A DNA stretch of 64,000 nucleotides from Labia minor (taxonomy: Eukaryota; Arthropoda; Insecta; Dermaptera; Spongiphoridae): positions 45,675,962 to 45,739,961 of the forward strand of contig OY720349.1 in NCBI GenBank assembly GCA_963082975.1, read 5' to 3'. Shown piece by piece: positions 1 to 64,000 of this stretch (positions within the stretch are counted from its first letter, which is position 1; each line of letters opens with the position of its first letter). The notes under the pieces were generated by a model, which searched no databases, was not told where the DNA came from, and saw only the letters and a program-made list of their open reading frames with translations. The position numbers and the translations under genes are program-made.

Positions 1-587
1 AATAAATTAATTTCCAGCTACAGAAACAATTTCAAATAATTTTAATATATCTATTAATGTAATAAAAAACAGATATGGATACATAAATAATAAATATAAA
101 CATTTTTAATTTTATTTTATTTATAATATATATGCAGACCAGGCTGTGACGTCATGAATGGCTGGATTACCTCATATAATTTTAAATCAAGAAAAAACTA
201 ATAAATATGATTTTCCCGAGGATAAAACCAATACAAAGTGCATGATTCGTGGTGATATATAAAAAATCTCCTTTGGTGTGAAAATAACCCTTTCCTTCCT
301 ATCGTCGATCGCTAATACTACCACTTCCGGTTTCCGGAATTGCACCAAAAGTTGATCAATTCATCCCACTAATGCATTAAGTAAATATACCAAATTTCAT
401 CAAAATCCGTTGAGCCGTTCAGGCTGTACACATCTATACGGACGGACGGACAGACGGACAGACATCATGCTAAAAATACTTTTTTCTGTTAAGAAAATGC
501 ATGATTCGTGGAGATATGTAAAAATCTCCACATGTGAAATTTGGTGTGAAAACAATACCTCCCTTACTATCGTCGGTCGGTAAAAAT
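1..587 (-). repeat. R2-family repeat, copy A (cut by window start)
   Basis: This is nearly the same sequence as 36038-36643, including the mosaic insert around 130-250 that carries a TGACGTCATGAATGG-type motif. The 3' part has the R2 hallmarks: the CCACTTCCGGTTTCC segment, a GGAC/GGAC-A tandem near 440-465, CATGATTCGTGGAGATATG, and the terminal inverted-repeat half ATCGTCGGTCGGT followed by TAAAAAT at 570-587. R2 architecture suggests a non-autonomous Helentron-like element (see findings). Strand is given with the TTTTTACCGACC end as 5'. Confidence 0.75.
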
Positions 588-744
588 GATGTATGTTAGA
601 CAAATGCAAAAGGATATATTATTCATTATAAATATTCACAGATAAACCCGTAATTTTCTTAAATCAATATTTGTAAAGATTAGTTTTTAAACTCGGTGAA
701 TAGTTACTAATTATTAGTCACTAATTATTAATTAAGTTATAATG

Positions 745-1154
745 TTCAGCTGACTTTTATCGACATTTGAACCAGCTGGGTCTTTTATTTTTTGTTTGAC
801 ATCCACTACCTCGTGATTTGAGAAAAAAGTGAATTTCCATGAAAATTCATGAATTGTGATACGATTTGCTCTGTTATTCGCCCTATTCTCCGGATTTAGC
901 CCCGAGTGTCTATTTCTTGTTTCCAATCCTGAAGAAATGGCTCTACTAAAAGAGATTTGACTCCAACGATCCCATACACAATTCTATTATGATGTCCTCG
1001 ATAAATCTTATTTTTTGAAAAGGATAATAAAATTGGAGAAATGTTGGACGTAGTGTATAGACCTAAAAGGAAACTGCAATGAAAAATAAAATATTTTTTT
1101 ATCCAAAAACCTACATTTCATTTCAATAGTCACGAACTTATTGACCTACCCTCG
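745..1154 (+). mobile_element. Mariner-family fragment, internally deleted
   Basis: The start matches the first codons of the copy at 31.4-31.8 kb (shared CAGCTGGGTC and TTTTTGTTTGACATCCA). About 80 bp later the frame reads PYSPDLAPSVYFLFP and KRFDSND, the third-aspartate block and following region of mariner transposases. Further on it reads DKSYFLKR and KLEKCW, the usual C-terminal Trp/Lys-rich tail. Most of the DNA-binding and catalytic domain is missing, and stops interrupt what remains. The right end, around 1129-1154, has AGTCACGAACTTATTGACC, nearly the same as the end at 31741. It is a dead DNA transposon; no left end was seen. Confidence 0.7.
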
Positions 1155-2370
1155 AATATAAAAAAAATTGTCAATATTATAATTTAATCTTTTGGTTTGG
1201 TTTTGAGGAGACAGAAAAAAATATAATTCAGATTTATCAATATTAAATATACTTGTTTTCAAATGTTAAAATAATTAAATATAATATCCGTCGAATTTTT
1301 TTAGCCCATTTAATAATTTAATATGAATTCAAATAATATAACTTATTTTATTCTTAAAATGTTATACACTTTTTTCCTTTAAAGGTTAATATTCATTCTT
1401 AATTTCTATCAATTGTTTTAATCCGATACACAAATCAAAAGAGACTTTATCAATATTTATCTCTACTGAAGAGAATTCATCTATGAAACTAATTATTAAA
1501 GATAAAGCTCGATTATGATTGGCCGAGAGCGAGATGCTAATTGATTGACTTGTATATTCAAACACAACTAACCTGAATCCATGTTTGTTTGATGTCTCTT
1601 CCCACTCCACAAACACTTTATAATCATATATATGATATGGGCATTGTATATTTACCATGCCCCACCTCTGTTTTGTTTTACATAGAGAGAGGTGCTAGAA
1701 ATGAGAGAGAGCGTCAATAATCATGATTTGAACCCAGGGTTTAACCAAAGGGCCCAAAGGACCACCCTCGGATGAAGGCTGTTTGGTCTGATGATGTTGA
1801 TGATGATAAAAGAGAGGGGTGGATTATGTTAATTTTTTCCAAATAAATTCAAATCAATAGGAAAATGTAGCAGTCATTGTCATTAACTTTTGTAAATTTT
1901 TTAAATTATTTATCCATTAAATTATTATAAATTTTAATTTATAATAAGTTTATGTGTTAATAATTAAACGAACACAGTTATACGAAAATTATTATTCTTA
2001 TCAGCAAATATTTATCTGAAAAATAATATATCAAAGAGAAATACTATTGAAATCTTTGGATGTTCTTAATTTTGTAACAGTTTGTTTTTATATTTTATTC
2101 AATTGAAATTCCAAAAAAAAAGCCCAACAAATATAAAAATTGTGTTTGTAAAAGATAAACACACAAGTATTCATTTAAATAATTTACAATATACTTCCTT
2201 TTAAATAAATTAGAACTAATAATTAGTCACAACTATAGTGTATAAACTATTTCAGAAAATTTTTTAAATGTTTAATTTAAAATTCAATTTATTTATAAAT
2301 ATTATTTATAATTTATTTAAATAATTATTATAATTTACATTAACAATTATTTAAAAATATTTTATTGTGC
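1155..2370. other. AT-rich spacer with one possible tRNA-like SINE remnant
   Basis: This is low-complexity A/T sequence without a supported gene. Around 1715-1790 on the minus strand there is a box-A-like TGGTCCTTTGG and a box-B-like GGGTTCAAATC about 30 bp apart, flanked by a GAT-rich tract (1795-1810). That spacing suggests a decayed tRNA-derived SINE, but no body is shared with another copy here. Confidence 0.3.
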
Positions 2371-2950
2371 ATTTTTACTCTCACCAGAGATAGTATTGCG
2401 ATCACGAAAATTTTTGATGTCGTGATTTTGATGTTTTTTATACGTTTTGAAGGTCCCTGAGCCATTTTCACTAAGGATTAGAAAAATTTATGTGTGTGTG
2501 TATGTAGACAAGATTATGCAAAAACGGTTTGAGCAAGAATAATGAAATTTGCTACGCGGGCATTATTCAAAATTCGTAGTTTTCTATCAACTTTTGAGAA
2601 ATGTAGCTCATTCGACATTACCTGCCACGTTTTGATTTTTTTTCCTCTAAAGTGACCGTAAAAATAAAGATATATGTTTGATAGTATTTCACATGATTAA
2701 AAATTGTATAAAACTGCTATATATAGAATTTCAGCTTGATTGAATCGCTGAAGAGATACCGGAATTAATTTTTTACTATGACTGCAAATCACGCGCCAGC
2801 ACGTGACGTGGTGCCATCAACAAAAAGCCGAACACGCGCTGGTTTAATAAATATTATTCATTAATTTGAAATTATAATTTAATTTAAATAAAATATATGT
2901 TAATTAATCCAATTCAAATTTGCGAGATAGTCGAGTGGAGACTCTCCAGA
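2371..2950 (+). repeat. R1-family repeat, copy 1 (Helentron-like, non-autonomous)
   Basis: About 580 bp, matching copies at 28.3, 37.9, 47.5 and 58.1 kb. The 5' end is ATTTTTACTCTC with AGAGATAGTATTGCGATCACG. The body contains a short GT/ATGT tract, CAAAAACGGTTTGAGC, GTTTTCTATCAACTTTTG and CACGTGACGTGGTGCC. The 3' end is TGCGAGATAGTCGAG followed by TGGAGactCTCCA, a short terminal stem-loop. No long reading frame. Confidence 0.8.
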
Positions 2951-3108
2951 TTTTTTCATTTTTTTTTTTCATAATTAATTCTCAAAAATTCAATATATAA
3001 ATTATAAATAATATTAAAAAAATTGTCTTCAATCTTATTAAAAATTATTAAATAAATTTAATTTAATTTTGAAAATTTTAAAAAATTTTCTGAAATGGTG
3101 TTTATACA

Positions 3109-3330
3109 CTAGTACCGGGACCCCGAGCCTCGGCTCGGTACTTAAGTTAAAAAAAATGATTCATTATTATTGGATTTGGCTGGTAATATTAATACCTGGG
3201 ACACCGAGCTCTCGCTCTACCCTTTAAAAAATATTGATACACAATTCTTTAATTATTTATTACAATTATTAAATGTTACACATTTGCATCAATCTGATTA
3301 AAATTAATGAACTTGTGCTCCTCAATAATA
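3109..3330 (+). repeat. R3-family repeat, copy 1
   Basis: It begins GTACCGGGACCCCGAGCC and contains the hairpin GAGCCtcGGCTC. It shares TTTGGCTGGTAATATTAATACCTGG and ACCGAGCTCTCGCTC with 17.57 kb and 52.1 kb. Related shorter pieces (TGTTGCATCATTGCATCAATCTGATTAAAATGAATGG-like) recur at 4125-4165. Function and class unknown; there is no coding capacity. Confidence 0.65.
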
Positions 3331-4377
3331 CATAAATATATAATATATAGGTACATATATTTTTTTTCTATAGTGTTTTTTTGAAAAACTGTTTAGCGCC
3401 CCAAGTGGTTATAAAACAAACTAAAGACAAAAAAACGTGCTTTGCAGCTTTTCGGAATTAAAAAAGCAAAATTGGCAGTCGTGGGACTGGCCGACAGAAG
3501 TGAAAACTTCTGCGTAAGAAATTTTAAAACAGACGAAATTCGCGCTATTTCACGAGAAAGATGAATTTCATATGCATGTATATATATATAACTTATATAT
3601 TATTTTAAACATATATTTTAAACAAATTTGTAACTTATATTTATATATATATAAATACACAACTTTGTTTAAAATATTGCAATACGAACTGTTTTATAAT
3701 TCTTATCTCTAACATAAAATATATATTTATTATGTGAAGTTCATTTCGTATAATTTTGATTATATATGTATATATGAAATGAACTTTACATAATAAATAT
3801 ATATTTATATGTTAGAGATAATTTATAAAACAGTTCTAATGACAATTCAAATTTCGCGCTCTGTTATAAGAAATTTGAAAGCAGATGGTTTCATGGTGTT
3901 GGTCACGATCACGCGAGTTCTATACTTTTTCCCCATCCCGCAAAAGTGCTCAACGCCGCTAAAGAAGTTTTCACTTCAAAAATTATTTAATATTTGGAAA
4001 TATATCTGACTTATAGAAAAAATGAATATTAATTAAAGAAAGAAATAGTTTTTAAAATATCCTGAATAATATGTAACAATTTTCAAGATAGAAATTTATT
4101 ACAATATTACAATTATTAACTGTTGCATCATTGCATCAATCTGATTAAAATGAATGGAACTTCGGGTACTCAATAATAATAAATAAAATAATATTAATAA
4201 ATATATTGAATAATATTTTATTGAAAAAATATTAAAACTTATAAAACTATCTAAAACTTTATTAATAAAAGAACAATGAATAAATAAATATAGAATAGTA
4301 ATTTATTAAAAAGTAAACAATAGATAAAAAGAAAAAAAAATAACAAAATCATTATTTTCATTTTTAAATAACGATTC
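3331..4377. repeat. Long imperfect hairpin (3684-3750 / 3773-3837) in AT-rich DNA
   Basis: The left arm starts ACGAACTGTTTTATAA and runs about 67 bp. The right arm is its near-perfect reverse complement, ending TTATAAAACAGTTCT, with a spacer of about 22 bp. An outer inverted match (GAAGTGAAAACTTCT near 3500 versus AGAAGTTTTCACTTC near 3965) suggests a larger foldback or MITE of about 480 bp. The surrounding sequence has no supported gene, and the short open frame overlapping the right arm has no recognisable family. Confidence 0.55.
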
Positions 4378-4445
4378 ACCCGGCGAGTTTCGAACCGACG
4401 AAATCCACTCGTTAAAACATCAGTCCAACCGCTGGACTATATGTA
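4378..4445 (-). repeat. tRNA-like sequence (SINE head or tRNA pseudogene)
   Basis: On the minus strand TAGTCCAGCGGTTGGA resembles a tRNA D-arm/box A, and GGTTCGAAACTCGCC, about 35 bp downstream, resembles a T-arm/box B. The anticodon region (GTTTTAACGAG) does not form a clean five-pair stem, so it is not called as a working tRNA. Confidence 0.45.
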
Positions 4446-4499
4446 TTTAGATAAAAAATTGTCATTTTTTTACTGTCTTAGCAGGCAGTATTAAAAATT

Positions 4500-4705
4500 T
4501 TGACGTTTTCCATATATAATTTTCAATTAAGAAATTAATAATGAAGCTGTATGTTTCAAGAGATATCATCAATAAAACTTAATTTTTCTTTATAAATACT
4601 ATATCTAGTGTGAATTTGAAAAAAATCGTTAGAGCGGTTTTTGAGAACCAATATATATAGATAAATACATATATACAATTTTAGCTAGCATAATAAGATA
4701 AGATA
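4500..4705 (+). repeat. R5-family repeat, copy 1
   Basis: It shares TTTCTTTATAAATACTAT, GGTGTGAATTT, AAAAAAATCG and ACAATTTTAGCTAGCATAATAAG with 53.22-53.37 kb (same strand) and 50.57-50.8 kb (opposite strand). It ends in a short AAGATAAGATA tract. Non-coding. Confidence 0.6.
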
Positions 4706-4855
4706 TTTGCGACTAATTATTTATTAATTTGATTTTAACTTAAAGAAAGTATACTGTTTTACTTATTGAATTTTTGAAAATTAAATTTAAAAAATAAATA
4801 AATAAAAAAGAATAATAAAATATTTCTAAATAATTGTTAATGTCTGTAATATTTG

Positions 4856-5110
4856 TCACAGGTGAGTCAACGAGTTTGCTTGCTGAAAATCCGATTGACG
4901 ATCACTTGTAAGTGAAGTTTTTCTGTTGTGAGGTGGGAGAGGCTTTAATAGCCACACAGTGGACCCCGAATGGTAGCCGTTTCGTTTATCCAGTTGATAT
5001 GATGACATGTATCGTTTCGCGAGTTCCCAGGGGGATGGGACGCCCACCCCCTCCCCTTCAGGCTGCCCGGTTCAACTCTCAGCGGTTTAAAAAAATAACA
5101 ACATACATCA
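4856..5110. other. Higher-GC unique island (candidate conserved non-coding block)
   Basis: Complex, non-repetitive sequence in a much more AT-rich background. It contains an inverted pair of NK2-type half sites, CACTTGTAAGTG (near 4905-4916), and a TGATATGATGACATG segment. Overlapping open frames on both strands are short and unrecognised, as expected for a GC-rich patch rather than an exon. Confidence 0.3.
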
Positions 5111-6715
5111 ATTGACCCTCCCCTTCCTCACGCAACTAGTTAGTCTTTTCAATTGTCCAAATATAAAATTATTAACACGTCTCTCTGCATTTTGTTGTCC
5201 TCGGTGACCAAAATAAAAAAATAACCATTTTTTTTTTTGAATATTTGTTTCAATTGAATTAAATAAAAAAAATGCACACAATGCATTTAAAAAAAGCAGC
5301 GGCTTTTAGATTAGATTTCGTTTTTTTTAATAACGGCAAATAAAAAACAATAACTGACAATCTCTGATTGCATTGAATTATGCAATAGGATTGTGCGTTT
5401 TTCTGGTGATTAGATTTTTAAAATTCCAATTGGATCTAAAATTATTTCACTCTTTTTCTACAATAGAGGTCTATAATATAATAGCTCTTTACTACTCGAG
5501 TTATTTATTGAAAAATACTAACAAAAGCAAGGAAATATATTTAATATTTAATAACCTATTTCATGAAACAATAAATATATATATATAGATATATTATTAT
5601 TATATATATATATATAGAGAGAGAGAGAGATATTATATATATCTATATATAAGATCACGCAGAGCTTTAAAGAGAAATGGTTCATTATTGAATTTCCCTA
5701 GGCCCGAACTCGAGTCTTCAGTGTGGTAGACTGTCGTGCTAACTACTAAAATGCATTCTTCTATTAATTAAAATTAATTATTAATTATTGAAATGCTTAA
5801 AATAATTAATAATAAAGAAAATTAATAGAAAATTATGGTTATATTTTTTGTTGATATTTTTTTTCATATATTCTTAAAAATAAAATATGTTTCATTAAAT
5901 GATGAATAAAAACTTTTCTTTAAATTTTCCGTCTTTTTAACAGTTTTACTAAAAATAATTTTTAAATTTTAATCAGGTATAAATAATTAATTTCCTTTAG
6001 AATATATATATGTAAAATAAAATAAATTAAAATTTTCAAAATATTGATTTCCTAAAAATTACTAATTTATTATTTTTACTATAAATATTTTTTTATATGA
6101 ACTTTCGTATTTAGTAAATTTATTTTTATATTAAATTTTTGATAATGTTTGAAACCTCAAGGCCAATTACTCCTATCTAGATCTCAGAGCAATGTTAAGA
6201 CTAAATTTAAAATTTGTATTTTATTTACAATTGATTATTCGATTTGGTTTAAATTGTTTCCAACAGACTCAAAATAAAATACAAAATAGGTTACAATGAG
6301 TTAACTTGTAATTGATTAATATTTTATTGAATTTTTGATTATGAAAATTTACATAAACTAATTTTATATGAGTGTATAATTCCTATTCTCTCATTCAAAT
6401 AGAATAAAAAATATTCAAAGAGGTCATGTTTTCAAAATCTCTTAACCAATCTGAAACCCAACATTATTTTGAATATAATCCCTGAATAAATTGTTTCTAT
6501 ATGAAATTCAAGGTAAGTAAATTCAGTATCATATTTTAATTATTAATATTTTAGTTACTTTGAAACGGTTAAAACTGTGGCAAACAAAACAATATTATAT
6601 ATATATATCTGACACACTAGAGACCTAAAAACATATATACCCCATTTGGACTAAATTCATTATTCCTCAACGTTTTAAATTCCCTCAACGATATATTTCA
6701 TTTTTGTGTTTAAAA
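5111..6715. other. AT-rich spacer with microsatellite and one tRNA-like patch
   Basis: Contains an (AT)n-(GA)n microsatellite at about 5574-5655. At 5688-5752 the minus strand has TAGTAGTTAGCACG and GAGTTCGGGCC, which are box A- and box B-like, possibly an old SINE head. The remainder is low-complexity A/T with no gene seen. Confidence 0.35.
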
Positions 6716-6719
6716 TATA

Positions 6720-7100
6720 AAAAAAAATCTGCTTCTGTCCCTTTCTATGAACGAGATCGACCTCAGGAGAGAAGGCAGCGTGGGTGGGGGCCTCGATGTG
6801 GACTCAATCACAAAAAAGCATATTAAAAAAAACTCTATAACCAGAATTGGGATTTTCTATGTAAAAGGCTGATTTGAAAGGCGGGGGTTTAATTGATATT
6901 TGGAGCCAATACATTTGTCCTCTTGGGGGATAAATTGGCGAAGAGAGTTTCCTCCCAAAGGATTTTAACTTCGCTCTCTCCGTCTCTTTTTAACTCAATT
7001 AAAGGCCTATTGCTTTTAAACACTGTAAAAGAGTATAAAGGCTTGTGTGAGAGGGAAGGGGAATGTATTCATCAAATCTATCATTCTTTAGTGAAATAAA
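6720..7100. other. Higher-GC unique island
   Basis: A mixed-composition block (around GAACGAGATCGACCTCAGG and TGGGGGCCTCGATGTGG) that is not repeated elsewhere in the window. A 68-codon open frame from 6893 has no recognisable domain, so I do not call a gene. Possible regulatory DNA. Confidence 0.25.
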
Positions 7101-7699
7101 AATCAAATAGTACTAGAAAAATCACAAGGAACAACCTGCGAATTATATTTTCTAATTCCTTTAATTATTTAAAGTAAATTATCAGGTGTTATTATATTTA
7201 TAGTATATTTTTATTAAAATGGTAAATATTTAAAGATTTAACTAATAGTGATAGCTTCTGAACGCGGATTCCGCTGCTATCCAATATAGCAGGTGTGGCC
7301 AAACTTTTAGCTTTTAGGGGCTACTTTTTGAATAAAATATAGTCTGCTGTCGACTATGGATATGGGCAAATAATTTTAAAATTTTAGAAGATAATTAAAG
7401 AAGTCATTATATCGCCGATTTAAATTGCAAACCTTCACTTTTGGTCAAAAATTACATTTTCACACTATTAGAAAGAGAAAAACACCTTACATTGGCTATG
7501 AAATACCGCTATTATGCACCTATTTAATTGAAATCACGTGCCAAGCAAAAAATTTATGCGTTTTAAGAAAGTTGTGCAAAATATGCTGAATATGAGTTAG
7601 CAGGATTGCAATCTAAGTCGACGATATATTTTTTATTTTATGAATTCTAACAATATTTATTAAAATTTTAAAAAATACAATGTTAAGAACAAAACAAAT

Positions 7700-7985
7700 T
7701 TTAAGCATACAATTTTTATTTGGATGAAACCTGGCATTGCATAAGAGCAGCAAGTTTCTCAAAATTTGGCTCATATGAAGTTAAAACAATTCTTAAGCAT
7801 GACTAAATGTAGATCCGTTATTTGCGATCGCTGTTTTGTTTTAATCGCATTCATATAAGAAAATGTGGATTCACATAAATATGTGGAGCCAAAAAAGGAA
7901 ATGAAACGAGCTACCATTGTCTAAATATTTGGATATTTATCTTTCCTTATTAGTCTCCCAAATCTATTTATTATGTAATAAATAA
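7700..7985 (-). pseudogene. hAT transposase C-terminal (dimerisation) remnant
   Basis: On the minus strand the frame reads YPNI, then FFGSTYLCESTFSYMNAIK, TKQRSQITDLHL, and later AMPGFIQIK. This matches the C-terminal hAT dimerisation region of the type found in the GTF2I-repeat/ZBED-like transposase group, where the FGSTYLCESxFS core and a K-x-K/R-R-S motif are typical. Two stop codons follow LKNCFNFI, so it is dead. No BED finger or RNase-H-like catalytic part was seen upstream. Confidence 0.75.
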
Positions 7986-8448
7986 ATATATTTTATATTT
8001 ATATTATTTTTGATCAACGAATAAAAAAATTAAAATATATAATATGTTTGTAATAAAGTACTAAAAAATGGGAAAAAATTATATATTATTAATTATATAG
8101 TCAAATACTAAAATATAGAAAGGTTAAATCAATAATATATTTATATATGTTCTTAGATATATGAAAGATATGTTAGTTTTAATTATTTTAATAATATTAA
8201 TAAAAAAAAAATTGTAAATGGAAGGGCTGTTATTTTTCTTTTTCATTTAAATTTATAACTTCAATTGTAATAAATACTTCATTTTGGAATGGATATGAAA
8301 GGAGGGGGAGGTAGAGGCAAAATTTGGGTAGAGTAGTCTAGGACTAAACGGTGTTTTGGATAAAAAGTATATAAATTATCGGGAAAAGAAAAATATAAAT
8401 ATATGGTATATAAAAGATGTAATAACATAGAGGATGATTATGATCTAA

Positions 8449-8615
8449 AATTATTTTTTAATAAATTTAAAAATAATATCCCGGGTAGCGAGTAGATTCT
8501 TTTCTAGAAACCCAGTAGAAAAGAATTTATTTCAGGGATTGGCGTCCCTGCCCTCACGTGAGCTCATGATTTCTTCTAAATCCCTCTTCTAACTAGAGGA
8601 ATCATGTCCTTTACC
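8449..8615 (+). repeat. Hairpin module, copy 1 (pair with 9945-10110)
   Basis: A unit of about 167 bp repeated in the same orientation 1.5 kb downstream. It contains one stem (TTCTTTTCTA ... TAGAAAAGAA), the palindrome CTCACGTGAG, and a second imperfect stem from TCATGATTTCTTCT to an inverse ending AATCATG. Both stems are kept in the second copy even where the loop bases differ. Confidence 0.7.
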
Positions 8616-8757
8616 CATTGACGCCTTTCCATCCATTCCCTTACTCTTACTCTCCCCCCCCCTCCCCTGAACATTCAAAAAATCAAATTTATTTGGATGA
8701 AGGAGAATACCTAGCATAGCTTCATTAAAAAGAAAAAAAAATTGAAATCTTGTCTCT

Positions 8758-8827
8758 TATAGGAGACTCTTTAGAGTCTCCTATATATATTTGAATTAAC
8801 CCCCGAAGGGGGTTAATTCAAATATAT
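8758..8827. repeat. Two adjacent perfect palindromes
   Basis: 8758-8785 is a 13-bp perfect stem with a TT loop (core GGAGACTCT/AGAGTCTCC). 8785-8804 pairs perfectly with 8808-8827: a 20-bp stem, TTGAATTAACCCCC side against its inverse, with a GAA loop. In an otherwise decayed region such exact stems are notable. Confidence 0.85.
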
Positions 8828-9276
8828 CCATATTACGTCAACTCCCAGACTAGCAAAACCCGGTATATTCACGAGTGAGACATGTCTTTTGTGCCTCTGA
8901 GAGGACCCACCTCTCCTACGCTTCATATTAGTAAAAACTTGGAACTCATATTTATAGAACGCTTTGGAGAATTAGGAAAAACCAATCAAATCAATGTTTT
9001 TCATTTTAGTAAAATTTTTGACTAAATCTTGTAAATTGTGACCAAGACCAATCCATTGACCATAATTTTAGCCAGATTCTAATTAAAATTGATTTTTTGT
9101 ATCATTAAATGGAAATTTTTAATTAATTTTAATATTGGTTAATTTTTACAGTTCAACAAAAATCTTGCCTCATAACAACAGATAAAACCTATACGAATCG
9201 ATTCTTCATGAAACGTAGATTCATTTTCACTACTATTATATAATTTTACGGTGCTTCGTTGATTAAATATTAATTA

Positions 9277-9440
9277 TTGAATTTTGACAGACTGAAAAGA
9301 TTTGCCGCCATGTTGCCCCTCTCCCCGTCACCCCTTCTCACCTCCCACCATCCCTCCTTCCTGGCCTACCTGCCGGTGAGTTCGAGCGCAATCAGTTCCC
9401 ATTCCCTTTCCAGTCGAAGACGTTGCCCGGCGTCACCACC
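9277..9440 (+). other. Possible small exon (ATG at 9310, donor at 9376)
   Basis: A higher-GC patch with GCCGCCATG, an ideal start context, followed by 22 codons (MLPLSPSPLLTSHHPSFLAY plus LP) and then CCG|GTGAGT, a strong splice-donor match. The frame is open upstream as well. No family is recognised, and the patch sits between the hAT ends, so it could be chance or captured host sequence. It is described only because start and donor occur together. Confidence 0.15.
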
Positions 9441-9944
9441 GAAAGCATCCCTCAATCAAGAATTAATTGTAAATTTATTTATTCCTATTAATTTAAATGA
9501 AGTTTAATAAAGTTTAGAAAAGATTCAAATAAAAATTTAATTTTATAAAATATAGATTTTTAACTTTTTACTGATATATTAATTATATATATTTAATAAA
9601 TTTCCCCCCCACCTCCAATACTTTGCTTCTCGATGACCTTGAAGGGGACAGCATAGCAATGCTGCATTGCTTACCCCCAATGGATGAGATTCAACTGCCT
9701 TTGACTTTATTTTCAAAATAAATTCTATTATTTCCCCTTCGTTAAATGAAATTATATACAAATTAATTATACTACGTATTATACGACAAATAAATTAATA
9801 CGAATTATTTTAATAAATCGATTTAACCAACTTTTCCATCCCAATCATTCCTTCTTTTTTGTATTTTAACATTGAAACATTTTCCCTGCTATTCTATTTT
9901 ATTTTCAAATTTTATATTCAAATATAAATAACATGAAATGTAAA

Positions 9945-10110
9945 ATTAATTTTTAATAAATTTAAAAATAATATCCTGGGTAACGGGTAGATTCTTTTCT
10001 ATAATGCCAGTAGAGAAGAATTCTATTTCAGGGATTGGCGTTCCTGCCCTCACGTGAGCTCATGATTTTTTCTGCCTTCCCTCTCCCATAGAAAAATCAT
10101 GCCCTTTACC
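9945..10110 (+). repeat. Hairpin module, copy 2
   Basis: Same unit as 8449-8615, with AATAAATTTAAAAATAATAT, GATTCTTTTCTA, CAGGGATTGGCGT, CCTGCCCTCACGTGAGC and the second stem TCATGATTTTTTCT / AGAAAAATCATG. It lies directly before the right end of the hAT element. Confidence 0.7.
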
Positions 10111-10190
10111 TTTTAACTTTTCCAACTTTGGCTTCGCGGGCTACTTTTAAAGTCTTTGAGGTCGACGTGTTGGCCACCCCTGCAATATAA

Positions 10191-11535
10191 GATAAGACTG
10201 TGTGTTATATTTACATTTTGGTAGGCAAAACTGCATGGAACAAAAAAACATTAATTGTTTAAATACTTCAGACTGAATTTAAAATTTTTAAGACTCAATT
10301 AAATTTTTTAATTTAAATGCTTTGAAATATGAAACCACCCAAATTTTTTCCAGGGGTAGATCAATCACAATCATACTCCACACAATTGGTATCCATTCTG
10401 GTTCTTGCCTACCACGCCTCATTTTTTCTCCTATCAATTTTTCCAACATTTAGACAAAAAATTATTATTAATATTTTATCTAATACATATTATTATTATG
10501 TACACAAATTAATTGAATCTATTTTGGTATTAATTGAATTTATTTCTCATGCAAATATTTAATTTTTTGAATTCTAAATAGTTGACGAATTTTAAGAAAA
10601 TCTATACTTAATAGATTTCAATTTTTTCAAATTGAAATAAAGTGTATTTTACCAATCCAGTTCCTAGTTCTATTTTTAATAGATTTTCTATTTTTATTTA
10701 TTTTATTCTTTTATTTTGGGAATAGAATCCCATTTAGAAATTGTTTGTTAAATGTTTAACTATTCACAGGGGATAGCTTTGTCTGTGATTTTCGATTCCA
10801 TTAAGTCAATCGAACCTCCCCCGCATCCCTGAATCGAATATTGTTTTATATTCGTTCCGGATCCTCAATTGCCGCCCTGGATCTTTCGTCATTTTGCTTT
10901 CGGGATTTTTTTTTTATTTGTTATTCTAAACTCTATTAGTATTCCAGACGAGTGTGTTGAAATCCATTCTGAACATATATGTATAAACATTCAAAGAGAT
11001 ATTCTATACCCCTCAACTCAAAAACTACCGAGAAAATAAAGTTAGCAACCAACAAAAACTCAGATATAGAAAACAATCTATAAAATATTCATTATTTCAA
11101 TTTTAAATTTTTATTTATTTTTATAAAAAAGAAAATTACATAGAAATTTGAAAATTGATCATCAAATATTTCATTTATCATATTTTATTAATTATTTATA
11201 TTTTATTCAAAAAATGATAGTTTAAAGTTTATATTATTTTACTAATATCCTAGGCAATTATATTTAAAGAAATTTAATTTGATGTTTTTTTTATAATTTT
11301 AATACATTTTAGAATGAAACTTAACTTTTATTTTTTAATTTTTTTTTTATCATATTTATAATTAATTAGTATCTTGTAATTTTAATTGCCCAAAAAATTA
11401 TTAAAATAATAGGAAAAACAAAATTAATTAATTAAATTAAATTAATTTTTATAATTTTCAAGAGGAAAAAAAGAAAACGCTAAGAATTTTTTTCCTATAT
11501 TTTATTGTAAAAAAGAATGAACTAAAGTCTAACGA
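10191..11535. other. AT-rich spacer
   Basis: Low-complexity A/T sequence. The only mixed-composition stretch is about 10790-10880 (TCGAACCTCCCCCGCATCC region), which is unique here. No gene, RNA or repeat recognised. Confidence 0.4.
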
Positions 11536-11539
11536 GTGT

Positions 11540-11800
11540 TATGGGAGTCCAGATCAGACATTCGTGCCGTTGTTGTTGTTGCAATAGACAGTCAACAACA
11601 AGACCAAAAGGGCATGTTAGCTGGTGGGGTGGCTGAGGAGAGGCGGGGGCCCAGGATCTCACCCGAGGGGGTCCTTTACAAAGCCACTCGATTGGCCCCC
11701 AGTACCTCTAGGTGATTGTTATTTGTTTTTTAGTGTTACTTGCTTCTCTCTCTCTCTCTCTCTCTCTTACACACACACACATACGAACTTCTCTACTGTT
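11540..11800. other. Higher-GC island followed by (TC)n(AC)n microsatellite
   Basis: Around 11610-11710 a G-rich block (GGTGGGGTGGCTGAGG, AGGCGGGGGCCCAGG) stands out from the surroundings. At about 11744-11781 there is a (TC)n run passing into (AC)n. The open frame across it is a composition artefact, with its C-terminal half encoded by the microsatellite. Confidence 0.35.
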
Positions 11801-12884
11801 AAGCAGAAAGAGAGAGAGCTGTGTATGTCTTGATATCTAATCGAATGAATACCCCACACTCACTTTTTAACAACTCACAGGAGGATTATCTTCTTCAGCT
11901 TGGAATATTCTTATCTATCCATTTCCCTATTAGTATTTTTTCTCTTATTTTTAAGATATATTTATGGTATATTTGCCGTGTTAATCTAAATTCTATGGAA
12001 AAATCAATATAAAATAAATTACCTTCCACCATTATTAAAAAATAAAAGTTAATAAAATCAAATCAAGGCATTCTTTTAAAATATATGTGTTCCAAATATA
12101 GAAATTGTGATAATAATTTTAGATATGTAAAATAAAAACATCAATGAACAATTGCATATAATATCGTTAAAGATCCTTGTGATGTTAACTGAGATAGGTA
12201 CGTGGTGTGAATGTATATTAGATAACATATCCATTTAAAAGTAATAAAGTTGAAAATTGTGATAATAGTCTGAAATGTTGTTTAGATTTTCATTTAAGAT
12301 TTTTTCTCAATTTAACTGTAGATAATTTGAAAGCCTTTGTTTCTTTATTTTTGAATTTGAGATCAAGGAAATTAACGTTTATCAATTTAATGTAATTAAA
12401 TGCTAATCAAAAATTATTCAAAAGATGGCTAACATAGATAGTGGATAGATACTAAACATAAAAGTATATACCATTGGGGGGTAAAGATTAGGAGTGATTC
12501 CCTTTGAAAAAAACACTAAAAATTTAGAGATTTTTTTAATTTAATTGAAAAAATCTTTTCAAAAATTTATTTTAAATGTAAATAAAATGCAGAAAATGTT
12601 ACTTTTAATTGCTAAAACAATTTTAGAATCTGTTCCCTCTCAAAATAATTTTTTTAATCATTAAATGAAAAATTTTAAAAACAAATACAAAAATTTTATA
12701 TTTCAATCAGATATAATTTAAGAAATATTAGAAATGTCAATTTAAATCCTTTTATTAAATTTGAACTAAATAAAATATATATATATATATATAGACTTTC
12801 ATAAATAATTATTAAAATCCATACAATATGTTTTTTTTTGTCCTTTGACCAGGTTCTATATCATTATAGAATATATTCTATATA
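11801..12884. other. AT-rich spacer
   Basis: No supported gene. There is a short (AT)n tract at about 12775-12793; the rest is low-complexity A/T. Confidence 0.4.
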
Positions 12885-13115
12885 TACATAGATCTGGCTT
12901 TTAAACACCCTATGAAAAAACGGCGCCTATCCTTTCAACCTTTAACTTGATTTTCTTGATCATACGGCACTACTTCTTAATACTTTCCCATTTTTGATCA
13001 AGTAAGCTGGGTGGGTCTCGTTCCAATAGCCTCAAGCTAGAGAAAAATTCCTTTACCGAGACTTGAACTTAATTTACAAAGTTAAGCATGTTGCCTTTAG
13101 ACAGCGTGGAATTTT
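12885..13115 (-). mobile_element. tRNA-derived SINE, older copy
   Basis: Collinear with the better-preserved SINE at 51868-52106. Both have TTGATTTTCTTGAT or TGATTTTCTTGAT, a following CTAG(A/G)G(A)AAATTCC block and, on the minus strand, a tRNA-like head with box-B-like AAGTTCAAGTCTCGG. It is substantially diverged. Confidence 0.6.
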
Positions 13116-13479
13116 ATACAAAATAATCATAAAGAAACATTTCTAATTTTAATAATATTTCTCCCTGATTTTAAATATTATAATATTTTTTATTATTATA
13201 ATTATTAGAGTTTTCATTGATTTGAACTCTTAAAACTTTGATGTACAAATAATCTATCCTCTTGGCTTTTAACTTTTTATATATTTTTTATATATAAAAA
13301 TTCGGGAGTGACCTCCCCTAGACTTTCCCGCATATAAATAGGTAATTAGGTTATTATTATTATGTTTTAACAACAATAAAAATAAACAAACTAATTAATT
13401 TAAATTATAAAGTAAAATGGTTTAACACTATTATATAATTATATTTATAATTTACACCTAACGCTACTTGTATAGGTAA
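13116..13479. other. AT-rich spacer
   Basis: Nothing recognised apart from short TTATTA and TATAT tracts. Confidence 0.4.
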
Positions 13480-13790
13480 AATGTCACTTCCGGTAGTCAG
13501 ATCATGATGAAATTTGGTATCTGAATTTTTTCATATTTTTAAATCTATATACAAAATATGAAGCAAATATCTCTAAGCAAACTGGTACTTGAAAGGTAAA
13601 CGCAACCAATGTAGGTAAAGTACCACTTCCGTTAACCGATTTTGACGAAATTTTGATAGAAATCTACAAACTGTGAATAATATCGGTGTACCAAATTTTG
13701 AAGTCCTAACTTGATTAGTTTTTGAGTAAATTTGCTCACAGACAAATCACGATTGATAATATCCAAGAAAGTTAAGAAAAAGTTCAGTTT
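13480..13790. repeat. Two-unit repeat with ACTTCCG motif (R7)
   Basis: Two diverged units, beginning near 13483 (TGTCACTTCCGG) and 13620 (TACCACTTCCGTT). Each is followed by GAtGAAATTTGG or GACGAAATTTTG and a tract of about 100 bp. The ACTTCCGG ... AAATTTGGTA layout resembles the interior of R2 without being the same sequence. Non-coding. Confidence 0.4.
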
Positions 13791-13849
13791 GTCAAATTTT
13801 AATTTCGGTTTATAAATTCTGATGATCAATTACAATACAATATTATGCA

Positions 13850-14165
13850 TAGAACAATGCATTTGCTCTTAATAATTTTTATGGATTTTCTCTGTCTTAA
13901 TGTGAGCATTGCAAGGTAATTGAGAAAACCTTTAATGATATGACAATGTTTCACCTATAAAATCTTATCTTTCTATACAGATAGAAGAGACATAACGAGA
14001 CAAAGCATATCTACCCCATTCCGTTGTTTGCTTCTCTACTTTTACGACATCTAAGTGTCGTGGAAAAGTTTTCGACATATGCAAATAGGGCAACATATGC
14101 GCCAAAGAGTAAACAATTGGAGATAAGGCGAGAGAAGTTGGAATCCCTCAAGGATGGCACTAGAT
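13850..14165. other. Unique mixed-composition block with a POU octamer
   Basis: It contains ATGCAAAT (14079-14086), a consensus POU octamer, with ACATATGC repeated 10 bp later and a CGACATCTAAGTGTCG near-palindrome upstream. The block is not repeated in the window and is candidate cis-regulatory DNA only. Confidence 0.3.
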
Positions 14166-15002
14166 CCCCCATAAAATAATTATTACACCCAAGAGATTTT
14201 TTCAGATTCGATTTATTCTTTTTTTTTTTTTTAAAAAAAAAAATGTTTTGATTTTATTTTCTCTATTATCAGATTTTAGAAAAAAATTCTGAAAAAAACT
14301 TTTTCAATTTGATAAAGAAAAATAATTATAAATTTAAATTTGTATACTTATTAATTTAAGTTTAAACAGAATTTGTAACTACGAGTAACTTCACAATGTT
14401 GACATGACATTACATACCTAATTCATAATGTTACAAGACATCACATACATACGACGGAAATTATATATATTGATATAAATAAATTTTATAAAGAACTGAT
14501 TATTAAAGCGAATTAAATATTGTCTTTGTAAATTGTTATTTCCATTTTATTTTATTTTTAATATTTGATTAAAAAAACAACTTGAAAAAATAAGAACCAA
14601 AACTGAGATTGTCTTTTAAGTTTCTTATGATTAAATAAAAAGTGATTTTCTATTATCCATCACTCCTTATTATTATTAACTCTTATTGTTTATGTAGACT
14701 TTAATTCCATAATATGTTTGTTAAAACTAGACGAAAAATAATAGTATTGTGATCATGTTAAAAGGAATAAACAACGTTTCGTCATTAATTATAAACCTTA
14801 TAAAAATATTTTCAAGCTTTTTTTGTACTTTCTATATAATCATTATATAAATTCAAAGATTGTTGACATTACTATTTTAAGTGTCACCGGATTAAAACTA
14901 AACATAATTCATATTTTCTAATTTGCTTATTTAATTTATATTAATTTTATATTATTACTAGAATTTTAGATTTTTAATAATTGATTAATAATATTATAAT
15001 AC
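14166..15002. other. AT-rich spacer
   Basis: Low-complexity A/T, including a poly-T/poly-A run at about 14218-14242. No feature supported. Confidence 0.4.
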
Positions 15003-15425
15003 TATCTCTGTGACTCTTCGAAACCCGAAAATTCTTGACCGCCGCAACCACATTTCTTTAAGTGTCCCTATTCTGAGTTACACCCATCCAACTTCTATTT
15101 TCTCCGATCTCTCTTGTCCTCCATCCTACGTTGTCTGCCCACTACATCAATTGTCCTCCAAACGGCCGCTTTCCAAACGGTCTCCCCAAATAAACAGTCT
15201 TTCCTCTCCGATTCTTGCCGCGTGTCATATCCATCGCAACCTTCTCGCTTTTAATACTCTAACTACATATATCTGGAGATACAGATAGTTCATGCAATTC
15301 CTTGTTATGCAGTTTCCGCCATTCCCCGGTGATTTCAACTTTCTTTGACCCATAAATTCTTTCTATTTTCAAATACTCGAATTCTACTCTCATCTCCTAA
15401 AGTCATAGACCACAACCCTATAATA
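15003..15425 (-). mobile_element. LINE 3'-end fragment 1
   Basis: Read on the minus strand, it encodes a decayed version of the C-terminal tail of a non-LTR retrotransposon pol protein: a block like EWRKLHNKELHEL, then the motif normally reading R-R-L-R-W-x-G-H-V-x-R-M, then GRPFGK and a W-x-x-V(A)(A)A-K-N segment. The 3' end lies at the low-coordinate side. It is heavily 5'-truncated and mutated. The family could be Jockey, R1 or RTE-like; the tail alone does not decide. Confidence 0.7.
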
Positions 15426-17562
15426 CAACTGGCAAAATAATTGTTTAAAGTATATAAAACATATACTTTAATTTTTATCCCCTGATAATAATTTTGACTC
15501 TATAAGCCCCTTTATTGCATGATAACAGGCGTTATTCGAATCCAACCTTGATTTAATTTTTTCTCGAATATTATTATCCTTCGTGATTATAGAATTTAAA
15601 TTTTTCTAATATACAAATTCTACGTTTTGTCCATTAAGATTTTGTGGGTTTATACTAAACCTATCTGATATTAAATTTTGGATATATCATTATATTAGCA
15701 CTATTTATTGCAAGCCCCAACTCTTTCTCAGTGCCTATTAATTTTTTGTACCGCATTTTTAACTGAATTTGACGAATCTCCTATTACATTTAAGTTAATA
15801 TTATAGTACATAATTATATATTTATAATCAATAATAATTACAAAAACTCCCCTTTTTCTCTTTATATTACGCAAGTTAATTTTTTATACGGTATGTTTTA
15901 TTTTTTAAAATCACTTTCTTTAATAAATTGGAATTTCTCAAAATAGCCCCTGGCTGGTAGGCAATCAACTCATCCTAACGCTCATATTTAGTCTTCTTTT
16001 CATATAAATTAACAAATTGAAACAAAATAAATATTAAATCAAATACTCGTACGAATGAATAACTTATTTAAATACTAGGAGTTAAAAAACTAGAGAAGAG
16101 GACTTAATTATAAAAATTTAAAAATTTTCAGATAAATTAATATCCTTAATAATGAATGTTAAGATAAATTAAATAGACCTAACTTTTCCTTTTATTAATT
16201 TATTTAAATATCAATATAATTATTAAAATATAGTTGTTCTTGTTAGATATTTTTATTTTAAAAATAATTTAATAAAATTGAAAATCACTATTTATTGGAA
16301 AAAAAGATTTAAAATTATATTCTAATTGCATTTTAAAAGAATATAAATTACTCCCCTTCCTTTTTATTCTTTTATGAAGACATGACCACACTATGGTTTG
16401 AACTTGGTTAGTGGTGTGACCATTATTTACGAATAAAAAAAATTGTTAAAAACTAAATAAATCGCATTGGTGATCATTTTAAATCAAATTTTAAATAATT
16501 AAATAAACAATTAATTCATTATTATATAAATAAATTTTATTCCTGTATTTATATGAAATATTATAATATAATATTATAACCAATAGACTGGTTTAGCTTC
16601 TTTTATATTGGATGTTCAAAAAGACGAATCTATAAATTGGATGTATAATTAATGATAAACAATATTCAAAATGATGATGAGATAATTAAAAAACTTATAA
16701 TAAGCTGGAGTGTCTAGAAAATAAAAGAGTGCTTAATTATAAAAATTACTTCTCTATCTAATAATGAAAAACTATATATTATAAAGAATTTCCAATCTCG
16801 GAGCACATTTTTATTCTACTTTACAAAAGTTTTTAATGAAAAGTTAAAAAGAAAATAATGCAACATGGATAATTATCGAATACTCTCTTCTGTAATTATA
16901 GTATATCTATCCAATTAATTCCCATCATCACCATTACAATAAATTAGAAACTAGTTAATTAAAAATAAAAGTTACGATAGTGATTATAGAATTAACTAAT
17001 TTGAGAACATAAAACATAGTGAATACTATTAAAATATACGTCTTTGAGGGAGGGTTGAGACGGAAAATATGCCATAACCTCCTCTCTTTCCTTCTCTATA
17101 ACTGAATCCGTTTTTTTCTTCTATCTCTTATTCTCTCTTTTAAATTCATCGAGTTTATTTTATATCACAAAGTCAAATATCAAACATCAAGAAGGAGTTT
17201 AAAAATTTAAAGACTTTCCATAATATAAATATTAGAATAACTTTCATTCTGGGCCCGGTTGCCTCTCTTTTTTGTCCTCTTCCCGTTTACTTACCTATAA
17301 GATGGCTTGTTTCTTTTTCTTTCCGCTTAATTTTTTAGGGCTCCTCAGGGGATTAAAAGAAAAGAAATCCTCCCTCCACTCCCCTACTTTTAGGTTGTTC
17401 ACGAAGTACGAGTTGTTTTAAATGAACAGACGGACATTTGCAGAATCATTTTTTTTTTAATTCTTAAAAAATGCTTATTAATAATGGATTGTTTATTTTT
17501 TCAGCTTTAAATCTGATATCATTTCCAAATTTTCATATCATAAATTTACTATAATAACAATA
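15426..17562. other. AT-rich spacer with a pyrimidine-rich block
   Basis: No supported gene. About 16383-16428 is a short imperfect inverted repeat (ATGACCACAC ... GTGTGACCAT) with a box-B-like core. 17041-17420 is rich in CT tracts and has mixed composition (GGGCCCGGTTGCC at about 17250), possibly regulatory. Confidence 0.35.
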
Positions 17563-17890
17563 CTAGTACCGGGACCCCGAGCCTCGGCTGGGTAATTAAG
17601 TTAAAAAAAATAATTCATTATTATTGGGTTTGGCTGGTAATATTAATACCTGGGACACCGAGCTCTCGATCGACCCTTTAAAAAATATTGATATACAATT
17701 CTTTAATTATTTTTACAATTATTAAATGTTGCATCATTAAAATGAATGGGACTGGGGTCCTCAATAATAATACCTGGTTCACCGAGCCACCACTCTGTCA
17801 AGAATAGGTATATACGGTGACTGTGACGTCACATATATTTATTTAAATTAAGAAAAAACTAATGAAGAGGTGGAGGTTAATGGGTTATTA
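17563..17890 (+). repeat. R3 copy 2 joined to an R5/R2-type segment
   Basis: 17563-17800 repeats the R3 start (GTACCGGGACCCCGAGCC) and CTGGTTCACCGAGCCACC. It then passes into GTGACTGTGACGTCAC and AAATTAAGAAAAAACTAATGAAG, the segment also found in R2 copies A and B and in R5 at 50.75 kb. Confidence 0.65.
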
Positions 17891-17974
17891 ATGTTGCATT
17901 TAAGATCAGATTTGACTCATCTAACAAAATCCTTTTAGAATGCGATATACGAATTTGGGAAAGGCTACTAACTG

Positions 17975-18205
17975 ACTATATTTGACTTTTATATACAATG
18001 ATCGAAAAGTAAGTAGATTTTTTAAATTAATTACAAAGTATTTATTAATTCATCCAAATGTCTCCTTCCTTTGCAACATACTTTATCCAACATTTTTTAT
18101 AAGTCAAAGTGGTCTTCGAACTTTTTTGGATGGTTTATATGGACTTAAACGGTGTCTACGAAGTGGTTTCATCATTGAGCAAACACGGCACCATATCTGG
18201 TGAAT
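17975..18205 (-). mobile_element. Possible very old mariner C-terminal fragment
   Basis: On the minus strand, frames carry WNHFVDTV, then CVAKEGD-like and LLTFRS-like strings reminiscent of the mariner C-terminal W-x-K-C-V-x-x-x-G-D-Y-F-E tail. GATCGAAAAGTAAGTAGA near 17999 could be a decayed end. The match is weak and broken by frameshifts. Confidence 0.25.
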
Positions 18206-19169
18206 ATGTGAATTATATAATAGAACTATATATATTTGTTGGACTTTAAGCAAAACCACTACAACTTTTACAACTAGTAATCATTTTCTTAACATAGTTT
18301 CATCGCACTCTTTCTTAACATTTTTAATTTATCTGTACACAATGAATTTCTTTTTTTTAAATAAAATTCAAAGTAAATTCTTTACTCGATTAATTTTTCT
18401 ATTTTAAGAAATTTTTAACAATTAGAAAAGACACTATAATTTACTAAATTTATTTAATAACAAATGAATATGAATTTTCTGTTAGTTTTCAAGAATAGTC
18501 GTCATACATCATACCAACTTCAAAACAAATGATTGCATTGTTACGTAAAGCGCGCGTGCTGATTTTTAAAACAAAAGTTTTCTTTTAGTCTTAGTATAAT
18601 ATATAAATATTAATTTGAAAAGAAAAATCATATCGAATTCAATTTTGAATTAATTGTTATGAAATAAATATTTAAATAAAAACTATTATTATTAAAAATA
18701 AATGGTAAATACTTAACTTCTGACCTCACAACAGAAGTTTACTATACCTATACCTAATACTTAATTTTAACTTCGGGTTGATTTAGTCAAATTTTTCTTT
18801 GAATTAGAGAGCTTAAAATATACTATGATTCAAGACTGACTGGATTTAGAATGAATAGATATTGTTAATACTGAAACAGAATGAGGTAATAATGTATTTG
18901 TTTAAATTCTAAATTACCTCCATCAATGGGAAAAAATTCTTGAACTAATGGAGGAAAAACGCTCAAGAAACATGTAAAGATGGATGAATAAAGTGCACAA
19001 ATGCAAATCCAAATATGCTTTTAATTTAAATTCCTTAATAAAAATAAAATATAATATTTAATGCGATATAATCAAATTAAAAAACTTACTTTAGATACTA
19101 AGGGTTAAAAATATCTATTTATCTGTATGGTCGAGATTGCAATCGGATAACGCCACAGAGATAGATAGA
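18206..19169. other. AT-rich spacer
   Basis: No gene or repeat recognised; short A/T tracts only. Confidence 0.4.
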
Positions 19170-19365
19170 TAGATTTGGTTCTTCGGATCTCTAAAGTTTA
19201 TGGCCGCAGCAACTGCATTTCTCTAAACGTTCTTATCCTGGGCCACCCGATCCAACTCATGTTCTTTTCGATGTCTCTTACTTCCCTCTTACATAGTCTC
19301 CCTACAGCGTCTTAGTACTTCCAACGGGTCGTTTCCCAACCATTTTCCCACAAATATAAGGTAAG
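19170..19365 (-). mobile_element. LINE 3'-end fragment 2
   Basis: Same family as 15003-15425: shares GGCCGCAGCAACTGCATTTC, TTATCCTGGGCCACCCGATC and AACGGGTCGTTTCC on the plus strand (the antisense of the pol tail). Preceded by a GATA-type simple repeat at 19161-19175. Confidence 0.65.
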
Positions 19366-20514
19366 CGTACCAGTAATTGACGATTTGATAGATTTTTCAT
19401 CAAAATATGCTTTTTAATTTCAAATTAAACAAGAGATATCGATAAATATCAAGAAGAGCCTCTTCCGGATTGCTTAACAAAGAAACAGAGACCAATCTCT
19501 GCATGTATATTATAACTATGATTTTTTTAAAACACGAGGTAAGCGTTCTTGCATTTTCAGGTTAGTTTCTTATACAAAACGTTAAGGATATGCTTCACTT
19601 TATTTTCAATAGATTATGTTATATTTAATAACAATTTCAAACCAAAAGTGCAATTCAATAGTTGATACTACAAATTATATTAATCAATTTGAATTTCTTT
19701 ATGTGATCATTAACAATTTTCAAGAAGGTTGTCCATTTCTGAAACAATATCACATTTTTTTTAGAAATAGACCGGAGTGGTCGATCAATTACTGGGAGGA
19801 AAGACAGTTTGTAAAGAATGAGTTAATAGTTCTGAATATTGTGACTTCAGTTTTAAAATATTAAACAGATGAAAATAATTGTCTTTAAGTCAGTGATGAG
19901 GATCAGCCTCTAAGTCATCAGACTCTAAAATTCAATGGTTGCATGTTCGAAAAACATAAACAAATACGTGGTTTTTTTTGTATGAGAGATTATTTTCCCT
20001 AAAAAATCATACAATTTACCAAAGAAGAAGCCAAGATTTCATCGATGGAGAATACAGGAGATTTATGGAAATGTCCAAAAACTGCTGATATCCTTGATTA
20101 CAATTGGTATAACGTAGTAGGCACCTCGAGCAATTGCAAAACAGGAAATGGTAACTAATTTCCGATATCAACTGTAAATATAAAATTTAAGAAATTAAAA
20201 AAATATTAATAAAATCAAACCTTAGTGGATTTTAGGTTGATGATCAATTACTGGATCAAAATGGTCAACTACTAAAACTTTAGATTTTCAGATGGTCAAT
20301 TAGAACAAAAGATACGTTTAGAAAAAATTAAAAATAAAATATTTAAATATACATTAACTGAATATTTGTGCTGTAGTGATAATTAAAAATAGTTAACACT
20401 TGATTTTGTTGTTATTCTCACTTTTATTACAGAATAATAGTGTTTTTTTATGAAAATTTATCTTATGACGGTCCACCACTGGTACGTTTACCTTACTATT
20501 AATTTGTCTTTTCT
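19366..20514. other. AT-rich spacer
   Basis: An 82-codon open frame from 19616 has no recognised domain and A/T-driven composition. Near 19895-19960 there is a weak tRNA-like stretch (GCATGTTCGAAAAAC). Nothing here is firmly supported. Confidence 0.35.
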
Positions 20515-20705
20515 CTTCCATATTTGCCTATTGACCTTCCCATCGCAACCTTCTCTATTTCATTACTCTATGTTGGAAATTATGCAATATCTCGTTATGT
20601 AGTTTCCGCCATAGTCCGGTGATCTTATCTTTCTTAGGCCCATAAATGCTTTAAAGAATCCTATTTTTATACTATTTACTATCTACTCTCGTCACCCAAG
20701 GTAAA
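20515..20705 (-). mobile_element. LINE 3'-end fragment 3
   Basis: Matches the upstream half of fragment 1: CCATCGCAACCTTCTC, TTATGTAGTTTCCGCCAT, CCGGTGAT and CTTAGGCCCATAAAT. This corresponds to the W-R-x-x-x-N-x-E-L pol-tail block on the minus strand. Confidence 0.65.
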
Positions 20706-21255
20706 ATAATTGTTTTATATATTAATTAATACAACAAGTGTTATTAATAAATTTAACATTTCAATTACGTCTTTTGTGATTATAAGGATGGATATAAATC
20801 TAGTCTCTACAAATAATTTTGTAAATCAAATTCTATTTAAACATAATTACAAATAAAATAATAGCAAATAGATAAGTAAATAATAAAATTACGTTCATTT
20901 GTATTATTCTTTTTTGCGATGTTTATTTTTAATTTACTGGTGTTTTTTGCTATTAGCTTTTATTGTGAGTTTACATTTTACATCAATACAAACAACTTCC
21001 AATATTAATTGATAGAGAAAAATCCAGAAACGATCATTCAAATTTATTTATTTTTTTAAATTACATTTTAATGAGTAAATGTGTTATCTATTTCAATTGT
21101 ATTTTTTTAAATAATTTTTCTCCAATTATAAAGATATGTATATTTATTAGATCAATCATTATTATTTCTTTTAAATTTTCATCATCTTTCTCTTTCATTT
21201 TTTTTTTCCTTATAAGAAGAATCTGAGGAGAAGAGCAAAACTGTAGAAGGGTCAT
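20706..21255. other. AT-rich spacer
   Basis: Nothing recognised. Confidence 0.4.
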
Positions 21256-21640
21256 AGAATATTGGCCTTCCAAGTATTTCTGTCCATATTATGTTCGTGT
21301 GTGTATTTTGGTAGTGATCCCTTGTGGGCCCGGCACAGTATTCGCCCCCGATCCGCCCTCACTGCCGGCACACACCAGCCGTTGGCTAACAACTTGGCTT
21401 GGCATATTGGCAATAGTCAGGGACGACGACGATATTGCCCCTTCCACCTACACATCTACTATCACTAACAGAGAAATTACTTTTACCACGCAATGAATAC
21501 AACGACTATTTGGGGAAGATGAGGGGAAATAGGGAAGAGATGGTAGAAAGAAATAAAGAGAAATGATAGGCAGAGAGTAAATAAAATTCAATGGGGATGG
21601 AGGATTATCAGCGACATTTCCAATTTCATTCATATTTAGA
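21256..21640. other. Higher-GC unique island
   Basis: 21300-21480 is GC-rich and complex (GGGCCCGGCACAGTATTCGC; TTGGCTTGGCATATTGGCAA with NFI-like half sites). Two overlapping open frames on + and one on - have no recognisable family, so this looks like a composition effect. Possible regulatory block. Confidence 0.3.
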
Positions 21641-22639
21641 TGCTAACAAGAAAAGAACGGAAATTACAGATGTGAAATTATTTCCTGGATAGTAATAAAT
21701 CAAAGAATTCATTTTAAGATGGTGATAAAGTTGACAGAGATAAAGTTAAGGGACAGTTTATGGTGATAAGATTGACAGGAAAAATTTAAGGAATAAAAAT
21801 AATAAATAATGATGAAAAGGAAGAGATTGCAGGCCGAGAAAATGCATAACTTAAAGAAAAGATTGGGATTTGAATGAAAATGATTCAGTTAGTACAGTAA
21901 CTTTTAATTTGACAAACGGTACAAAAATAAATGTGGTCAAAAAGTAAGGAACAAAGAAATTATAGTCGTTTCCCATTCTTTCACACTCGTCTTGAATGTA
22001 TTGTATGTTCACAGTTTTAGTTATATAGAATTTATTTATTTGTTTGTGAGAGATGTGCGTAAAGGTTAGAAGTGTTTTACACGTGTTCAGGGATTTTAAG
22101 CTGTCAAAAAATGCGTCAAATACATCGATTTACAAAAAATGTTGTGCAAAAATGAAATTAATTGTTTCCAAACACTTAAAATGTTTAAAGTTTAATTAAT
22201 CCATTCTGAATAAAAAAAATGTTTTCAAAAAGCTCTACAAAATTCGTTCAAATGGCTTAGTTTAATGTATTCTTCCATTGCTATGGTGTAGTACTACAGG
22301 AGTGCATCAGGAGTAGGGTATTTGGTATCATAGGGTATTTGATTAATAAATAAATATTTTTGATAAAAATAAAAAGTCCCCTTACTTTTGATTATAAGTA
22401 ATAAAATAATAATAACGAAATAATTAATTTTAATATTGAATAAAATTTTTTAAAAGTATTTTATGAAATTTTTATGTTATTTTAGATGCTAAATTTTTCG
22501 TAATAAATTTTAACTTGTTTACCTTAATATATAAGACATTTATAGCCACCCAAACCGCCTTCGGTGTTCTTCACTCTTAGACCTTCGGATCTGCCACCTC
22601 TATCCTCGAAGTGATGCCTAGTATTTGGTTGAAAGAATG
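21641..22639. other. Spacer with purine-rich stretch
   Basis: 21650-21900 is A/G-rich. 22545-22615 is a mixed-composition patch (CGCCTTCGGTGTTCTTC) that looks like part of an unidentified repeat. No gene. Confidence 0.3.
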
Positions 22640-23063
22640 TTCATATTCAACGAAAAACGTTGGGCGCATTTAGTTCTATGCAATTAACTTCCTTTATAGA
22701 GCTATAATTCATATATATATATATATATATATATATACTAAGATACATACCACACTAAAACACTTAATTAACAAGTAACACTATCTCTTCAAATATAATC
22801 AACCATTTTGGATTTGATTGATAATATGTAAATTTAATAAAAATTCTTTTAAATTTTGATACATACTTTGATATAAGTATATTCCAGTAAAAAATAATAA
22901 AAGATTAATTTTTTAGCTCTTAAACTATCAATTTTATTGCATGATAAAAAAAAATTGTCAGTTTATGTGTTTAATAAAATTTGTATTATTACAAAAATTT
23001 GACTTGATTGTTCATATAAATAAATTAAACTAAATGCGCCTAACGTTTTTCGTTGAATATGAA
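22640..23063. mobile_element. Short terminal-inverted-repeat element (MITE), about 424 bp
   Basis: 36-bp terminal inverted repeats at 22640-22675 and 23028-23063, with one mismatch by eye. The core reads AACGAAAAACGTTGGGCGCA on the left and its inverse on the right. The interior is AT-rich with an (AT)n microsatellite at about 22712-22737. No target duplication is obvious, so the superfamily is undecided. Confidence 0.75.
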
Positions 23064-23478
23064 GCAATTCATCCATAAACTTTGTCAGGCTTATAGAAAA
23101 ATTATTTAATTCTATTTTGATACATCCATTGGAAAATCGTTATTTTATAAAAATTTGTTATAATTATATTTATATTTTATATACATTTTCCATACAATTT
23201 GCTTTTGTTGTTCTGTGATTTTGAAAAGAACTCAGTGCCGCATAGTACACGAAAGTATGCCGATTGCTTATTAAGCCACTTGCATAATTAATGTCATCTA
23301 GAAAAGTCCTAAAAACTTCGCGAAGGATCTAATATATGTTCGAGAATAAAAGATTTAAATAGTAATCAATAGCGCAATGTTTTACATCTGGCAAGCAACA
23401 ATAAAATATTAAAAATAAAATATAAAAAAAATTTAAAAATAAATTAATAAAAAAAAAACTTTTTAATATACACTCTTT
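23064..23478. other. AT-rich spacer
   Basis: Nothing recognised. Confidence 0.4.
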
Positions 23479-23610
23479 TTAACCCTTTGCCGGCCGTAAC
23501 GCTCTAAAACGCTCGAAATATAAACGTCGCCTGCCGGCCTTAACGCTCCAAAGCGCTCGTGTTTCACTCATCATAAATATATTGCTTAGTTACAAAGCAA
23601 TCGTGAACTT
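23479..23610 (+). mobile_element. Possible piggyBac-type end
   Basis: TTAA followed by CCCTTTGCCGGCC, the typical TTAA-CCC start of piggyBac elements. Next come two diverged units GCCGGCCGTAACGCTC and GCCGGCCTTAACGCTC at 23490 and 23534, each followed by an (A)CGCTCG tail. No matching opposite end was found, so it is probably a truncated remnant. Confidence 0.45.
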
Positions 23611-23640
23611 CGCCCTCTGACGTTACACAGCTGCTTAGTA

Positions 23641-24232
23641 GTTGAATAAATTAATTTTCCAACAACATTATACATATATATTTATATAAATTATAAAAAA
23701 AAATATTTTTAAAATTTGAATTAAAATGAATAAATTATATTATCTTGGTTTTTATTTTTAGTTTAATAACTCATTTATTAATTACTATATTTTAAGTAAA
23801 AAATTTCCGACAATGAATATAAAATTAATAATTTGTAAACTACCACTTCCGCTTTTTTATATACACCAAAAGTTGATAAATTCATGCTACTGATGCATTA
23901 AGTAAACATTACAAATTTTATAAAATCCGTTTAGCTGTTCAAACTGTACATACACAATGGGCAGACGGACGGACACACAACAGACAGATGGACAGACATC
24001 GTGCTAAAAATACTTTTCTGTTAACAAAATGCATGATTCGTGGAGATATGTAAAAGTCTCCACATGTGTAATTTGATGTGAAAACAATATCTTCTCTTCC
24101 TATCATCGGTCGGTAATACTACCACTTCCGGTTTCCCGATATACACCAAAAGTTGATGAATTTATCCTACTGATGCATTAAGTAAATAAACCAAATTTTG
24201 TCAAAATTCGTTGAGCCGTTCAAGTTATAGAC
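23641..24232 (-). repeat. R2-family repeat, copy C, with partial second unit
   Basis: It contains TAGTTTAATAACTC, the TTTCCGACAATGAATATAAAATTAAT segment (split by differences), the GGAC tandem (23954-23995) and GTCGGTCGG-like CATCGGTCGGTAA at about 24105. A second start, CTACCACTTCCGGTTTCC, follows at once, giving a partial tandem. Confidence 0.65.
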
Positions 24233-25608
24233 GTCATTGTTATTGTGCCGTGTAGGATGTTTTTTGGAATATAAACCAGGAACGAAATGTGGAGGTTCAA
24301 AAATTAGGTAGGTAAGTTACCACATGCGTAAATATATTATAAATAAAATATAAAAAAAATTACGAGGCTATCTCTTATAGTTTAATTTTCATGATTTTTT
24401 TTCGAAGGGAGAACAAATTTGCTAGGATATCTGAGTGACCATTAAAATAATGCAGCCATCTTGGCCAAGCGAAAGCAATTTAAATAAGACCGGCAAAAAT
24501 GACCTAAAAATCGAAAATAAAATTTTAATTAAACCTTGAATATTATCATTTACAAATACCCAATAATTAAGCTTGTGGCGCATATAATAATATTAAATTC
24601 TTTACCTACTGCTTATGTTCATATGGGCCCACGTTTTTTTGTTGTGCATATGTAAAGGATAATATTCAAAGTTTAATTAATATTTTATTTTCTATTTTTT
24701 ACGGCATTTTTTTATTAAAAAACGTATATAATATATTATAAACTTTTTTTTTATTAATTAATTTATTAAACACTGATACAATGTACAGCTTATGATTTTA
24801 TTTAGAAAAGAATAAATAATCAAGTATAATAAGAATAATTTAAAAATTTATATAAAAATATATATATGTAATCATAAAGATAGACGAATATTTTTTAGAT
24901 TCTTCAGACAATCAAACTTGAAGATATGCAAAAAATTTTAAATTTTGAGCAATTTGCAGACAAAATCTTTTTATATGTGCCACTCAGAAGCCAAACCGAT
25001 TAACTCCAAGTTTAAAATTTTGCTACTAATGTAATGTAATGTAATCTACAACATAAGAAGTGAATAATGAATTTGATAATCTTAATATTGTAATGGAATA
25101 TACATTTTTCTGTAATCAATAAACCTGACTTTCCTACAAGCTGTAAACTTTGGGCTTCATTTTCTCAGTTTCTTTAAATGTGGAGTTAGTCGCTTTGACT
25201 TCTGAATGGCACATATGTTTATTGATAGGTATAAAAAATAATTTTATTTTACTATAACACACACACATTTTAAATCACCTCTAACATCAGAATTTTAAAG
25301 ATATATTGCTCTATTGTTAAATAACCTATTGAAGTTTTTCCTGGTTTTCATTGTTTGTTGTGTAAAGTCTTAATGGTATTGTGATTATTTACCTAACACA
25401 GTTTGAGGTGAACAATAGATCATGTGCATGTTATAAATATGTCACATTTGAAAGGATCTTTTCATTACAATTTCTACCTGGATACTATATCAAATATAGT
25501 ACCATTTCACACAAAAAAAAAAATAAACAAAAACAAATAAAGTTGCAATTGTGTTTTAGGAATAGTCGTTTATTGTTTTTGATCAGATTTTAAAGTCTAA
25601 AAAACAAA
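24233..25608. other. AT-rich spacer with an R6 repeat piece
   Basis: 24890-24975 is the inverse of 52828-52890 (TTGAAGATATGCAAAAA, GCAATTTGCAGA). The remainder is A/T-rich with no supported gene; the 70-codon frame at 25381 is unrecognised. Confidence 0.35.
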
Positions 25609-25691
25609 CAGGGTGGCCACAATTTTTTTTTAAAGGAATTGCTTTTTCTGGTATATCCAAGGAAATTTAAATTAACGATATTGACCACCCT
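25609..25691. mobile_element. Very small inverted-repeat element
   Basis: CAGGGTGGCCAC at 25609 faces TTGACCACCCT ending at 25691. The interior TTTCTGGTATATCCAAGG resembles the TTTTCCAGG-type cores of hAT-like MITEs common in arthropods. No target duplication seen. Confidence 0.4.
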
Positions 25692-26084
25692 ATAAATAAT
25701 TTTTATAATTTCATTTAATGCCTGAATAATTTGAACATAATTAGATTTACAGCTCGGGGGACTACTTTAGTTTATTCCCTTTAATTTTAAATAAGCTCAT
25801 AGTTCTTTAAGTGCAGCACAATCAAATTATCAGATATGTTTTGATTCAATTGAAAAAGTACATTATTTTATATAAAATTTCAATAAGTTGTAATGTGAAT
25901 TTTTAATAAAAATATTTTGAAATAAAATTATTCTAATGACCTTGGGGGAGGTACAATTCTATTAAGTATTTCTTTTTTAAATTTGTCTATAATGGAAATG
26001 AGATTGATAGTTATTTAATAGTGTAAACAAAAGTTTCGGGAACAATAAGTAAAATTTTAACAAAAAATTTTTTAAAAAAAGTAA
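25692..26084. other. AT-rich spacer
   Basis: Nothing recognised. Confidence 0.4.
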
Positions 26085-26493
26085 ATAACTTTTGCTATAT
26101 CTTTTTGGGAATAGGAAAAAGTCGCAAAGAGCCAAATCTGGTGAATACGGTGTTTGTTTTGGCCAAAGAAATCACGAACAAGCAATGATGTGTGAGTTGG
26201 TGGATTATCCATGATTTGTTTTTCCACAATTCCGATCGTTTGAGCTGTATTGCTTCACGCAAACGTTGCATAACTTCCTTGAAGTATTCCTTAATTTTTA
26301 AGTAAAAATCGAAGAACACCCAATAATGTGACAAACTTTTTCAGTTGTCAAAAACAAACTATTAATCCAAAACGGCTGATAATGTCAACATATGAAGAAC
26401 ATATGTGTACCAACATAATAAAAAAAATTTCAATAATCGAAAGTACACATCCCGCGAAAATTCAAAATTAATCTTTTCTTTTGAACAGACCAC

Positions 26494-26494
<1 letters not shown>
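26085..26494 (-). mobile_element. Mariner-family fragment with two catalytic blocks
   Basis: On the minus strand: KEVMQRLREAIQLKR, ELWKNKSWI, MDNPPTHTSLLVRDF and SPDLALCDFFLFPK, i.e. the second and third catalytic Asp regions of a DD34D transposase. Frameshifts separate the blocks. The minus-strand 5' end is TACGTGGTCTGTTCAAAAG (26494 inward), a mariner-like terminus next to TA. The N-terminal DNA-binding domain is missing. It is a different mariner lineage from those at 0.7, 31 and 51 kb. Confidence 0.75.
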
Positions 26495-26539
<45 letters not shown>

Positions 26540-27092
26540 TTCTCACTTAAAATCTATAGCATTATTAAATAACTAGTATAAAATTAAATTTATCAATTGT
26601 TTCTGGGGCTGGGAGGGGGGGTTAGTTAGGATTAACCCATTCCATTTGGATGGCGCTTGGTTCAGTTAAAACCCCACCCAACTAAGTGAAATAGTCCGAA
26701 CATACATCAAAATCATTTAGATTATATGACATTTCTCTCTAGCTAGAGCATTGTCGATGCCCATAAGGGACCGGGAGGGGCCCACCCCCTGAGCCTATCA
26801 AATCATGCGCGTTTATTATAAATTATATGTTTGTAAATGAATGGAATAAACATTCCAATCGAGACGACTCTGTTATATGTAATTGAATTAAATTTTATTA
26901 TACAAATTAAATAATTATTATATATCATCCAAAGTGAAATCCATTCTGAATTATCGAAAAGCCTCTCTTGAATTGCGCCTGTCTTTTTAATTTGGATAAT
27001 TAGAATATTTTCAATTTTCTTAATTAAACATGACAACTCTTCTTTCAAAAATTATTGAATATGAAATATTTAAGTTTATTAAATTAAAAAAT
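26495..27092. other. (AT)n microsatellite, higher-GC island, spacer
   Basis: (AT)n covers about 26493-26536. 26600-26815 is a mixed block (GGGGCTGGGAGGGGGGG, GGGACCGGGAGGGGCCC) not repeated elsewhere. The rest is A/T-rich; the 81-codon minus frame at 26803 is unrecognised. Confidence 0.3.
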
Positions 27093-27342
27093 GAGCTGTG
27101 GCCACACACAGGTACAGAACCGACCAACAATTTGAAATAAATTAATTTTTAAAAAATATTATATATATATAAAGCATAAAAAAAAAATTTAAAACTTAAA
27201 TTAAAATGATTAAATTTTATTATCTTGAAAGACGGACGAACAAACATGATGCTAAAAATACTTTTTTTCTTTAACAAAATGCATGTTTCGTGGAGATATG
27301 TAAAATAAGTACTTTCCCTTTCTATCGCCGATCGGTAAAAAT
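27093..27342 (-). repeat. R2-family repeat, copy D (shortened)
   Basis: It starts with CTGTGGCCACACACAGG, an elaborated form of the terminal hairpin, then ACAGAACCGACC. It lacks the middle and ends CATGTTTCGTGGAGATATG ... CGATCGGTAAAAAT. Confidence 0.7.
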
Positions 27343-27370
27343 TAATTAAAAATTAAATTAAATATATTGA

Positions 27371-27735
27371 TTGGAATCATTTGTCCGTCCGTCTATTGTG
27401 TGTCCGTATAGACGTTTATAGATTGAACGGCTCAACGAATTTTGATAAAATTTGGTAAATTTACTTAATGCATCAATAGCAAGAATTCATAAACTTTTGA
27501 TGTATATTCGGAAACCAGAAGTGGGGGTTTACAAAATATTAATTTTATATTCATTGTCGGAAATTGTTGGCTTTAAAATCTAGTAGTAATTAAACTAAAA
27601 ATAAAAACCAAGATAATATAATTTAGTCAATTTTTTTTTTTTTTTTGATACTTTATATAAATATAAATATATAATGTTGTTTGAAAATTAATTTATTTCA
27701 AATCGTCGGTGGGTTCTGTGACTGGCCACTACTCA
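27371..27735 (+). repeat. R2-family repeat, copy E (inverted to D)
   Basis: Contains GTCCGTCCGTCTATTG, GAACGGCTCAACG, ATTCGGAAACCAGAAGTG and the terminal AAATCGTCGGTGGGTTCTGTGACTGGCCAC (broken by single differences). D and E lie head to head about 30 bp apart. Confidence 0.7.
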
Positions 27736-28286
27736 TTTTTTATTAATATATTATATCAAAACGTACAATTAAAAATTTTTTGTTGATATTGATTGATAAA
27801 AGAAAAATCTTATTGAAATAAAAAATAAAGGCTCTAAGTTAACATAATAAACAAAAAATGAAATAAAAAGTGAAGTAAGTAAAGAGAAATTATTAAATTT
27901 TAATTTGTATTCATTAGTAATAAGATAAAAAAATTTATTTTTATTATTACTAAACGATATATTAACTTATGTGATTATTATTATCTAAAACATCAAAGAT
28001 TAATTAAAAATAATTGTTTAATACTGAAAAGAAATGTAAAAGAAAAAATAGGTTATATGGTATATTAGGAGTGATGTGATATTGAAATTTATTAAGCGGG
28101 CATATAAATTGTGGATCGATTTCATTGAATTAGGTTAAATAGAACAGAAAAACATAATCCACAATGATTAGTAATTGAATAAAAAGATAAATCTATTCAT
28201 TAAGTTTTCAAATTTTTTTAAATCATATACATATATGAATATATAATACCTATATAAATATTCTAGTAAGATCTGAATTGTCTTTG
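27736..28286. other. AT-rich spacer
   Basis: Nothing recognised. Confidence 0.4.
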
Positions 28287-28873
28287 TTACTATAACGCCT
28301 GAGATAGTTTACGAAAATTTACGATTTCGAGATTTTGATGTTTTTATACGTTTTGAAGGTTCCTGAGACATTTTCACTAAGGTTGAGAAAAATGTCTGTG
28401 TGTGTGTGTATGTGTGTATGTATGCATGTATGTATGTATGTGTGTATGTAGACAAGATTACGCAAAAACGGTTTGAGCTAGAATAATGATATTTGGTACA
28501 TGGGCATTATTCAAAATTTGTAGTTTTCTATCAGCTTTTGAGAAATGTAGCTCAACCGGAAGAGGGTCATTTCCTACCAAGTTTTGATTTTATTTTCTCT
28601 AAAGTGACCGTAAAAATAAAGATATATGTTTGATAGTTTTTCACATGATTAAAAATTGTATAAAACTGCTATATATAGAAAATCAGCTTGATTGAATTGC
28701 TGAAAGTACCGGAATTGATTTTTTAACACGACTGCAAATAACGCGTCAGCACGTGATGTGGTGCCATCAACAAAGAGCCAAACACGCACTGGTTTAATAA
28801 TTATGATTTATTAATTTTAATTTAAATATAATACATGTTAATTAATCCAATTCAAATTGCGAGATAGTCGAGC
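28287..28873 (+). repeat. R1-family repeat, copy 2
   Basis: Same layout as copy 1 with a longer simple-repeat core: (GT)n and (ATGT)n at about 28398-28450. It ends GCGAGATAGTCGAG at 28873, where the terminal stem-loop found in other copies is missing. Confidence 0.75.
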
Positions 28874-29944
28874 TTATTTTTTAAGTAAAATATTTTTTTC
28901 TTTAGTTGAATTATTTAAAATTTAAATAAATATTTTTTTATATTTAAGCTTCCCTGTGAATATGCATCGTATGTTGCATATAGGATTGGAAAATTTGAAT
29001 GTTTGAAAAATTAAGTTTAAAAAAAAAATCAGATTCCTTTTCCATGGGAAAATATTTAAAGAGTTGAGTTTAAAAAGAAATGAAAGAACATTTCGACGAT
29101 TGTTTGACATTCTATTTTATTCAAGTGTAAAAGATACCTGTCATGATTCGTTACGGTTCATTGAAAGCGAAATTTCTTTGAAATAATATTTTTGTCACAA
29201 ATTGATGACTGATTATTTGAAAAAAAAATGGCACATTTCACTCATTCTGATTAAATCATTAATAACTTTCATTTAGAAATAGAATAATAGAAAAAATAGA
29301 AATAATATAAGAAGAAAAAAAATAAATAAAAAAACTACAGAACAATATCTTCCAACGACATGTTGAAGTAGCAGTAGGAAGTCTTTTCGAAGTGATGGAT
29401 ATATGGGGCGAGGAGTCCTTATTCAGAGCAGACAAAAGATATGATTTGTGGGAAAGGCTTTTGTGTGTTGGCATTCATTCATTCATCGAAAATTGCAAAA
29501 CTAAAATTTGTATTTATTTAAAGATGTAAAAGAAAAACAATCTGGAATTACTTTTAATTTTAATCAAATGATATGTTTTTAATAATTTATATATGGATTA
29601 ATTTGAATTAACTTAAATATATTTATACTATATAGATGATGAAATCCCTTTGACGATCTCTACAACCCCTAGACCCCACTAGTTATCATTTTTAACATAT
29701 TTTTATATATATTACTAAATGTATTATATATTACCATGTAACTTTTTTCCAATTTTTTTTAATATAATTTTTTTTCTTTCTCGTTTTTAATAAGTTTTAT
29801 ATTAAAAAATGATTTTACCAATTGTTATTTTTTTTTATTATTTATATATTGCACAATTTTAGTGTTAGTAAACAACACTGGCAGGTGTAGCCACAATCCT
29901 TACTCATTTGAACCAGGTATTAAAAAGATTTTGAATAAAATGGG
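28874..29944. other. AT-rich spacer
   Basis: A short mixed-composition stretch at 29340-29480 carries an unrecognised 71-codon minus frame. Otherwise low-complexity A/T. Confidence 0.35.
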
Positions 29945-30419
29945 CTGTGGCCAGGCACAGAACCGACCGAAGATTTTAAAGAAATTAATTTTCAAACAAA
30001 ATTATATATTTATATTTATATAAAGTATCAAAAAAAAAAAATATTTTTAAATCTTGACTAAATTATATTATCTTGGTTTTTATTTTTAGTTTAATCACTC
30101 AATTATTAATTACTACTATATTTTAAGCGAAAAATTTCCGACAATGAATATAAAATTAATATTTTGTAAACTACCACTTCTGGTTTCCGGATATACACCA
30201 AAAGTTTATGAATTCTTGCTATTGATGCATTAAGTAAATATACAAAATTTTATCAAAACCCGTTGAGCCGTTCAAGCTATACACAAGGACACACACAACG
30301 GACAGATGGACAGACATCATGCTAAAAATACTTTTTTCTATTAACAAAATGCATGATTCGTGGAGATATGTAAAAATTACCACATGTGAAATACCTTACC
30401 TTCGTCAGTTGGTAAAAAT
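29945..30419 (-). repeat. R2-family repeat, copy F (near full length, no insert)
   Basis: This copy best shows the R2 plan without the mosaic insert: the hairpin CTGTGgccaggCACAG at 29945-29960, then ACCGACCGA. The body contains TTTCCGACAATGAATAT and CATGATTCGTGGAGATATG, and the end is CGTCAGTTGGTAAAAAT. Confidence 0.8.
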
Positions 30420-30444
30420 ACTCAAAATATCACAGACAATAAAT

Positions 30445-30690
30445 GAAAAATACACAACCAGCGCGTCATAAGCAAATTTATGAGTGGCATCGATAATTCG
30501 TAGAAGATGGTTGCATCTTCAATGGAAAAAGCCACGCACATCGAACGAGAATGTAGAGCGTATTCGTACACTTTACGAAAGGAGCCCAAAGCAATCCACA
30601 TCGCGAGCAAGCAAAGAACTTTAAATTCCTCATCTAATGGGGAGTTTTAGAACCTCGTCTCTACATGAAGCCATACAATATATAATAATA
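30445..30690 (+). mobile_element. Tc1/mariner-superfamily transposase N-terminal fragment
   Basis: Plus-strand frames read a W-H-R-x-F-V-E-D-G block, then NENVERIRTLYERSPKQS, TSRASKEL and, in another frame, RTSSLHEAIQYI. This is the second helix-turn-helix region (N-V-E-R-V-R-x-x-x-x-R-S-P-x-K-S-x-R-R-A-S-x-E-L) of an IS630/Tc1-type transposase. The catalytic domain is absent. Confidence 0.65.
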
Positions 30691-31397
30691 ATTTATTATT
30701 TTAAGGACTATCCTAAGTAATAATTAAATTTTCTATTAGTATCAAACATAGAAAACAAATAAATAGGTAATTAATAAAACATTGATATTTTCTTAATATA
30801 ATAAAAATACCAAAATATTAATCTTGTTTTTCGCTATGAATTTAGAAAGTTGTTTGACTCATCAAAATATATTAAACAGACCGAAAATTCATAATATTCC
30901 ATTTTTTTAATGTTAACGATTCGTTTTGTTTAAATTGAATCGCGATTTCCTGGATGAATGCTTGGATAGAGGATTATGAACCCGAGAGACATCCTAGTTA
31001 TGCCACCCCCTTATTAAAAGTCTTTCGTTATTTCATCAACTCCTCAACATTGGCTGACGAATGAGGGGATGCAATTTCTGGCAAACGATTCCCAACGGTA
31101 CTGTTTATCTAAAGAAATATAGGTCAAAGTAGCTGCCATGGATTAACGCATCGCTACCTCGAAATTAGTGTAGGAAAAAAGAGAATCTCCCTCTTCAATT
31201 TCTTCATTTGCTAACCACATCGATTAATACAGAACTAAATTATTTTTTAATTGCATTATGAATGTTAATTAACTCATTATTTTTAATTTATCAAATAAGT
31301 ATGAAGCATTCTTTTGCTGAAGTAAAATATATTAATATTAACATCGAAAATTAATTAAATATTTTTGAAGAATTTTGTTGTATTTTTAAATATAGAA
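30691..31397. other. AT-rich spacer with a small mixed block
   Basis: 30945-31185 is of mixed composition (CCCGAGAGACATCCTAG; GGCTGACGAATGAGGGG) and unique here; candidate non-coding element. The remainder is A/T-rich. Confidence 0.3.
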
Positions 31398-31766
31398 TAT
31401 TTCAATTGTTTCGGGTGTAGAGACGTCAACTGGCCATCCATAACGTTCGGCATCTTCCATGTTTGTACAGTCTCGACGAAATTTCCGTAAACACTTTATT
31501 TACCATTGAAATTGATGGTCCGGAGTCCCCATAGTATTTATCAAGCTTAGCCTTGGTTTCATTGATGTTTTTTTTCAGAAAAATATAATGCTTAATGAGC
31601 ACACAAGGTAGTCTGCTATTAATGGATGTCAAACAAAAACTAAACGACCCAGCTGATTCAAATTTTAACAGAAGTCAGCTGATAGTTGTCTGCTGACAGG
31701 AGCAGTGTTACTATTTCATTTAAGAGATGGGAAATTCAAAAAGTCACGGACTTATTGACCTGTCCT
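31398..31766 (-). mobile_element. Mariner-family fragment, N-terminal half
   Basis: Minus strand: MTSINSRLPCVLIKHYIFLK, LDKYYGDSGPSISMVNK, then after a frameshift DCTNMEDAERYGWPVDVST and PETI. This is the helix-turn-helix DNA-binding region and linker of a mariner transposase (consensus G-R-x-S/T-x-x-D-x-x-R-x-G-R-P). The end AGTCACGGACTTATTGACC at 31741 matches the element at 0.75-1.15 kb, so both belong to one family. The catalytic half is lost. Confidence 0.75.
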
Positions 31767-32504
31767 TAAAAGTAAAAAAAAAATTAAAATTCCATTTAAT
31801 GTTTTATAAAATTCCTTTCCTATGTTATAACTAAGCATTAAAAGATATAAATTTTAATCTATGACCAATGGTGAATATATAATTTTTCCGGTGGTGGGGA
31901 AGAGGGGCTAGAGGGTTAACACTGGTTACAAAACAAAATCCCGCTTCATTTTTTATTTTTATTTTTCTATTAAAATTTTATATATTAATATTTATAATAA
32001 TTTTTTTAAATCAATTCTAATATTAATGCTTTTAATCTAATCTAATATTTCTTTTATCTAATTTTATTTTAGAATATTGAAATTATTTTCTTTATTATTT
32101 TAATATTATTATTAGTATTATTTGAATTAGTCATTTTCCTACTGTTTTTCTCATAACCTGTGTCCATCCTTATAATATGCTCCTGTTAAAGGTCCTTAAA
32201 GAAATAGTTTTATTTTATATTAATTAAATTTATTCGAATTAATATTTTTTTTAATAATACATAGAACCAATAGGTTCATCAGCATACCTTGGATTTGGCA
32301 TTGTGGTAGTGAGCTTTGAGGATTTCGGGTTGAGAAAGACTAAAATATTCTAGGTATACTCTTGAATATTTGTAAATATAATTTATAAAAAATAAACAAA
32401 TGTAATTATAACATTAAAATATTTTATTTATTACCATAGCACTATAGTATAAATTATTAAAGATATTTCGATTTAAAAAAATTAAAATTAATAACCCCCT
32501 CTCG
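31767..32504. other. AT-rich spacer
   Basis: Nothing recognised. Confidence 0.4.
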
Positions 32505-32780
32505 CTCTCTTTCTGTTGCCCTACGGAATTAAAGTTCTTGGCCGCAGCAACCATATTCCTTCAAGTGTCCCTATCCTGAGCCACAACCATCCAATTCCTA
32601 CTCTCTCCCAACTCTCTTACGCCCCTTCTTACATTGTCCACCCCCCGCATTCTTGGTCTTCCAAGCGGATGTTACCCAATCGGTCTTCCCACCAATATAT
32701 TTTTCGCCTTACTTTCCTCTCCCATTCTAGCCACGTGTCCTGCCAATCGCAGCCTTCTCGATTTTATAACTCTAACTGTC
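32505..32780 (-). mobile_element. LINE 3'-end fragment 4
   Basis: Antisense copy of the same pol tail (TTCTTGGCCGCAGCAACC, GTCCCTATCCTGAGCCAC, ATTCTTGGTCTTCCAAGCGG, GTCCTGCCAATCGCAGCC). On the 3' side it is preceded by a CT-rich simple tract. The plus-strand open frame across it is an antisense shadow. Confidence 0.75.
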
Positions 32781-33852
32781 AAAATTAATAAATAGACAAA
32801 TAAAATTTAAAAAAAATTCAAATAGATTTTGATTTTCCTATTTTCAATGAAGTATTTTGAAATAATTATTTGAACTTGCTAGAATATAATACGAGAAAAT
32901 CCAATTATTTATTAAAATTGTTTTTTTTTTAGTTGTTGACAGGTTTCCATCTTGTATGTTGATTTTTATTATTGTTTGTGTAATCGCAATCTCAACCCTT
33001 GACAATCGTATTTAAAATTCATATTAGAATATTTGAATTGGGAAATCGGTGGCAATATCTCGTTCTATGGAAATGTAGCTAATCTTGACCCCCATTGGGA
33101 GGGCTTCGAGGGCTTGATTCGACTCCGGGAGGGGTATGGAGTCGGGAGAGGACAGGGGCCGCAAGGGGACCTCGCTACTTCGTTGTTTATGGATTTATTC
33201 ATCGTATGCAGAGTTATGCAATGCACGGATAGTTTTATTATATAACTCACCAGTCCCCACCTCTACTCTCAAACTCTCACTGGCAACTTTATATTACCAT
33301 TATTATGAATATATAGGAGAAATAGTAGACGAGGCTTGTGCTCAGGGTGGAGGATACTCAACGATTTTCTCACTCATCCTCCTCAACTTCTTACATCTCG
33401 GATTTCTATGGGCTTTGATGAGACCTAGGTAAACTCTAGAGATCACCCCCCCCTCTCTCTCTCTCTCTTTCTCTTTCTCTCTCAGTCTGTTTTTCTCTCA
33501 CTTTGTAGCAAAATATTTGGCTTCGGAGTAAAAGTTTAATTATATCACATAAACTTTATATAGAGTTTACTTAAATAATATAATCTATATTTCTATACTT
33601 ATACTTATATGATGTTCCATTAGGTATACTGGACGCACAACAATCTCTTGAACCTCCATTCTCTTAATTCTATTAAATATTTATGACTTATATTAAAAAC
33701 TTTTATACTTATTATTGTGTAGAAATTAAATAATATAAAATTTAATAAATTTTAAACTTCTTATAATTTTATAACATTTAAATACATAAAATTTTACATT
33801 TTTAAATGTTAATATATATAATTTTATTACTTTTCATTAAATTGTATCTTTT
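32781..33852. other. Unique higher-GC island (33030-33430), (CT)n, AT spacer
   Basis: 33030-33430 is the longest complex block in this part: a G-rich half (GGGAGGGGTATGGAGTCGGG) and a half with homeodomain/POU/C/EBP-like words (TTTATGGATTTATTC, TTATGCAATGC). Three overlapping short frames on both strands have no recognisable domain. (CT)n lies at about 33455-33482. Candidate cis-regulatory block. Confidence 0.35.
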
Positions 33853-34712
33853 TTTACCTACCGACGATAGGACGGGAAGTTATTGTTTTCACATGTGGAG
33901 ATTTTTACATATCTCCACGAATCATGCATTTTGTTAAAAGAAAAGAGTATTTTTAGCATGATGTCTGTCCATCTGTCCGCGAAGCCTTTACTGGGGGTCC
34001 TCAAAGCCAGGTACAGGTGCACGAGAAAATGATTAGTCAGTTAAAACTTTATAAATAAATATTAATATAAAAGGAGCGATGGCATGGCTTTGTGAGGAAA
34101 CAGAGATCAAATACCCAAATTCAACGAAAGAGGCAAGAAAACTATTGCTACCTATTCCATCTTCATATTTAGCTGAATTTTCTTTCTTCAATATTATAAT
34201 TTCTAATAAAATGTGTTCATACAATATGCAAAAAAATCGTTATTCACCAATCACTGTTAGAAATATTCATCATATATCCTTGTTCTTATGAGATCGTAAG
34301 CCAGAAATTAACTAATAAAATGACGTAAAGTACATAAAGTTGGTATGCGGTCCGTCAAAAAAAATTTTTTCAAGTGGGGGTTCGCGGAGTACATAAGTTT
34401 AAGAACCTCTGAGTTAATGCATTAGTAGCATGAATTCATCAACTTTTGGTGTATATTCAGAAACCGGAAATGCTAGTTTACAATGTATTAATTTTATATT
34501 CATTGTCGGAAATTTTTCAATTAAAATATAATAGTAATAAATAATTGAATAATTAAACTAAAAATAAAAACCAAGATAATATAATTTAGTCATTTTAAGT
34601 TTTAAATAAGTTTTTTTTATACTATATACTATATTTTATACTATATATATATGTATATAATGTTTGCAAATTAATTTATTTCAAATTGTCGGTCGGTTTT
34701 GCGCCTGGCCAT
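33853..34712 (+). repeat. R2-family repeat, copy G, interrupted
   Basis: The 5' part, TTTTTACCTACCGACGATAG to CATCTGTCC, and the 3' part, TTAATGCATTAGTAGCATG to TTGTCGGTCGGTTTTGCGCC, are separated by a hAT-like insertion. Confidence 0.75.
33990..34412 (+). mobile_element. hAT-like non-autonomous element inside R2 copy G
   Basis: The left end ACTGGGGGTCCTCAAAG and right end AAGTTTAAGAACCTCTG resemble inverted hAT termini of the CAGxGGTTCTCAAAC type. Between them, the plus frame reads YPNSTKEA, LLPIPSSYLAEFSF, and so on, a decayed C-terminal hAT dimerisation segment (L-P-F-x-S-x-Y-L-x-E-x-x-F-S). It dates after the R2 copy it splits. Confidence 0.55.
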
Positions 34713-35998
34713 TTTTCTTTATTTATTCTATTAAATTCAATGAAACATACAATGAAAATTAAAATTATAAATAAAAAATTTTCTTTTAATTTTCAAGGAA
34801 ATTGTCCCTTTTACTTAAGATTGCATTTTTGTAATTTTTTGATTTTTTTTTTTTAAATTAATATAAATCTTTGGTTCAAGGCAATTTAAATATTTTTTGG
34901 AGTTCAATCATAATTATTGATGAAATACAGAAATATAAAATTTTAAATCAATCTGAAAAAAAAATTTTAAGAAAATAATTACTTAAGAGTAAATATTACA
35001 CTAAATTGATTTATTAAGTATGGAAATTTTAGAAATGAAGGATAGTAGAAGAGACAGAGACCTGGAGAGAGGGAGGAGGGGAAATTTAAGGATATTTTAT
35101 TGGTATGAGGCGTATGGAACATGTTGGATTAAATTAATTAATCTCCTAACCAAAGGGAATAGTCGACCATATGGAGTGACCAGTAAACAAGGAAAGAGAT
35201 TGTTTCATTATCAACAACACAACAATATCAAGCATTAATATTATCCCTGGATGGGTCAATATTAATACTGGAATCGTGTTGAAGATCCAATAGGAGAGCC
35301 GGAGTTTGGGATTAGTGAGATGTCTCTATATGTGTATTTATCCCAATCAAATGCTCCTCCCACGGGATATGTTGATGTTGTTCGTGGTCGGGCTGCCTCC
35401 GTCCATATCAAAGTTTTCATTTGCGATTTCACCATTTCAACTTGATTCACTGTCCATTTGAAAAAGAAAGCATAATAAAAATCGGAATTGAATATACACA
35501 GATCTTTATTTTAAAAATTTATGAATACCTACACCTAAAAGGAATAAGCTATATTCAAAATTATAAATTAAATAATAATATGAATATTAATTTATAATTT
35601 TTATATTTCCAAAAATGTTATTGTAATAAAAGCTATTAAGAATAAGTAATAAAAAAAGCATATTTTACATAAATTGCCTCGTCTATAGGGCATATCATAG
35701 ATTATTAAAGAATCAATGTTTTATACTATTATTATGAAATGAGTCAGAATAAATGAAAATAAATAAGAAAATTTTGTGTGATATGATAAGGATTTTAGAT
35801 GATTAATAAGAAAAACTTCAATTAAACATAAAGTGAAAGGCATTAGTAAACATTGTATATTTGAAATAATTAGAAAAATATTTTTTTTTTCAAAATAAAA
35901 AAAAAATCATATCGTACCTCAAATGACAACCATTAGAGAGTATGAAACACTACCAAGGTCCTAAATTTAAAATTGTTATTTAATAATTAATAAGTTGA
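34713..35998. other. AT spacer with unique mixed block 35030-35460
   Basis: 35030-35460 is unique and of mixed composition (AGAGACCTGGAGAGAGGG; GAGCCGGAGTTTGGG; GGTCGGGCTGCCTCCG) with ATTAATTAATC-type homeodomain words. Short frames on both strands are unrecognised. The rest is A/T-rich. Candidate non-coding element. Confidence 0.3.
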
Positions 35999-36643
35999 CC
36001 TGTGGCCAGGTCCGAACCGACCGACTGTTTGAAATAAATTAATTTCCAGCTACAGAAACAATTTCAAATAATTTTAATATATCTATTAATGTAATAAAAA
36101 CAGATATGAATATATCATAAATAATAAATATAAACATTTTTAATTTTATTTTATTTATAATATATATGCAAGACCAGGCTGTGACGTCATGAATGGCTGG
36201 ATGACGTCATATAATTTTAAATCAAGAAAAAACTAATAAATATGATTTTCCCGAGGATAAAACCAATACAAAGTGCATGATTCGTGGTGATATATAAAAA
36301 AATCTCCTTTGGTGTGAAAATAACCCTTTCCTTCCTATCGTCGATCGCTAATACTACCACTTCCGGTTTCCGGAATTGCACCAAAAGTTGATCAATTCAT
36401 CCCACTGATGCATTAAGTAAATATACCAAATTTCATCAAAATCGGTTAAGCCGTTCAGGCTGTACACATCTATACGGACGGACGGACAGACGGACGGACA
36501 GACGGACGGACGGACAGACATCATGCTAAAAATACTTTTTTCTGTTTAGAAAATGTATGATTCGTGGAGATATGTAAAAATCTCCACATGTGAAATTTGG
36601 TGTGAAAACAATACCTCCCTTACTATCGTCGGTCGGTAAAAAT
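35999..36643 (-). repeat. R2-family repeat, copy B (full length, with mosaic insert)
   Basis: It starts CTGTGGCCAGG then GAACCGACCGACTG and ends ATCGTCGGTCGGTAAAAAT. It shares with copy A the insert GTGACGTCATGAATGG / GGATGACGTCAT and the GGAC tandem, here longer (36475-36517). Near-identity with copy A points to recent spread or duplication. Confidence 0.8.
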
Positions 36644-37688
36644 TATTGAATGATAAAATATAAATCTATCTTTATTAATAAATAAAAAAATAAATTTGTA
36701 ATTAAATAAAAAAATAGTTAATATTACTCAGTAATGATTTCTTTAAAGGTTTAAAGAATAAAATAAAAAAAAAATATATTAATCATTAATATTATATGGT
36801 ATTTTTCATTCGATTACGCCAGAATAATTTCAGTTATTTAAAAAATATATGTTTATTTAATTTATAAAAAAAAACCACTTCATTGGGACTGAAATACTGA
36901 TAAAATATTTATTATAATTAATATTTTCATTAAATAAATAATAAATATATAATTTTTTTTTAAATATATATATATTTTTATACTGATTAATAATTTATTT
37001 ATATAAATCAGAAAATAATAATTAAATTTTTAATTATTCATCCTATTGGTATATTTTTAATTAGAGTGAAAGTTTGGGAATTTTATAATTTTATTTATTG
37101 GATCTCTAGTTTGGGGGATATTTATAAATAAATAAAATAACTTTTTTAATGCATATGTAATTAAGAGGAATTTTTTCTCCTTGGCATCCCCTGTGTTTTG
37201 TTTCGCTCCCCTCCCCTCTCACGTCCACTTGGTTTTGTGTAGAATCACCCTCATCATCAAACATATCGCTTATTACTTCCAGTTGAATTCGATTTATTTG
37301 TGAATAATTAATAACTAATAAAATTAGATATTGAAAAAAAAACAAATGTTGCAATTTTAATTTTTTTTTTTTGACTTGTTTGTATTTCTATTATATAAAT
37401 TTAAATTATAAATTAAATATAATCAAATAAATTGAAAAAATATTAAGATAAATTTATTTACAAAAAAAAAAAAAAATACATCCTTCTCTTATTTCTACCA
37501 GCGAGTTAAACACATTCCTTCGCGTCATGGAATAAAATTTTTTCTCAGAATTTTAATTTAAGGTTTTTTTTACCGAATCCTTTACTTTTGGACAGACTCT
37601 TTTTGAACAAAGAGATGTCGAGACATGCCAACATTGGTTAAAAAAGAACAATAGAAATATAAGGAAATATCTTGTTTTTCAAATATAA

Positions 37689-37720
<32 letters not shown>

Positions 37721-37915
37721 GGTATATAGTGAATTCGTTAGTGTTATCAGTATGTTTTTATTCATTGAGGAATAACAAGTAAAATATATCAAATGAATAT
37801 CAAGGGGAAAATTTTAATTTTTTTATTTAAATATTATATTACTATTAAACCAAGTGAATAATTAATTATTAAATGCTGAAAAAATAGGATCTTATATATT
37901 ACATGTATTTAAAAT
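36644..37915. other. AT-rich spacer with (AT)n
   Basis: (AT)n at about 37693-37720. The small mixed block at 37165-37265 holds an unrecognised minus frame. No gene. Confidence 0.35.
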
Positions 37916-38496
37916 TAGCTGGAGTGTCTCCACTAGACTATCTCGCAATTTGAATTGGATTAAATAACATATATTATATTTAAATTAAATTATTTAAATT
38001 ATAAATATAAATTAATAAATAATATTTATTGAACCAGCGCATGTTTGGCTCGTTTTGATGGCATCACGTCACGTGTTGGCTCGTGAGATTTGCAGTGTTA
38101 AAAAATTAATTCTGGTACTTTCAATCCAGCTGAAATTCTATATATAGCAGTTTTATACAATTATTAATCCTGTGAAAAATTATCAAACATATATCTTTAT
38201 TTTTACGGTCACTTTAGAAGAAAAAAAATCAAAACGTTGTAGGTAATGACCCTCTTCCGGTTGAGCTACATTTCTCAAAAGTTGATAGAAAACTATGAAT
38301 TTTGAATAATGCCCATGTACCAAATTTCATCATTCTAGCTCAAACCGTTTTTGCGTAATCTTGGTTACATACATACACACACACAGACATTTTTCTCAAC
38401 CTTAGTGAAAATGATTCAGGAACCTTCAAATCATCAAAATCTCAACATCGAAAATTTTCGTGATCGCAATACTATCTCTTACGAGATAGTAAAAAT
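37916..38496 (-). repeat. R1-family repeat, copy 3
   Basis: Starts with the stem-loop TGGAGtgtCTCCA then GACTATCTCGC. The body is as in copy 1. Ends ATCGCAATACTATCTC, ACGAGATAGTAAAAAT. Nearly full length. Confidence 0.8.
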
Positions 38497-38563
38497 AAAT
38501 ATATAAATATAAAAAAATATACTATTTTTAATACTCTCTTATGATAGTGATACATAATGCCTA

Positions 38564-38749
38564 GTTTACACGGGCTTAGTTCTTGCCATTAGATACTGGG
38601 GGTACCTACTTGTCGCTAGTAAATAGAAACCTTTTCTATCCACTCGACTCGCTACTCTTCTAATACTAACTACTAATACAAGGTGTTTACAAGTCACAAA
38701 ATTGTTGCAAGTAGTTAGTACTAATGGCAAGAACTAAGCCCGTGTTAAC
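38564..38749. mobile_element. MITE of about 186 bp with long terminal inverted repeats
   Basis: The left end GTTTACACGGGCTTAGTTC (continuing TTGCCATTAG) is inverted at the right, ending GAACTAAGCCCGTGTTAAC. About 29 bp is paired with one mismatch. TA dinucleotides flank both ends, as expected for a Tc1/mariner-mobilised MITE. Confidence 0.75.
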
Positions 38750-41700
38750 TAAGCATAAGGCTTATTCCTCTGGAAAAATAATATCCAATAAATACCAACT
38801 CGTTTTAATGCTTTTAATGGCACATGCGCAGTTGGTAAATTAAATAAGAAAATTTAAACATATCTATTTAATAATAAATGTGTCGTGTAATTCAAATAAA
38901 TAAAAATTAATATGTATGTATTTAATTTTCTACATATTTTGTAAAACTAGCAGAAATTCCAATATTTATCAATTCGATCTTCATATAATTAAAACTACAA
39001 TCAATAAAAAAATTTGTATTACGATAACATAGACATGCTAAGAATCATAATTTACATAGTCATACAGAATAATTAAAATATATACAAGTGGAACTACTCA
39101 AAAGGATAGGATTAGATTTGTGTTGTTATCTACTATATATATATAAGGATGTTTTTCGGTATGTATGTATAGCAATAGACTGTCACTGTTTGACATCAAT
39201 TGAATACTCTGAATATTTGTGCGCTATCAACTTTGTTTTAGATTGTGCTTTTTAAATTAGAATAGATATATTCTCATCAAATCAATTTTGCACCTCAAAT
39301 TAATAGGGATTTTCAATTAAATAATCAATTCATTTGTTGAATATTCTACATTTTTTTGACATATTAATTATTGATTATATGTTGCATTAAGATTATCTGT
39401 TTCAGCAATTCCATTTGCTGTTAATAATTAACATGAAAACAAGTAAATTTGACTTGCATGTTTTTATAGAAGTCATTTAGATTCTTAATTTTTTTAAAAA
39501 AAAAAAGATAATTCGATTAGTTAAAAAAAATATTTTTTCTAAGATCGGATTATCGACCCTTTAAATAGAATAGAAATATATTTTGTCTCTCATTCAGTAT
39601 ATTACTACGTTATGTAAAGTGCAGTGAACACTCAGAACGCAAAAAAGCACGATATCATCCAAATTACATGTTGCCCTGCATCCCAGCCCAACTCTCACCA
39701 TTTACCCTCTTTTTTTGTTATTTAACTATTTACATACAAGCGATGAGTAATATTTTTTCTGAAATTGGTGGGTTGCCCTAGTAAGTCTGGTAACCACAGA
39801 TATATTTGCTTTATGCATTTCAGTGTTCCCAAATGACAAGTTATTCTTATTAAAGTTTAACTATATTTTTAAATTTAATTTAGTTGATTGAATAATAATT
39901 TTTATTTTCCAAAAGTGATTATTCTGAAATTATTCTAATTTTATGGAAGGTCTAATTAAAGAGATGGAAAATTTTTTGTTATAAATTTATCTTTCACACG
40001 AATAAATTTTATTGGAAAACAAAGTATTATGTCATAATTTATAATTTTTTTCTCTTTAGTTCTTAAATGCTCACGTCAATTACCATTACATTTTATCTTT
40101 ATAAGTTTGGGCGAGCTGCGCCATTTAGTTTGTGTTAGACAGTCATTGAAAGCTGACCTCATCGAGAATTTTAACACAAATTAATGATTAAGCATTATTT
40201 TTTGCATAAAAACCATTTTCGGAACCATGGCAAAGCTTAATAAATACGCCCTGAAGAGACCACATCTGATATTGTCTTAAGATTTATTTAGATTCTTAAG
40301 ATTTATCAAGAAATAATTATAATTATCATTCTTTGTTTATTATTCTTTCATTTAATTAATTTTTTTTTTCTTAAATTTTGAAATTTATGAACAATAGATA
40401 TTTTAACACAAACAGAATCAATAAAAACATTTATTGAATAAATTTATTTCTATCTTTTATTATAATGCTTCTTTAGAGAGTACAGTCATTTTTTTTTTAA
40501 ATAAATAAACAAATAAATTCCTCATTTAACAGAAAATATACATGTAAATAAATATATATATATATATATTTACAGGGAGAGAGAAAGAGATATCACGTCT
40601 TAAAAATATACATTCTTACAAATAAATTTCTATATTCTTGAAATATTCTAAATTTGTTTGTAGAAATGAATTTACAACAGACGAAGGGTGGGAGGAGGAC
40701 ATTTGAATTGAGAAGATACGGCACCCATTAGAGGCAAAAGAAACAAAGATAAAAAGTTATTGATATTGCCTTAACTGGGACGTCAATCCTGTTTTACCCA
40801 ATCAGAGGTTCCTCCCTCGGGATTCATTTTCCCTTTTTCTCTCTCGTTTTCTAAATCCAAACATGAGCTTGCTCCATATTTACATTTTACATCTAAAACG
40901 GCTCAATGGATAAGTAATAATTTTTAAAAGCTATTTTTGAAGTGAAATAATTCTTTTAAGGATTATGGATTATTTTCTTTTAAAAAATGTGTCTTGACAA
41001 GTGAATAAAGAAAAAGGCATTTCAATGTCAAAAACCAATGCCAAAGAAACAAATGAAGGAACGAAATTGTATAAGTAACGAAACAGCCAACAAAATACAT
41101 TTTCCAATTATGTATAAAGATTAGAAGTATTTTTTTTTTTTTGCACTTTCAAAAAGTAAGATTGAATGTAAATGGAAATATAAAAAGGAGAGTGTTACAG
41201 GATTATGAATTGAAAAAAAAAATTAATTAACTGAAAAGACTTTTGGTATGGAATGTTCCTTAAAAAATGTATCAGATTAATTAAATGATGAAAAGAAGAT
41301 TTTAGATCCACCTTAAAAAAAGTAACCGAAATAAAAGAAAACATTAATCGCATTCCCTAAGATATTTTTAATTTGAATGGAATATAAGAATTCATCTTTA
41401 ATATTGATTAACATATCTAAATATTTCATTTAAATTAAATTAAAAATTTGAAGTAGGTATTTCAAGTTGAATTTATAAACTGAAATACTAAATCTTATGG
41501 AATAGTATTCTTATGATGGCTGTACAAATATACTTTCTGTTTCTCAAATAATAATGTAATAATAATAATAATAATAATATTTATATATTAAATGCCTTAC
41601 GATTTCCAGAGATTTCAAATAAGCATTATTTAAAAACTTATTTAAAACTTTTTAAAGATTCATCGAATATGAACGAACAAATTTATATTCAAGAAAAGCA

Positions 41701-41871
41701 TTATTTTATCAAACTTATTAAGAAAAGAAAATAAAAAAAATTGAAAAATGAATTATTCTGAATTCAATAAATAACGAATTAAAAATTTTAAGATATTATT
41801 ATATATTGAAATTTAATCTAAAGTATTTTTAACAATATTAAATTTATTAAAGAAAATGAAAAAATTGTAAA
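38750..41871. other. AT-rich spacer with mixed blocks
   Basis: Mixed blocks without repeats elsewhere: 39640-39720 and 40680-40910. Microsatellites: (AT)n at about 40552-40570, (AAT)n at about 41550-41580. No gene, RNA or family recognised across 3.1 kb. Confidence 0.3.
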
Positions 41872-42000
41872 TAAATAATTAAATCAATAGGTTAAAGATA
41901 AGTTATTAAAAAAAAAACACTCGGTTTTAAGTTTCAAATTAAATCTTATTAAACTTTATGATTAAACATTTCGATAACGTCATCACCATGAAGCTTATAC
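41872..42000 (+). repeat. R4 repeat, copy 1
   Basis: AAATCAATAGGTTAAAGATAA, CACTCGGTTTTAAGTTTC and TTATTAAACTT are shared with 60535-60655. It lies just outside the LTR element. Class unknown. Confidence 0.5.
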
Positions 42001-42075
42001 TATATGACGCTTAACCTTTTAATTTTATTATTAATTTTCAGTTATAAAAAAAGAAAAGAATTATTTTTTTCAGGT

Positions 42076-42976
42076 TGTAACGGACAAAGTATTTATATTC
42101 TTAGTTATTTTTTTTTATTATACATTTTATTTTGTTTATCTATTTTTTAGTTTATTTTGTTTTTCTATTCCCTTTTTTTTTTATTAACAAAGTTATTTGG
42201 TCGCATTATTCTTAAAATGTAATATATATATAGATATTATATTTCACATAAGGGGAGGAACCATCCCTCCAAGTTTTAATATTTTTAGACAGTTGAGAAT
42301 GGACAGTGGAACTAGTGAGATATCATCCTGATATGACCTGTATTTATCACGTCCCGTGATATAATTATTTTGTATATAATCATTTTTATTATCACACCCT
42401 GTGATACAGTTTAACTAGTGATATCATCCCGATATGACCTGGTATTTATCACGTCCCGTGATATAATTATTTTGTATATAATCATTTTTATCACACCCTG
42501 TGATACAGTCGAACAAGTGATATCATCCTGATATAACCTATACTTATCACGTCCCGTGATATAATTATTTGTGTATAATCCTTATCATCACCCCCTGTGA
42601 TAATTATTTCTGCTAATTCCAGTGACAATAGTGAATTACATTTTCTTATTTTTTTCTATTTAAAAATTGTATATTTAATTTGTTAATTTTTTTTATCTAT
42701 TTAATTAAAGTAAATTAATGTGAACATTATTATTGTGTTTTCCCTTTTCCCTTAATTTTTCAACACTATTTTATACTTTGGGATATCCAAAGTTGGCGCC
42801 CATCATTAACTTAACATAATTAACAATTCACGGTCATCGTGGGTCATTACAAGTGCCTCATACTTAGATCCCCTTATAAATTGGCACCCAACGTAAGAGG
42901 ATCGTCTACAAAGTGACCCCAACTTGAAACGGTCCTCCTTACAAAGTGGCAGCCCAACGTTTGGCTCGATTAGTCA
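42076..42976 (+). repeat. Left LTR (901 bp)
   Basis: TG...CA ended. It holds a three-unit tandem array (42309-42602, period about 100 bp) in which each unit carries the stems TATCACgtcccGTGATA and TATCACaccctGTGATA or variants. Near its end it carries several primer-binding-site-like motifs (see findings). Promoter position not identified. Confidence 0.9.
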
Positions 42977-43606
42977 TGCTTACAAAGTGGCAGCCCAACC
43001 TGAGGCCCGATTAGTACACCACGGCTCCTGAGAAAAGTACATTATTCATCTTTGGTGAGCAGTATCATCATTTTTTTCATCTCAACGGACTTATAGTACA
43101 ATTTAATATTTAATTAATAAAATAGAAATTTAAAACTTTTACTTTTATACTTTAAATTTAAATAAATCATATCTCCTTGTCTATTATAATAATATATTTA
43201 ACACTTGTTAATTATTTTTTTTATTTTTAATTTTCACATTTATCTAACAAATAGAATATTTATCTATTTAATTCTAATTCAATAAAAATAGTTTGAATAT
43301 ATTAATATTATTATTAGTTATAATTAATTAATTTATATGTTTAATTTGTAATTTTTTTTTAATTTTTAAATTTTATTCTACTACATTATATTTAAATTAA
43401 TGAATTAATAAAATTGATAAAATATCACTATATTTTCAAATATTTAAATACTTTTTACATATTTTAAATTATATTACAATTATCTTATTTTATAATTAAA
43501 CATTGTATAATTCAATTGTACGCGACTAAATAACTTTTAATTTTGATTAATTAATTATTTTTTTTTTTCTCTTTGGTTAACATTAAATTTAATTATCCTA
43601 TTAAAA
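42977..43606 (+). other. LTR element leader region
   Basis: Begins with another TACAAAGTGGCAGCCCAACC motif, the likely primer-binding site of the element. AT-rich untranslated leader continues up to the gag start. Confidence 0.6.
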
Positions 43607-45523
43607 ATGTCATTTTTCGGCAAAGGGAAAAAGGAGGATCTTATCCTTTTAGCACAGGAATTAGGAATAGTTATGAATTTAGATTCTCGTAGGATCGATA
43701 TAAAAAATGACATCACGTCATTGCCTGATTATGATGAAGACCTTACACGGGAATTACTTATGACCATCATAGAGGATAGGAAGGAAAAAGAAGAAAGAGA
43801 GAGGGAAAGGGAGAAAGAAGAAAGAGAGAGGGAAAGGGAGAAAGATGAAAGAGAAGAAAAGGAGAAGGAAAGACAATTTGAACTAGAGAAACTCCGAATT
43901 CAAACCGTAGTGAACCAGGTAGAATCACCAACCCCACTTCAACCGAAAGTAGATATATTGAAATTCTTACCTCTATTTAAAATTAACGATGACGATATTA
44001 ATACGTATCTGCGTCTTTTCGAAAGACAAATGAATTTTCTTGGCATATCTGAAGATGCATGGGTCACTTATCTTATTTCGGTCTTACCCACAGATATTAC
44101 CACTCTAATAATTAGAGAACCAAATGAAGTCGCCCAAGACTATCAACATATTAAGAAGCTCCTACTTCACCGATTTAAATTAACTACGGATAAAATAAGA
44201 AAACTTTTCTCCACCTCCAAGAAGACATCGGAAAACACTTGGAAAGATTTTTACTTCAATCTACGCGGTTATCTAGAAGCCTGGCTATCCGATCTAAAAA
44301 TTGAAAATTTTGATCAACTTAAAAATTTGATCCTAGCTGATCAAATGAAGAGAAAGTGTTCATCCGAATGCAAAGATCACTTCCTCGACTCTTGGGAAAC
44401 ATTGGTAGATCCCCTCGATCTCGCAGAAAAATTCGACTCCTATGATAACTTAAGGGCCCCTTTTTCAAAAACAATTACTTCAAATAAATCTATCGAACCC
44501 CCTAAATCGAAATATTATGATCGGAAACCCCTTAGAAACTCACAACCTCGTGAAAAACAAAAAGAAGAGACTGACTCTTCAATAATTCGTTGCTACGGCT
44601 GCGGAACTCCAGGAGTCACCAAACCTAGGTGTCTAACTTGCAATCCGAAGCAGGAAATTACCAACGCACAAGCCTTACAGTGTGACGTTACTACAGATAG
44701 AGATACTAAACTCGCTCTAATAGAAGCCTCCATCTATGAAGCTTCTGGTTCTATTTGCGTTGACAGCGGGGCCACTCGCTCTATTGGAGGTCAGCGTCTT
44801 CTCAGCTATTTAAGACAACGAGGAGAACATTTTAAAGTCGAAAAACTTTCCTTAACTCTAGCTGACGGGAAAAAGCGTATACATTCCGTGTTATTAGCTA
44901 CAGTTCCTGTAAAAATCAAAAATAAAATAATACATACAGAAATGATATTCCTACCCAATGTTAGTGGAAATAGATCACTATTAGGTCTTGATTTCCTTAG
45001 AAAAGCAGGTTTAGTATTAGATATGCGAAACAATCGCTGGTATTTTCATAATTATCCTAAGAGAAAATACAAATTTATTCGAGAAAATCTCTGCACCACT
45101 GAAGAAAATAATACTGTTGTTGAAAACACTATTCAACTAACTGAGGAACAGAACATAAAACTTGCCCATTTATTAACAGAACATGAAACTGTCTTTCAAC
45201 CAGGGGGAGAGCCAACTCCTTACGCTGAACATGATATAAACACAGGCGGTTGTTTGAATGCGCTGCAAAGGGCCGTCGATTCCATGGACGGTACCAAAGT
45301 CAGCAAAGAAGATCCTGCTGTCCGATATAGACAGCTGGTGGGGTCTCCGAGAGCCCATCGGGGCCCACCAGGAGTTATGGAGCCACCACAAACTCAAAAA
45401 CATTTATTTACTCAAGGACTTGTTCCCCCTCATACATCAGCATTGCGTCTAAGCCACGACACGCGTTCTACTCCAGTAGTTCCTCTACGTAAGCGAGGAA
45501 GGCCAAAAATTGTCCGTTCCTAG
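43607..45523 (+). CDS. Gag-protease polyprotein of the LTR element (fossil)
   Basis: A 638-codon frame. Residues about 57-100 are a strongly charged Glu/Arg/Lys coiled coil with an internal duplication (KEEREREREK). About 105-280 is a gag core of the type seen in arthropod Ty3/gypsy elements (LPLFKINDDDINTYLRLFER; QYQHIKKLLLHRF-like). A zinc knuckle near 329 reads CYGCGTPGVTKPRCLTC, with four Cys and no His, a form I recall from arthropod relatives. The aspartic protease motif is VDSGATRSIGG, with Asp at about 386, and the matching LLGLDFL lies at about 458. A segment near 510-540 (LTEEQNIKL, HETVFQPGGEPTPYAEHDI) is the usual linker ahead of reverse transcriptase; no polymerase motifs follow. 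An ATG start is present. Its codon use is more GC-rich than the surrounding DNA. Confidence 0.9.
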   Translation: MSFFGKGKKEDLILLAQELGIVMNLDSRRIDIKNDITSLPDYDEDLTRELLMTIIEDRKEKEEREREREKEEREREREKDEREEKEKERQFELEKLRIQTVVNQVESPTPLQPKVDILKFLPLFKINDDDINTYLRLFERQMNFLGISEDAWVTYLISVLPTDITTLIIREPNEVAQDYQHIKKLLLHRFKLTTDKIRKLFSTSKKTSENTWKDFYFNLRGYLEAWLSDLKIENFDQLKNLILADQMKRKCSSECKDHFLDSWETLVDPLDLAEKFDSYDNLRAPFSKTITSNKSIEPPKSKYYDRKPLRNSQPREKQKEETDSSIIRCYGCGTPGVTKPRCLTCNPKQEITNAQALQCDVTTDRDTKLALIEASIYEASGSICVDSGATRSIGGQRLLSYLRQRGEHFKVEKLSLTLADGKKRIHSVLLATVPVKIKNKIIHTEMIFLPNVSGNRSLLGLDFLRKAGLVLDMRNNRWYFHNYPKRKYKFIRENLCTTEENNTVVENTIQLTEEQNIKLAHLLTEHETVFQPGGEPTPYAEHDINTGGCLNALQRAVDSMDGTKVSKEDPAVRYRQLVGSPRAHRGPPGVMEPPQTQKHLFTQGLVPPHTSALRLSHDTRSTPVVPLRKRGRPKIVRS

Positions 45524-45567
45524 GGCTGATCCCTCAATCAAAAGACCTCGGAATCAGAGGGGGAGGA
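45524..45567 (+). other. Polypurine tract of the LTR element
   Basis: AGAGGGGGAGGA sits immediately before the right LTR (TGTAAC), where plus-strand priming occurs in LTR retrotransposons. This placement supports the chosen LTR start. Confidence 0.75.
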
Positions 45568-46468
45568 TGTAACGGACAAAGTATTTATATTCTTAGTTAT
45601 TTTTTTTTATTATACATTTTATTTTGTTTATCTATTTTTTAGTTTATTTTGTTTTTCTATTCCCTTTTTTTTTTATTAACAAAGTTATTTGGTCGCATTA
45701 TTCTTAAAATGTAATATATATATAGATATTATATTTCACATAAGGGGAGGAACCATCCCTCCAAGTTTTAATATTTTTAGACAGTTGAGAATGGACAGTG
45801 GAACTAGTGAGATATCATCCTGATATGACCTGTATTTATCACGTCCCGTGATATAATTATTTTGTATATAATCATTTTTATTATCACACCCTGTGATACA
45901 GTTTAACTAGTGATATCATCCCGATATGACCTGGTATTTATCACGTCCCGTGATATAATTATTTTGTATATAATCATTTTTATCACACCCTGTGATACAG
46001 TCGAACAAGTGATATCATCCTGATATAACCTATACTTATCACGTCCCGTGATATAATTATTTGTGTATAATCCTTATCATCACCCCCTGTGATAATTATT
46101 TCTGCTAATTCCAGTGACAATAGTGAATTACATTTTCTTATTTTTTTCTATTTAAAAATTGTATATTTAATTTGTTAATTTTTTTTATCTATTTAATTAA
46201 AGTAAATTAATGTGAACATTATTATTGTGTTTTCCCTTTTCCCTTAATTTTTCAACACTATTTTATACTTTGGGATATCCAAAGTTGGCGCCCATCATTA
46301 ACTTAACATAATTAACAATTCACGGTCATCGTGGGTCATTACAAGTGCCTCATACTTAGATCCCCTTATAAATTGGCACCCAACGTAAGAGGATCGTCTA
46401 CAAAGTGACCCCAACTTGAAACGGTCCTCCTTACAAAGTGGCAGCCCAACGTTTGGCTCGATTAGTCA
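45568..46468 (+). repeat. Right LTR (901 bp)
   Basis: Same length and, by eye, the same sequence as the left LTR, including the tandem hairpin array at 45801-46094. Confidence 0.9.
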
Positions 46469-47498
46469 ACGTGAAGCTTTACAAGGTTAAATAATACAAA
46501 TAATACATTGTTTCAACGAGAGTTGTCAGTCCAATATTTAAATCCAATATTATTATATATTAGTTTATGTTCATTTGAAATCTTAACACGTTTAATTTTA
46601 GTTACCTATATAGTACTAATGTATCGGTTTAAATATATATTTACATTTAAAATTAATTGTAAAATGGTCAATTAGTGGTTGATTAATTTTTAAAGTTAAG
46701 TACGTTGTTTGTTTGTGTTTTTATTCAGCTCGTTAAGTGGTTTTAAGCGTCTAAAAGGAACTCTGTGCGTAATAAAGGTTCTATTGACGCGTAAACACTT
46801 AACTAAATTCTTTTTTTAAGTCTAGTGAATGTTTTGGGTCGTATAAAATCATGGCAGCAGAATGGAATGGGGTGCGAAGTTGGAACGATTTGATGGATTG
46901 AGGGAGGTAAGAAGTAGTCTTGGGATTTGAGCAAATGCTCAACAGGATCCTCCACTCGAGAGCGGCTCTTCTGATTACCCCCACCATTCCTCCCGCCTGA
47001 ACCCACAACAACCCATCCTCTTGCTGTTGCCTTTTGCTTTTGTTCCTCGCCAAATACGACGATGCCACTCCTCGGGGCATTTCAACGAATATCAGTGCCA
47101 GTTGATAATAATAATAATAATAATAATAATAAGAGTAACGACTTGTCGTCTGGACACCATCAGTTCACTTGAATAGGCGAAAATCCCAGAATGGACCCTC
47201 ATCTTAATATGTACCATCCTCTCGGGTTGATAAAATTAGAACTGACATTGGACAACTTCTTTAGGCAACTCAACAAAACAAAGGATTATAGTTGGCGAGT
47301 TAAATAATACAATATTTATAATTATTTATATAGAATCTATATATTTTAAATTTTAGAATTATAAAACTTAAAGAATATTGAAAACCCATAATCGATTTTC
47401 ATTAACCTAATATCAGTGTTTACAAAGTAAAAATCGTCATACTTAAAACTTTTTTATTTATTTCTTTATTTTAAATACTAGATTTAATTTTAAAAAAA
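46469..47498. other. Spacer with unique mixed block 46800-47230
   Basis: The block contains a minus-strand open frame of 93 codons and an overlapping one of 67, neither with a recognisable domain, plus an (AAT)n tract at 47107-47131. It is not repeated elsewhere here. It may be a conserved non-coding element or part of an unknown exon; I cannot tell. Confidence 0.3.
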
Positions 47499-47786
47499 TC
47501 TGGAGTGTCTCCACTCGACTATCTCGCAAATTTGAATTAGATTAATTAACATATATATTATATTTCAATTAAATTATAAATTTTAAAAATAATAAATAAT
47601 ATTTATTAAACATGCGCGTGTTTGGCTCTTTGTTGATGGCACCACGTCACGTGCTGGCGCGTGATTGGCAGTCAATCAAGCTGAAATTCTATATATAGCA
47701 GTTTTATACAATTTTGAATCATGTTAAAAACGTATAAAAACATCAAAATCTCGACATTGTAAATTTTCTGGCGAGATAGTAAAAAT
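47499..47786 (-). repeat. R1-family repeat, copy 4 (short)
   Basis: Both ends are present (TGGAGTGTCTCCACTCGACTATC-type start, GGCGAGATAGTAAAAAT end), but about half the body is missing. This shows that the ends are a unit even when the interior is lost. Confidence 0.8.
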
Positions 47787-48452
47787 GTTTTTTCAAAATA
47801 GACAAATTCTATTTCTTAAATTGTTTCTATTTGTTTACAAGTGATTTATGGAAATCCCCGTTTGTAAATTCCTGTCGGTCAGTTCAGCCTTCTCCCTTGA
47901 TTCTTTCTGATCCAATTGAGCATTGAATGTTTTCAATTGAGAAAATCAACTGCAATTTCAAAATATGGTAACTTTATAGATATGTGTGTGTATATGTAGG
48001 TATTTTTGGTTTAGTCTTTTGAAATGAAGAGGGAACAAAATAAGCAAATGAACGAATGGAAATTCTTTCTTTAAAGAGGCCAACTGGGAGACATTAATGA
48101 ACATTCCCCTGGGATTGTGAGAAAGAAAGAGAGAAATTCTAACTCACCTCACTTGCACCCCCTTCTATCACGCTTGATCATCCCCTTTTTCATACTCTTG
48201 CATTTAAAATGCAAATTAATAATTTAATTGCAATTTGTTAAAATTCACCACTAAAAAATCAACTTAATAGAAATTTATCTTTAATATCTCCGTTTAAAGA
48301 GAAAATTGTAGAATATTTGGTTAAATCACAATAATTTATATACATAGAAAAAATATCATGTAGATAACTATTTTTGGAAAATGAATAGTTTGATCAGTAT
48401 TTTTTCAAGAAATATATATATATATATATATTTAGTTATTTATATATTTATA
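47787..48452. other. AT-rich spacer
   Basis: Short mixed stretch at 48000-48200; (AT)n at about 48414-48431. No gene. Confidence 0.35.
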
Positions 48453-48676
48453 TATCACATCAAAGAACCAATTTAATAAGCTCACAATTTATTTAATCAT
48501 ATTTTTATTTGAAATAAATATGTGAAGGTAACATTACTTACGTTAATCCATTAGAATGATTCATATATATATATATATTTGTGGATTAAAGTAAGTAATA
48601 TTACTTTCACATATTTATTTCAAATAAAAATATGATTAAATAAATTGTGAGTCTATTAAATTGTTTCTTTGATGCT
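48453..48676. repeat. Long hairpin with arms of about 97 bp
   Basis: The left arm 48453-48550 (ATCAAAGAACCAATTTAAT ... ACTTACGTTAATCCA) is inverted at 48581-48676, with roughly 5-7 differences and a spacer of about 30 bp containing (AT)n. Either a foldback element or a source of a long hairpin RNA; no coding frame. Confidence 0.8.
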
Positions 48677-48739
48677 ATGAAATTAAAAATATATGATATA
48701 TATAAGATATATATATATTTTCAGGATATTTTTTTTATT

Positions 48740-49160
48740 TTAAAAAAAAGAAGGATAATTGTGGGTGGGATGAGATAAGGGAAACCAAGAAGGGATGCTT
48801 TAATTAACTAGTTTTATTGCCGAGAGGGCGAAAGTGAAGCCAATGGAAAAATATATGAAAGTAATTAGACCTCGGAATAGGAGAGGAATTGGGTGGATGA
48901 AGGAGAGGGAGGGGAGGACGGGGTGAGATAGCGGCAAAGCTCAACCAAACCCCGGATTCTTTTAAGAGCCGCTCGTATTATCATTTAAAGCGCCCTTCTT
49001 GTTGCATTTCTTACGCGACAAGATTAATCTTTCGTGGAAAAGGATGGGCGGGATGGGGTGGAGGGATGGCTTCTGCCAGCCCTGAACAAGACGAGCCAAA
49101 CGGAGGTTTCGATGTTTAATTGCCAGGCATTTCGAAAGAAGAGGCTCAATTAAATACGCT
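48740..49160. other. Unique mixed block, strong candidate conserved non-coding element
   Basis: About 400 bp of complex sequence in low-complexity surroundings: AACCAAACCCCGG, GAGCCGCTCGTATTATC, AAGCGCCCTTCTTGTTGC and ACAAGATTAATCTTTCG, the last being an AAGATTAATCTT palindrome that could bind paired-type homeodomains. No long open frame and not repeated. Lies about 8 kb upstream of the collier/knot exon. Confidence 0.35.
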
Positions 49161-49527
49161 TGTTTTTAAGAAATTATATTATAAATCAAAAAATATAAAG
49201 GCGATAAGAAATTGGAAGTGGGAAATTAAAAAAAAAGCCTCGATTAGGTCTACCATGTTAAAAAAATGAGAATATCAAGCAATTAAATAAATTACAAAGA
49301 TAGAAATTTTGAATTTAAAAAAGTTTTAGATTTAAAGCATAATAATTTTTAAGTGTGGTGTAAGCAAGTCCTTTCAAGTTAACTATTTTATAGGATATTT
49401 CAAAAAAATATGTATTATTTATGTAAATATTTAAATAAAATAACCCATTATATATCATTGTAGCTTATTAAATTGCTTTTATTACGGTCAAAGTATGTAA
49501 TTATGACAATATCGATTACTAATCAAT
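49161..49527. other. AT-rich spacer
   Basis: Nothing recognised. Confidence 0.4.
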
Positions 49528-49812
49528 CTTCTTCTTAAGGTGCCGTCTCCCTTTCGGAGTTTGGCTATCATCATGACTAGGATAGCCTTAGAAGCTGCCC
49601 AGCCATGATAATTTTTCTTGGGAATGTTAATGCTGTGGTTTCCCGTTGCCTTCCGCATGTATAGAACCAGGAACTGACAATTCCTGGAGCCGGAGGCAGC
49701 TGATATTAAATTGAATTTTATTGGAAAAATTTGTTCTTAGTTGGAATCGAACACCGACTTCTTGTGTAGAAAATTGCTAGGCTACACTCTCGGCTAGCTG
49801 CCTCCTACTAAT
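49528..49812 (-). mobile_element. tRNA-derived SINE, well preserved
   Basis: Minus strand: the head GAGGCAGCTAGCCGAGAGTG with box-A-like TAGCCTAGCA, box B GTGTTCGATTCCAAC, then a body with GGAAGGCAACGGGAAACCAC, CATGGCTGGGCAGC and GGGAGACGGCACC, and a 3' AAGAAGAAG tail. The layout (tRNA head, conserved body, short simple tail) is that of a full SINE of about 285 bp, to be mobilised by a LINE. Confidence 0.75.
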
Positions 49813-50564
49813 CAATAAAAGGTGGTTATTAGTTATAGTTTACAATTTGAATAGAAAAATTTCCCAGACAAACCTATCATCAAATTATATACATTATCTT
49901 TTTTTTGCAATGATCTCCTGATGTTAATTAATGAATTACTATGAACAATGGGAAAGTGATAATAATTAAAAAATAAAATAAAAATTTAAATTTATGGGAA
50001 AGCTCTTCTCAAGAGTACTTCAAATCTTTCTTGCATAAAAAAAGCTGATTGAATTTGAATAAGAAAGGAAATATAAAAATATCTCTTGAAAATATTTTAA
50101 ATTTTATTTTACTTCTGTTGGTTGGATGAGTTAAATAAATCTATAAATAAGTTATATTATATTAATTGTGAAATTCAAAATTATAAAACTAGTTAAATTC
50201 TTATTTTTATCTTTATACTTTAAAAATATTTAAAAGATATATAGATAGGTTAGGTGCAATGAAGTTGAGTATCCAGTGACCTTTGGATCCTTTTTACTCC
50301 TACGTGTCAATTTAGTACCCCATGGATAAACTAATGGACTGCTTGATCCATTTTACAGATGGTTTACCAAGGAAAAGAGGAAAAATTCAAAAATTCTGTC
50401 TGCATACGAAAATTGCCCCAAAGGTCAAGTTTCCCTAATCTATGAAGCAATCCTTATACTTGGCTTCATAAGAATTTTTTTCAAACATCACGACATGTGG
50501 ATATTAGTGGTATTTATAATATTTCATTATTATAATTAGTTCGAGTATTATTCATATGATCATT
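49813..50564. other. AT-rich spacer
   Basis: 50255-50480 is of mixed composition but unique; no gene seen. Confidence 0.35.
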
Positions 50565-50815
50565 ATCTTATCTTATCTTATTATACTAGCAAAAATTGTC
50601 TATATGTATATATTTGTATGTATACCTTAGTATATTTTTGAGATAATAAACCGCTCAAAGGATTTTTTTGAAATTCACACCATATATACTATTTATAAAG
50701 ATAAATCGATTTGTATTGGTTTCAGCCTCAGGAAAAATCATCTTCATTGGTTTTTCCTTAATTTAAATTCCTATGACGTCACCAACTACGTCATCTATAT
50801 TAGTCTCTTGCCATT
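50565..50815 (-). repeat. R5-family repeat, copy 2
   Basis: Inverse of 4500-4705. Starts TATCTTATCTTATTATACTAG and ends in the CCTATGACGTCACC / TACGTCATC segment shared with R2 copies A and B. Confidence 0.65.
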
Positions 50816-50987
50816 CTTTTTTAATTGATATTGTATTATTATTTTTTTTATTTTAAAATTTTTTATTTAATATATAATATTATTTCTCAACTGACTTATT
50901 CTTAAAACTTTATTCTTTTTACTATTAGATATATTCGATTTTGATCTAAGCTATCAGCTATCATAGATCAGATTGCAACCTTACATA

Positions 50988-51679
50988 TACGAAGTGTGGC
51001 TATTAAATAACGAGACTGCTTACAAAAAATGGTTTAATTAAAAAAATTATGGTACAATCGAACTTTCCCCCTCAATATACTCACCTCCACTTGCCACACA
51101 CCGCTTCATCATTTTTTTCCACTGCTCAAAGCAGTGTTCAAAGTCGTTTTTTGTTAGGCCTTTCAGAAGCTCTGCCGTTTTTCTTTTCACTTCTTCCATC
51201 GACTCGAATCGGCTTCCCTTTAGTGCGGACTTGGTTTTCGGAAACAGGTAGAAGACGCAGGGTGCTAGATCAGGGGAGTAAGGAGGGTGTTCCAGCACTA
51301 GAGTTGAAATGGAAACAGAACGGCCCGGACGCTCGTCATCTTCGGTGCTCTCTCGACCCTCATAAAATCTTTTGTGCCACTCAAAAACACGCGCACGTGA
51401 TAAAGAACTCTCACCGTAAGCCTCTTTTAATAATTTATAGCACTCGGTCGGTGTTGATACGTTGTTCGTGTTTTTCGTCACACATCGTTTTCGGCGTAGG
51501 AACAAAAACACGTTTATTTTAAACCGCTACAGGAAAAAACTACTTCACCGCCAGACATGTGTTCTCGTACTGGAATAGTAGATCCTTCCAGCTGTACAAC
51601 GGTTCATTAGGTTCCCGCCTACCCTCTCCTGGAGGCCGTCTGCGCGCGCAGTCTCATTATTTAATAGCCACACCTCGTA
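50988..51679 (-). mobile_element. Mariner element with intact ends and internal deletion
   Basis: Thirty-bp terminal inverted repeats, CGAAGTGTGGCTATTAAATA... at 50990-51019 and its inverse at 51648-51677 (two mismatches), are flanked by TA on both sides (50988-50989, 51678-51679). The 688-bp interior carries a shortened transposase on the minus strand. A full mariner is about 1.3 kb, so nearly half is gone. With both ends present it could still be moved by a full-length relative. Confidence 0.9.
51047..51558 (-). pseudogene. Mariner transposase, DNA-binding part joined to C-terminus
   Basis: Minus strand. An ATG at 51558 (MSGGEVVFSC) is followed by a stop after 14 codons. In another frame an open stretch of 154 codons runs from 51511 to 51047: TPTECYKLLKEAYGESS, LSRARVFEWHKRFYEGRES and DDERPGRSVS (helix-turn-helix domain and linker), joined directly to LEHPPYSPDLAPCVFYLFP, SALKGSRFESMEEVK and FEQWKKMMKRCVASGGEYIE (third catalytic Asp and C-terminal tail). 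The first two catalytic Asp residues and everything between are missing, so it cannot catalyse transposition. It resembles the irritans/cecropia-type branches; the exact subfamily is not decided. Confidence 0.9.
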
Positions 51680-51867
51680 TTCATAGAATTATTTTTAAGA
51701 CAAATAATGAAGTTAGCTGTAAATAAGTTTTCTATAATATTTCTTAGAAAAAAATAAAATCATGTTATAATGCAAAACGATACTAGTTACGTAATTATAA
51801 TTATAAAAAACAAAACAAAAAACCTCTGACTTTGTACGTCCTACGCAAGGACAACGCCTATCAAGCC

Positions 51868-52106
51868 GGTTATATCAACGAGGTGTCCTATGATCGGTAG
51901 AACGGGTCCTCTCAACCTTTTCCCTGATTTTCTTGATAGGATGCGCTATCAAGTAGCTTCTCCCCAATGTTGTTCCCGGAGGCTCGGTTGACTCCGTCCC
52001 ATTGACCCCAGCTAGGGAAATTCCCTTGCCAGGCCCGGGACTTGAGCCCAGGACCATGGGAATGTGAGGGAGGTTCGCTACCCGCACACCCAATGGCGCC
52101 TTATTA
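51868..52106 (-). mobile_element. tRNA-derived SINE, younger copy
   Basis: Minus strand: head GGCGCCATTGGGTGTGCGGG with box B GGGCTCAAGTCCCGG, a close match to the tRNA T-arm consensus. The body has GGGAATTTCCCTAGC and ATCAAGAAAATCAGGG. Collinear with the older copy at 12.9 kb. About 240 bp. Confidence 0.75.
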
Positions 52107-52117
52107 TAATTAGTTCC

Positions 52118-52770
52118 GGGACCCAGAGCCTCGGCTCGGTAATTAAGTTAAAAAAAAGATTCATTATTATTGGGTTTGGCTGGTAATATTAATACGTGAA
52201 AAACCGAGCTCTCGCTCGACCCTTTAAAAAATATTGATATACAATTCTTTAATTATTTATTACAATTATGAAATGATGCATCATTGCATAAATCTGGTTA
52301 AAATGAATGGAACTGGGGTCCTCAATAATAATACCTGGTTCACCGAGCCACCACTCGGTCAATAAAAAAAATGATTCTTTATTATCGGGTTTGGCTGGTA
52401 TTAATACCTGATTCACCGACTCGCCATTCAAATAATTTTAAAGAACATAAATTAAAAAAAAATAGTGATAAATTATGCACCCCTTAAACGTACGTATTAA
52501 TGCACTGGAAGACAGAAAAGAATGGCCTTTGCTGCCTATGGCTATGCTGTTTTTATACTTTCCTTAGATCATACCTGGTACATTATTAGATTATACATGG
52601 TTCACCGAGCCGCCTTTCGATCATTAAAAAAAAGATTCCTAATTATCGAATTTGGCTGGTAATATCGAATCACCGTTCCAATAATTTAAAAGAACTTAAA
52701 TGATTAATAAAACATATACTCCTTAAACGTATGTATTAATGCACCGAAAGACAGAAAAGTAGACCTGTTG
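52118..52770 (+). repeat. R3-family array
   Basis: Starts CCGGGACCCAGAGCCTCGG and repeats internal units: TTTGGCTGGTA(ATA)TTAATAC..., GGTTCACCGAGCC(ACC/GCC) (52340, 52607) and CCTTAAACGTACGTATTAATGCAC versus its copy near 52725. The unit period is about 270 bp in the 3' half, showing internal duplication. Confidence 0.7.
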
Positions 52771-53375
52771 ATACCTGTTTTCGTAAATTTTATTTATTTA
52801 TATGTATATATAGATAAAAAAGTTTTTCTCTGCACATTGCAGTGAATTTAAAATTTTTGCATATCTTCGAGTTTCATGACCTCTAGAATCCAAGAGTGAC
52901 TTTAGAATTTTTCATGACTGTCTGTCTGGAAATTTTGACGATATAGAGTCAACCTATTAAGATGAAATTACATTCCTCTATTTTTTCGATATATATTCAA
53001 TATCCGCAGAAATTAAGTCTTTCTGTCGGGAAATATAGACTAAAAATTGTACAGATTATTTACGGAGGCGCTGAATGACGAAATTGAATCTTCTAAACGT
53101 TGTGAAACAATTTCAAATAATTTTAAGATATCTATCAATGCAATAAAAAACAGATATGGATATAACATAAATATTTTTAATTTTATTTTATTTATAATAT
53201 AAGAATAGATATATATCTCACAGAGATGTGATCAATAAAACTCGATTTCTCTTTATAACTATTATCTCTGGTGTGAATTTCAAAAAAATCGATCAAGCGT
53301 TGTCTGAGAAACTATTTACATATATATATATATACAATTTTAGCTAGCATAATAAGAATAGATAATTATGCTTAT
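52771..53375. repeat. R6 piece, then R2-insert and R5 copy 3
   Basis: 52828-52890 is the inverse of 24.9 kb (R6). 53105-53200 repeats AACAATTTCAAATAATTTTA and AAAAACAGATATGGATATA from R2 copies A/B. 53220-53370 is R5 in + orientation. The patchwork order shows that these families exchange segments. Confidence 0.6.
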
Positions 53376-54208
53376 ATTAATGAAAGGTAAATTTTATTCA
53401 ATCTACTTAATTTAAAAGTTAACATTAAATTATTTAATGATTTATGGATTATAGAAAAATGAAATTTTATATATAAACCTTGGATTCTTGGCCAATATTA
53501 ACTTTAACTCACTTTTTATCCTCTATCTTAAATGAAAATAGCAAACAACCCTAAATGATAATAGTAATAGTTGAAGAGGGGGTCAAAATAGATAGATAAT
53601 TTTTTATTTATTCTTCCAATATGCTGAACAGCTCGAGTTGAATAAAATTATTATTTACATTAACCCAGAATCTTTTCACCATCGTGTGTCAACAATTTTT
53701 AAAGTGAACGTAATATAAATTTCTTTAAAGATAAATTATTTTGGTTAATATAAATAATACTCCTATAATAATAATTGAAATTCCGAAATATATAATATAT
53801 ATGTTGATGTAAAACTTGAAATAAAATATTAATTAAATATATTTCAGATTTTCAAATATTTATTCAACTCGAGCTCTTCGGCGTCTATCGCCATCAAATC
53901 CGTAGTATAAATAAAGAATTATCTTTCTATTCTATATTATTATTATTATAAGTTATTTCTGGGTTATTGTCACGTTGTATTGTTAGATTTGAGTAACAAC
54001 GTTTCGGCGTCCATTTTAATCCCATTTTCAAGAGAGTTTTTTCGAAGAGGATTTCGATTAGAATTATGGGTCTCAATCTGCGTGACCAAGAGGCAATTTT
54101 GGGATTTTGGATTGAATCTTTGACATAATGCTTTCTGAAGCTCTGAAGATTTCTCAGCACTAGCACTGACACTAAAACATATGGTTCGTTTCGACAGTTT
54201 CTCTCTCC

Positions 54209-54263
<55 letters not shown>

Positions 54264-54435
54264 TAAATAGGGTATATCATATCGAATAATGAAGTACTTA
54301 CTATTAATATTAAATTTGAAATTTAAATAGCCGAACCTAGATTATAATTATGTAATATTAATCAATTTTCTGGTGCGTTCTATTGTATTAAATAGTTTAG
54401 TTTTAAATTAAATATAATTTGTAGTTTAACTCCTT
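53376..54435. other. AT-rich spacer with (CT)n(AT)n
   Basis: Microsatellite at about 54202-54261. 53995-54190 is a short mixed block. The minus-strand 117-codon frame here is mostly microsatellite-encoded and is not a gene. Confidence 0.4.
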
Positions 54436-54439
54436 TGAT

Positions 54440-54720
54440 TTATATTTATTTATTTCAGCTCGTTAGTGGGAGAGACATATTCATTTGCCGGGTCATCTGA
54501 ACGCATTAAATCTGCATCCCTAAGGTTTGCTATTTTATTTACTAAAGGGACCGAATGAAGGGCGCGAACGAATTGTCAATTGGGGAGGTCTATCTATAAA
54601 TAGCCCCCGGAAGGCGTACTTTTAAAAGAGAACTGAATGAGCGGTAGCCACTTATCAAGGTGGAACAGCAATTTGGCTACCATCGAGATTGACTACCCGG
54701 TTTTTTTTCTCGATTTTTAA
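54440..54720. other. Unique mixed block, candidate regulatory element
   Basis: CATTTGCCGGGTCATCTGAACGCATT (split here only by length), AATTGTCAATTGGGG, TCTATAAATAGCCCCCGG and AAGGTGGAACAGCAATTTGG. The TATAAATAG word followed by GC-rich sequence could be a TATA box near 54593. No open frame, not repeated. 2.4 kb upstream of the collier/knot island. Confidence 0.3.
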
Positions 54721-56290
54721 CTACCAACGATTATTTTAGCTATTTATCTAATAGAAGGGGAAGGAAATGAGAACAAATTTATTTCCAACTTAAATTAAAA
54801 TAGCGAGTGCTTAAGCCGACAATAAAATTAAAGAGTAACAAAAGATCTCGAACTCAAATGAGATAAAAGGGACGGGGATGTGATTTAGATTTAAATGAAT
54901 CACATTCTATGTTAACATTTTTTTTTTCTTTTTTTTTTCTTTACAAATATAATACATTTTAATTTAATAAAATTAACTATATATAAAAATATTCTTGTAT
55001 ATTCAATTTTTGATAATTTAATTTTGGTTTGTTAATGAAATTTTTATATAATAAATTCAATCGGTAAAATTATTTATATTTTCAATCCTAAAAAATATTG
55101 ATAAATTAATGATAGTAATGCAAAAAATACAATGACTGACTATCTATAGTTTATCTATACCAAAGGGGGGGGGGTCCTCTTTCTCTTCTGAAAATAGAAA
55201 ACCAATTAAATATCATAATTATTCCCAATTCCCTTAAGAATGACTATTTTAATTCAAATTATACACAAAATTATATATACCTAATTATTTATTTTTGGAA
55301 AGATTAATCATAATCAAATTTATTTGATTTCTATTTAAAACAACTTTAAATACTCAAAAAAGAAATTATCCACAAATTAATAATAATACAAAAGTAATTT
55401 ATTATTAGGATGTGTGTTGGTTAGAAATAAATTAATTATTTTAATTCAAGTAACTTCAAAGCAGAATTCATTAAAAAAAATACTTAGTAATATTTATATT
55501 TATATTTTGAATACCTAGAACCTAGATAAATAAAAAAATGTTAAAATTTAAAAAATTATTTTTAAATTTTATTTAAAATTTACTCTAGAGCTTATTTATT
55601 ATACCAATCTCCCCCACCCTCCTTCCCCAATCCTTAAATAAATTATAAATTTTAAAAGAATACAATAAGGAATCTTTCTGAATATTTTATTAATTTTAAA
55701 ATAAAATTATTTTCAAAAATTAATAAAAAAACTCATAAAAAGATCAATAATGACATTTTTCAAGAATTAATTATTTTTTAGTTCTTTTAACTAAAGTTTA
55801 GTAAATTATGAACTAATTTATTAATTAATTAATAAATAAATTTATTTAATTATTTAACAATTTTTGTATAAGTATTTATATTACTATTATTTATTGCTAA
55901 TTTATTTAAAATTATTTAGCTTAATATAACTAACTATTCTTTTTAACTATGAAATAATGTAATTTAAACCTTTTTTTAATTTTTAAAAATTTACCTAATT
56001 TTTATAGATTCATTTTTCCTTATACAATTTAAAATTAAATATAATAATATTATTGACAAGATAAATGTTTTTTTTAAATGAATTAAACATAAGTATTCAA
56101 TTTAGATCTTTAAAAAGAACAAAAAGATTGAAAATGAAATTTAACAAGAAAAAAACTTTTTATTTGTTTTTGTTTTTTGAAAAATATATTTTTAAATTAA
56201 AATTCACTTCATGGCCATTATTCTCGGGAATTTTTAATGATCTAAAAACTAGGATAAGGTAGACTTACAGCTTTTAATTCGATAGTAGAA
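54721..56290. other. AT-rich spacer upstream of the promoter island
   Basis: Very A/T-rich; a poly-G run at 55166-55174. No feature supported. Confidence 0.4.
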
Positions 56291-56299
56291 TGCAAAAGT

Positions 56300-56814
56300 G
56301 ATAAAAGAATAAAATCCAGGAGCAATATGACGGTTCCGGTTTGCCGGGCGATTGAGCCTCCACTTTTAGTCGTACGGCGGCGGTCGCGTCTAGAACGGTA
56401 ACCTCTTTCTGCACCCCTCGTAACTGTTTCCCTCCGGGGAAATAAAACAAAAAATGATCCCCCACCCTGGTCGCGTGTCCCCGCCCAGAATGACGTCAGT
56501 GCACTTGCGATTGGCCGTTGGGCTCGTCGGCGATTGGCCTAGGGGGCGTGCCGGGAGGCGGGTTCGCCAAGGGGCGGAGCCGAGAGGTCCCCAACGCGGT
56601 CGTCGGCCAGTTGCGCTCAGTTGGCCTCCAGCTGGGGCAATCGCAACATTCGTGACTCTACTGGGGCCTCTTGCTCTTCTCCATCCATGTGCTTTGCTTA
56701 GGACGATGACTCTCGCGTATTCTCTTCCGAGCTCTTTGGCAGCCAGTTTCTAGGGACCCTTGATTGGACCCTGAGGGACCCCCCTCCCGTCCCCTTCTCA
56801 ACCCCTCAACTTGA
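56300..56814 (+). promoter_or_regulatory. CpG-rich promoter/5' region of collier (knot)
   Basis: An abrupt change to GC-rich, CpG-rich DNA. Motifs in order: a perfect CRE TGACGTCA (56491-56498), two reversed CCAAT boxes GCGATTGGCC (about 56508 and 56531), GC-box-like GGGGGCGTG (56542) and GGGGCGGAGC (56571), and an arthropod initiator-like TCAGTT (56617-56622). This is a plausible core promoter about 270 bp upstream of the coding exon. The start site is inferred from motifs only. No TATA box at the expected position was seen. Confidence 0.6.
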
Positions 56815-57116
56815 AGACACCGCTGCACCACGGCTTCCCCGTGGCCCGGTTTGCCCCTGCCACCGGGGCCCGACTTGGACCCGGTGACGGCATGGGGCCG
56901 CAAGTTATACGGCCCGGCAGGGCCTACCGCCGCAGCCGCTGCAGCTCGAGGCGGCCCAGGCTCGCTTATGTTTGGCCTGCATCCTGGACAGGAACATGCA
57001 GCCGCTGCAGCGGCCGCCGCAGCCGCGCATCATCATCAGGTCCGAGGACCACTCAAAGAAGAACCGCTCGGCGCTCCAAGATCCTGGATGCAACCCAGCC
57101 TCGTCGATCCGAGCAG
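56815..57116 (+). CDS. kn: collier/knot (COE/EBF transcription factor), coding exon 1
   Basis: N-terminal exon of the COE (Collier/Olf/EBF) zinc-knuckle/IPT transcription factor, a nuclear DNA-binding regulator of neuronal and muscle identity. From 56893 it reads WGRKLYG, SLMFGL, an Ala run then HHH, LKEEPLG and WMQPSLVDPS. WGRKLY, LMFGL, LKEEPLG and WMQP match, in order, the N-terminus I recall for Drosophila Knot; KEEPLG and WMQ also occur in vertebrate EBFs. It ends AG|GTAAGT (57117), a consensus donor in phase 2, near where EBF genes break before GVGLARAHFEKQ. The DNA-binding, IPT and helix-loop-helix domains lie beyond the window. Odd point: the frame is open from 56815 but has no in-frame ATG, so the true start may be an upstream exon, a non-AUG codon, or obscured by a base error. 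Gene identity is fairly sure; the start is not. Confidence 0.85.
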
Positions 57117-58113
57117 GTAAGTTCATTCATTCGCTCAGGTGCATGAAACAGCCAAGTTTGACAGCCACCTGCCTGCCATGCGCCTGCCCGCTTACCCCCC
57201 ACCCCACCCCACCCACCCCCATCACTACCGTTCCTGTCCTTCGCGCACATTTCATCCTCATTTCACCGAGAGACGATGCATGCAGGAGGCTACAGCACAA
57301 ACACTTTTCGTTCAAACCAAACAAAGTATGAGCGAAGGAAAATTTCTCTAAATTTTTCACGGATTCGCTAAATAAATTTTATCCATTTTTGGGTTAAAAA
57401 ACAAAATCAAACAAAATACTTTTTATTTAATAAATATAATACGAAAATACGTGATAAATCATGGCATGATTATCTAATTTAAATGAGATTATTAAAATAA
57501 AACAAAGAAAAATTGGATAATTTTTTATTTCAAAAGTTTAGGTGATTTAGGATGAAACTAAATAAATGAATTAATAAATCATGGTTTTAAATTTAAACAT
57601 TTTTAATTTCATTGAAATTATTTATTTATTGATAATATCCAAATATTTAGCTTATGGCACCATTAAGATAACATACAATAATTTTTATTAAATTTATAAC
57701 TTATTTTAAAGGTGAATGAACAAATTCTTAATAGAATGCATGTTTAAATGAGTTATCTTTAAAAAAGATCTCTTCGGGTTGTTTTTATGCGTAAAAAACT
57801 TTAAATAATGAAAAATGCCAATAAATAAATAAAAATTGATAATTCAAGTTATTACATGTTATTATTTTAAGAAAATTATTTTTACCTTTTTCAATTTTAT
57901 AAATAAATTTCTTATTTAAATTCCAAATAATCAGAAAATATAAAATGTTTAAATATAATTCTCTTTATTTAATTCTACCTATTTCGATTGTGATTATTGT
58001 AAAATAAATAATAAATTCCATCCATATCTATCTTCTTTATTTTAAACAAAATCTTTCAGAAAAATTAATTAAAATATCACTTTTAAGGGGATTGCAGTGT
58101 TTTTAATAAAATT
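57117..58113 (+). other. Start of collier/knot intron 1
   Basis: Begins GTAAGTTC. The first 150 bp remain GC-rich (a CCCCACCCCACCCC tract near 57200), then the sequence drops to A/T-rich. Several open frames in 57117-57360 are intron shadows. No second exon was found before 64000. Confidence 0.6.
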
Positions 58114-58639
58114 AGCTGGAGTGTCTCCACTCGACTATCTCGCAAATTTGTATTGGATTAATTAACATATATTATATTTAAATTAAGTTTAATTAAAATT
58201 AAATTATAAATTATAAAATTAATAAATAATATTTATTAAACCAGCGTGTGTTTGGCTCTTTAAGGATGGCACGTGATTTGCAGTACGTGTTAAAAAATTA
58301 ATTCTGGTACTTTCAGCGATTCAATCAAGCTGAAATTCTAGATATAGCAGTTTTATACAATTATTAATCATGTGAAAAATTATCAAACATATATCTTTAT
58401 TTTTACGGTCACTTTAGAGGAAAAAAAATCAAAACGTTGTAGGTAATGACCCTCTTCCGGTTGAGCTACATTTCTCAAAAGTTGTTAAAAAACTACGAAT
58501 TTTGAATAATGCTCGTGTACCAAATTTCATGATTCTAGCCGAACCGTGAGTGTAGTGAAAATGACTCAGGGACCTTCAAAACGTATAAAAACATCAAAAT
58601 CTCGATATCGAAAATTTTCATGAGCGAGATAGTAAAAAT
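58114..58639 (-). repeat. R1-family repeat, copy 5 (in collier intron 1)
   Basis: Starts AGCTGGAGTGTCTCCACTCG, then ACTATCTCGC, and ends GAGCGAGATAGTAAAAAT. Body as in copy 3, with the GT core lost. Confidence 0.8.
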
Positions 58640-60534
58640 TGAATATCCATAAAATTAATTTTTTTCACATGTATTCGTTAATTAATTTCCTTATTAATAA
58701 CAAAACGTAGAGCCAAGATTTTCGATATGATTTATAATGTTAAATCAAAAAAGAAATGTTTATATATAATGCTATCTTACGAATGAGAATATCCTATCTA
58801 CTGCAGGTTCAAAGTAGCTAAAACACACAATAACAAATATCTATAGTAGTACTGAAATGAAAATGAAATGAAGCCAAACTTTCACAACCCATGAAAAGAT
58901 CTTCTTTTTTAGGATACGATTTAAAGAAAGTTGAGATAATAAATTAAAAAATTATTATATTAAATAAAATTATTTATTTGCATTAAAAAAAAATAATCAC
59001 AAAGATTTAATTTCAATTTACAAATGATTTTAGTTAGTAATTTAATTAAATAAATGTTTAATTCCATAAAAATCAATGTTTTGTTACCATTGGATTTTTG
59101 AACTACTAGGGGGAAAAAAAAATTTTGAATTAAATAAACAACGAAAATAAATTGAATAGAATATTTATTTATTTATGAATGAATTAAAACATCTTTAAAA
59201 CATATACATTTATTTTTTTGTTCATAGAATATCCTATATTCTTTATTTCTAAAAGCATTTCATAATAATTTTAATAATTTTCTCAATTTGACAAGAAAAA
59301 ATTAAATTTGATATAGGTATATATGCATATATGTTATTAAAAGATACTCATTATTATTAACTAAATATTCAACAAATATTCAAATATACGATAATCTCAA
59401 ATAATAAATAATTTTATAATTTCTTGCAAATATTTTTATCATTTTATTATATTATATAATTTATAAATAATTATAAATATATATATATAAATGGGTTAAT
59501 TGAATTGAAATATAATAATTAAATATCATTTTGATAGCTTTATTTATTTATTTAGTTATTGAAAAGATCTATTTAAAAAAAAAATAATTTTTTTTTCACA
59601 GTGAAAATTGTTTTCCCATGAATTCCAATAATTCTTAATTATCGTAATGAATAAAGAGAGAATCTTTTACAGCTAGAAAACCAAACAAATTTATCATTAT
59701 TTATATAATAAAATAAATCAAACTTTATTGATTGGCAATAATTTATAGTCTCTTCATAAAAAAAAATGAAAATGTATAATTGATAGTCATTGGATCCATC
59801 GGGAGAGGATGTATATTAAAAAAAAAATCGCGATATTTTTTTCATAGAGATCACGCTGGTTTGTCATTTTTCATAATTGAAAGCCAATTATTGGCTCACT
59901 GGATGATGGGGTAGCTACAAACCACGAGTTGGAGGAGAAAAGGGGAGGGGGGGTGAACAAATTTTGTTGATGATTCAATATGACGATTTTTTCCCCTTTC
60001 TTTAACTCAATTTATGATTTTTAACATTTTTTTTTCGCTCAATTGTGGTTAAGTGGTAAAAAAATATACCGATGATTAACGATATTTACGAAAATAAAAG
60101 GGGTTGGTTAAATTGATATTCAATATTGATAGGATTGGAAAGCATAAAAGGATGGAGAGACGTTCACGCAAGCGACAGGTCCATTGGCTTCTTTCACTGG
60201 GCACTCGGACCCGGAATAACCCCGAGGAGCTCAGCCACCTGCACCCTCAGATCAAGGAGCCAAAACAACATTCACCAATTTACATAATTCATGATTTCCT
60301 GAATATCTGAATATTAAAATCACAAAAATATCCAAATCGATTCGTGTGAAATTATATTTATTGATGAAAGGAACATGAACAAGATAAGAAAATAAAGATC
60401 TTAAGATGGTGATAGATTATGGTTTCTGAGACAATAAATTTTTAGATAATCTCTCGTTGAAACATTGTATCTATTTGAAATTTTAACCTGAATTTTTTTT
60501 TTTACAATTATCAATTTATAAAAAAAACTGAAAA
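58640..60534. other. Intronic AT-rich DNA with a mixed block
   Basis: 59870-60300 is of mixed composition. It includes ATTGAAAGCCAATTATTGG, the run GGGGAGGGGGGGTG, and 60150-60265 (CGGACCCGGAATAACCCC; GAGGAGCTCAGCCACCTGC). A 68-codon + frame there is unrecognised and lacks a matching acceptor-donor pair I can defend. Candidate intronic enhancer. Confidence 0.3.
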
Positions 60535-60655
60535 AATAATAAAATCAATAGGTTAAAGATAATTTATTTAAAAACACTAGGTTTTAAGTTTCAATATAGA
60601 TTTTATTAAACTTGGTGATCATTTCTTCAGAAGCTTTTATTATACCTAGAATTTT
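60535..60655 (+). repeat. R4 repeat, copy 2
   Basis: Matches 41872-42000 (AAATCAATAGGTTAAAGATAA; GGTTTTAAGTTTCAA; TTATTAAACTT). Confidence 0.5.
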
Positions 60656-62839
60656 TTCAAAATAATATGTAAATCCTCAGCGAGAAATAGAATGTTTTTA
60701 TATATGGCTAATATTCTCCTTTAGTAACTAAATAAATTATCAAATGTTTTTTTATAAATTTATAAATAGTTGTAGTTAAGCGAGGGTTAGAAAGAGGATT
60801 GAAAAATCTTTCCAAATATAATTTTCTCTTTTAGAATTTTACATGAAAAATATTTATTTTGTCAATTTAAAAAAAAATGAGACAATTTGAGAAAACTTGA
60901 TATATAAGTATATAAAATTCATGTTCCTTTTTATATCATTCTTGGTCCATGATAGTTTAAAATTTATAGAATCAAAGGAAAAATATAGATTTCAAAATTT
61001 TCGTGATGTAATATTTTTTTTTTTTTTTTTGTTTAAAATTAAAAAGTATTTATAAAAATTAAAATTATTATACTAATTAATTATTAAATTGTTCAATTTA
61101 AAAAATATGTTTATCAAAACGTTTAATATTCTTATTTAAAGATATATCAGGATTAATTTATTTTCTCCAATTTGTCACCGCTTTTCAGATACAAGATGAA
61201 TGATCATTTAACATAAATAGAATCAAGCGACAATAAAACAGATCCGAATCGTGAATAACAAGTTCATGAAGAAATAGGAGACCCTCTATAATTACCCGAG
61301 ATAAAGGAAGGTCTTTAATTTAATAGATGTAGACTATTTTATTATGCCTAAACACAAATAGAGACAGGCCTTTATTTTATTTACTGTTGCGTTCGGGAGA
61401 TAAAAGGCGAAGGATGCGATATTATTAAATTGGAAACAATCACGGATGCGGTGCCGAGGGGGTTGAGTGTGGAGAAGGGAGTAGGAACGCAAGTAGATTG
61501 GTTAGAAAGAGAAAACAAGCAACGGGAAACTTGGCGAAAAGTGGCGAATATGAGGAAGGAGCCGCCGAAAGTTCTTGGCCTCCAAATTCAGTCTCTTCTC
61601 TTTCTCTCCTTTTTTTTTTAAAAAAAAAAAAAAAAAGTAGATATTTATTTATTTATATAGAAAAGAGGGTGAAAATAAATTCAGAATAAAAAAAAGATGA
61701 ATAACAATATTATGAATGTTTTTATTCAAAAAAGTGATTTAATCATGGTTAAAAGTTTATAAAATGAAATATTCAAATTAAATTAAAATTATAATAGCCA
61801 ATGATTGAAAACAATCAAGAATTTACAAATTTAGTAAGAATTGAATACTTATAAGTTTTTAATTTTTACATTTGTTTTTATTTCCTTGTCTAAATAAATA
61901 TAAATTACAATAATGAAAAAAATAGTGTCATTTAAATATTATATTCTTATTCATAATAATAAGCAGAAATTTTGTAATAAAATTTTTTTTTTTTCCGGAG
62001 AAGTACCAAATTTTATAACCTAGAAAATTAAACTTTTTATTCTATTTTTTTAAATTAAATATTTTGATATTTTTATGAATTAGAAAAAAAAAATTGTAAA
62101 AATATTTTACTTAATAAAGTTTTTCATTATTATTTAATAAAAAAATCTCGCGACTAGGTAAGCGAGAATAATTTAATATAATAATAGGAGTATTAAATAC
62201 ATATTAAATAAATTAATAAAAACATATTTTAAAGGAAAAACAAGAATAAATTAAAATTAAATATATTATTATACTTACTATTCTTATTGCTTCTGTATTA
62301 TAATTCATCTATTCATCTTAAATAAACGATTAGGTAGGTATAGGTATCTAGTTGTTTTATATAGAAATACCTATTGAATTAATAAACTTAACTTTACTAA
62401 AAAAAAATCATCATTTAGAATATTTATCTTTAATTAAATATTCATTTTTAATATAAGTAATTTTTAGTGTTATATTATACTTATTTTTATTTTATAAAGG
62501 TATACATACATCTCACTGATAAATAATACCTATATATTATTTATTTCTATGAGAATATAATAATTTCTAATAATTATTAATTAATATTCCAAAAATTTTA
62601 ATCCTTAATATAATTCTATTAGTATTAGAGATATTTATAATAATACTGTAATCAGTTAACCATATATTTATTTATTATATAAGTAATATTCATAATTATA
62701 TGACGGTTAATAAATTATTATTATTCTAAGAAACAAATGGAGATGGTTGTAATTACAATAGAATTTTAATTTTAATCGCATAAAAAAATCTGATATTATT
62801 TTGAATTTTTTTCTTAATATTAATACTATCTATCTATTT
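60656..62839. other. Intronic AT-rich DNA with a mixed block at 61400-61610
   Basis: 61400-61610 is richer in G (GGTGCCGAGGGGGTTGAG) with two overlapping unrecognised frames. A poly-T/poly-A junction at 61609-61637 forms a near-perfect palindrome. No gene or exon supported. Confidence 0.3.
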
Positions 62840-63003
62840 CCGTGGCTCTACGGAACTCGAAAGTTCTTGGCCACAGCAACCACATTTTTCCAAAGGTCTC
62901 GTGACCCACACATCCATCCAACTCCTACCCTCTCCAATCTCTATCACGTCCCTTCCTATATTGACCACCCTCCGCGTTCTTGGTCTTCCATGCGGTCGTT
63001 TCT
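62840..63003 (-). mobile_element. LINE 3'-end fragment 5
   Basis: Antisense of the same pol tail: TTCTTGGCCACAGCAACC, CCATCCAACTCCTACCC, GTTCTTGGTCTTCCATGCGG. The 3' end abuts a CTATCTATCTAT tract (62827-62838), i.e. a (GATA)n-type tail on the element strand. Confidence 0.75.
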
Positions 63004-63551
63004 TTTCCTAAATAATTAATACTTTACTTAATTTATATATTCTTAATTAAATTAATACAACGAACAAATAAATAATAATAGAAGAAGAAGAGGGAGAACT
63101 CCAAAAAATAGTTTATCATTGATAGAAAAATCTATTTTTATTGTTCAATTTATTTTAGTTTCATAGAACAGAGAGAAAAGGACATATTTATTATTTTACA
63201 AATATATTTATATTAACAAAGTAAAATTTTTATATTAATCTATGAGGTAATAAAATTATAAATTCACAATGGTCGTCTCGATTAGTATCATAATTTTAGT
63301 AGTCCGGTATATCTAAAGGTAGTCGATGTAGTTGGGATCGAGGTAACGATATATATGTCAAACCTCACGATCAAGTAGAAAGTCCAATGTTCAGGGTGAT
63401 ATAATTGTAATTAAATGATATTTATTATTTAATTAGGATCTCACTGTTACAAATAGCCAAATTGCGTTTATTCAATTTGAATTCATCCAAAAGTGTAGAG
63501 TCGCTAATGTTAGATAAAAAAAGTATTTTTTTTTATAAAATTATTTGATTT

Positions 63552-63585
<34 letters not shown>

Positions 63586-64000
63586 TTCAGGTAAAAGAAT
63601 TAACATTTTGCATTCCCAGTCGACTACCAATTAATATCTAATAAAATAATAACTCCCCTCTCTTTTGAAAAAACGTCGAGTGCTAATTGATAGGCAATTA
63701 AACGGGGATTTTTTCAATGCAAAAAAAAAAAACAATTTATTATTATTTTTATTTTAATTTTGTTCTTTTGTTAGAAATCATTTTTATTCTGGCAAATATT
63801 GACTGAGAGAGAAATATACACATATATAGATAGATAGATAGATAATTTTTTATTTTATTTTATTTTTTATGTTTACTATGTATGAATATTTTGTCATGAA
63901 TGATTAGTGGATGAAGGGTTGTGTGGATGTGAATGTATGGGATAAAAGAGTTGGGGAACGGAAATGTGGGGGAGGGAGACAAGTGTGGAGAATGCAAAAA
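63004..64000. other. Intronic AT-rich DNA with microsatellites
   Basis: (AT)n at about 63558-63586 and (GATA)n at 63827-63843. A short mixed stretch at 63655-63715 (CGTCGAGTGCTAATTG) could be a small regulatory block. No exon seen. Confidence 0.35.

Follow-up and report, generated by a model that had tools for sequence, protein, structure and literature searches.

Two short repeat families with a common terminal plan as probable non-autonomous Helentrons, and a candidate autonomous element with R1 ends

Introduction

The closest described relatives of the repeats analysed here are the HINE/Helentron-Mo elements of the mite Metaseiulus occidentalis and the DINE-1 elements of Drosophila. According to PMC4067079, the mite elements carry subterminal inverted repeats (subTIRs), which lie a few nucleotides inside the 5′ terminus and tens of nucleotides inside the 3′ terminus, a 3′ palindrome and, in some copies, simple repeats. 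They insert into T-rich targets without duplication and are tied to an element that encodes Rep/helicase/endonuclease, has the same ends and carries an RGSPHxH motif, which section 7 of that source defines as the Helentron type. DINE-1, as described in PMC2374699, has subTIRs with a partial inverted repeat beside the 5′ one, a GTCY-type microsatellite, a core conserved within the 5′ block, a 3′ stem-loop a few nucleotides past the 3′ subTIR and T-rich insertion sites.

Two repeat families, R1 and R2, which lie in the window (the whole stretch of 64,000 nucleotides analysed here), resemble both systems in these respects, R1 in the partial inverted repeat and R2 in the microsatellite. They also depart from them. 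The subTIR of R1 is 10 bp long and non-palindromic, whereas that of the mite elements is 12–15 bp long and palindromic; a DINE-1-type inverted repeat, absent from the mite HINEs as portrayed in PMC4067079, adjoins the 5′ subTIR in R1; and the autonomous protein found here may have a Ulp1-like C-terminus, unlike Helentron-Mo as described there. Compared with DINE-1, the subTIR and body sequences are different, and two families with different subTIRs occur here, whereas PMC2374699 gives one subTIR type in 11 of 12 species. As a class, elements of this kind are established knowledge. We consider it highly probable (about 0.92) that R1 is a non-autonomous Helentron family of the HINE/DINE-1 type and that R2, which would share its ancestry, is another family of that type.

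Results

Copies in the window

Self-comparison of the window recovered the five R1 and seven R2 copies that the original prediction had located; strand denotes the orientation that puts the TTTTTAC end first.

2372–2954, plus strand: R1 copy 2.4; T-run, decayed subTIR, inverted repeat, GT core, 3′ subTIR, hairpin TGGAGactCTCCA, T tail
28300–28880, plus strand: R1 copy 28.3; decayed 5′ T-run, no 3′ hairpin, longest GT/ATGT core
37911–38495, minus strand: R1 copy 37.9; whole plan, including the 5′ inverted repeat and the 3′ CTAATTTT tail
47493–47785, minus strand: R1 copy 47.5; internal deletion (no core), two intact ends
58108–58638, minus strand: R1 copy 58.1; two intact ends, no core, 3′ CTAATTTT tail
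1–587, minus strand: R2-long copy 0; 5′ end TTTTTACCGACCGACGAT, second internal 5′ end at 313, 3′ end past the window edge
23642–24235, minus strand: R2 copy 23.6; two partial units in tandem, junction at about 24114, no 3′ subTIR or hairpin
27105–27341, minus strand: R2 copy 27.1; internal deletion, two ends present, hairpin CTGTGtgtggcCACAG
27380–27745, plus strand: R2 copy 27.4; no 5′ end, where it abuts copy 27.1
29937–30423, minus strand: R2-short copy 29.9; two ends, hairpin CTGTGcctggcCACAG
33847–33990, plus strand: R2 copy 33.9, 5′ piece; TTTTTACCTACCGACGAT, then an unrelated insert
34405–34722, plus strand: R2 copy 33.9, 3′ piece; beyond the insert, decayed hairpin
36005–36642, minus strand: R2-long copy 36.0; two ends, exact subTIRs, hairpin GACCTggccacAGGTC, GGAC/GTCC core, second internal 5′ end at 36349

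Neither family has a long open reading frame. Contrary to expectation, not all R1 copies show the plan in full: copy 37.9 does, but copy 28.3 is without the hairpin and its 5′ end is decayed, and the GT/ATGT core, present in copies 2.4 and 28.3, is missing from copies 47.5 and 58.1. A DINE-1-type inverted repeat (ACTATCTCG..GAGATAGT), overlooked in the original prediction, adjoins the 5′ subTIR of R1 and was present in 13 of 19 intact R1 5′ ends from the window and the fetched loci. Among the R2 copies, copy 0 leaves the window, copy 23.6 has no 3′ end, copy 27.4 has no 5′ end and copy 33.9 is interrupted. When six window copies of R2 were re-examined with longer 3′ ends, a perfect 3′ stem was seen in copies 27.1, 29.9 and 36.0 and in none of 27.4, 33.9 and 23.6; the 10-bp subTIR pair was exact only in copy 36.0, had one mismatch in copy 33.9 and was not recovered in the other four. 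The R2-long subTIR is exact over 10 bp in copy 36.0 and in all three fetched R2-long copies, which also have the 3′ hairpin; in most other R2 copies of the window the subTIRs are decayed.

The shared plan of T-run, subterminal inverted repeat, 3′ hairpin and T-rich tail exceeds chance, notwithstanding the loss of an end in several copies. The motif ACTATCTCGC (at most 1 mismatch) occurs 8 times in the window against 1.15 expected, and ACCGACCGACGAT (at most 2 mismatches) 13 times against 0.24; none of 100 shuffles reached either count. A test for a 10-bp inverted repeat (at most 1 mismatch) with a hairpin 3′ of it, having at least three G/C per arm, was passed by three of the five R1 copies, by 0/1000 shuffled and 1/1000 real random 580-bp pieces, and by none of 13 pieces taken from five further repeat families in the window. 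No R2 copy as first delimited passed (0/7), partly because several R2 3′ ends had been clipped. An Rfam search of the window gave no matches.

Kinship of R1 and R2

The two families had been taken as unrelated, which does not hold: about 245 bp of their 5′ portions align colinearly (blastn E 7e-7), and three of four tested pairs score higher than any of 300 shuffles, in one case by a single point. As judged from this alignment, the two families are related colinearly in their 5′ halves, on both sides of a DINE-1-like core, and R2 appears to be a second non-autonomous family that has its anatomy and 5′ ancestry in common with R1.

Termini and insertion sites genome-wide

Copy 58.1 served as the query of the genome search for R1, and R2-short copy 29.9 as that for R2. 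The copy number of R1 is very high: 16,503 exact 27-bp 3′ ends occur in 604 Mb, and the reversed control gave none. The 5-bp stem was perfect in 35 of 42 R1 3′ ends caught by pattern, two of which may not be R1. Directly after the hairpin, the 3′ end reads CTAA in 10 and CTTA in 9 of 39 cases, and TT directly follows CTWA in 13,876 of 14,420 CTWA ends. On the 5′ side, TTTTTAC is preceded by A in 9, T in 6 and C in 4 of 19 ends, a mixture in which a T|T rule is not visible. The impression gained by eye in the window that A nearly always precedes TTTTTAC (8/9) failed in this larger set (9/19).

R1 inserts inside T-runs, and a fixed-length target duplication is absent, as seen at three paralogous empty sites (L021, L016 and L033). 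The predicted insertion between T and T is thereby upheld as to the T-run and the missing duplication, but the exact T|T point is blurred because the T-runs of the element merge with those of the target. A further case (L019) is ambiguous, and four more copies yielded none. The C60 copy sits in the T-run of an E1 Helitron, as visible on its 5′ side only; in L009, the 5′ side of an R1 copy likewise meets an E1 T-run, but the 3′ flank of that copy does not continue E1. For R2, the 3′ flanks are T-rich.

A candidate autonomous element with R1 ends

A candidate autonomous partner of R1, for which the original prediction had proposed a search, was found as element A, which spans 12.2 kb on contig C1 (numbered on the reverse complement of G000:C1:47860500-47875400).

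619: R1 5′ end, with R1-like sequence up to 1367
4965–11507: stop-free frame of 2,181 aa, Rep/Pif1 helicase/endonuclease-like
12752–12789: R1 3′ terminus, matching R1 over about 38 bp

The protein matches Helitron_like_N (E 1.7e-23) and PIF1 (E 1.7e-31), and its motif ERVEFQMRGSPHEH is the Helentron-type RGSPHxH, not the Helitron RGLPHxH; it is not a DDE transposase. Where an autonomous Helentron would have an AP-type endonuclease, its C-terminal 470 aa match PF14529 (Exo_endo_phos_2; E 3e-4) below the gathering score, and a Ulp1-like domain is possibly fused to the transposase. Some Helentrons also have an RPA-like protein encoded by an ORF of its own.

R1 is very common, and its two ends on A could in principle be independent insertions that flank the frame by chance. 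This would agree with the R1 copies that lie near E1 yet are not part of it, and with the length of the R1-like part of A (619–1367). At the 3′ boundary, the locus L076, a relative on C1 and 3 Mb from A, matches A with 99.2% identity over the 249 bp that end at CTAATTTTA, beyond which the two loci differ; the roughly 200 bp upstream of the terminus are unrelated to R1, and both loci stop at the same base. The match to R1 covers only about 38 bp, so that this terminus is not an R1 insertion. For the 5′ boundary, the alignment between A and the C60 locus begins exactly at TTTTTAC, the flanks being different, and the junction between R1 and the leader is common to both (97–98% identity); at C60 some 22 kb of sequence, read only in part, separate the R1 5′ part from the Rep pieces. 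A relative on C10 also has an R1 5′ end upstream of its frame. From the R1-like part up to the frame it has no leader in common with A, and no R1 3′ end was seen in 2.2 kb, so that its R1 5′ end could be a separate insertion. Both R1 ends were seen on A only. Given the two shared boundaries, we regard chance flanking as very unlikely.

In the 60 bp that end at CTCCAG, A is only 74–77% identical to four R1 copies of the window (46–49 identities in 61–64 columns), less than the 80% that Thomas et al. ask of a subfamily. All 10 bp of the subTIR agree between A and those R1 copies that are less decayed; Thomas 2014 places elements in one family when they share at least 11 bp of identical subTIR, and describes subTIRs of 11–15 bp. 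For R2, the parts of L072, L075, L080 and E2 that were read show no R2 ends around the Rep frame; of the 104 Rep matches, most were read to 1.5 kb at most.

Helitrons in the same genome

The genome also contains RGLPHxH Helitrons with near-identical 1652-aa frames. Like A, E1 has a Rep domain and a 3′ hairpin near its end, but its copies share boundaries (E1 1009–10632) unlike the R1 ends, and E1 was rejected as partner of R1; nor was the post-helicase C-terminal region of A apparent in E1 on reading. Two R1 copies downstream of E1 are read as separate insertions. The ends of E2 were looked for and not found.

Discussion

For R1, the Helentron reading of the original prediction is supported by the ends of A, by the Rep/Pif1 frame between them and by the empty sites in T-runs. 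For R2, what backs the same reading is only its anatomy, the T-rich sequence on its 3′ side and the homology of its 5′ part to R1; a partner was not found in the stretches read.

On this basis we propose that R1 and R2 are short derivatives keeping only the ends that an autonomous element needs: at the 5′ side the T-run and subTIR, in R1 together with the small inverted repeat, and at the 3′ side the subTIR, hairpin and T-rich tail. The Rep/helicase/endonuclease protein of an autonomous Helentron would bind these ends; its HUH Rep would nick, the Pif1 helicase would peel off one strand with rolling-circle replication, the 3′ hairpin would act as terminator, and the peeled strand would then be inserted into T-runs, leaving the target unduplicated. 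What the hairpin and the subTIRs do is inferred within this scheme. Full-length A is most likely the element that moves R1, presumably by mobilization through its protein, and R2 may be moved by that protein or by a sister protein. That one Helentron lineage, with a single Rep + Pif1 + endonuclease-like + Ulp1-like protein, mobilizes both families with their different subterminal repeats, and that its ends finish in CTWA ahead of TT, as an intermediate between the CTRR termini of Helitrons and those of Helentrons, seems to us unlikely.

More improbable still is that R1 and R2 are canonical Helitrons, with 5′ TC, 3′ CTRR and insertion between A and T. CTAA or CTTA stands straight after the hairpin in 19 of 39 R1 3′ ends, of which CTAA fits CTRR, and RGLPHxH Helitrons are present in the genome; however, the 5′ end is TTTTTAC rather than TC, insertion occurs inside T-runs, subTIRs stand at both ends, E1 has other ends, and the protein between R1 ends is of the RGSPHxH, endonuclease-like kind. 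Least probable is an origin as MITEs, short DDE-transposon derivatives that have terminal inverted repeats and duplicate a fixed length of target. Inverted repeats close to either end, the missing long frame and the description of DINE-1 as a MITE in PMC2374699 would fit, but the repeats are not terminal, with a T-run outside one and a hairpin and tail outside the other, both conserved across copies, the empty sites have no fixed duplication, and what the element sharing these ends encodes is Rep/Pif1 rather than DDE.

As non-autonomous Helentrons, these repeats provide a HINE/Helentron pair in one assembly with chromosome-sized contigs, combining an autonomous element with more than 16,000 exact passenger ends and candidate autonomous loci that could be dated and tested. 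Since there are many copies, with subTIRs of two diverged types and 3′ tails of several types, comparison would allow the end-recognition rules of Helentrons to be worked out.

Pattern scans gave no matches in genome contigs and, in one scan, none in viral contigs. Four viral contigs (L001–L004) matched in a further pattern scan and were taken as chance; three of them we take to be ribonucleotide reductase genes, and L002 presumably is another coding-like stretch. R1–R1 tandems were dropped as a rolling-circle signature: one case was seen by sequence (L026), and its exact junction occurs once in the genome.

Copy numbers and end structure of R1 and R2

Comparison of the window (~72% A+T) with itself recovered five copies of R1 and seven of R2, at the positions first noted, and their subterminal repeats exceed the expectation from shuffled sequence (8 versus 1.15 for R1, 13 versus 0.24 for R2). 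The copies are decayed; aligned columns of R1 pairs from the window show 77-90% identity. The assembly searched (604 Mb, 71 contigs), in which the window occupies G000:C6:45675962-45739961, contains 16,503 exact matches to the 27-bp R1 3' end (0 for the reversed control) and 750 to the 28-bp 3' end of the R2-short subtype (control, 0). A first look at the genome yielded 7077 R1 and 6321 R2 candidates, with 40 scored for each family.

Read with the TTTTTAC end first, the families are organized as follows:

R1: TTTTT-ACTATCTCGC ... GCGAGATAGT-CGAG-TGGAGacaCTCCA-G-tail
R2: TTTTT-ACCGACCGACGAT ... ATCGTCGGTCGGT-TCTGTGcctggcCACAG-tail

The R2-long subtype carries the hairpin GACCTggccacAGGTC in place of TCTGTGcctggcCACAG, so the stem is preserved with other letters. 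The end plan proposed for both families was assayed by looking for a 10-bp inverted repeat (at most one mismatch) close to either end and, beyond it, a hairpin having at least three G/C per arm. Three of the five R1 copies passed, compared with 0/1000 shuffled pieces, 1/1000 real random pieces and 0/13 pieces from five other repeat families. For R2 the proposal stands only in part: no copy of seven passed in the same run, partly owing to several clipped 3' ends, and on re-examination of six copies with longer ends the stem was perfect in three, while the subterminal inverted repeat (subTIR) pair was exact in the copy at 36.0 kb, had one mismatch in that at 33.9 kb and was not recovered in four. 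Some R2 copies contain an internal second 5' end, joined at window positions 313, 24114 and 36349 through the same point (GGTAGTATT followed by A[CG]CGA); several copies thus have in common the form of a partial head-to-tail dimer.

Two further observations concern R2. One copy is interrupted by a 414-bp insert (33991-34404), which is probably a further repeat, since a similar frame (ILKKENSAKYEDG.GSNSFLA) recurs in another locus (L080, about 1665-1850). A segment within R2-long (36055-36164) matches 53104-53201 at 83-85% over about 110 bp, and also 50710-50781; it may have been captured from the host or from some other repeat.

Kinship of R1 and R2

The two families had been regarded as unrelated, which proved incorrect. 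Their 5' ~245 bp are colinear (blastn E 7e-7), in the order T-run, subTIR, short conserved stretch, microsatellite and a core around AACGG..TGATGAAATTTGGTA..ATCAACTTTTG..ACCGGAAG. Smith-Waterman scores of three of four R1-R2 pairs lay above all 300 dinucleotide shuffles, one by a single point; the fourth was reached by 5/300. Judged by sequence, R1 and R2 are evidently relatives. The sections of PMC2374699 on the Drosophila element DINE-1 describe a 5' block of microsatellite and ~90-bp core, which the 5' half of R1 and R2 matches, and an incomplete inverted repeat adjoining the 5' subTIR, likewise found in R1 (13 of 19 intact 5' ends). A full-text literature search of partial coverage, with queries other than the exact sequences, returned no naming of R1 or R2.

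Termini and insertion target

We collected 39 distinct R1 3' ends from the window and fetched loci; the 30 fetched R1 loci are best matches to one window copy and thus a biased sample. The tail after CTCCAG reads ATTT in 12 ends, CTAA in 10, CTTA in 9, CTTT in 3 and otherwise in 5. TT follows CTWA in 18/19 ends of this set and in 13,876/14,420 genome-wide; this TT may belong to the element or to the target. TTTTTAC is preceded by A (9), T (6) or C (4) in 19 R1 5' ends.

For empty sites, joined flanks of 37 candidates (pattern-paired ends, including alternative pairings within a single copy) were compared with all fetched sequence and the window, and eight copies were then read individually. 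The insertions lie in T-runs, and none of the three readable sites has a fixed-length duplication. L021 is R1 within R1, with the empty form ACAATTTTTAATCATG, present in several other R1 copies, and the filled form ACAA[TTTTTAC...CTCCAGCTAA]TTAATCATG; any duplication here would comprise no more than two T. L016, compared with window 52520-52426 (77% alike), shows ACTATTTTTTTTTAATTTATG becoming ACTA[TTTTTAC...CTTA]TTTAAATGTATG; a second, shorter paralogue (52759-52676) gave no clean alignment at the site. L033 is R2-long within R2-short (70-80% alike), also in a T-run. No empty sites were found for L013, L015 and L010, L027 gave A+T-rich matches only, and divergence made L019 unreadable. Two cases were visible from the 5' side alone: a copy on contig C60 starts within the T-run of E1, an RGLPHxH-type Helitron of this genome, and the R1 of L009 starts at an E1 T-run, its 3' flank not being continuous with E1. 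R2 is directly followed by R1 in L013 (700-1330, minus strand), and R1 by R1 in L026; such neighbours would have arisen either by insertion of one element into the T-rich 3' terminus of another or as tandems.

A probable autonomous partner with R1 ends

A profile search gave 104 Helitron_like_N matches in the genome. Among the elements examined, the anticipated Rep/helicase element between R1 ends was found on contig C1 (element A, 2,181-aa frame). Its left bound is an R1 5' end, with R1-like sequence up to A1367; its right bound is an R1 3' end, the match to R1 there being limited to ~38 bp. Three close relatives have protein identities, by piece, of 90-97%, 95-98% and 78-90%. L076 (C1, 44.69 Mb) is 99.2% identical to A along 249 bp and terminates at the same base, and C60 has the same first base within different flanks, so each boundary is fixed by two loci. 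The R1-to-leader junction is common to A and C60 at 97-98%. That the R1 ends around the Rep/endonuclease frame of A are independent R1 insertions is therefore a reading we consider very improbable. Both ends are seen on A only. In favour of independent insertions, C60 and C10 support the left end less fully: the C60 Rep pieces lie ~22 kb from the R1 5' part, in the same orientation, with LTR-retrotransposon-like frames directly upstream; C10, the weaker support, has a frame preceded by an R1 5' end, no leader in common with A between the two and no R1 3' end within the 2.2 kb fetched. L078, upstream of the 44.69-Mb copy, keeps a leader piece and not the 5' end. E1-type elements were rejected as R1 partners, having boundaries of their own and not R1 ends.

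Part of the shared leader (about A1380-1496) recurs widely in the genome, at 86-96% identity, and is a separate dispersed repeat; the query was G000:C1:47873789-47874099, in which this part takes up positions 80-196 (best 40 of 3585 candidates scored). Between its left end and the frame, A also contains an R2-long copy (2503-3077), which is truncated and is read as a nested insertion.

We conclude that R1 and R2 are non-autonomous Helentrons of HINE/DINE-1 type (probability about 0.92). R1 agrees with HINEs in anatomy, target and partner; R2 agrees in anatomy in its better copies and has the same ancestry, and no partner with R2 ends was found in the stretches read around L072, L075, L080 and E2. 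R1 is 74-77% identical to A over 60 bp and by the numerical rule of Thomas et al. (PMC4067079) falls outside the subfamily of A; its subTIR has 10 bp, compared with 11 bp in that paper. What the sequences show directly is the anatomy, the R1 partner, the insertion target and the copy numbers; the reaction most likely follows the Helentron family, by analogy with which Rep would nick at the ends, Pif1 would unwind, the hairpin would end transfer and the strand would enter T-runs.

Protein domains and Rep classes

Pfam analysis of 1,869 of the 2,181 residues identified Helitron_like_N (E 1.7e-23), PIF1 (E 1.7e-31) and DUF6570 (E 1.1e-11). With the C-terminal 470 residues alone, Exo_endo_phos_2 (E 3e-4) and Peptidase_C48 (E 0.0032) were hit, neither reaching its gathering score, and the C-terminal part matched SENP8 in the PDB (E 0.015). 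Its H, D, Q and DCG presumably follow the Ulp1 active-site order.

The Rep motif of A is ERVEFQMRGSPHEH. At the diagnostic position, according to PMC4067079, Helentrons have S and Helitrons have L. Of 32 Rep loci scanned, 28 had a legible motif, with six of S type (L060-L063, L071, L072) and 22 of L type. Seven E1-type loci (L041-L047) have the same Pfam score and frames of 1537-1652 aa, which suggests recent activity; with a close relative (L049, 1655 aa) they lie on C9, C10, C1, C2, C5 and C6. The boundaries of E1 are about E1 1009-10632. A third Rep class, of RGSPHxH type (L063/L067/L068, L060-L062, L072), has long frames, 1785 aa in L063 and, at the L062 locus, 1854 aa interrupted by one stop; its ends were not found in these loci. 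By recognition, we take it to carry an extra protease-like region before Rep.

Other elements in the window

42072-46468: element resembling an LTR retrotransposon, whose two repeats of 905 bp share 99.9% identity and each contain a 99-bp tandem; no target duplication was evident, and its one 658-aa frame resembles gag and protease only
51047-51526, minus strand: remnant of a transposase frame (159 aa), by recognition presumably mariner-like
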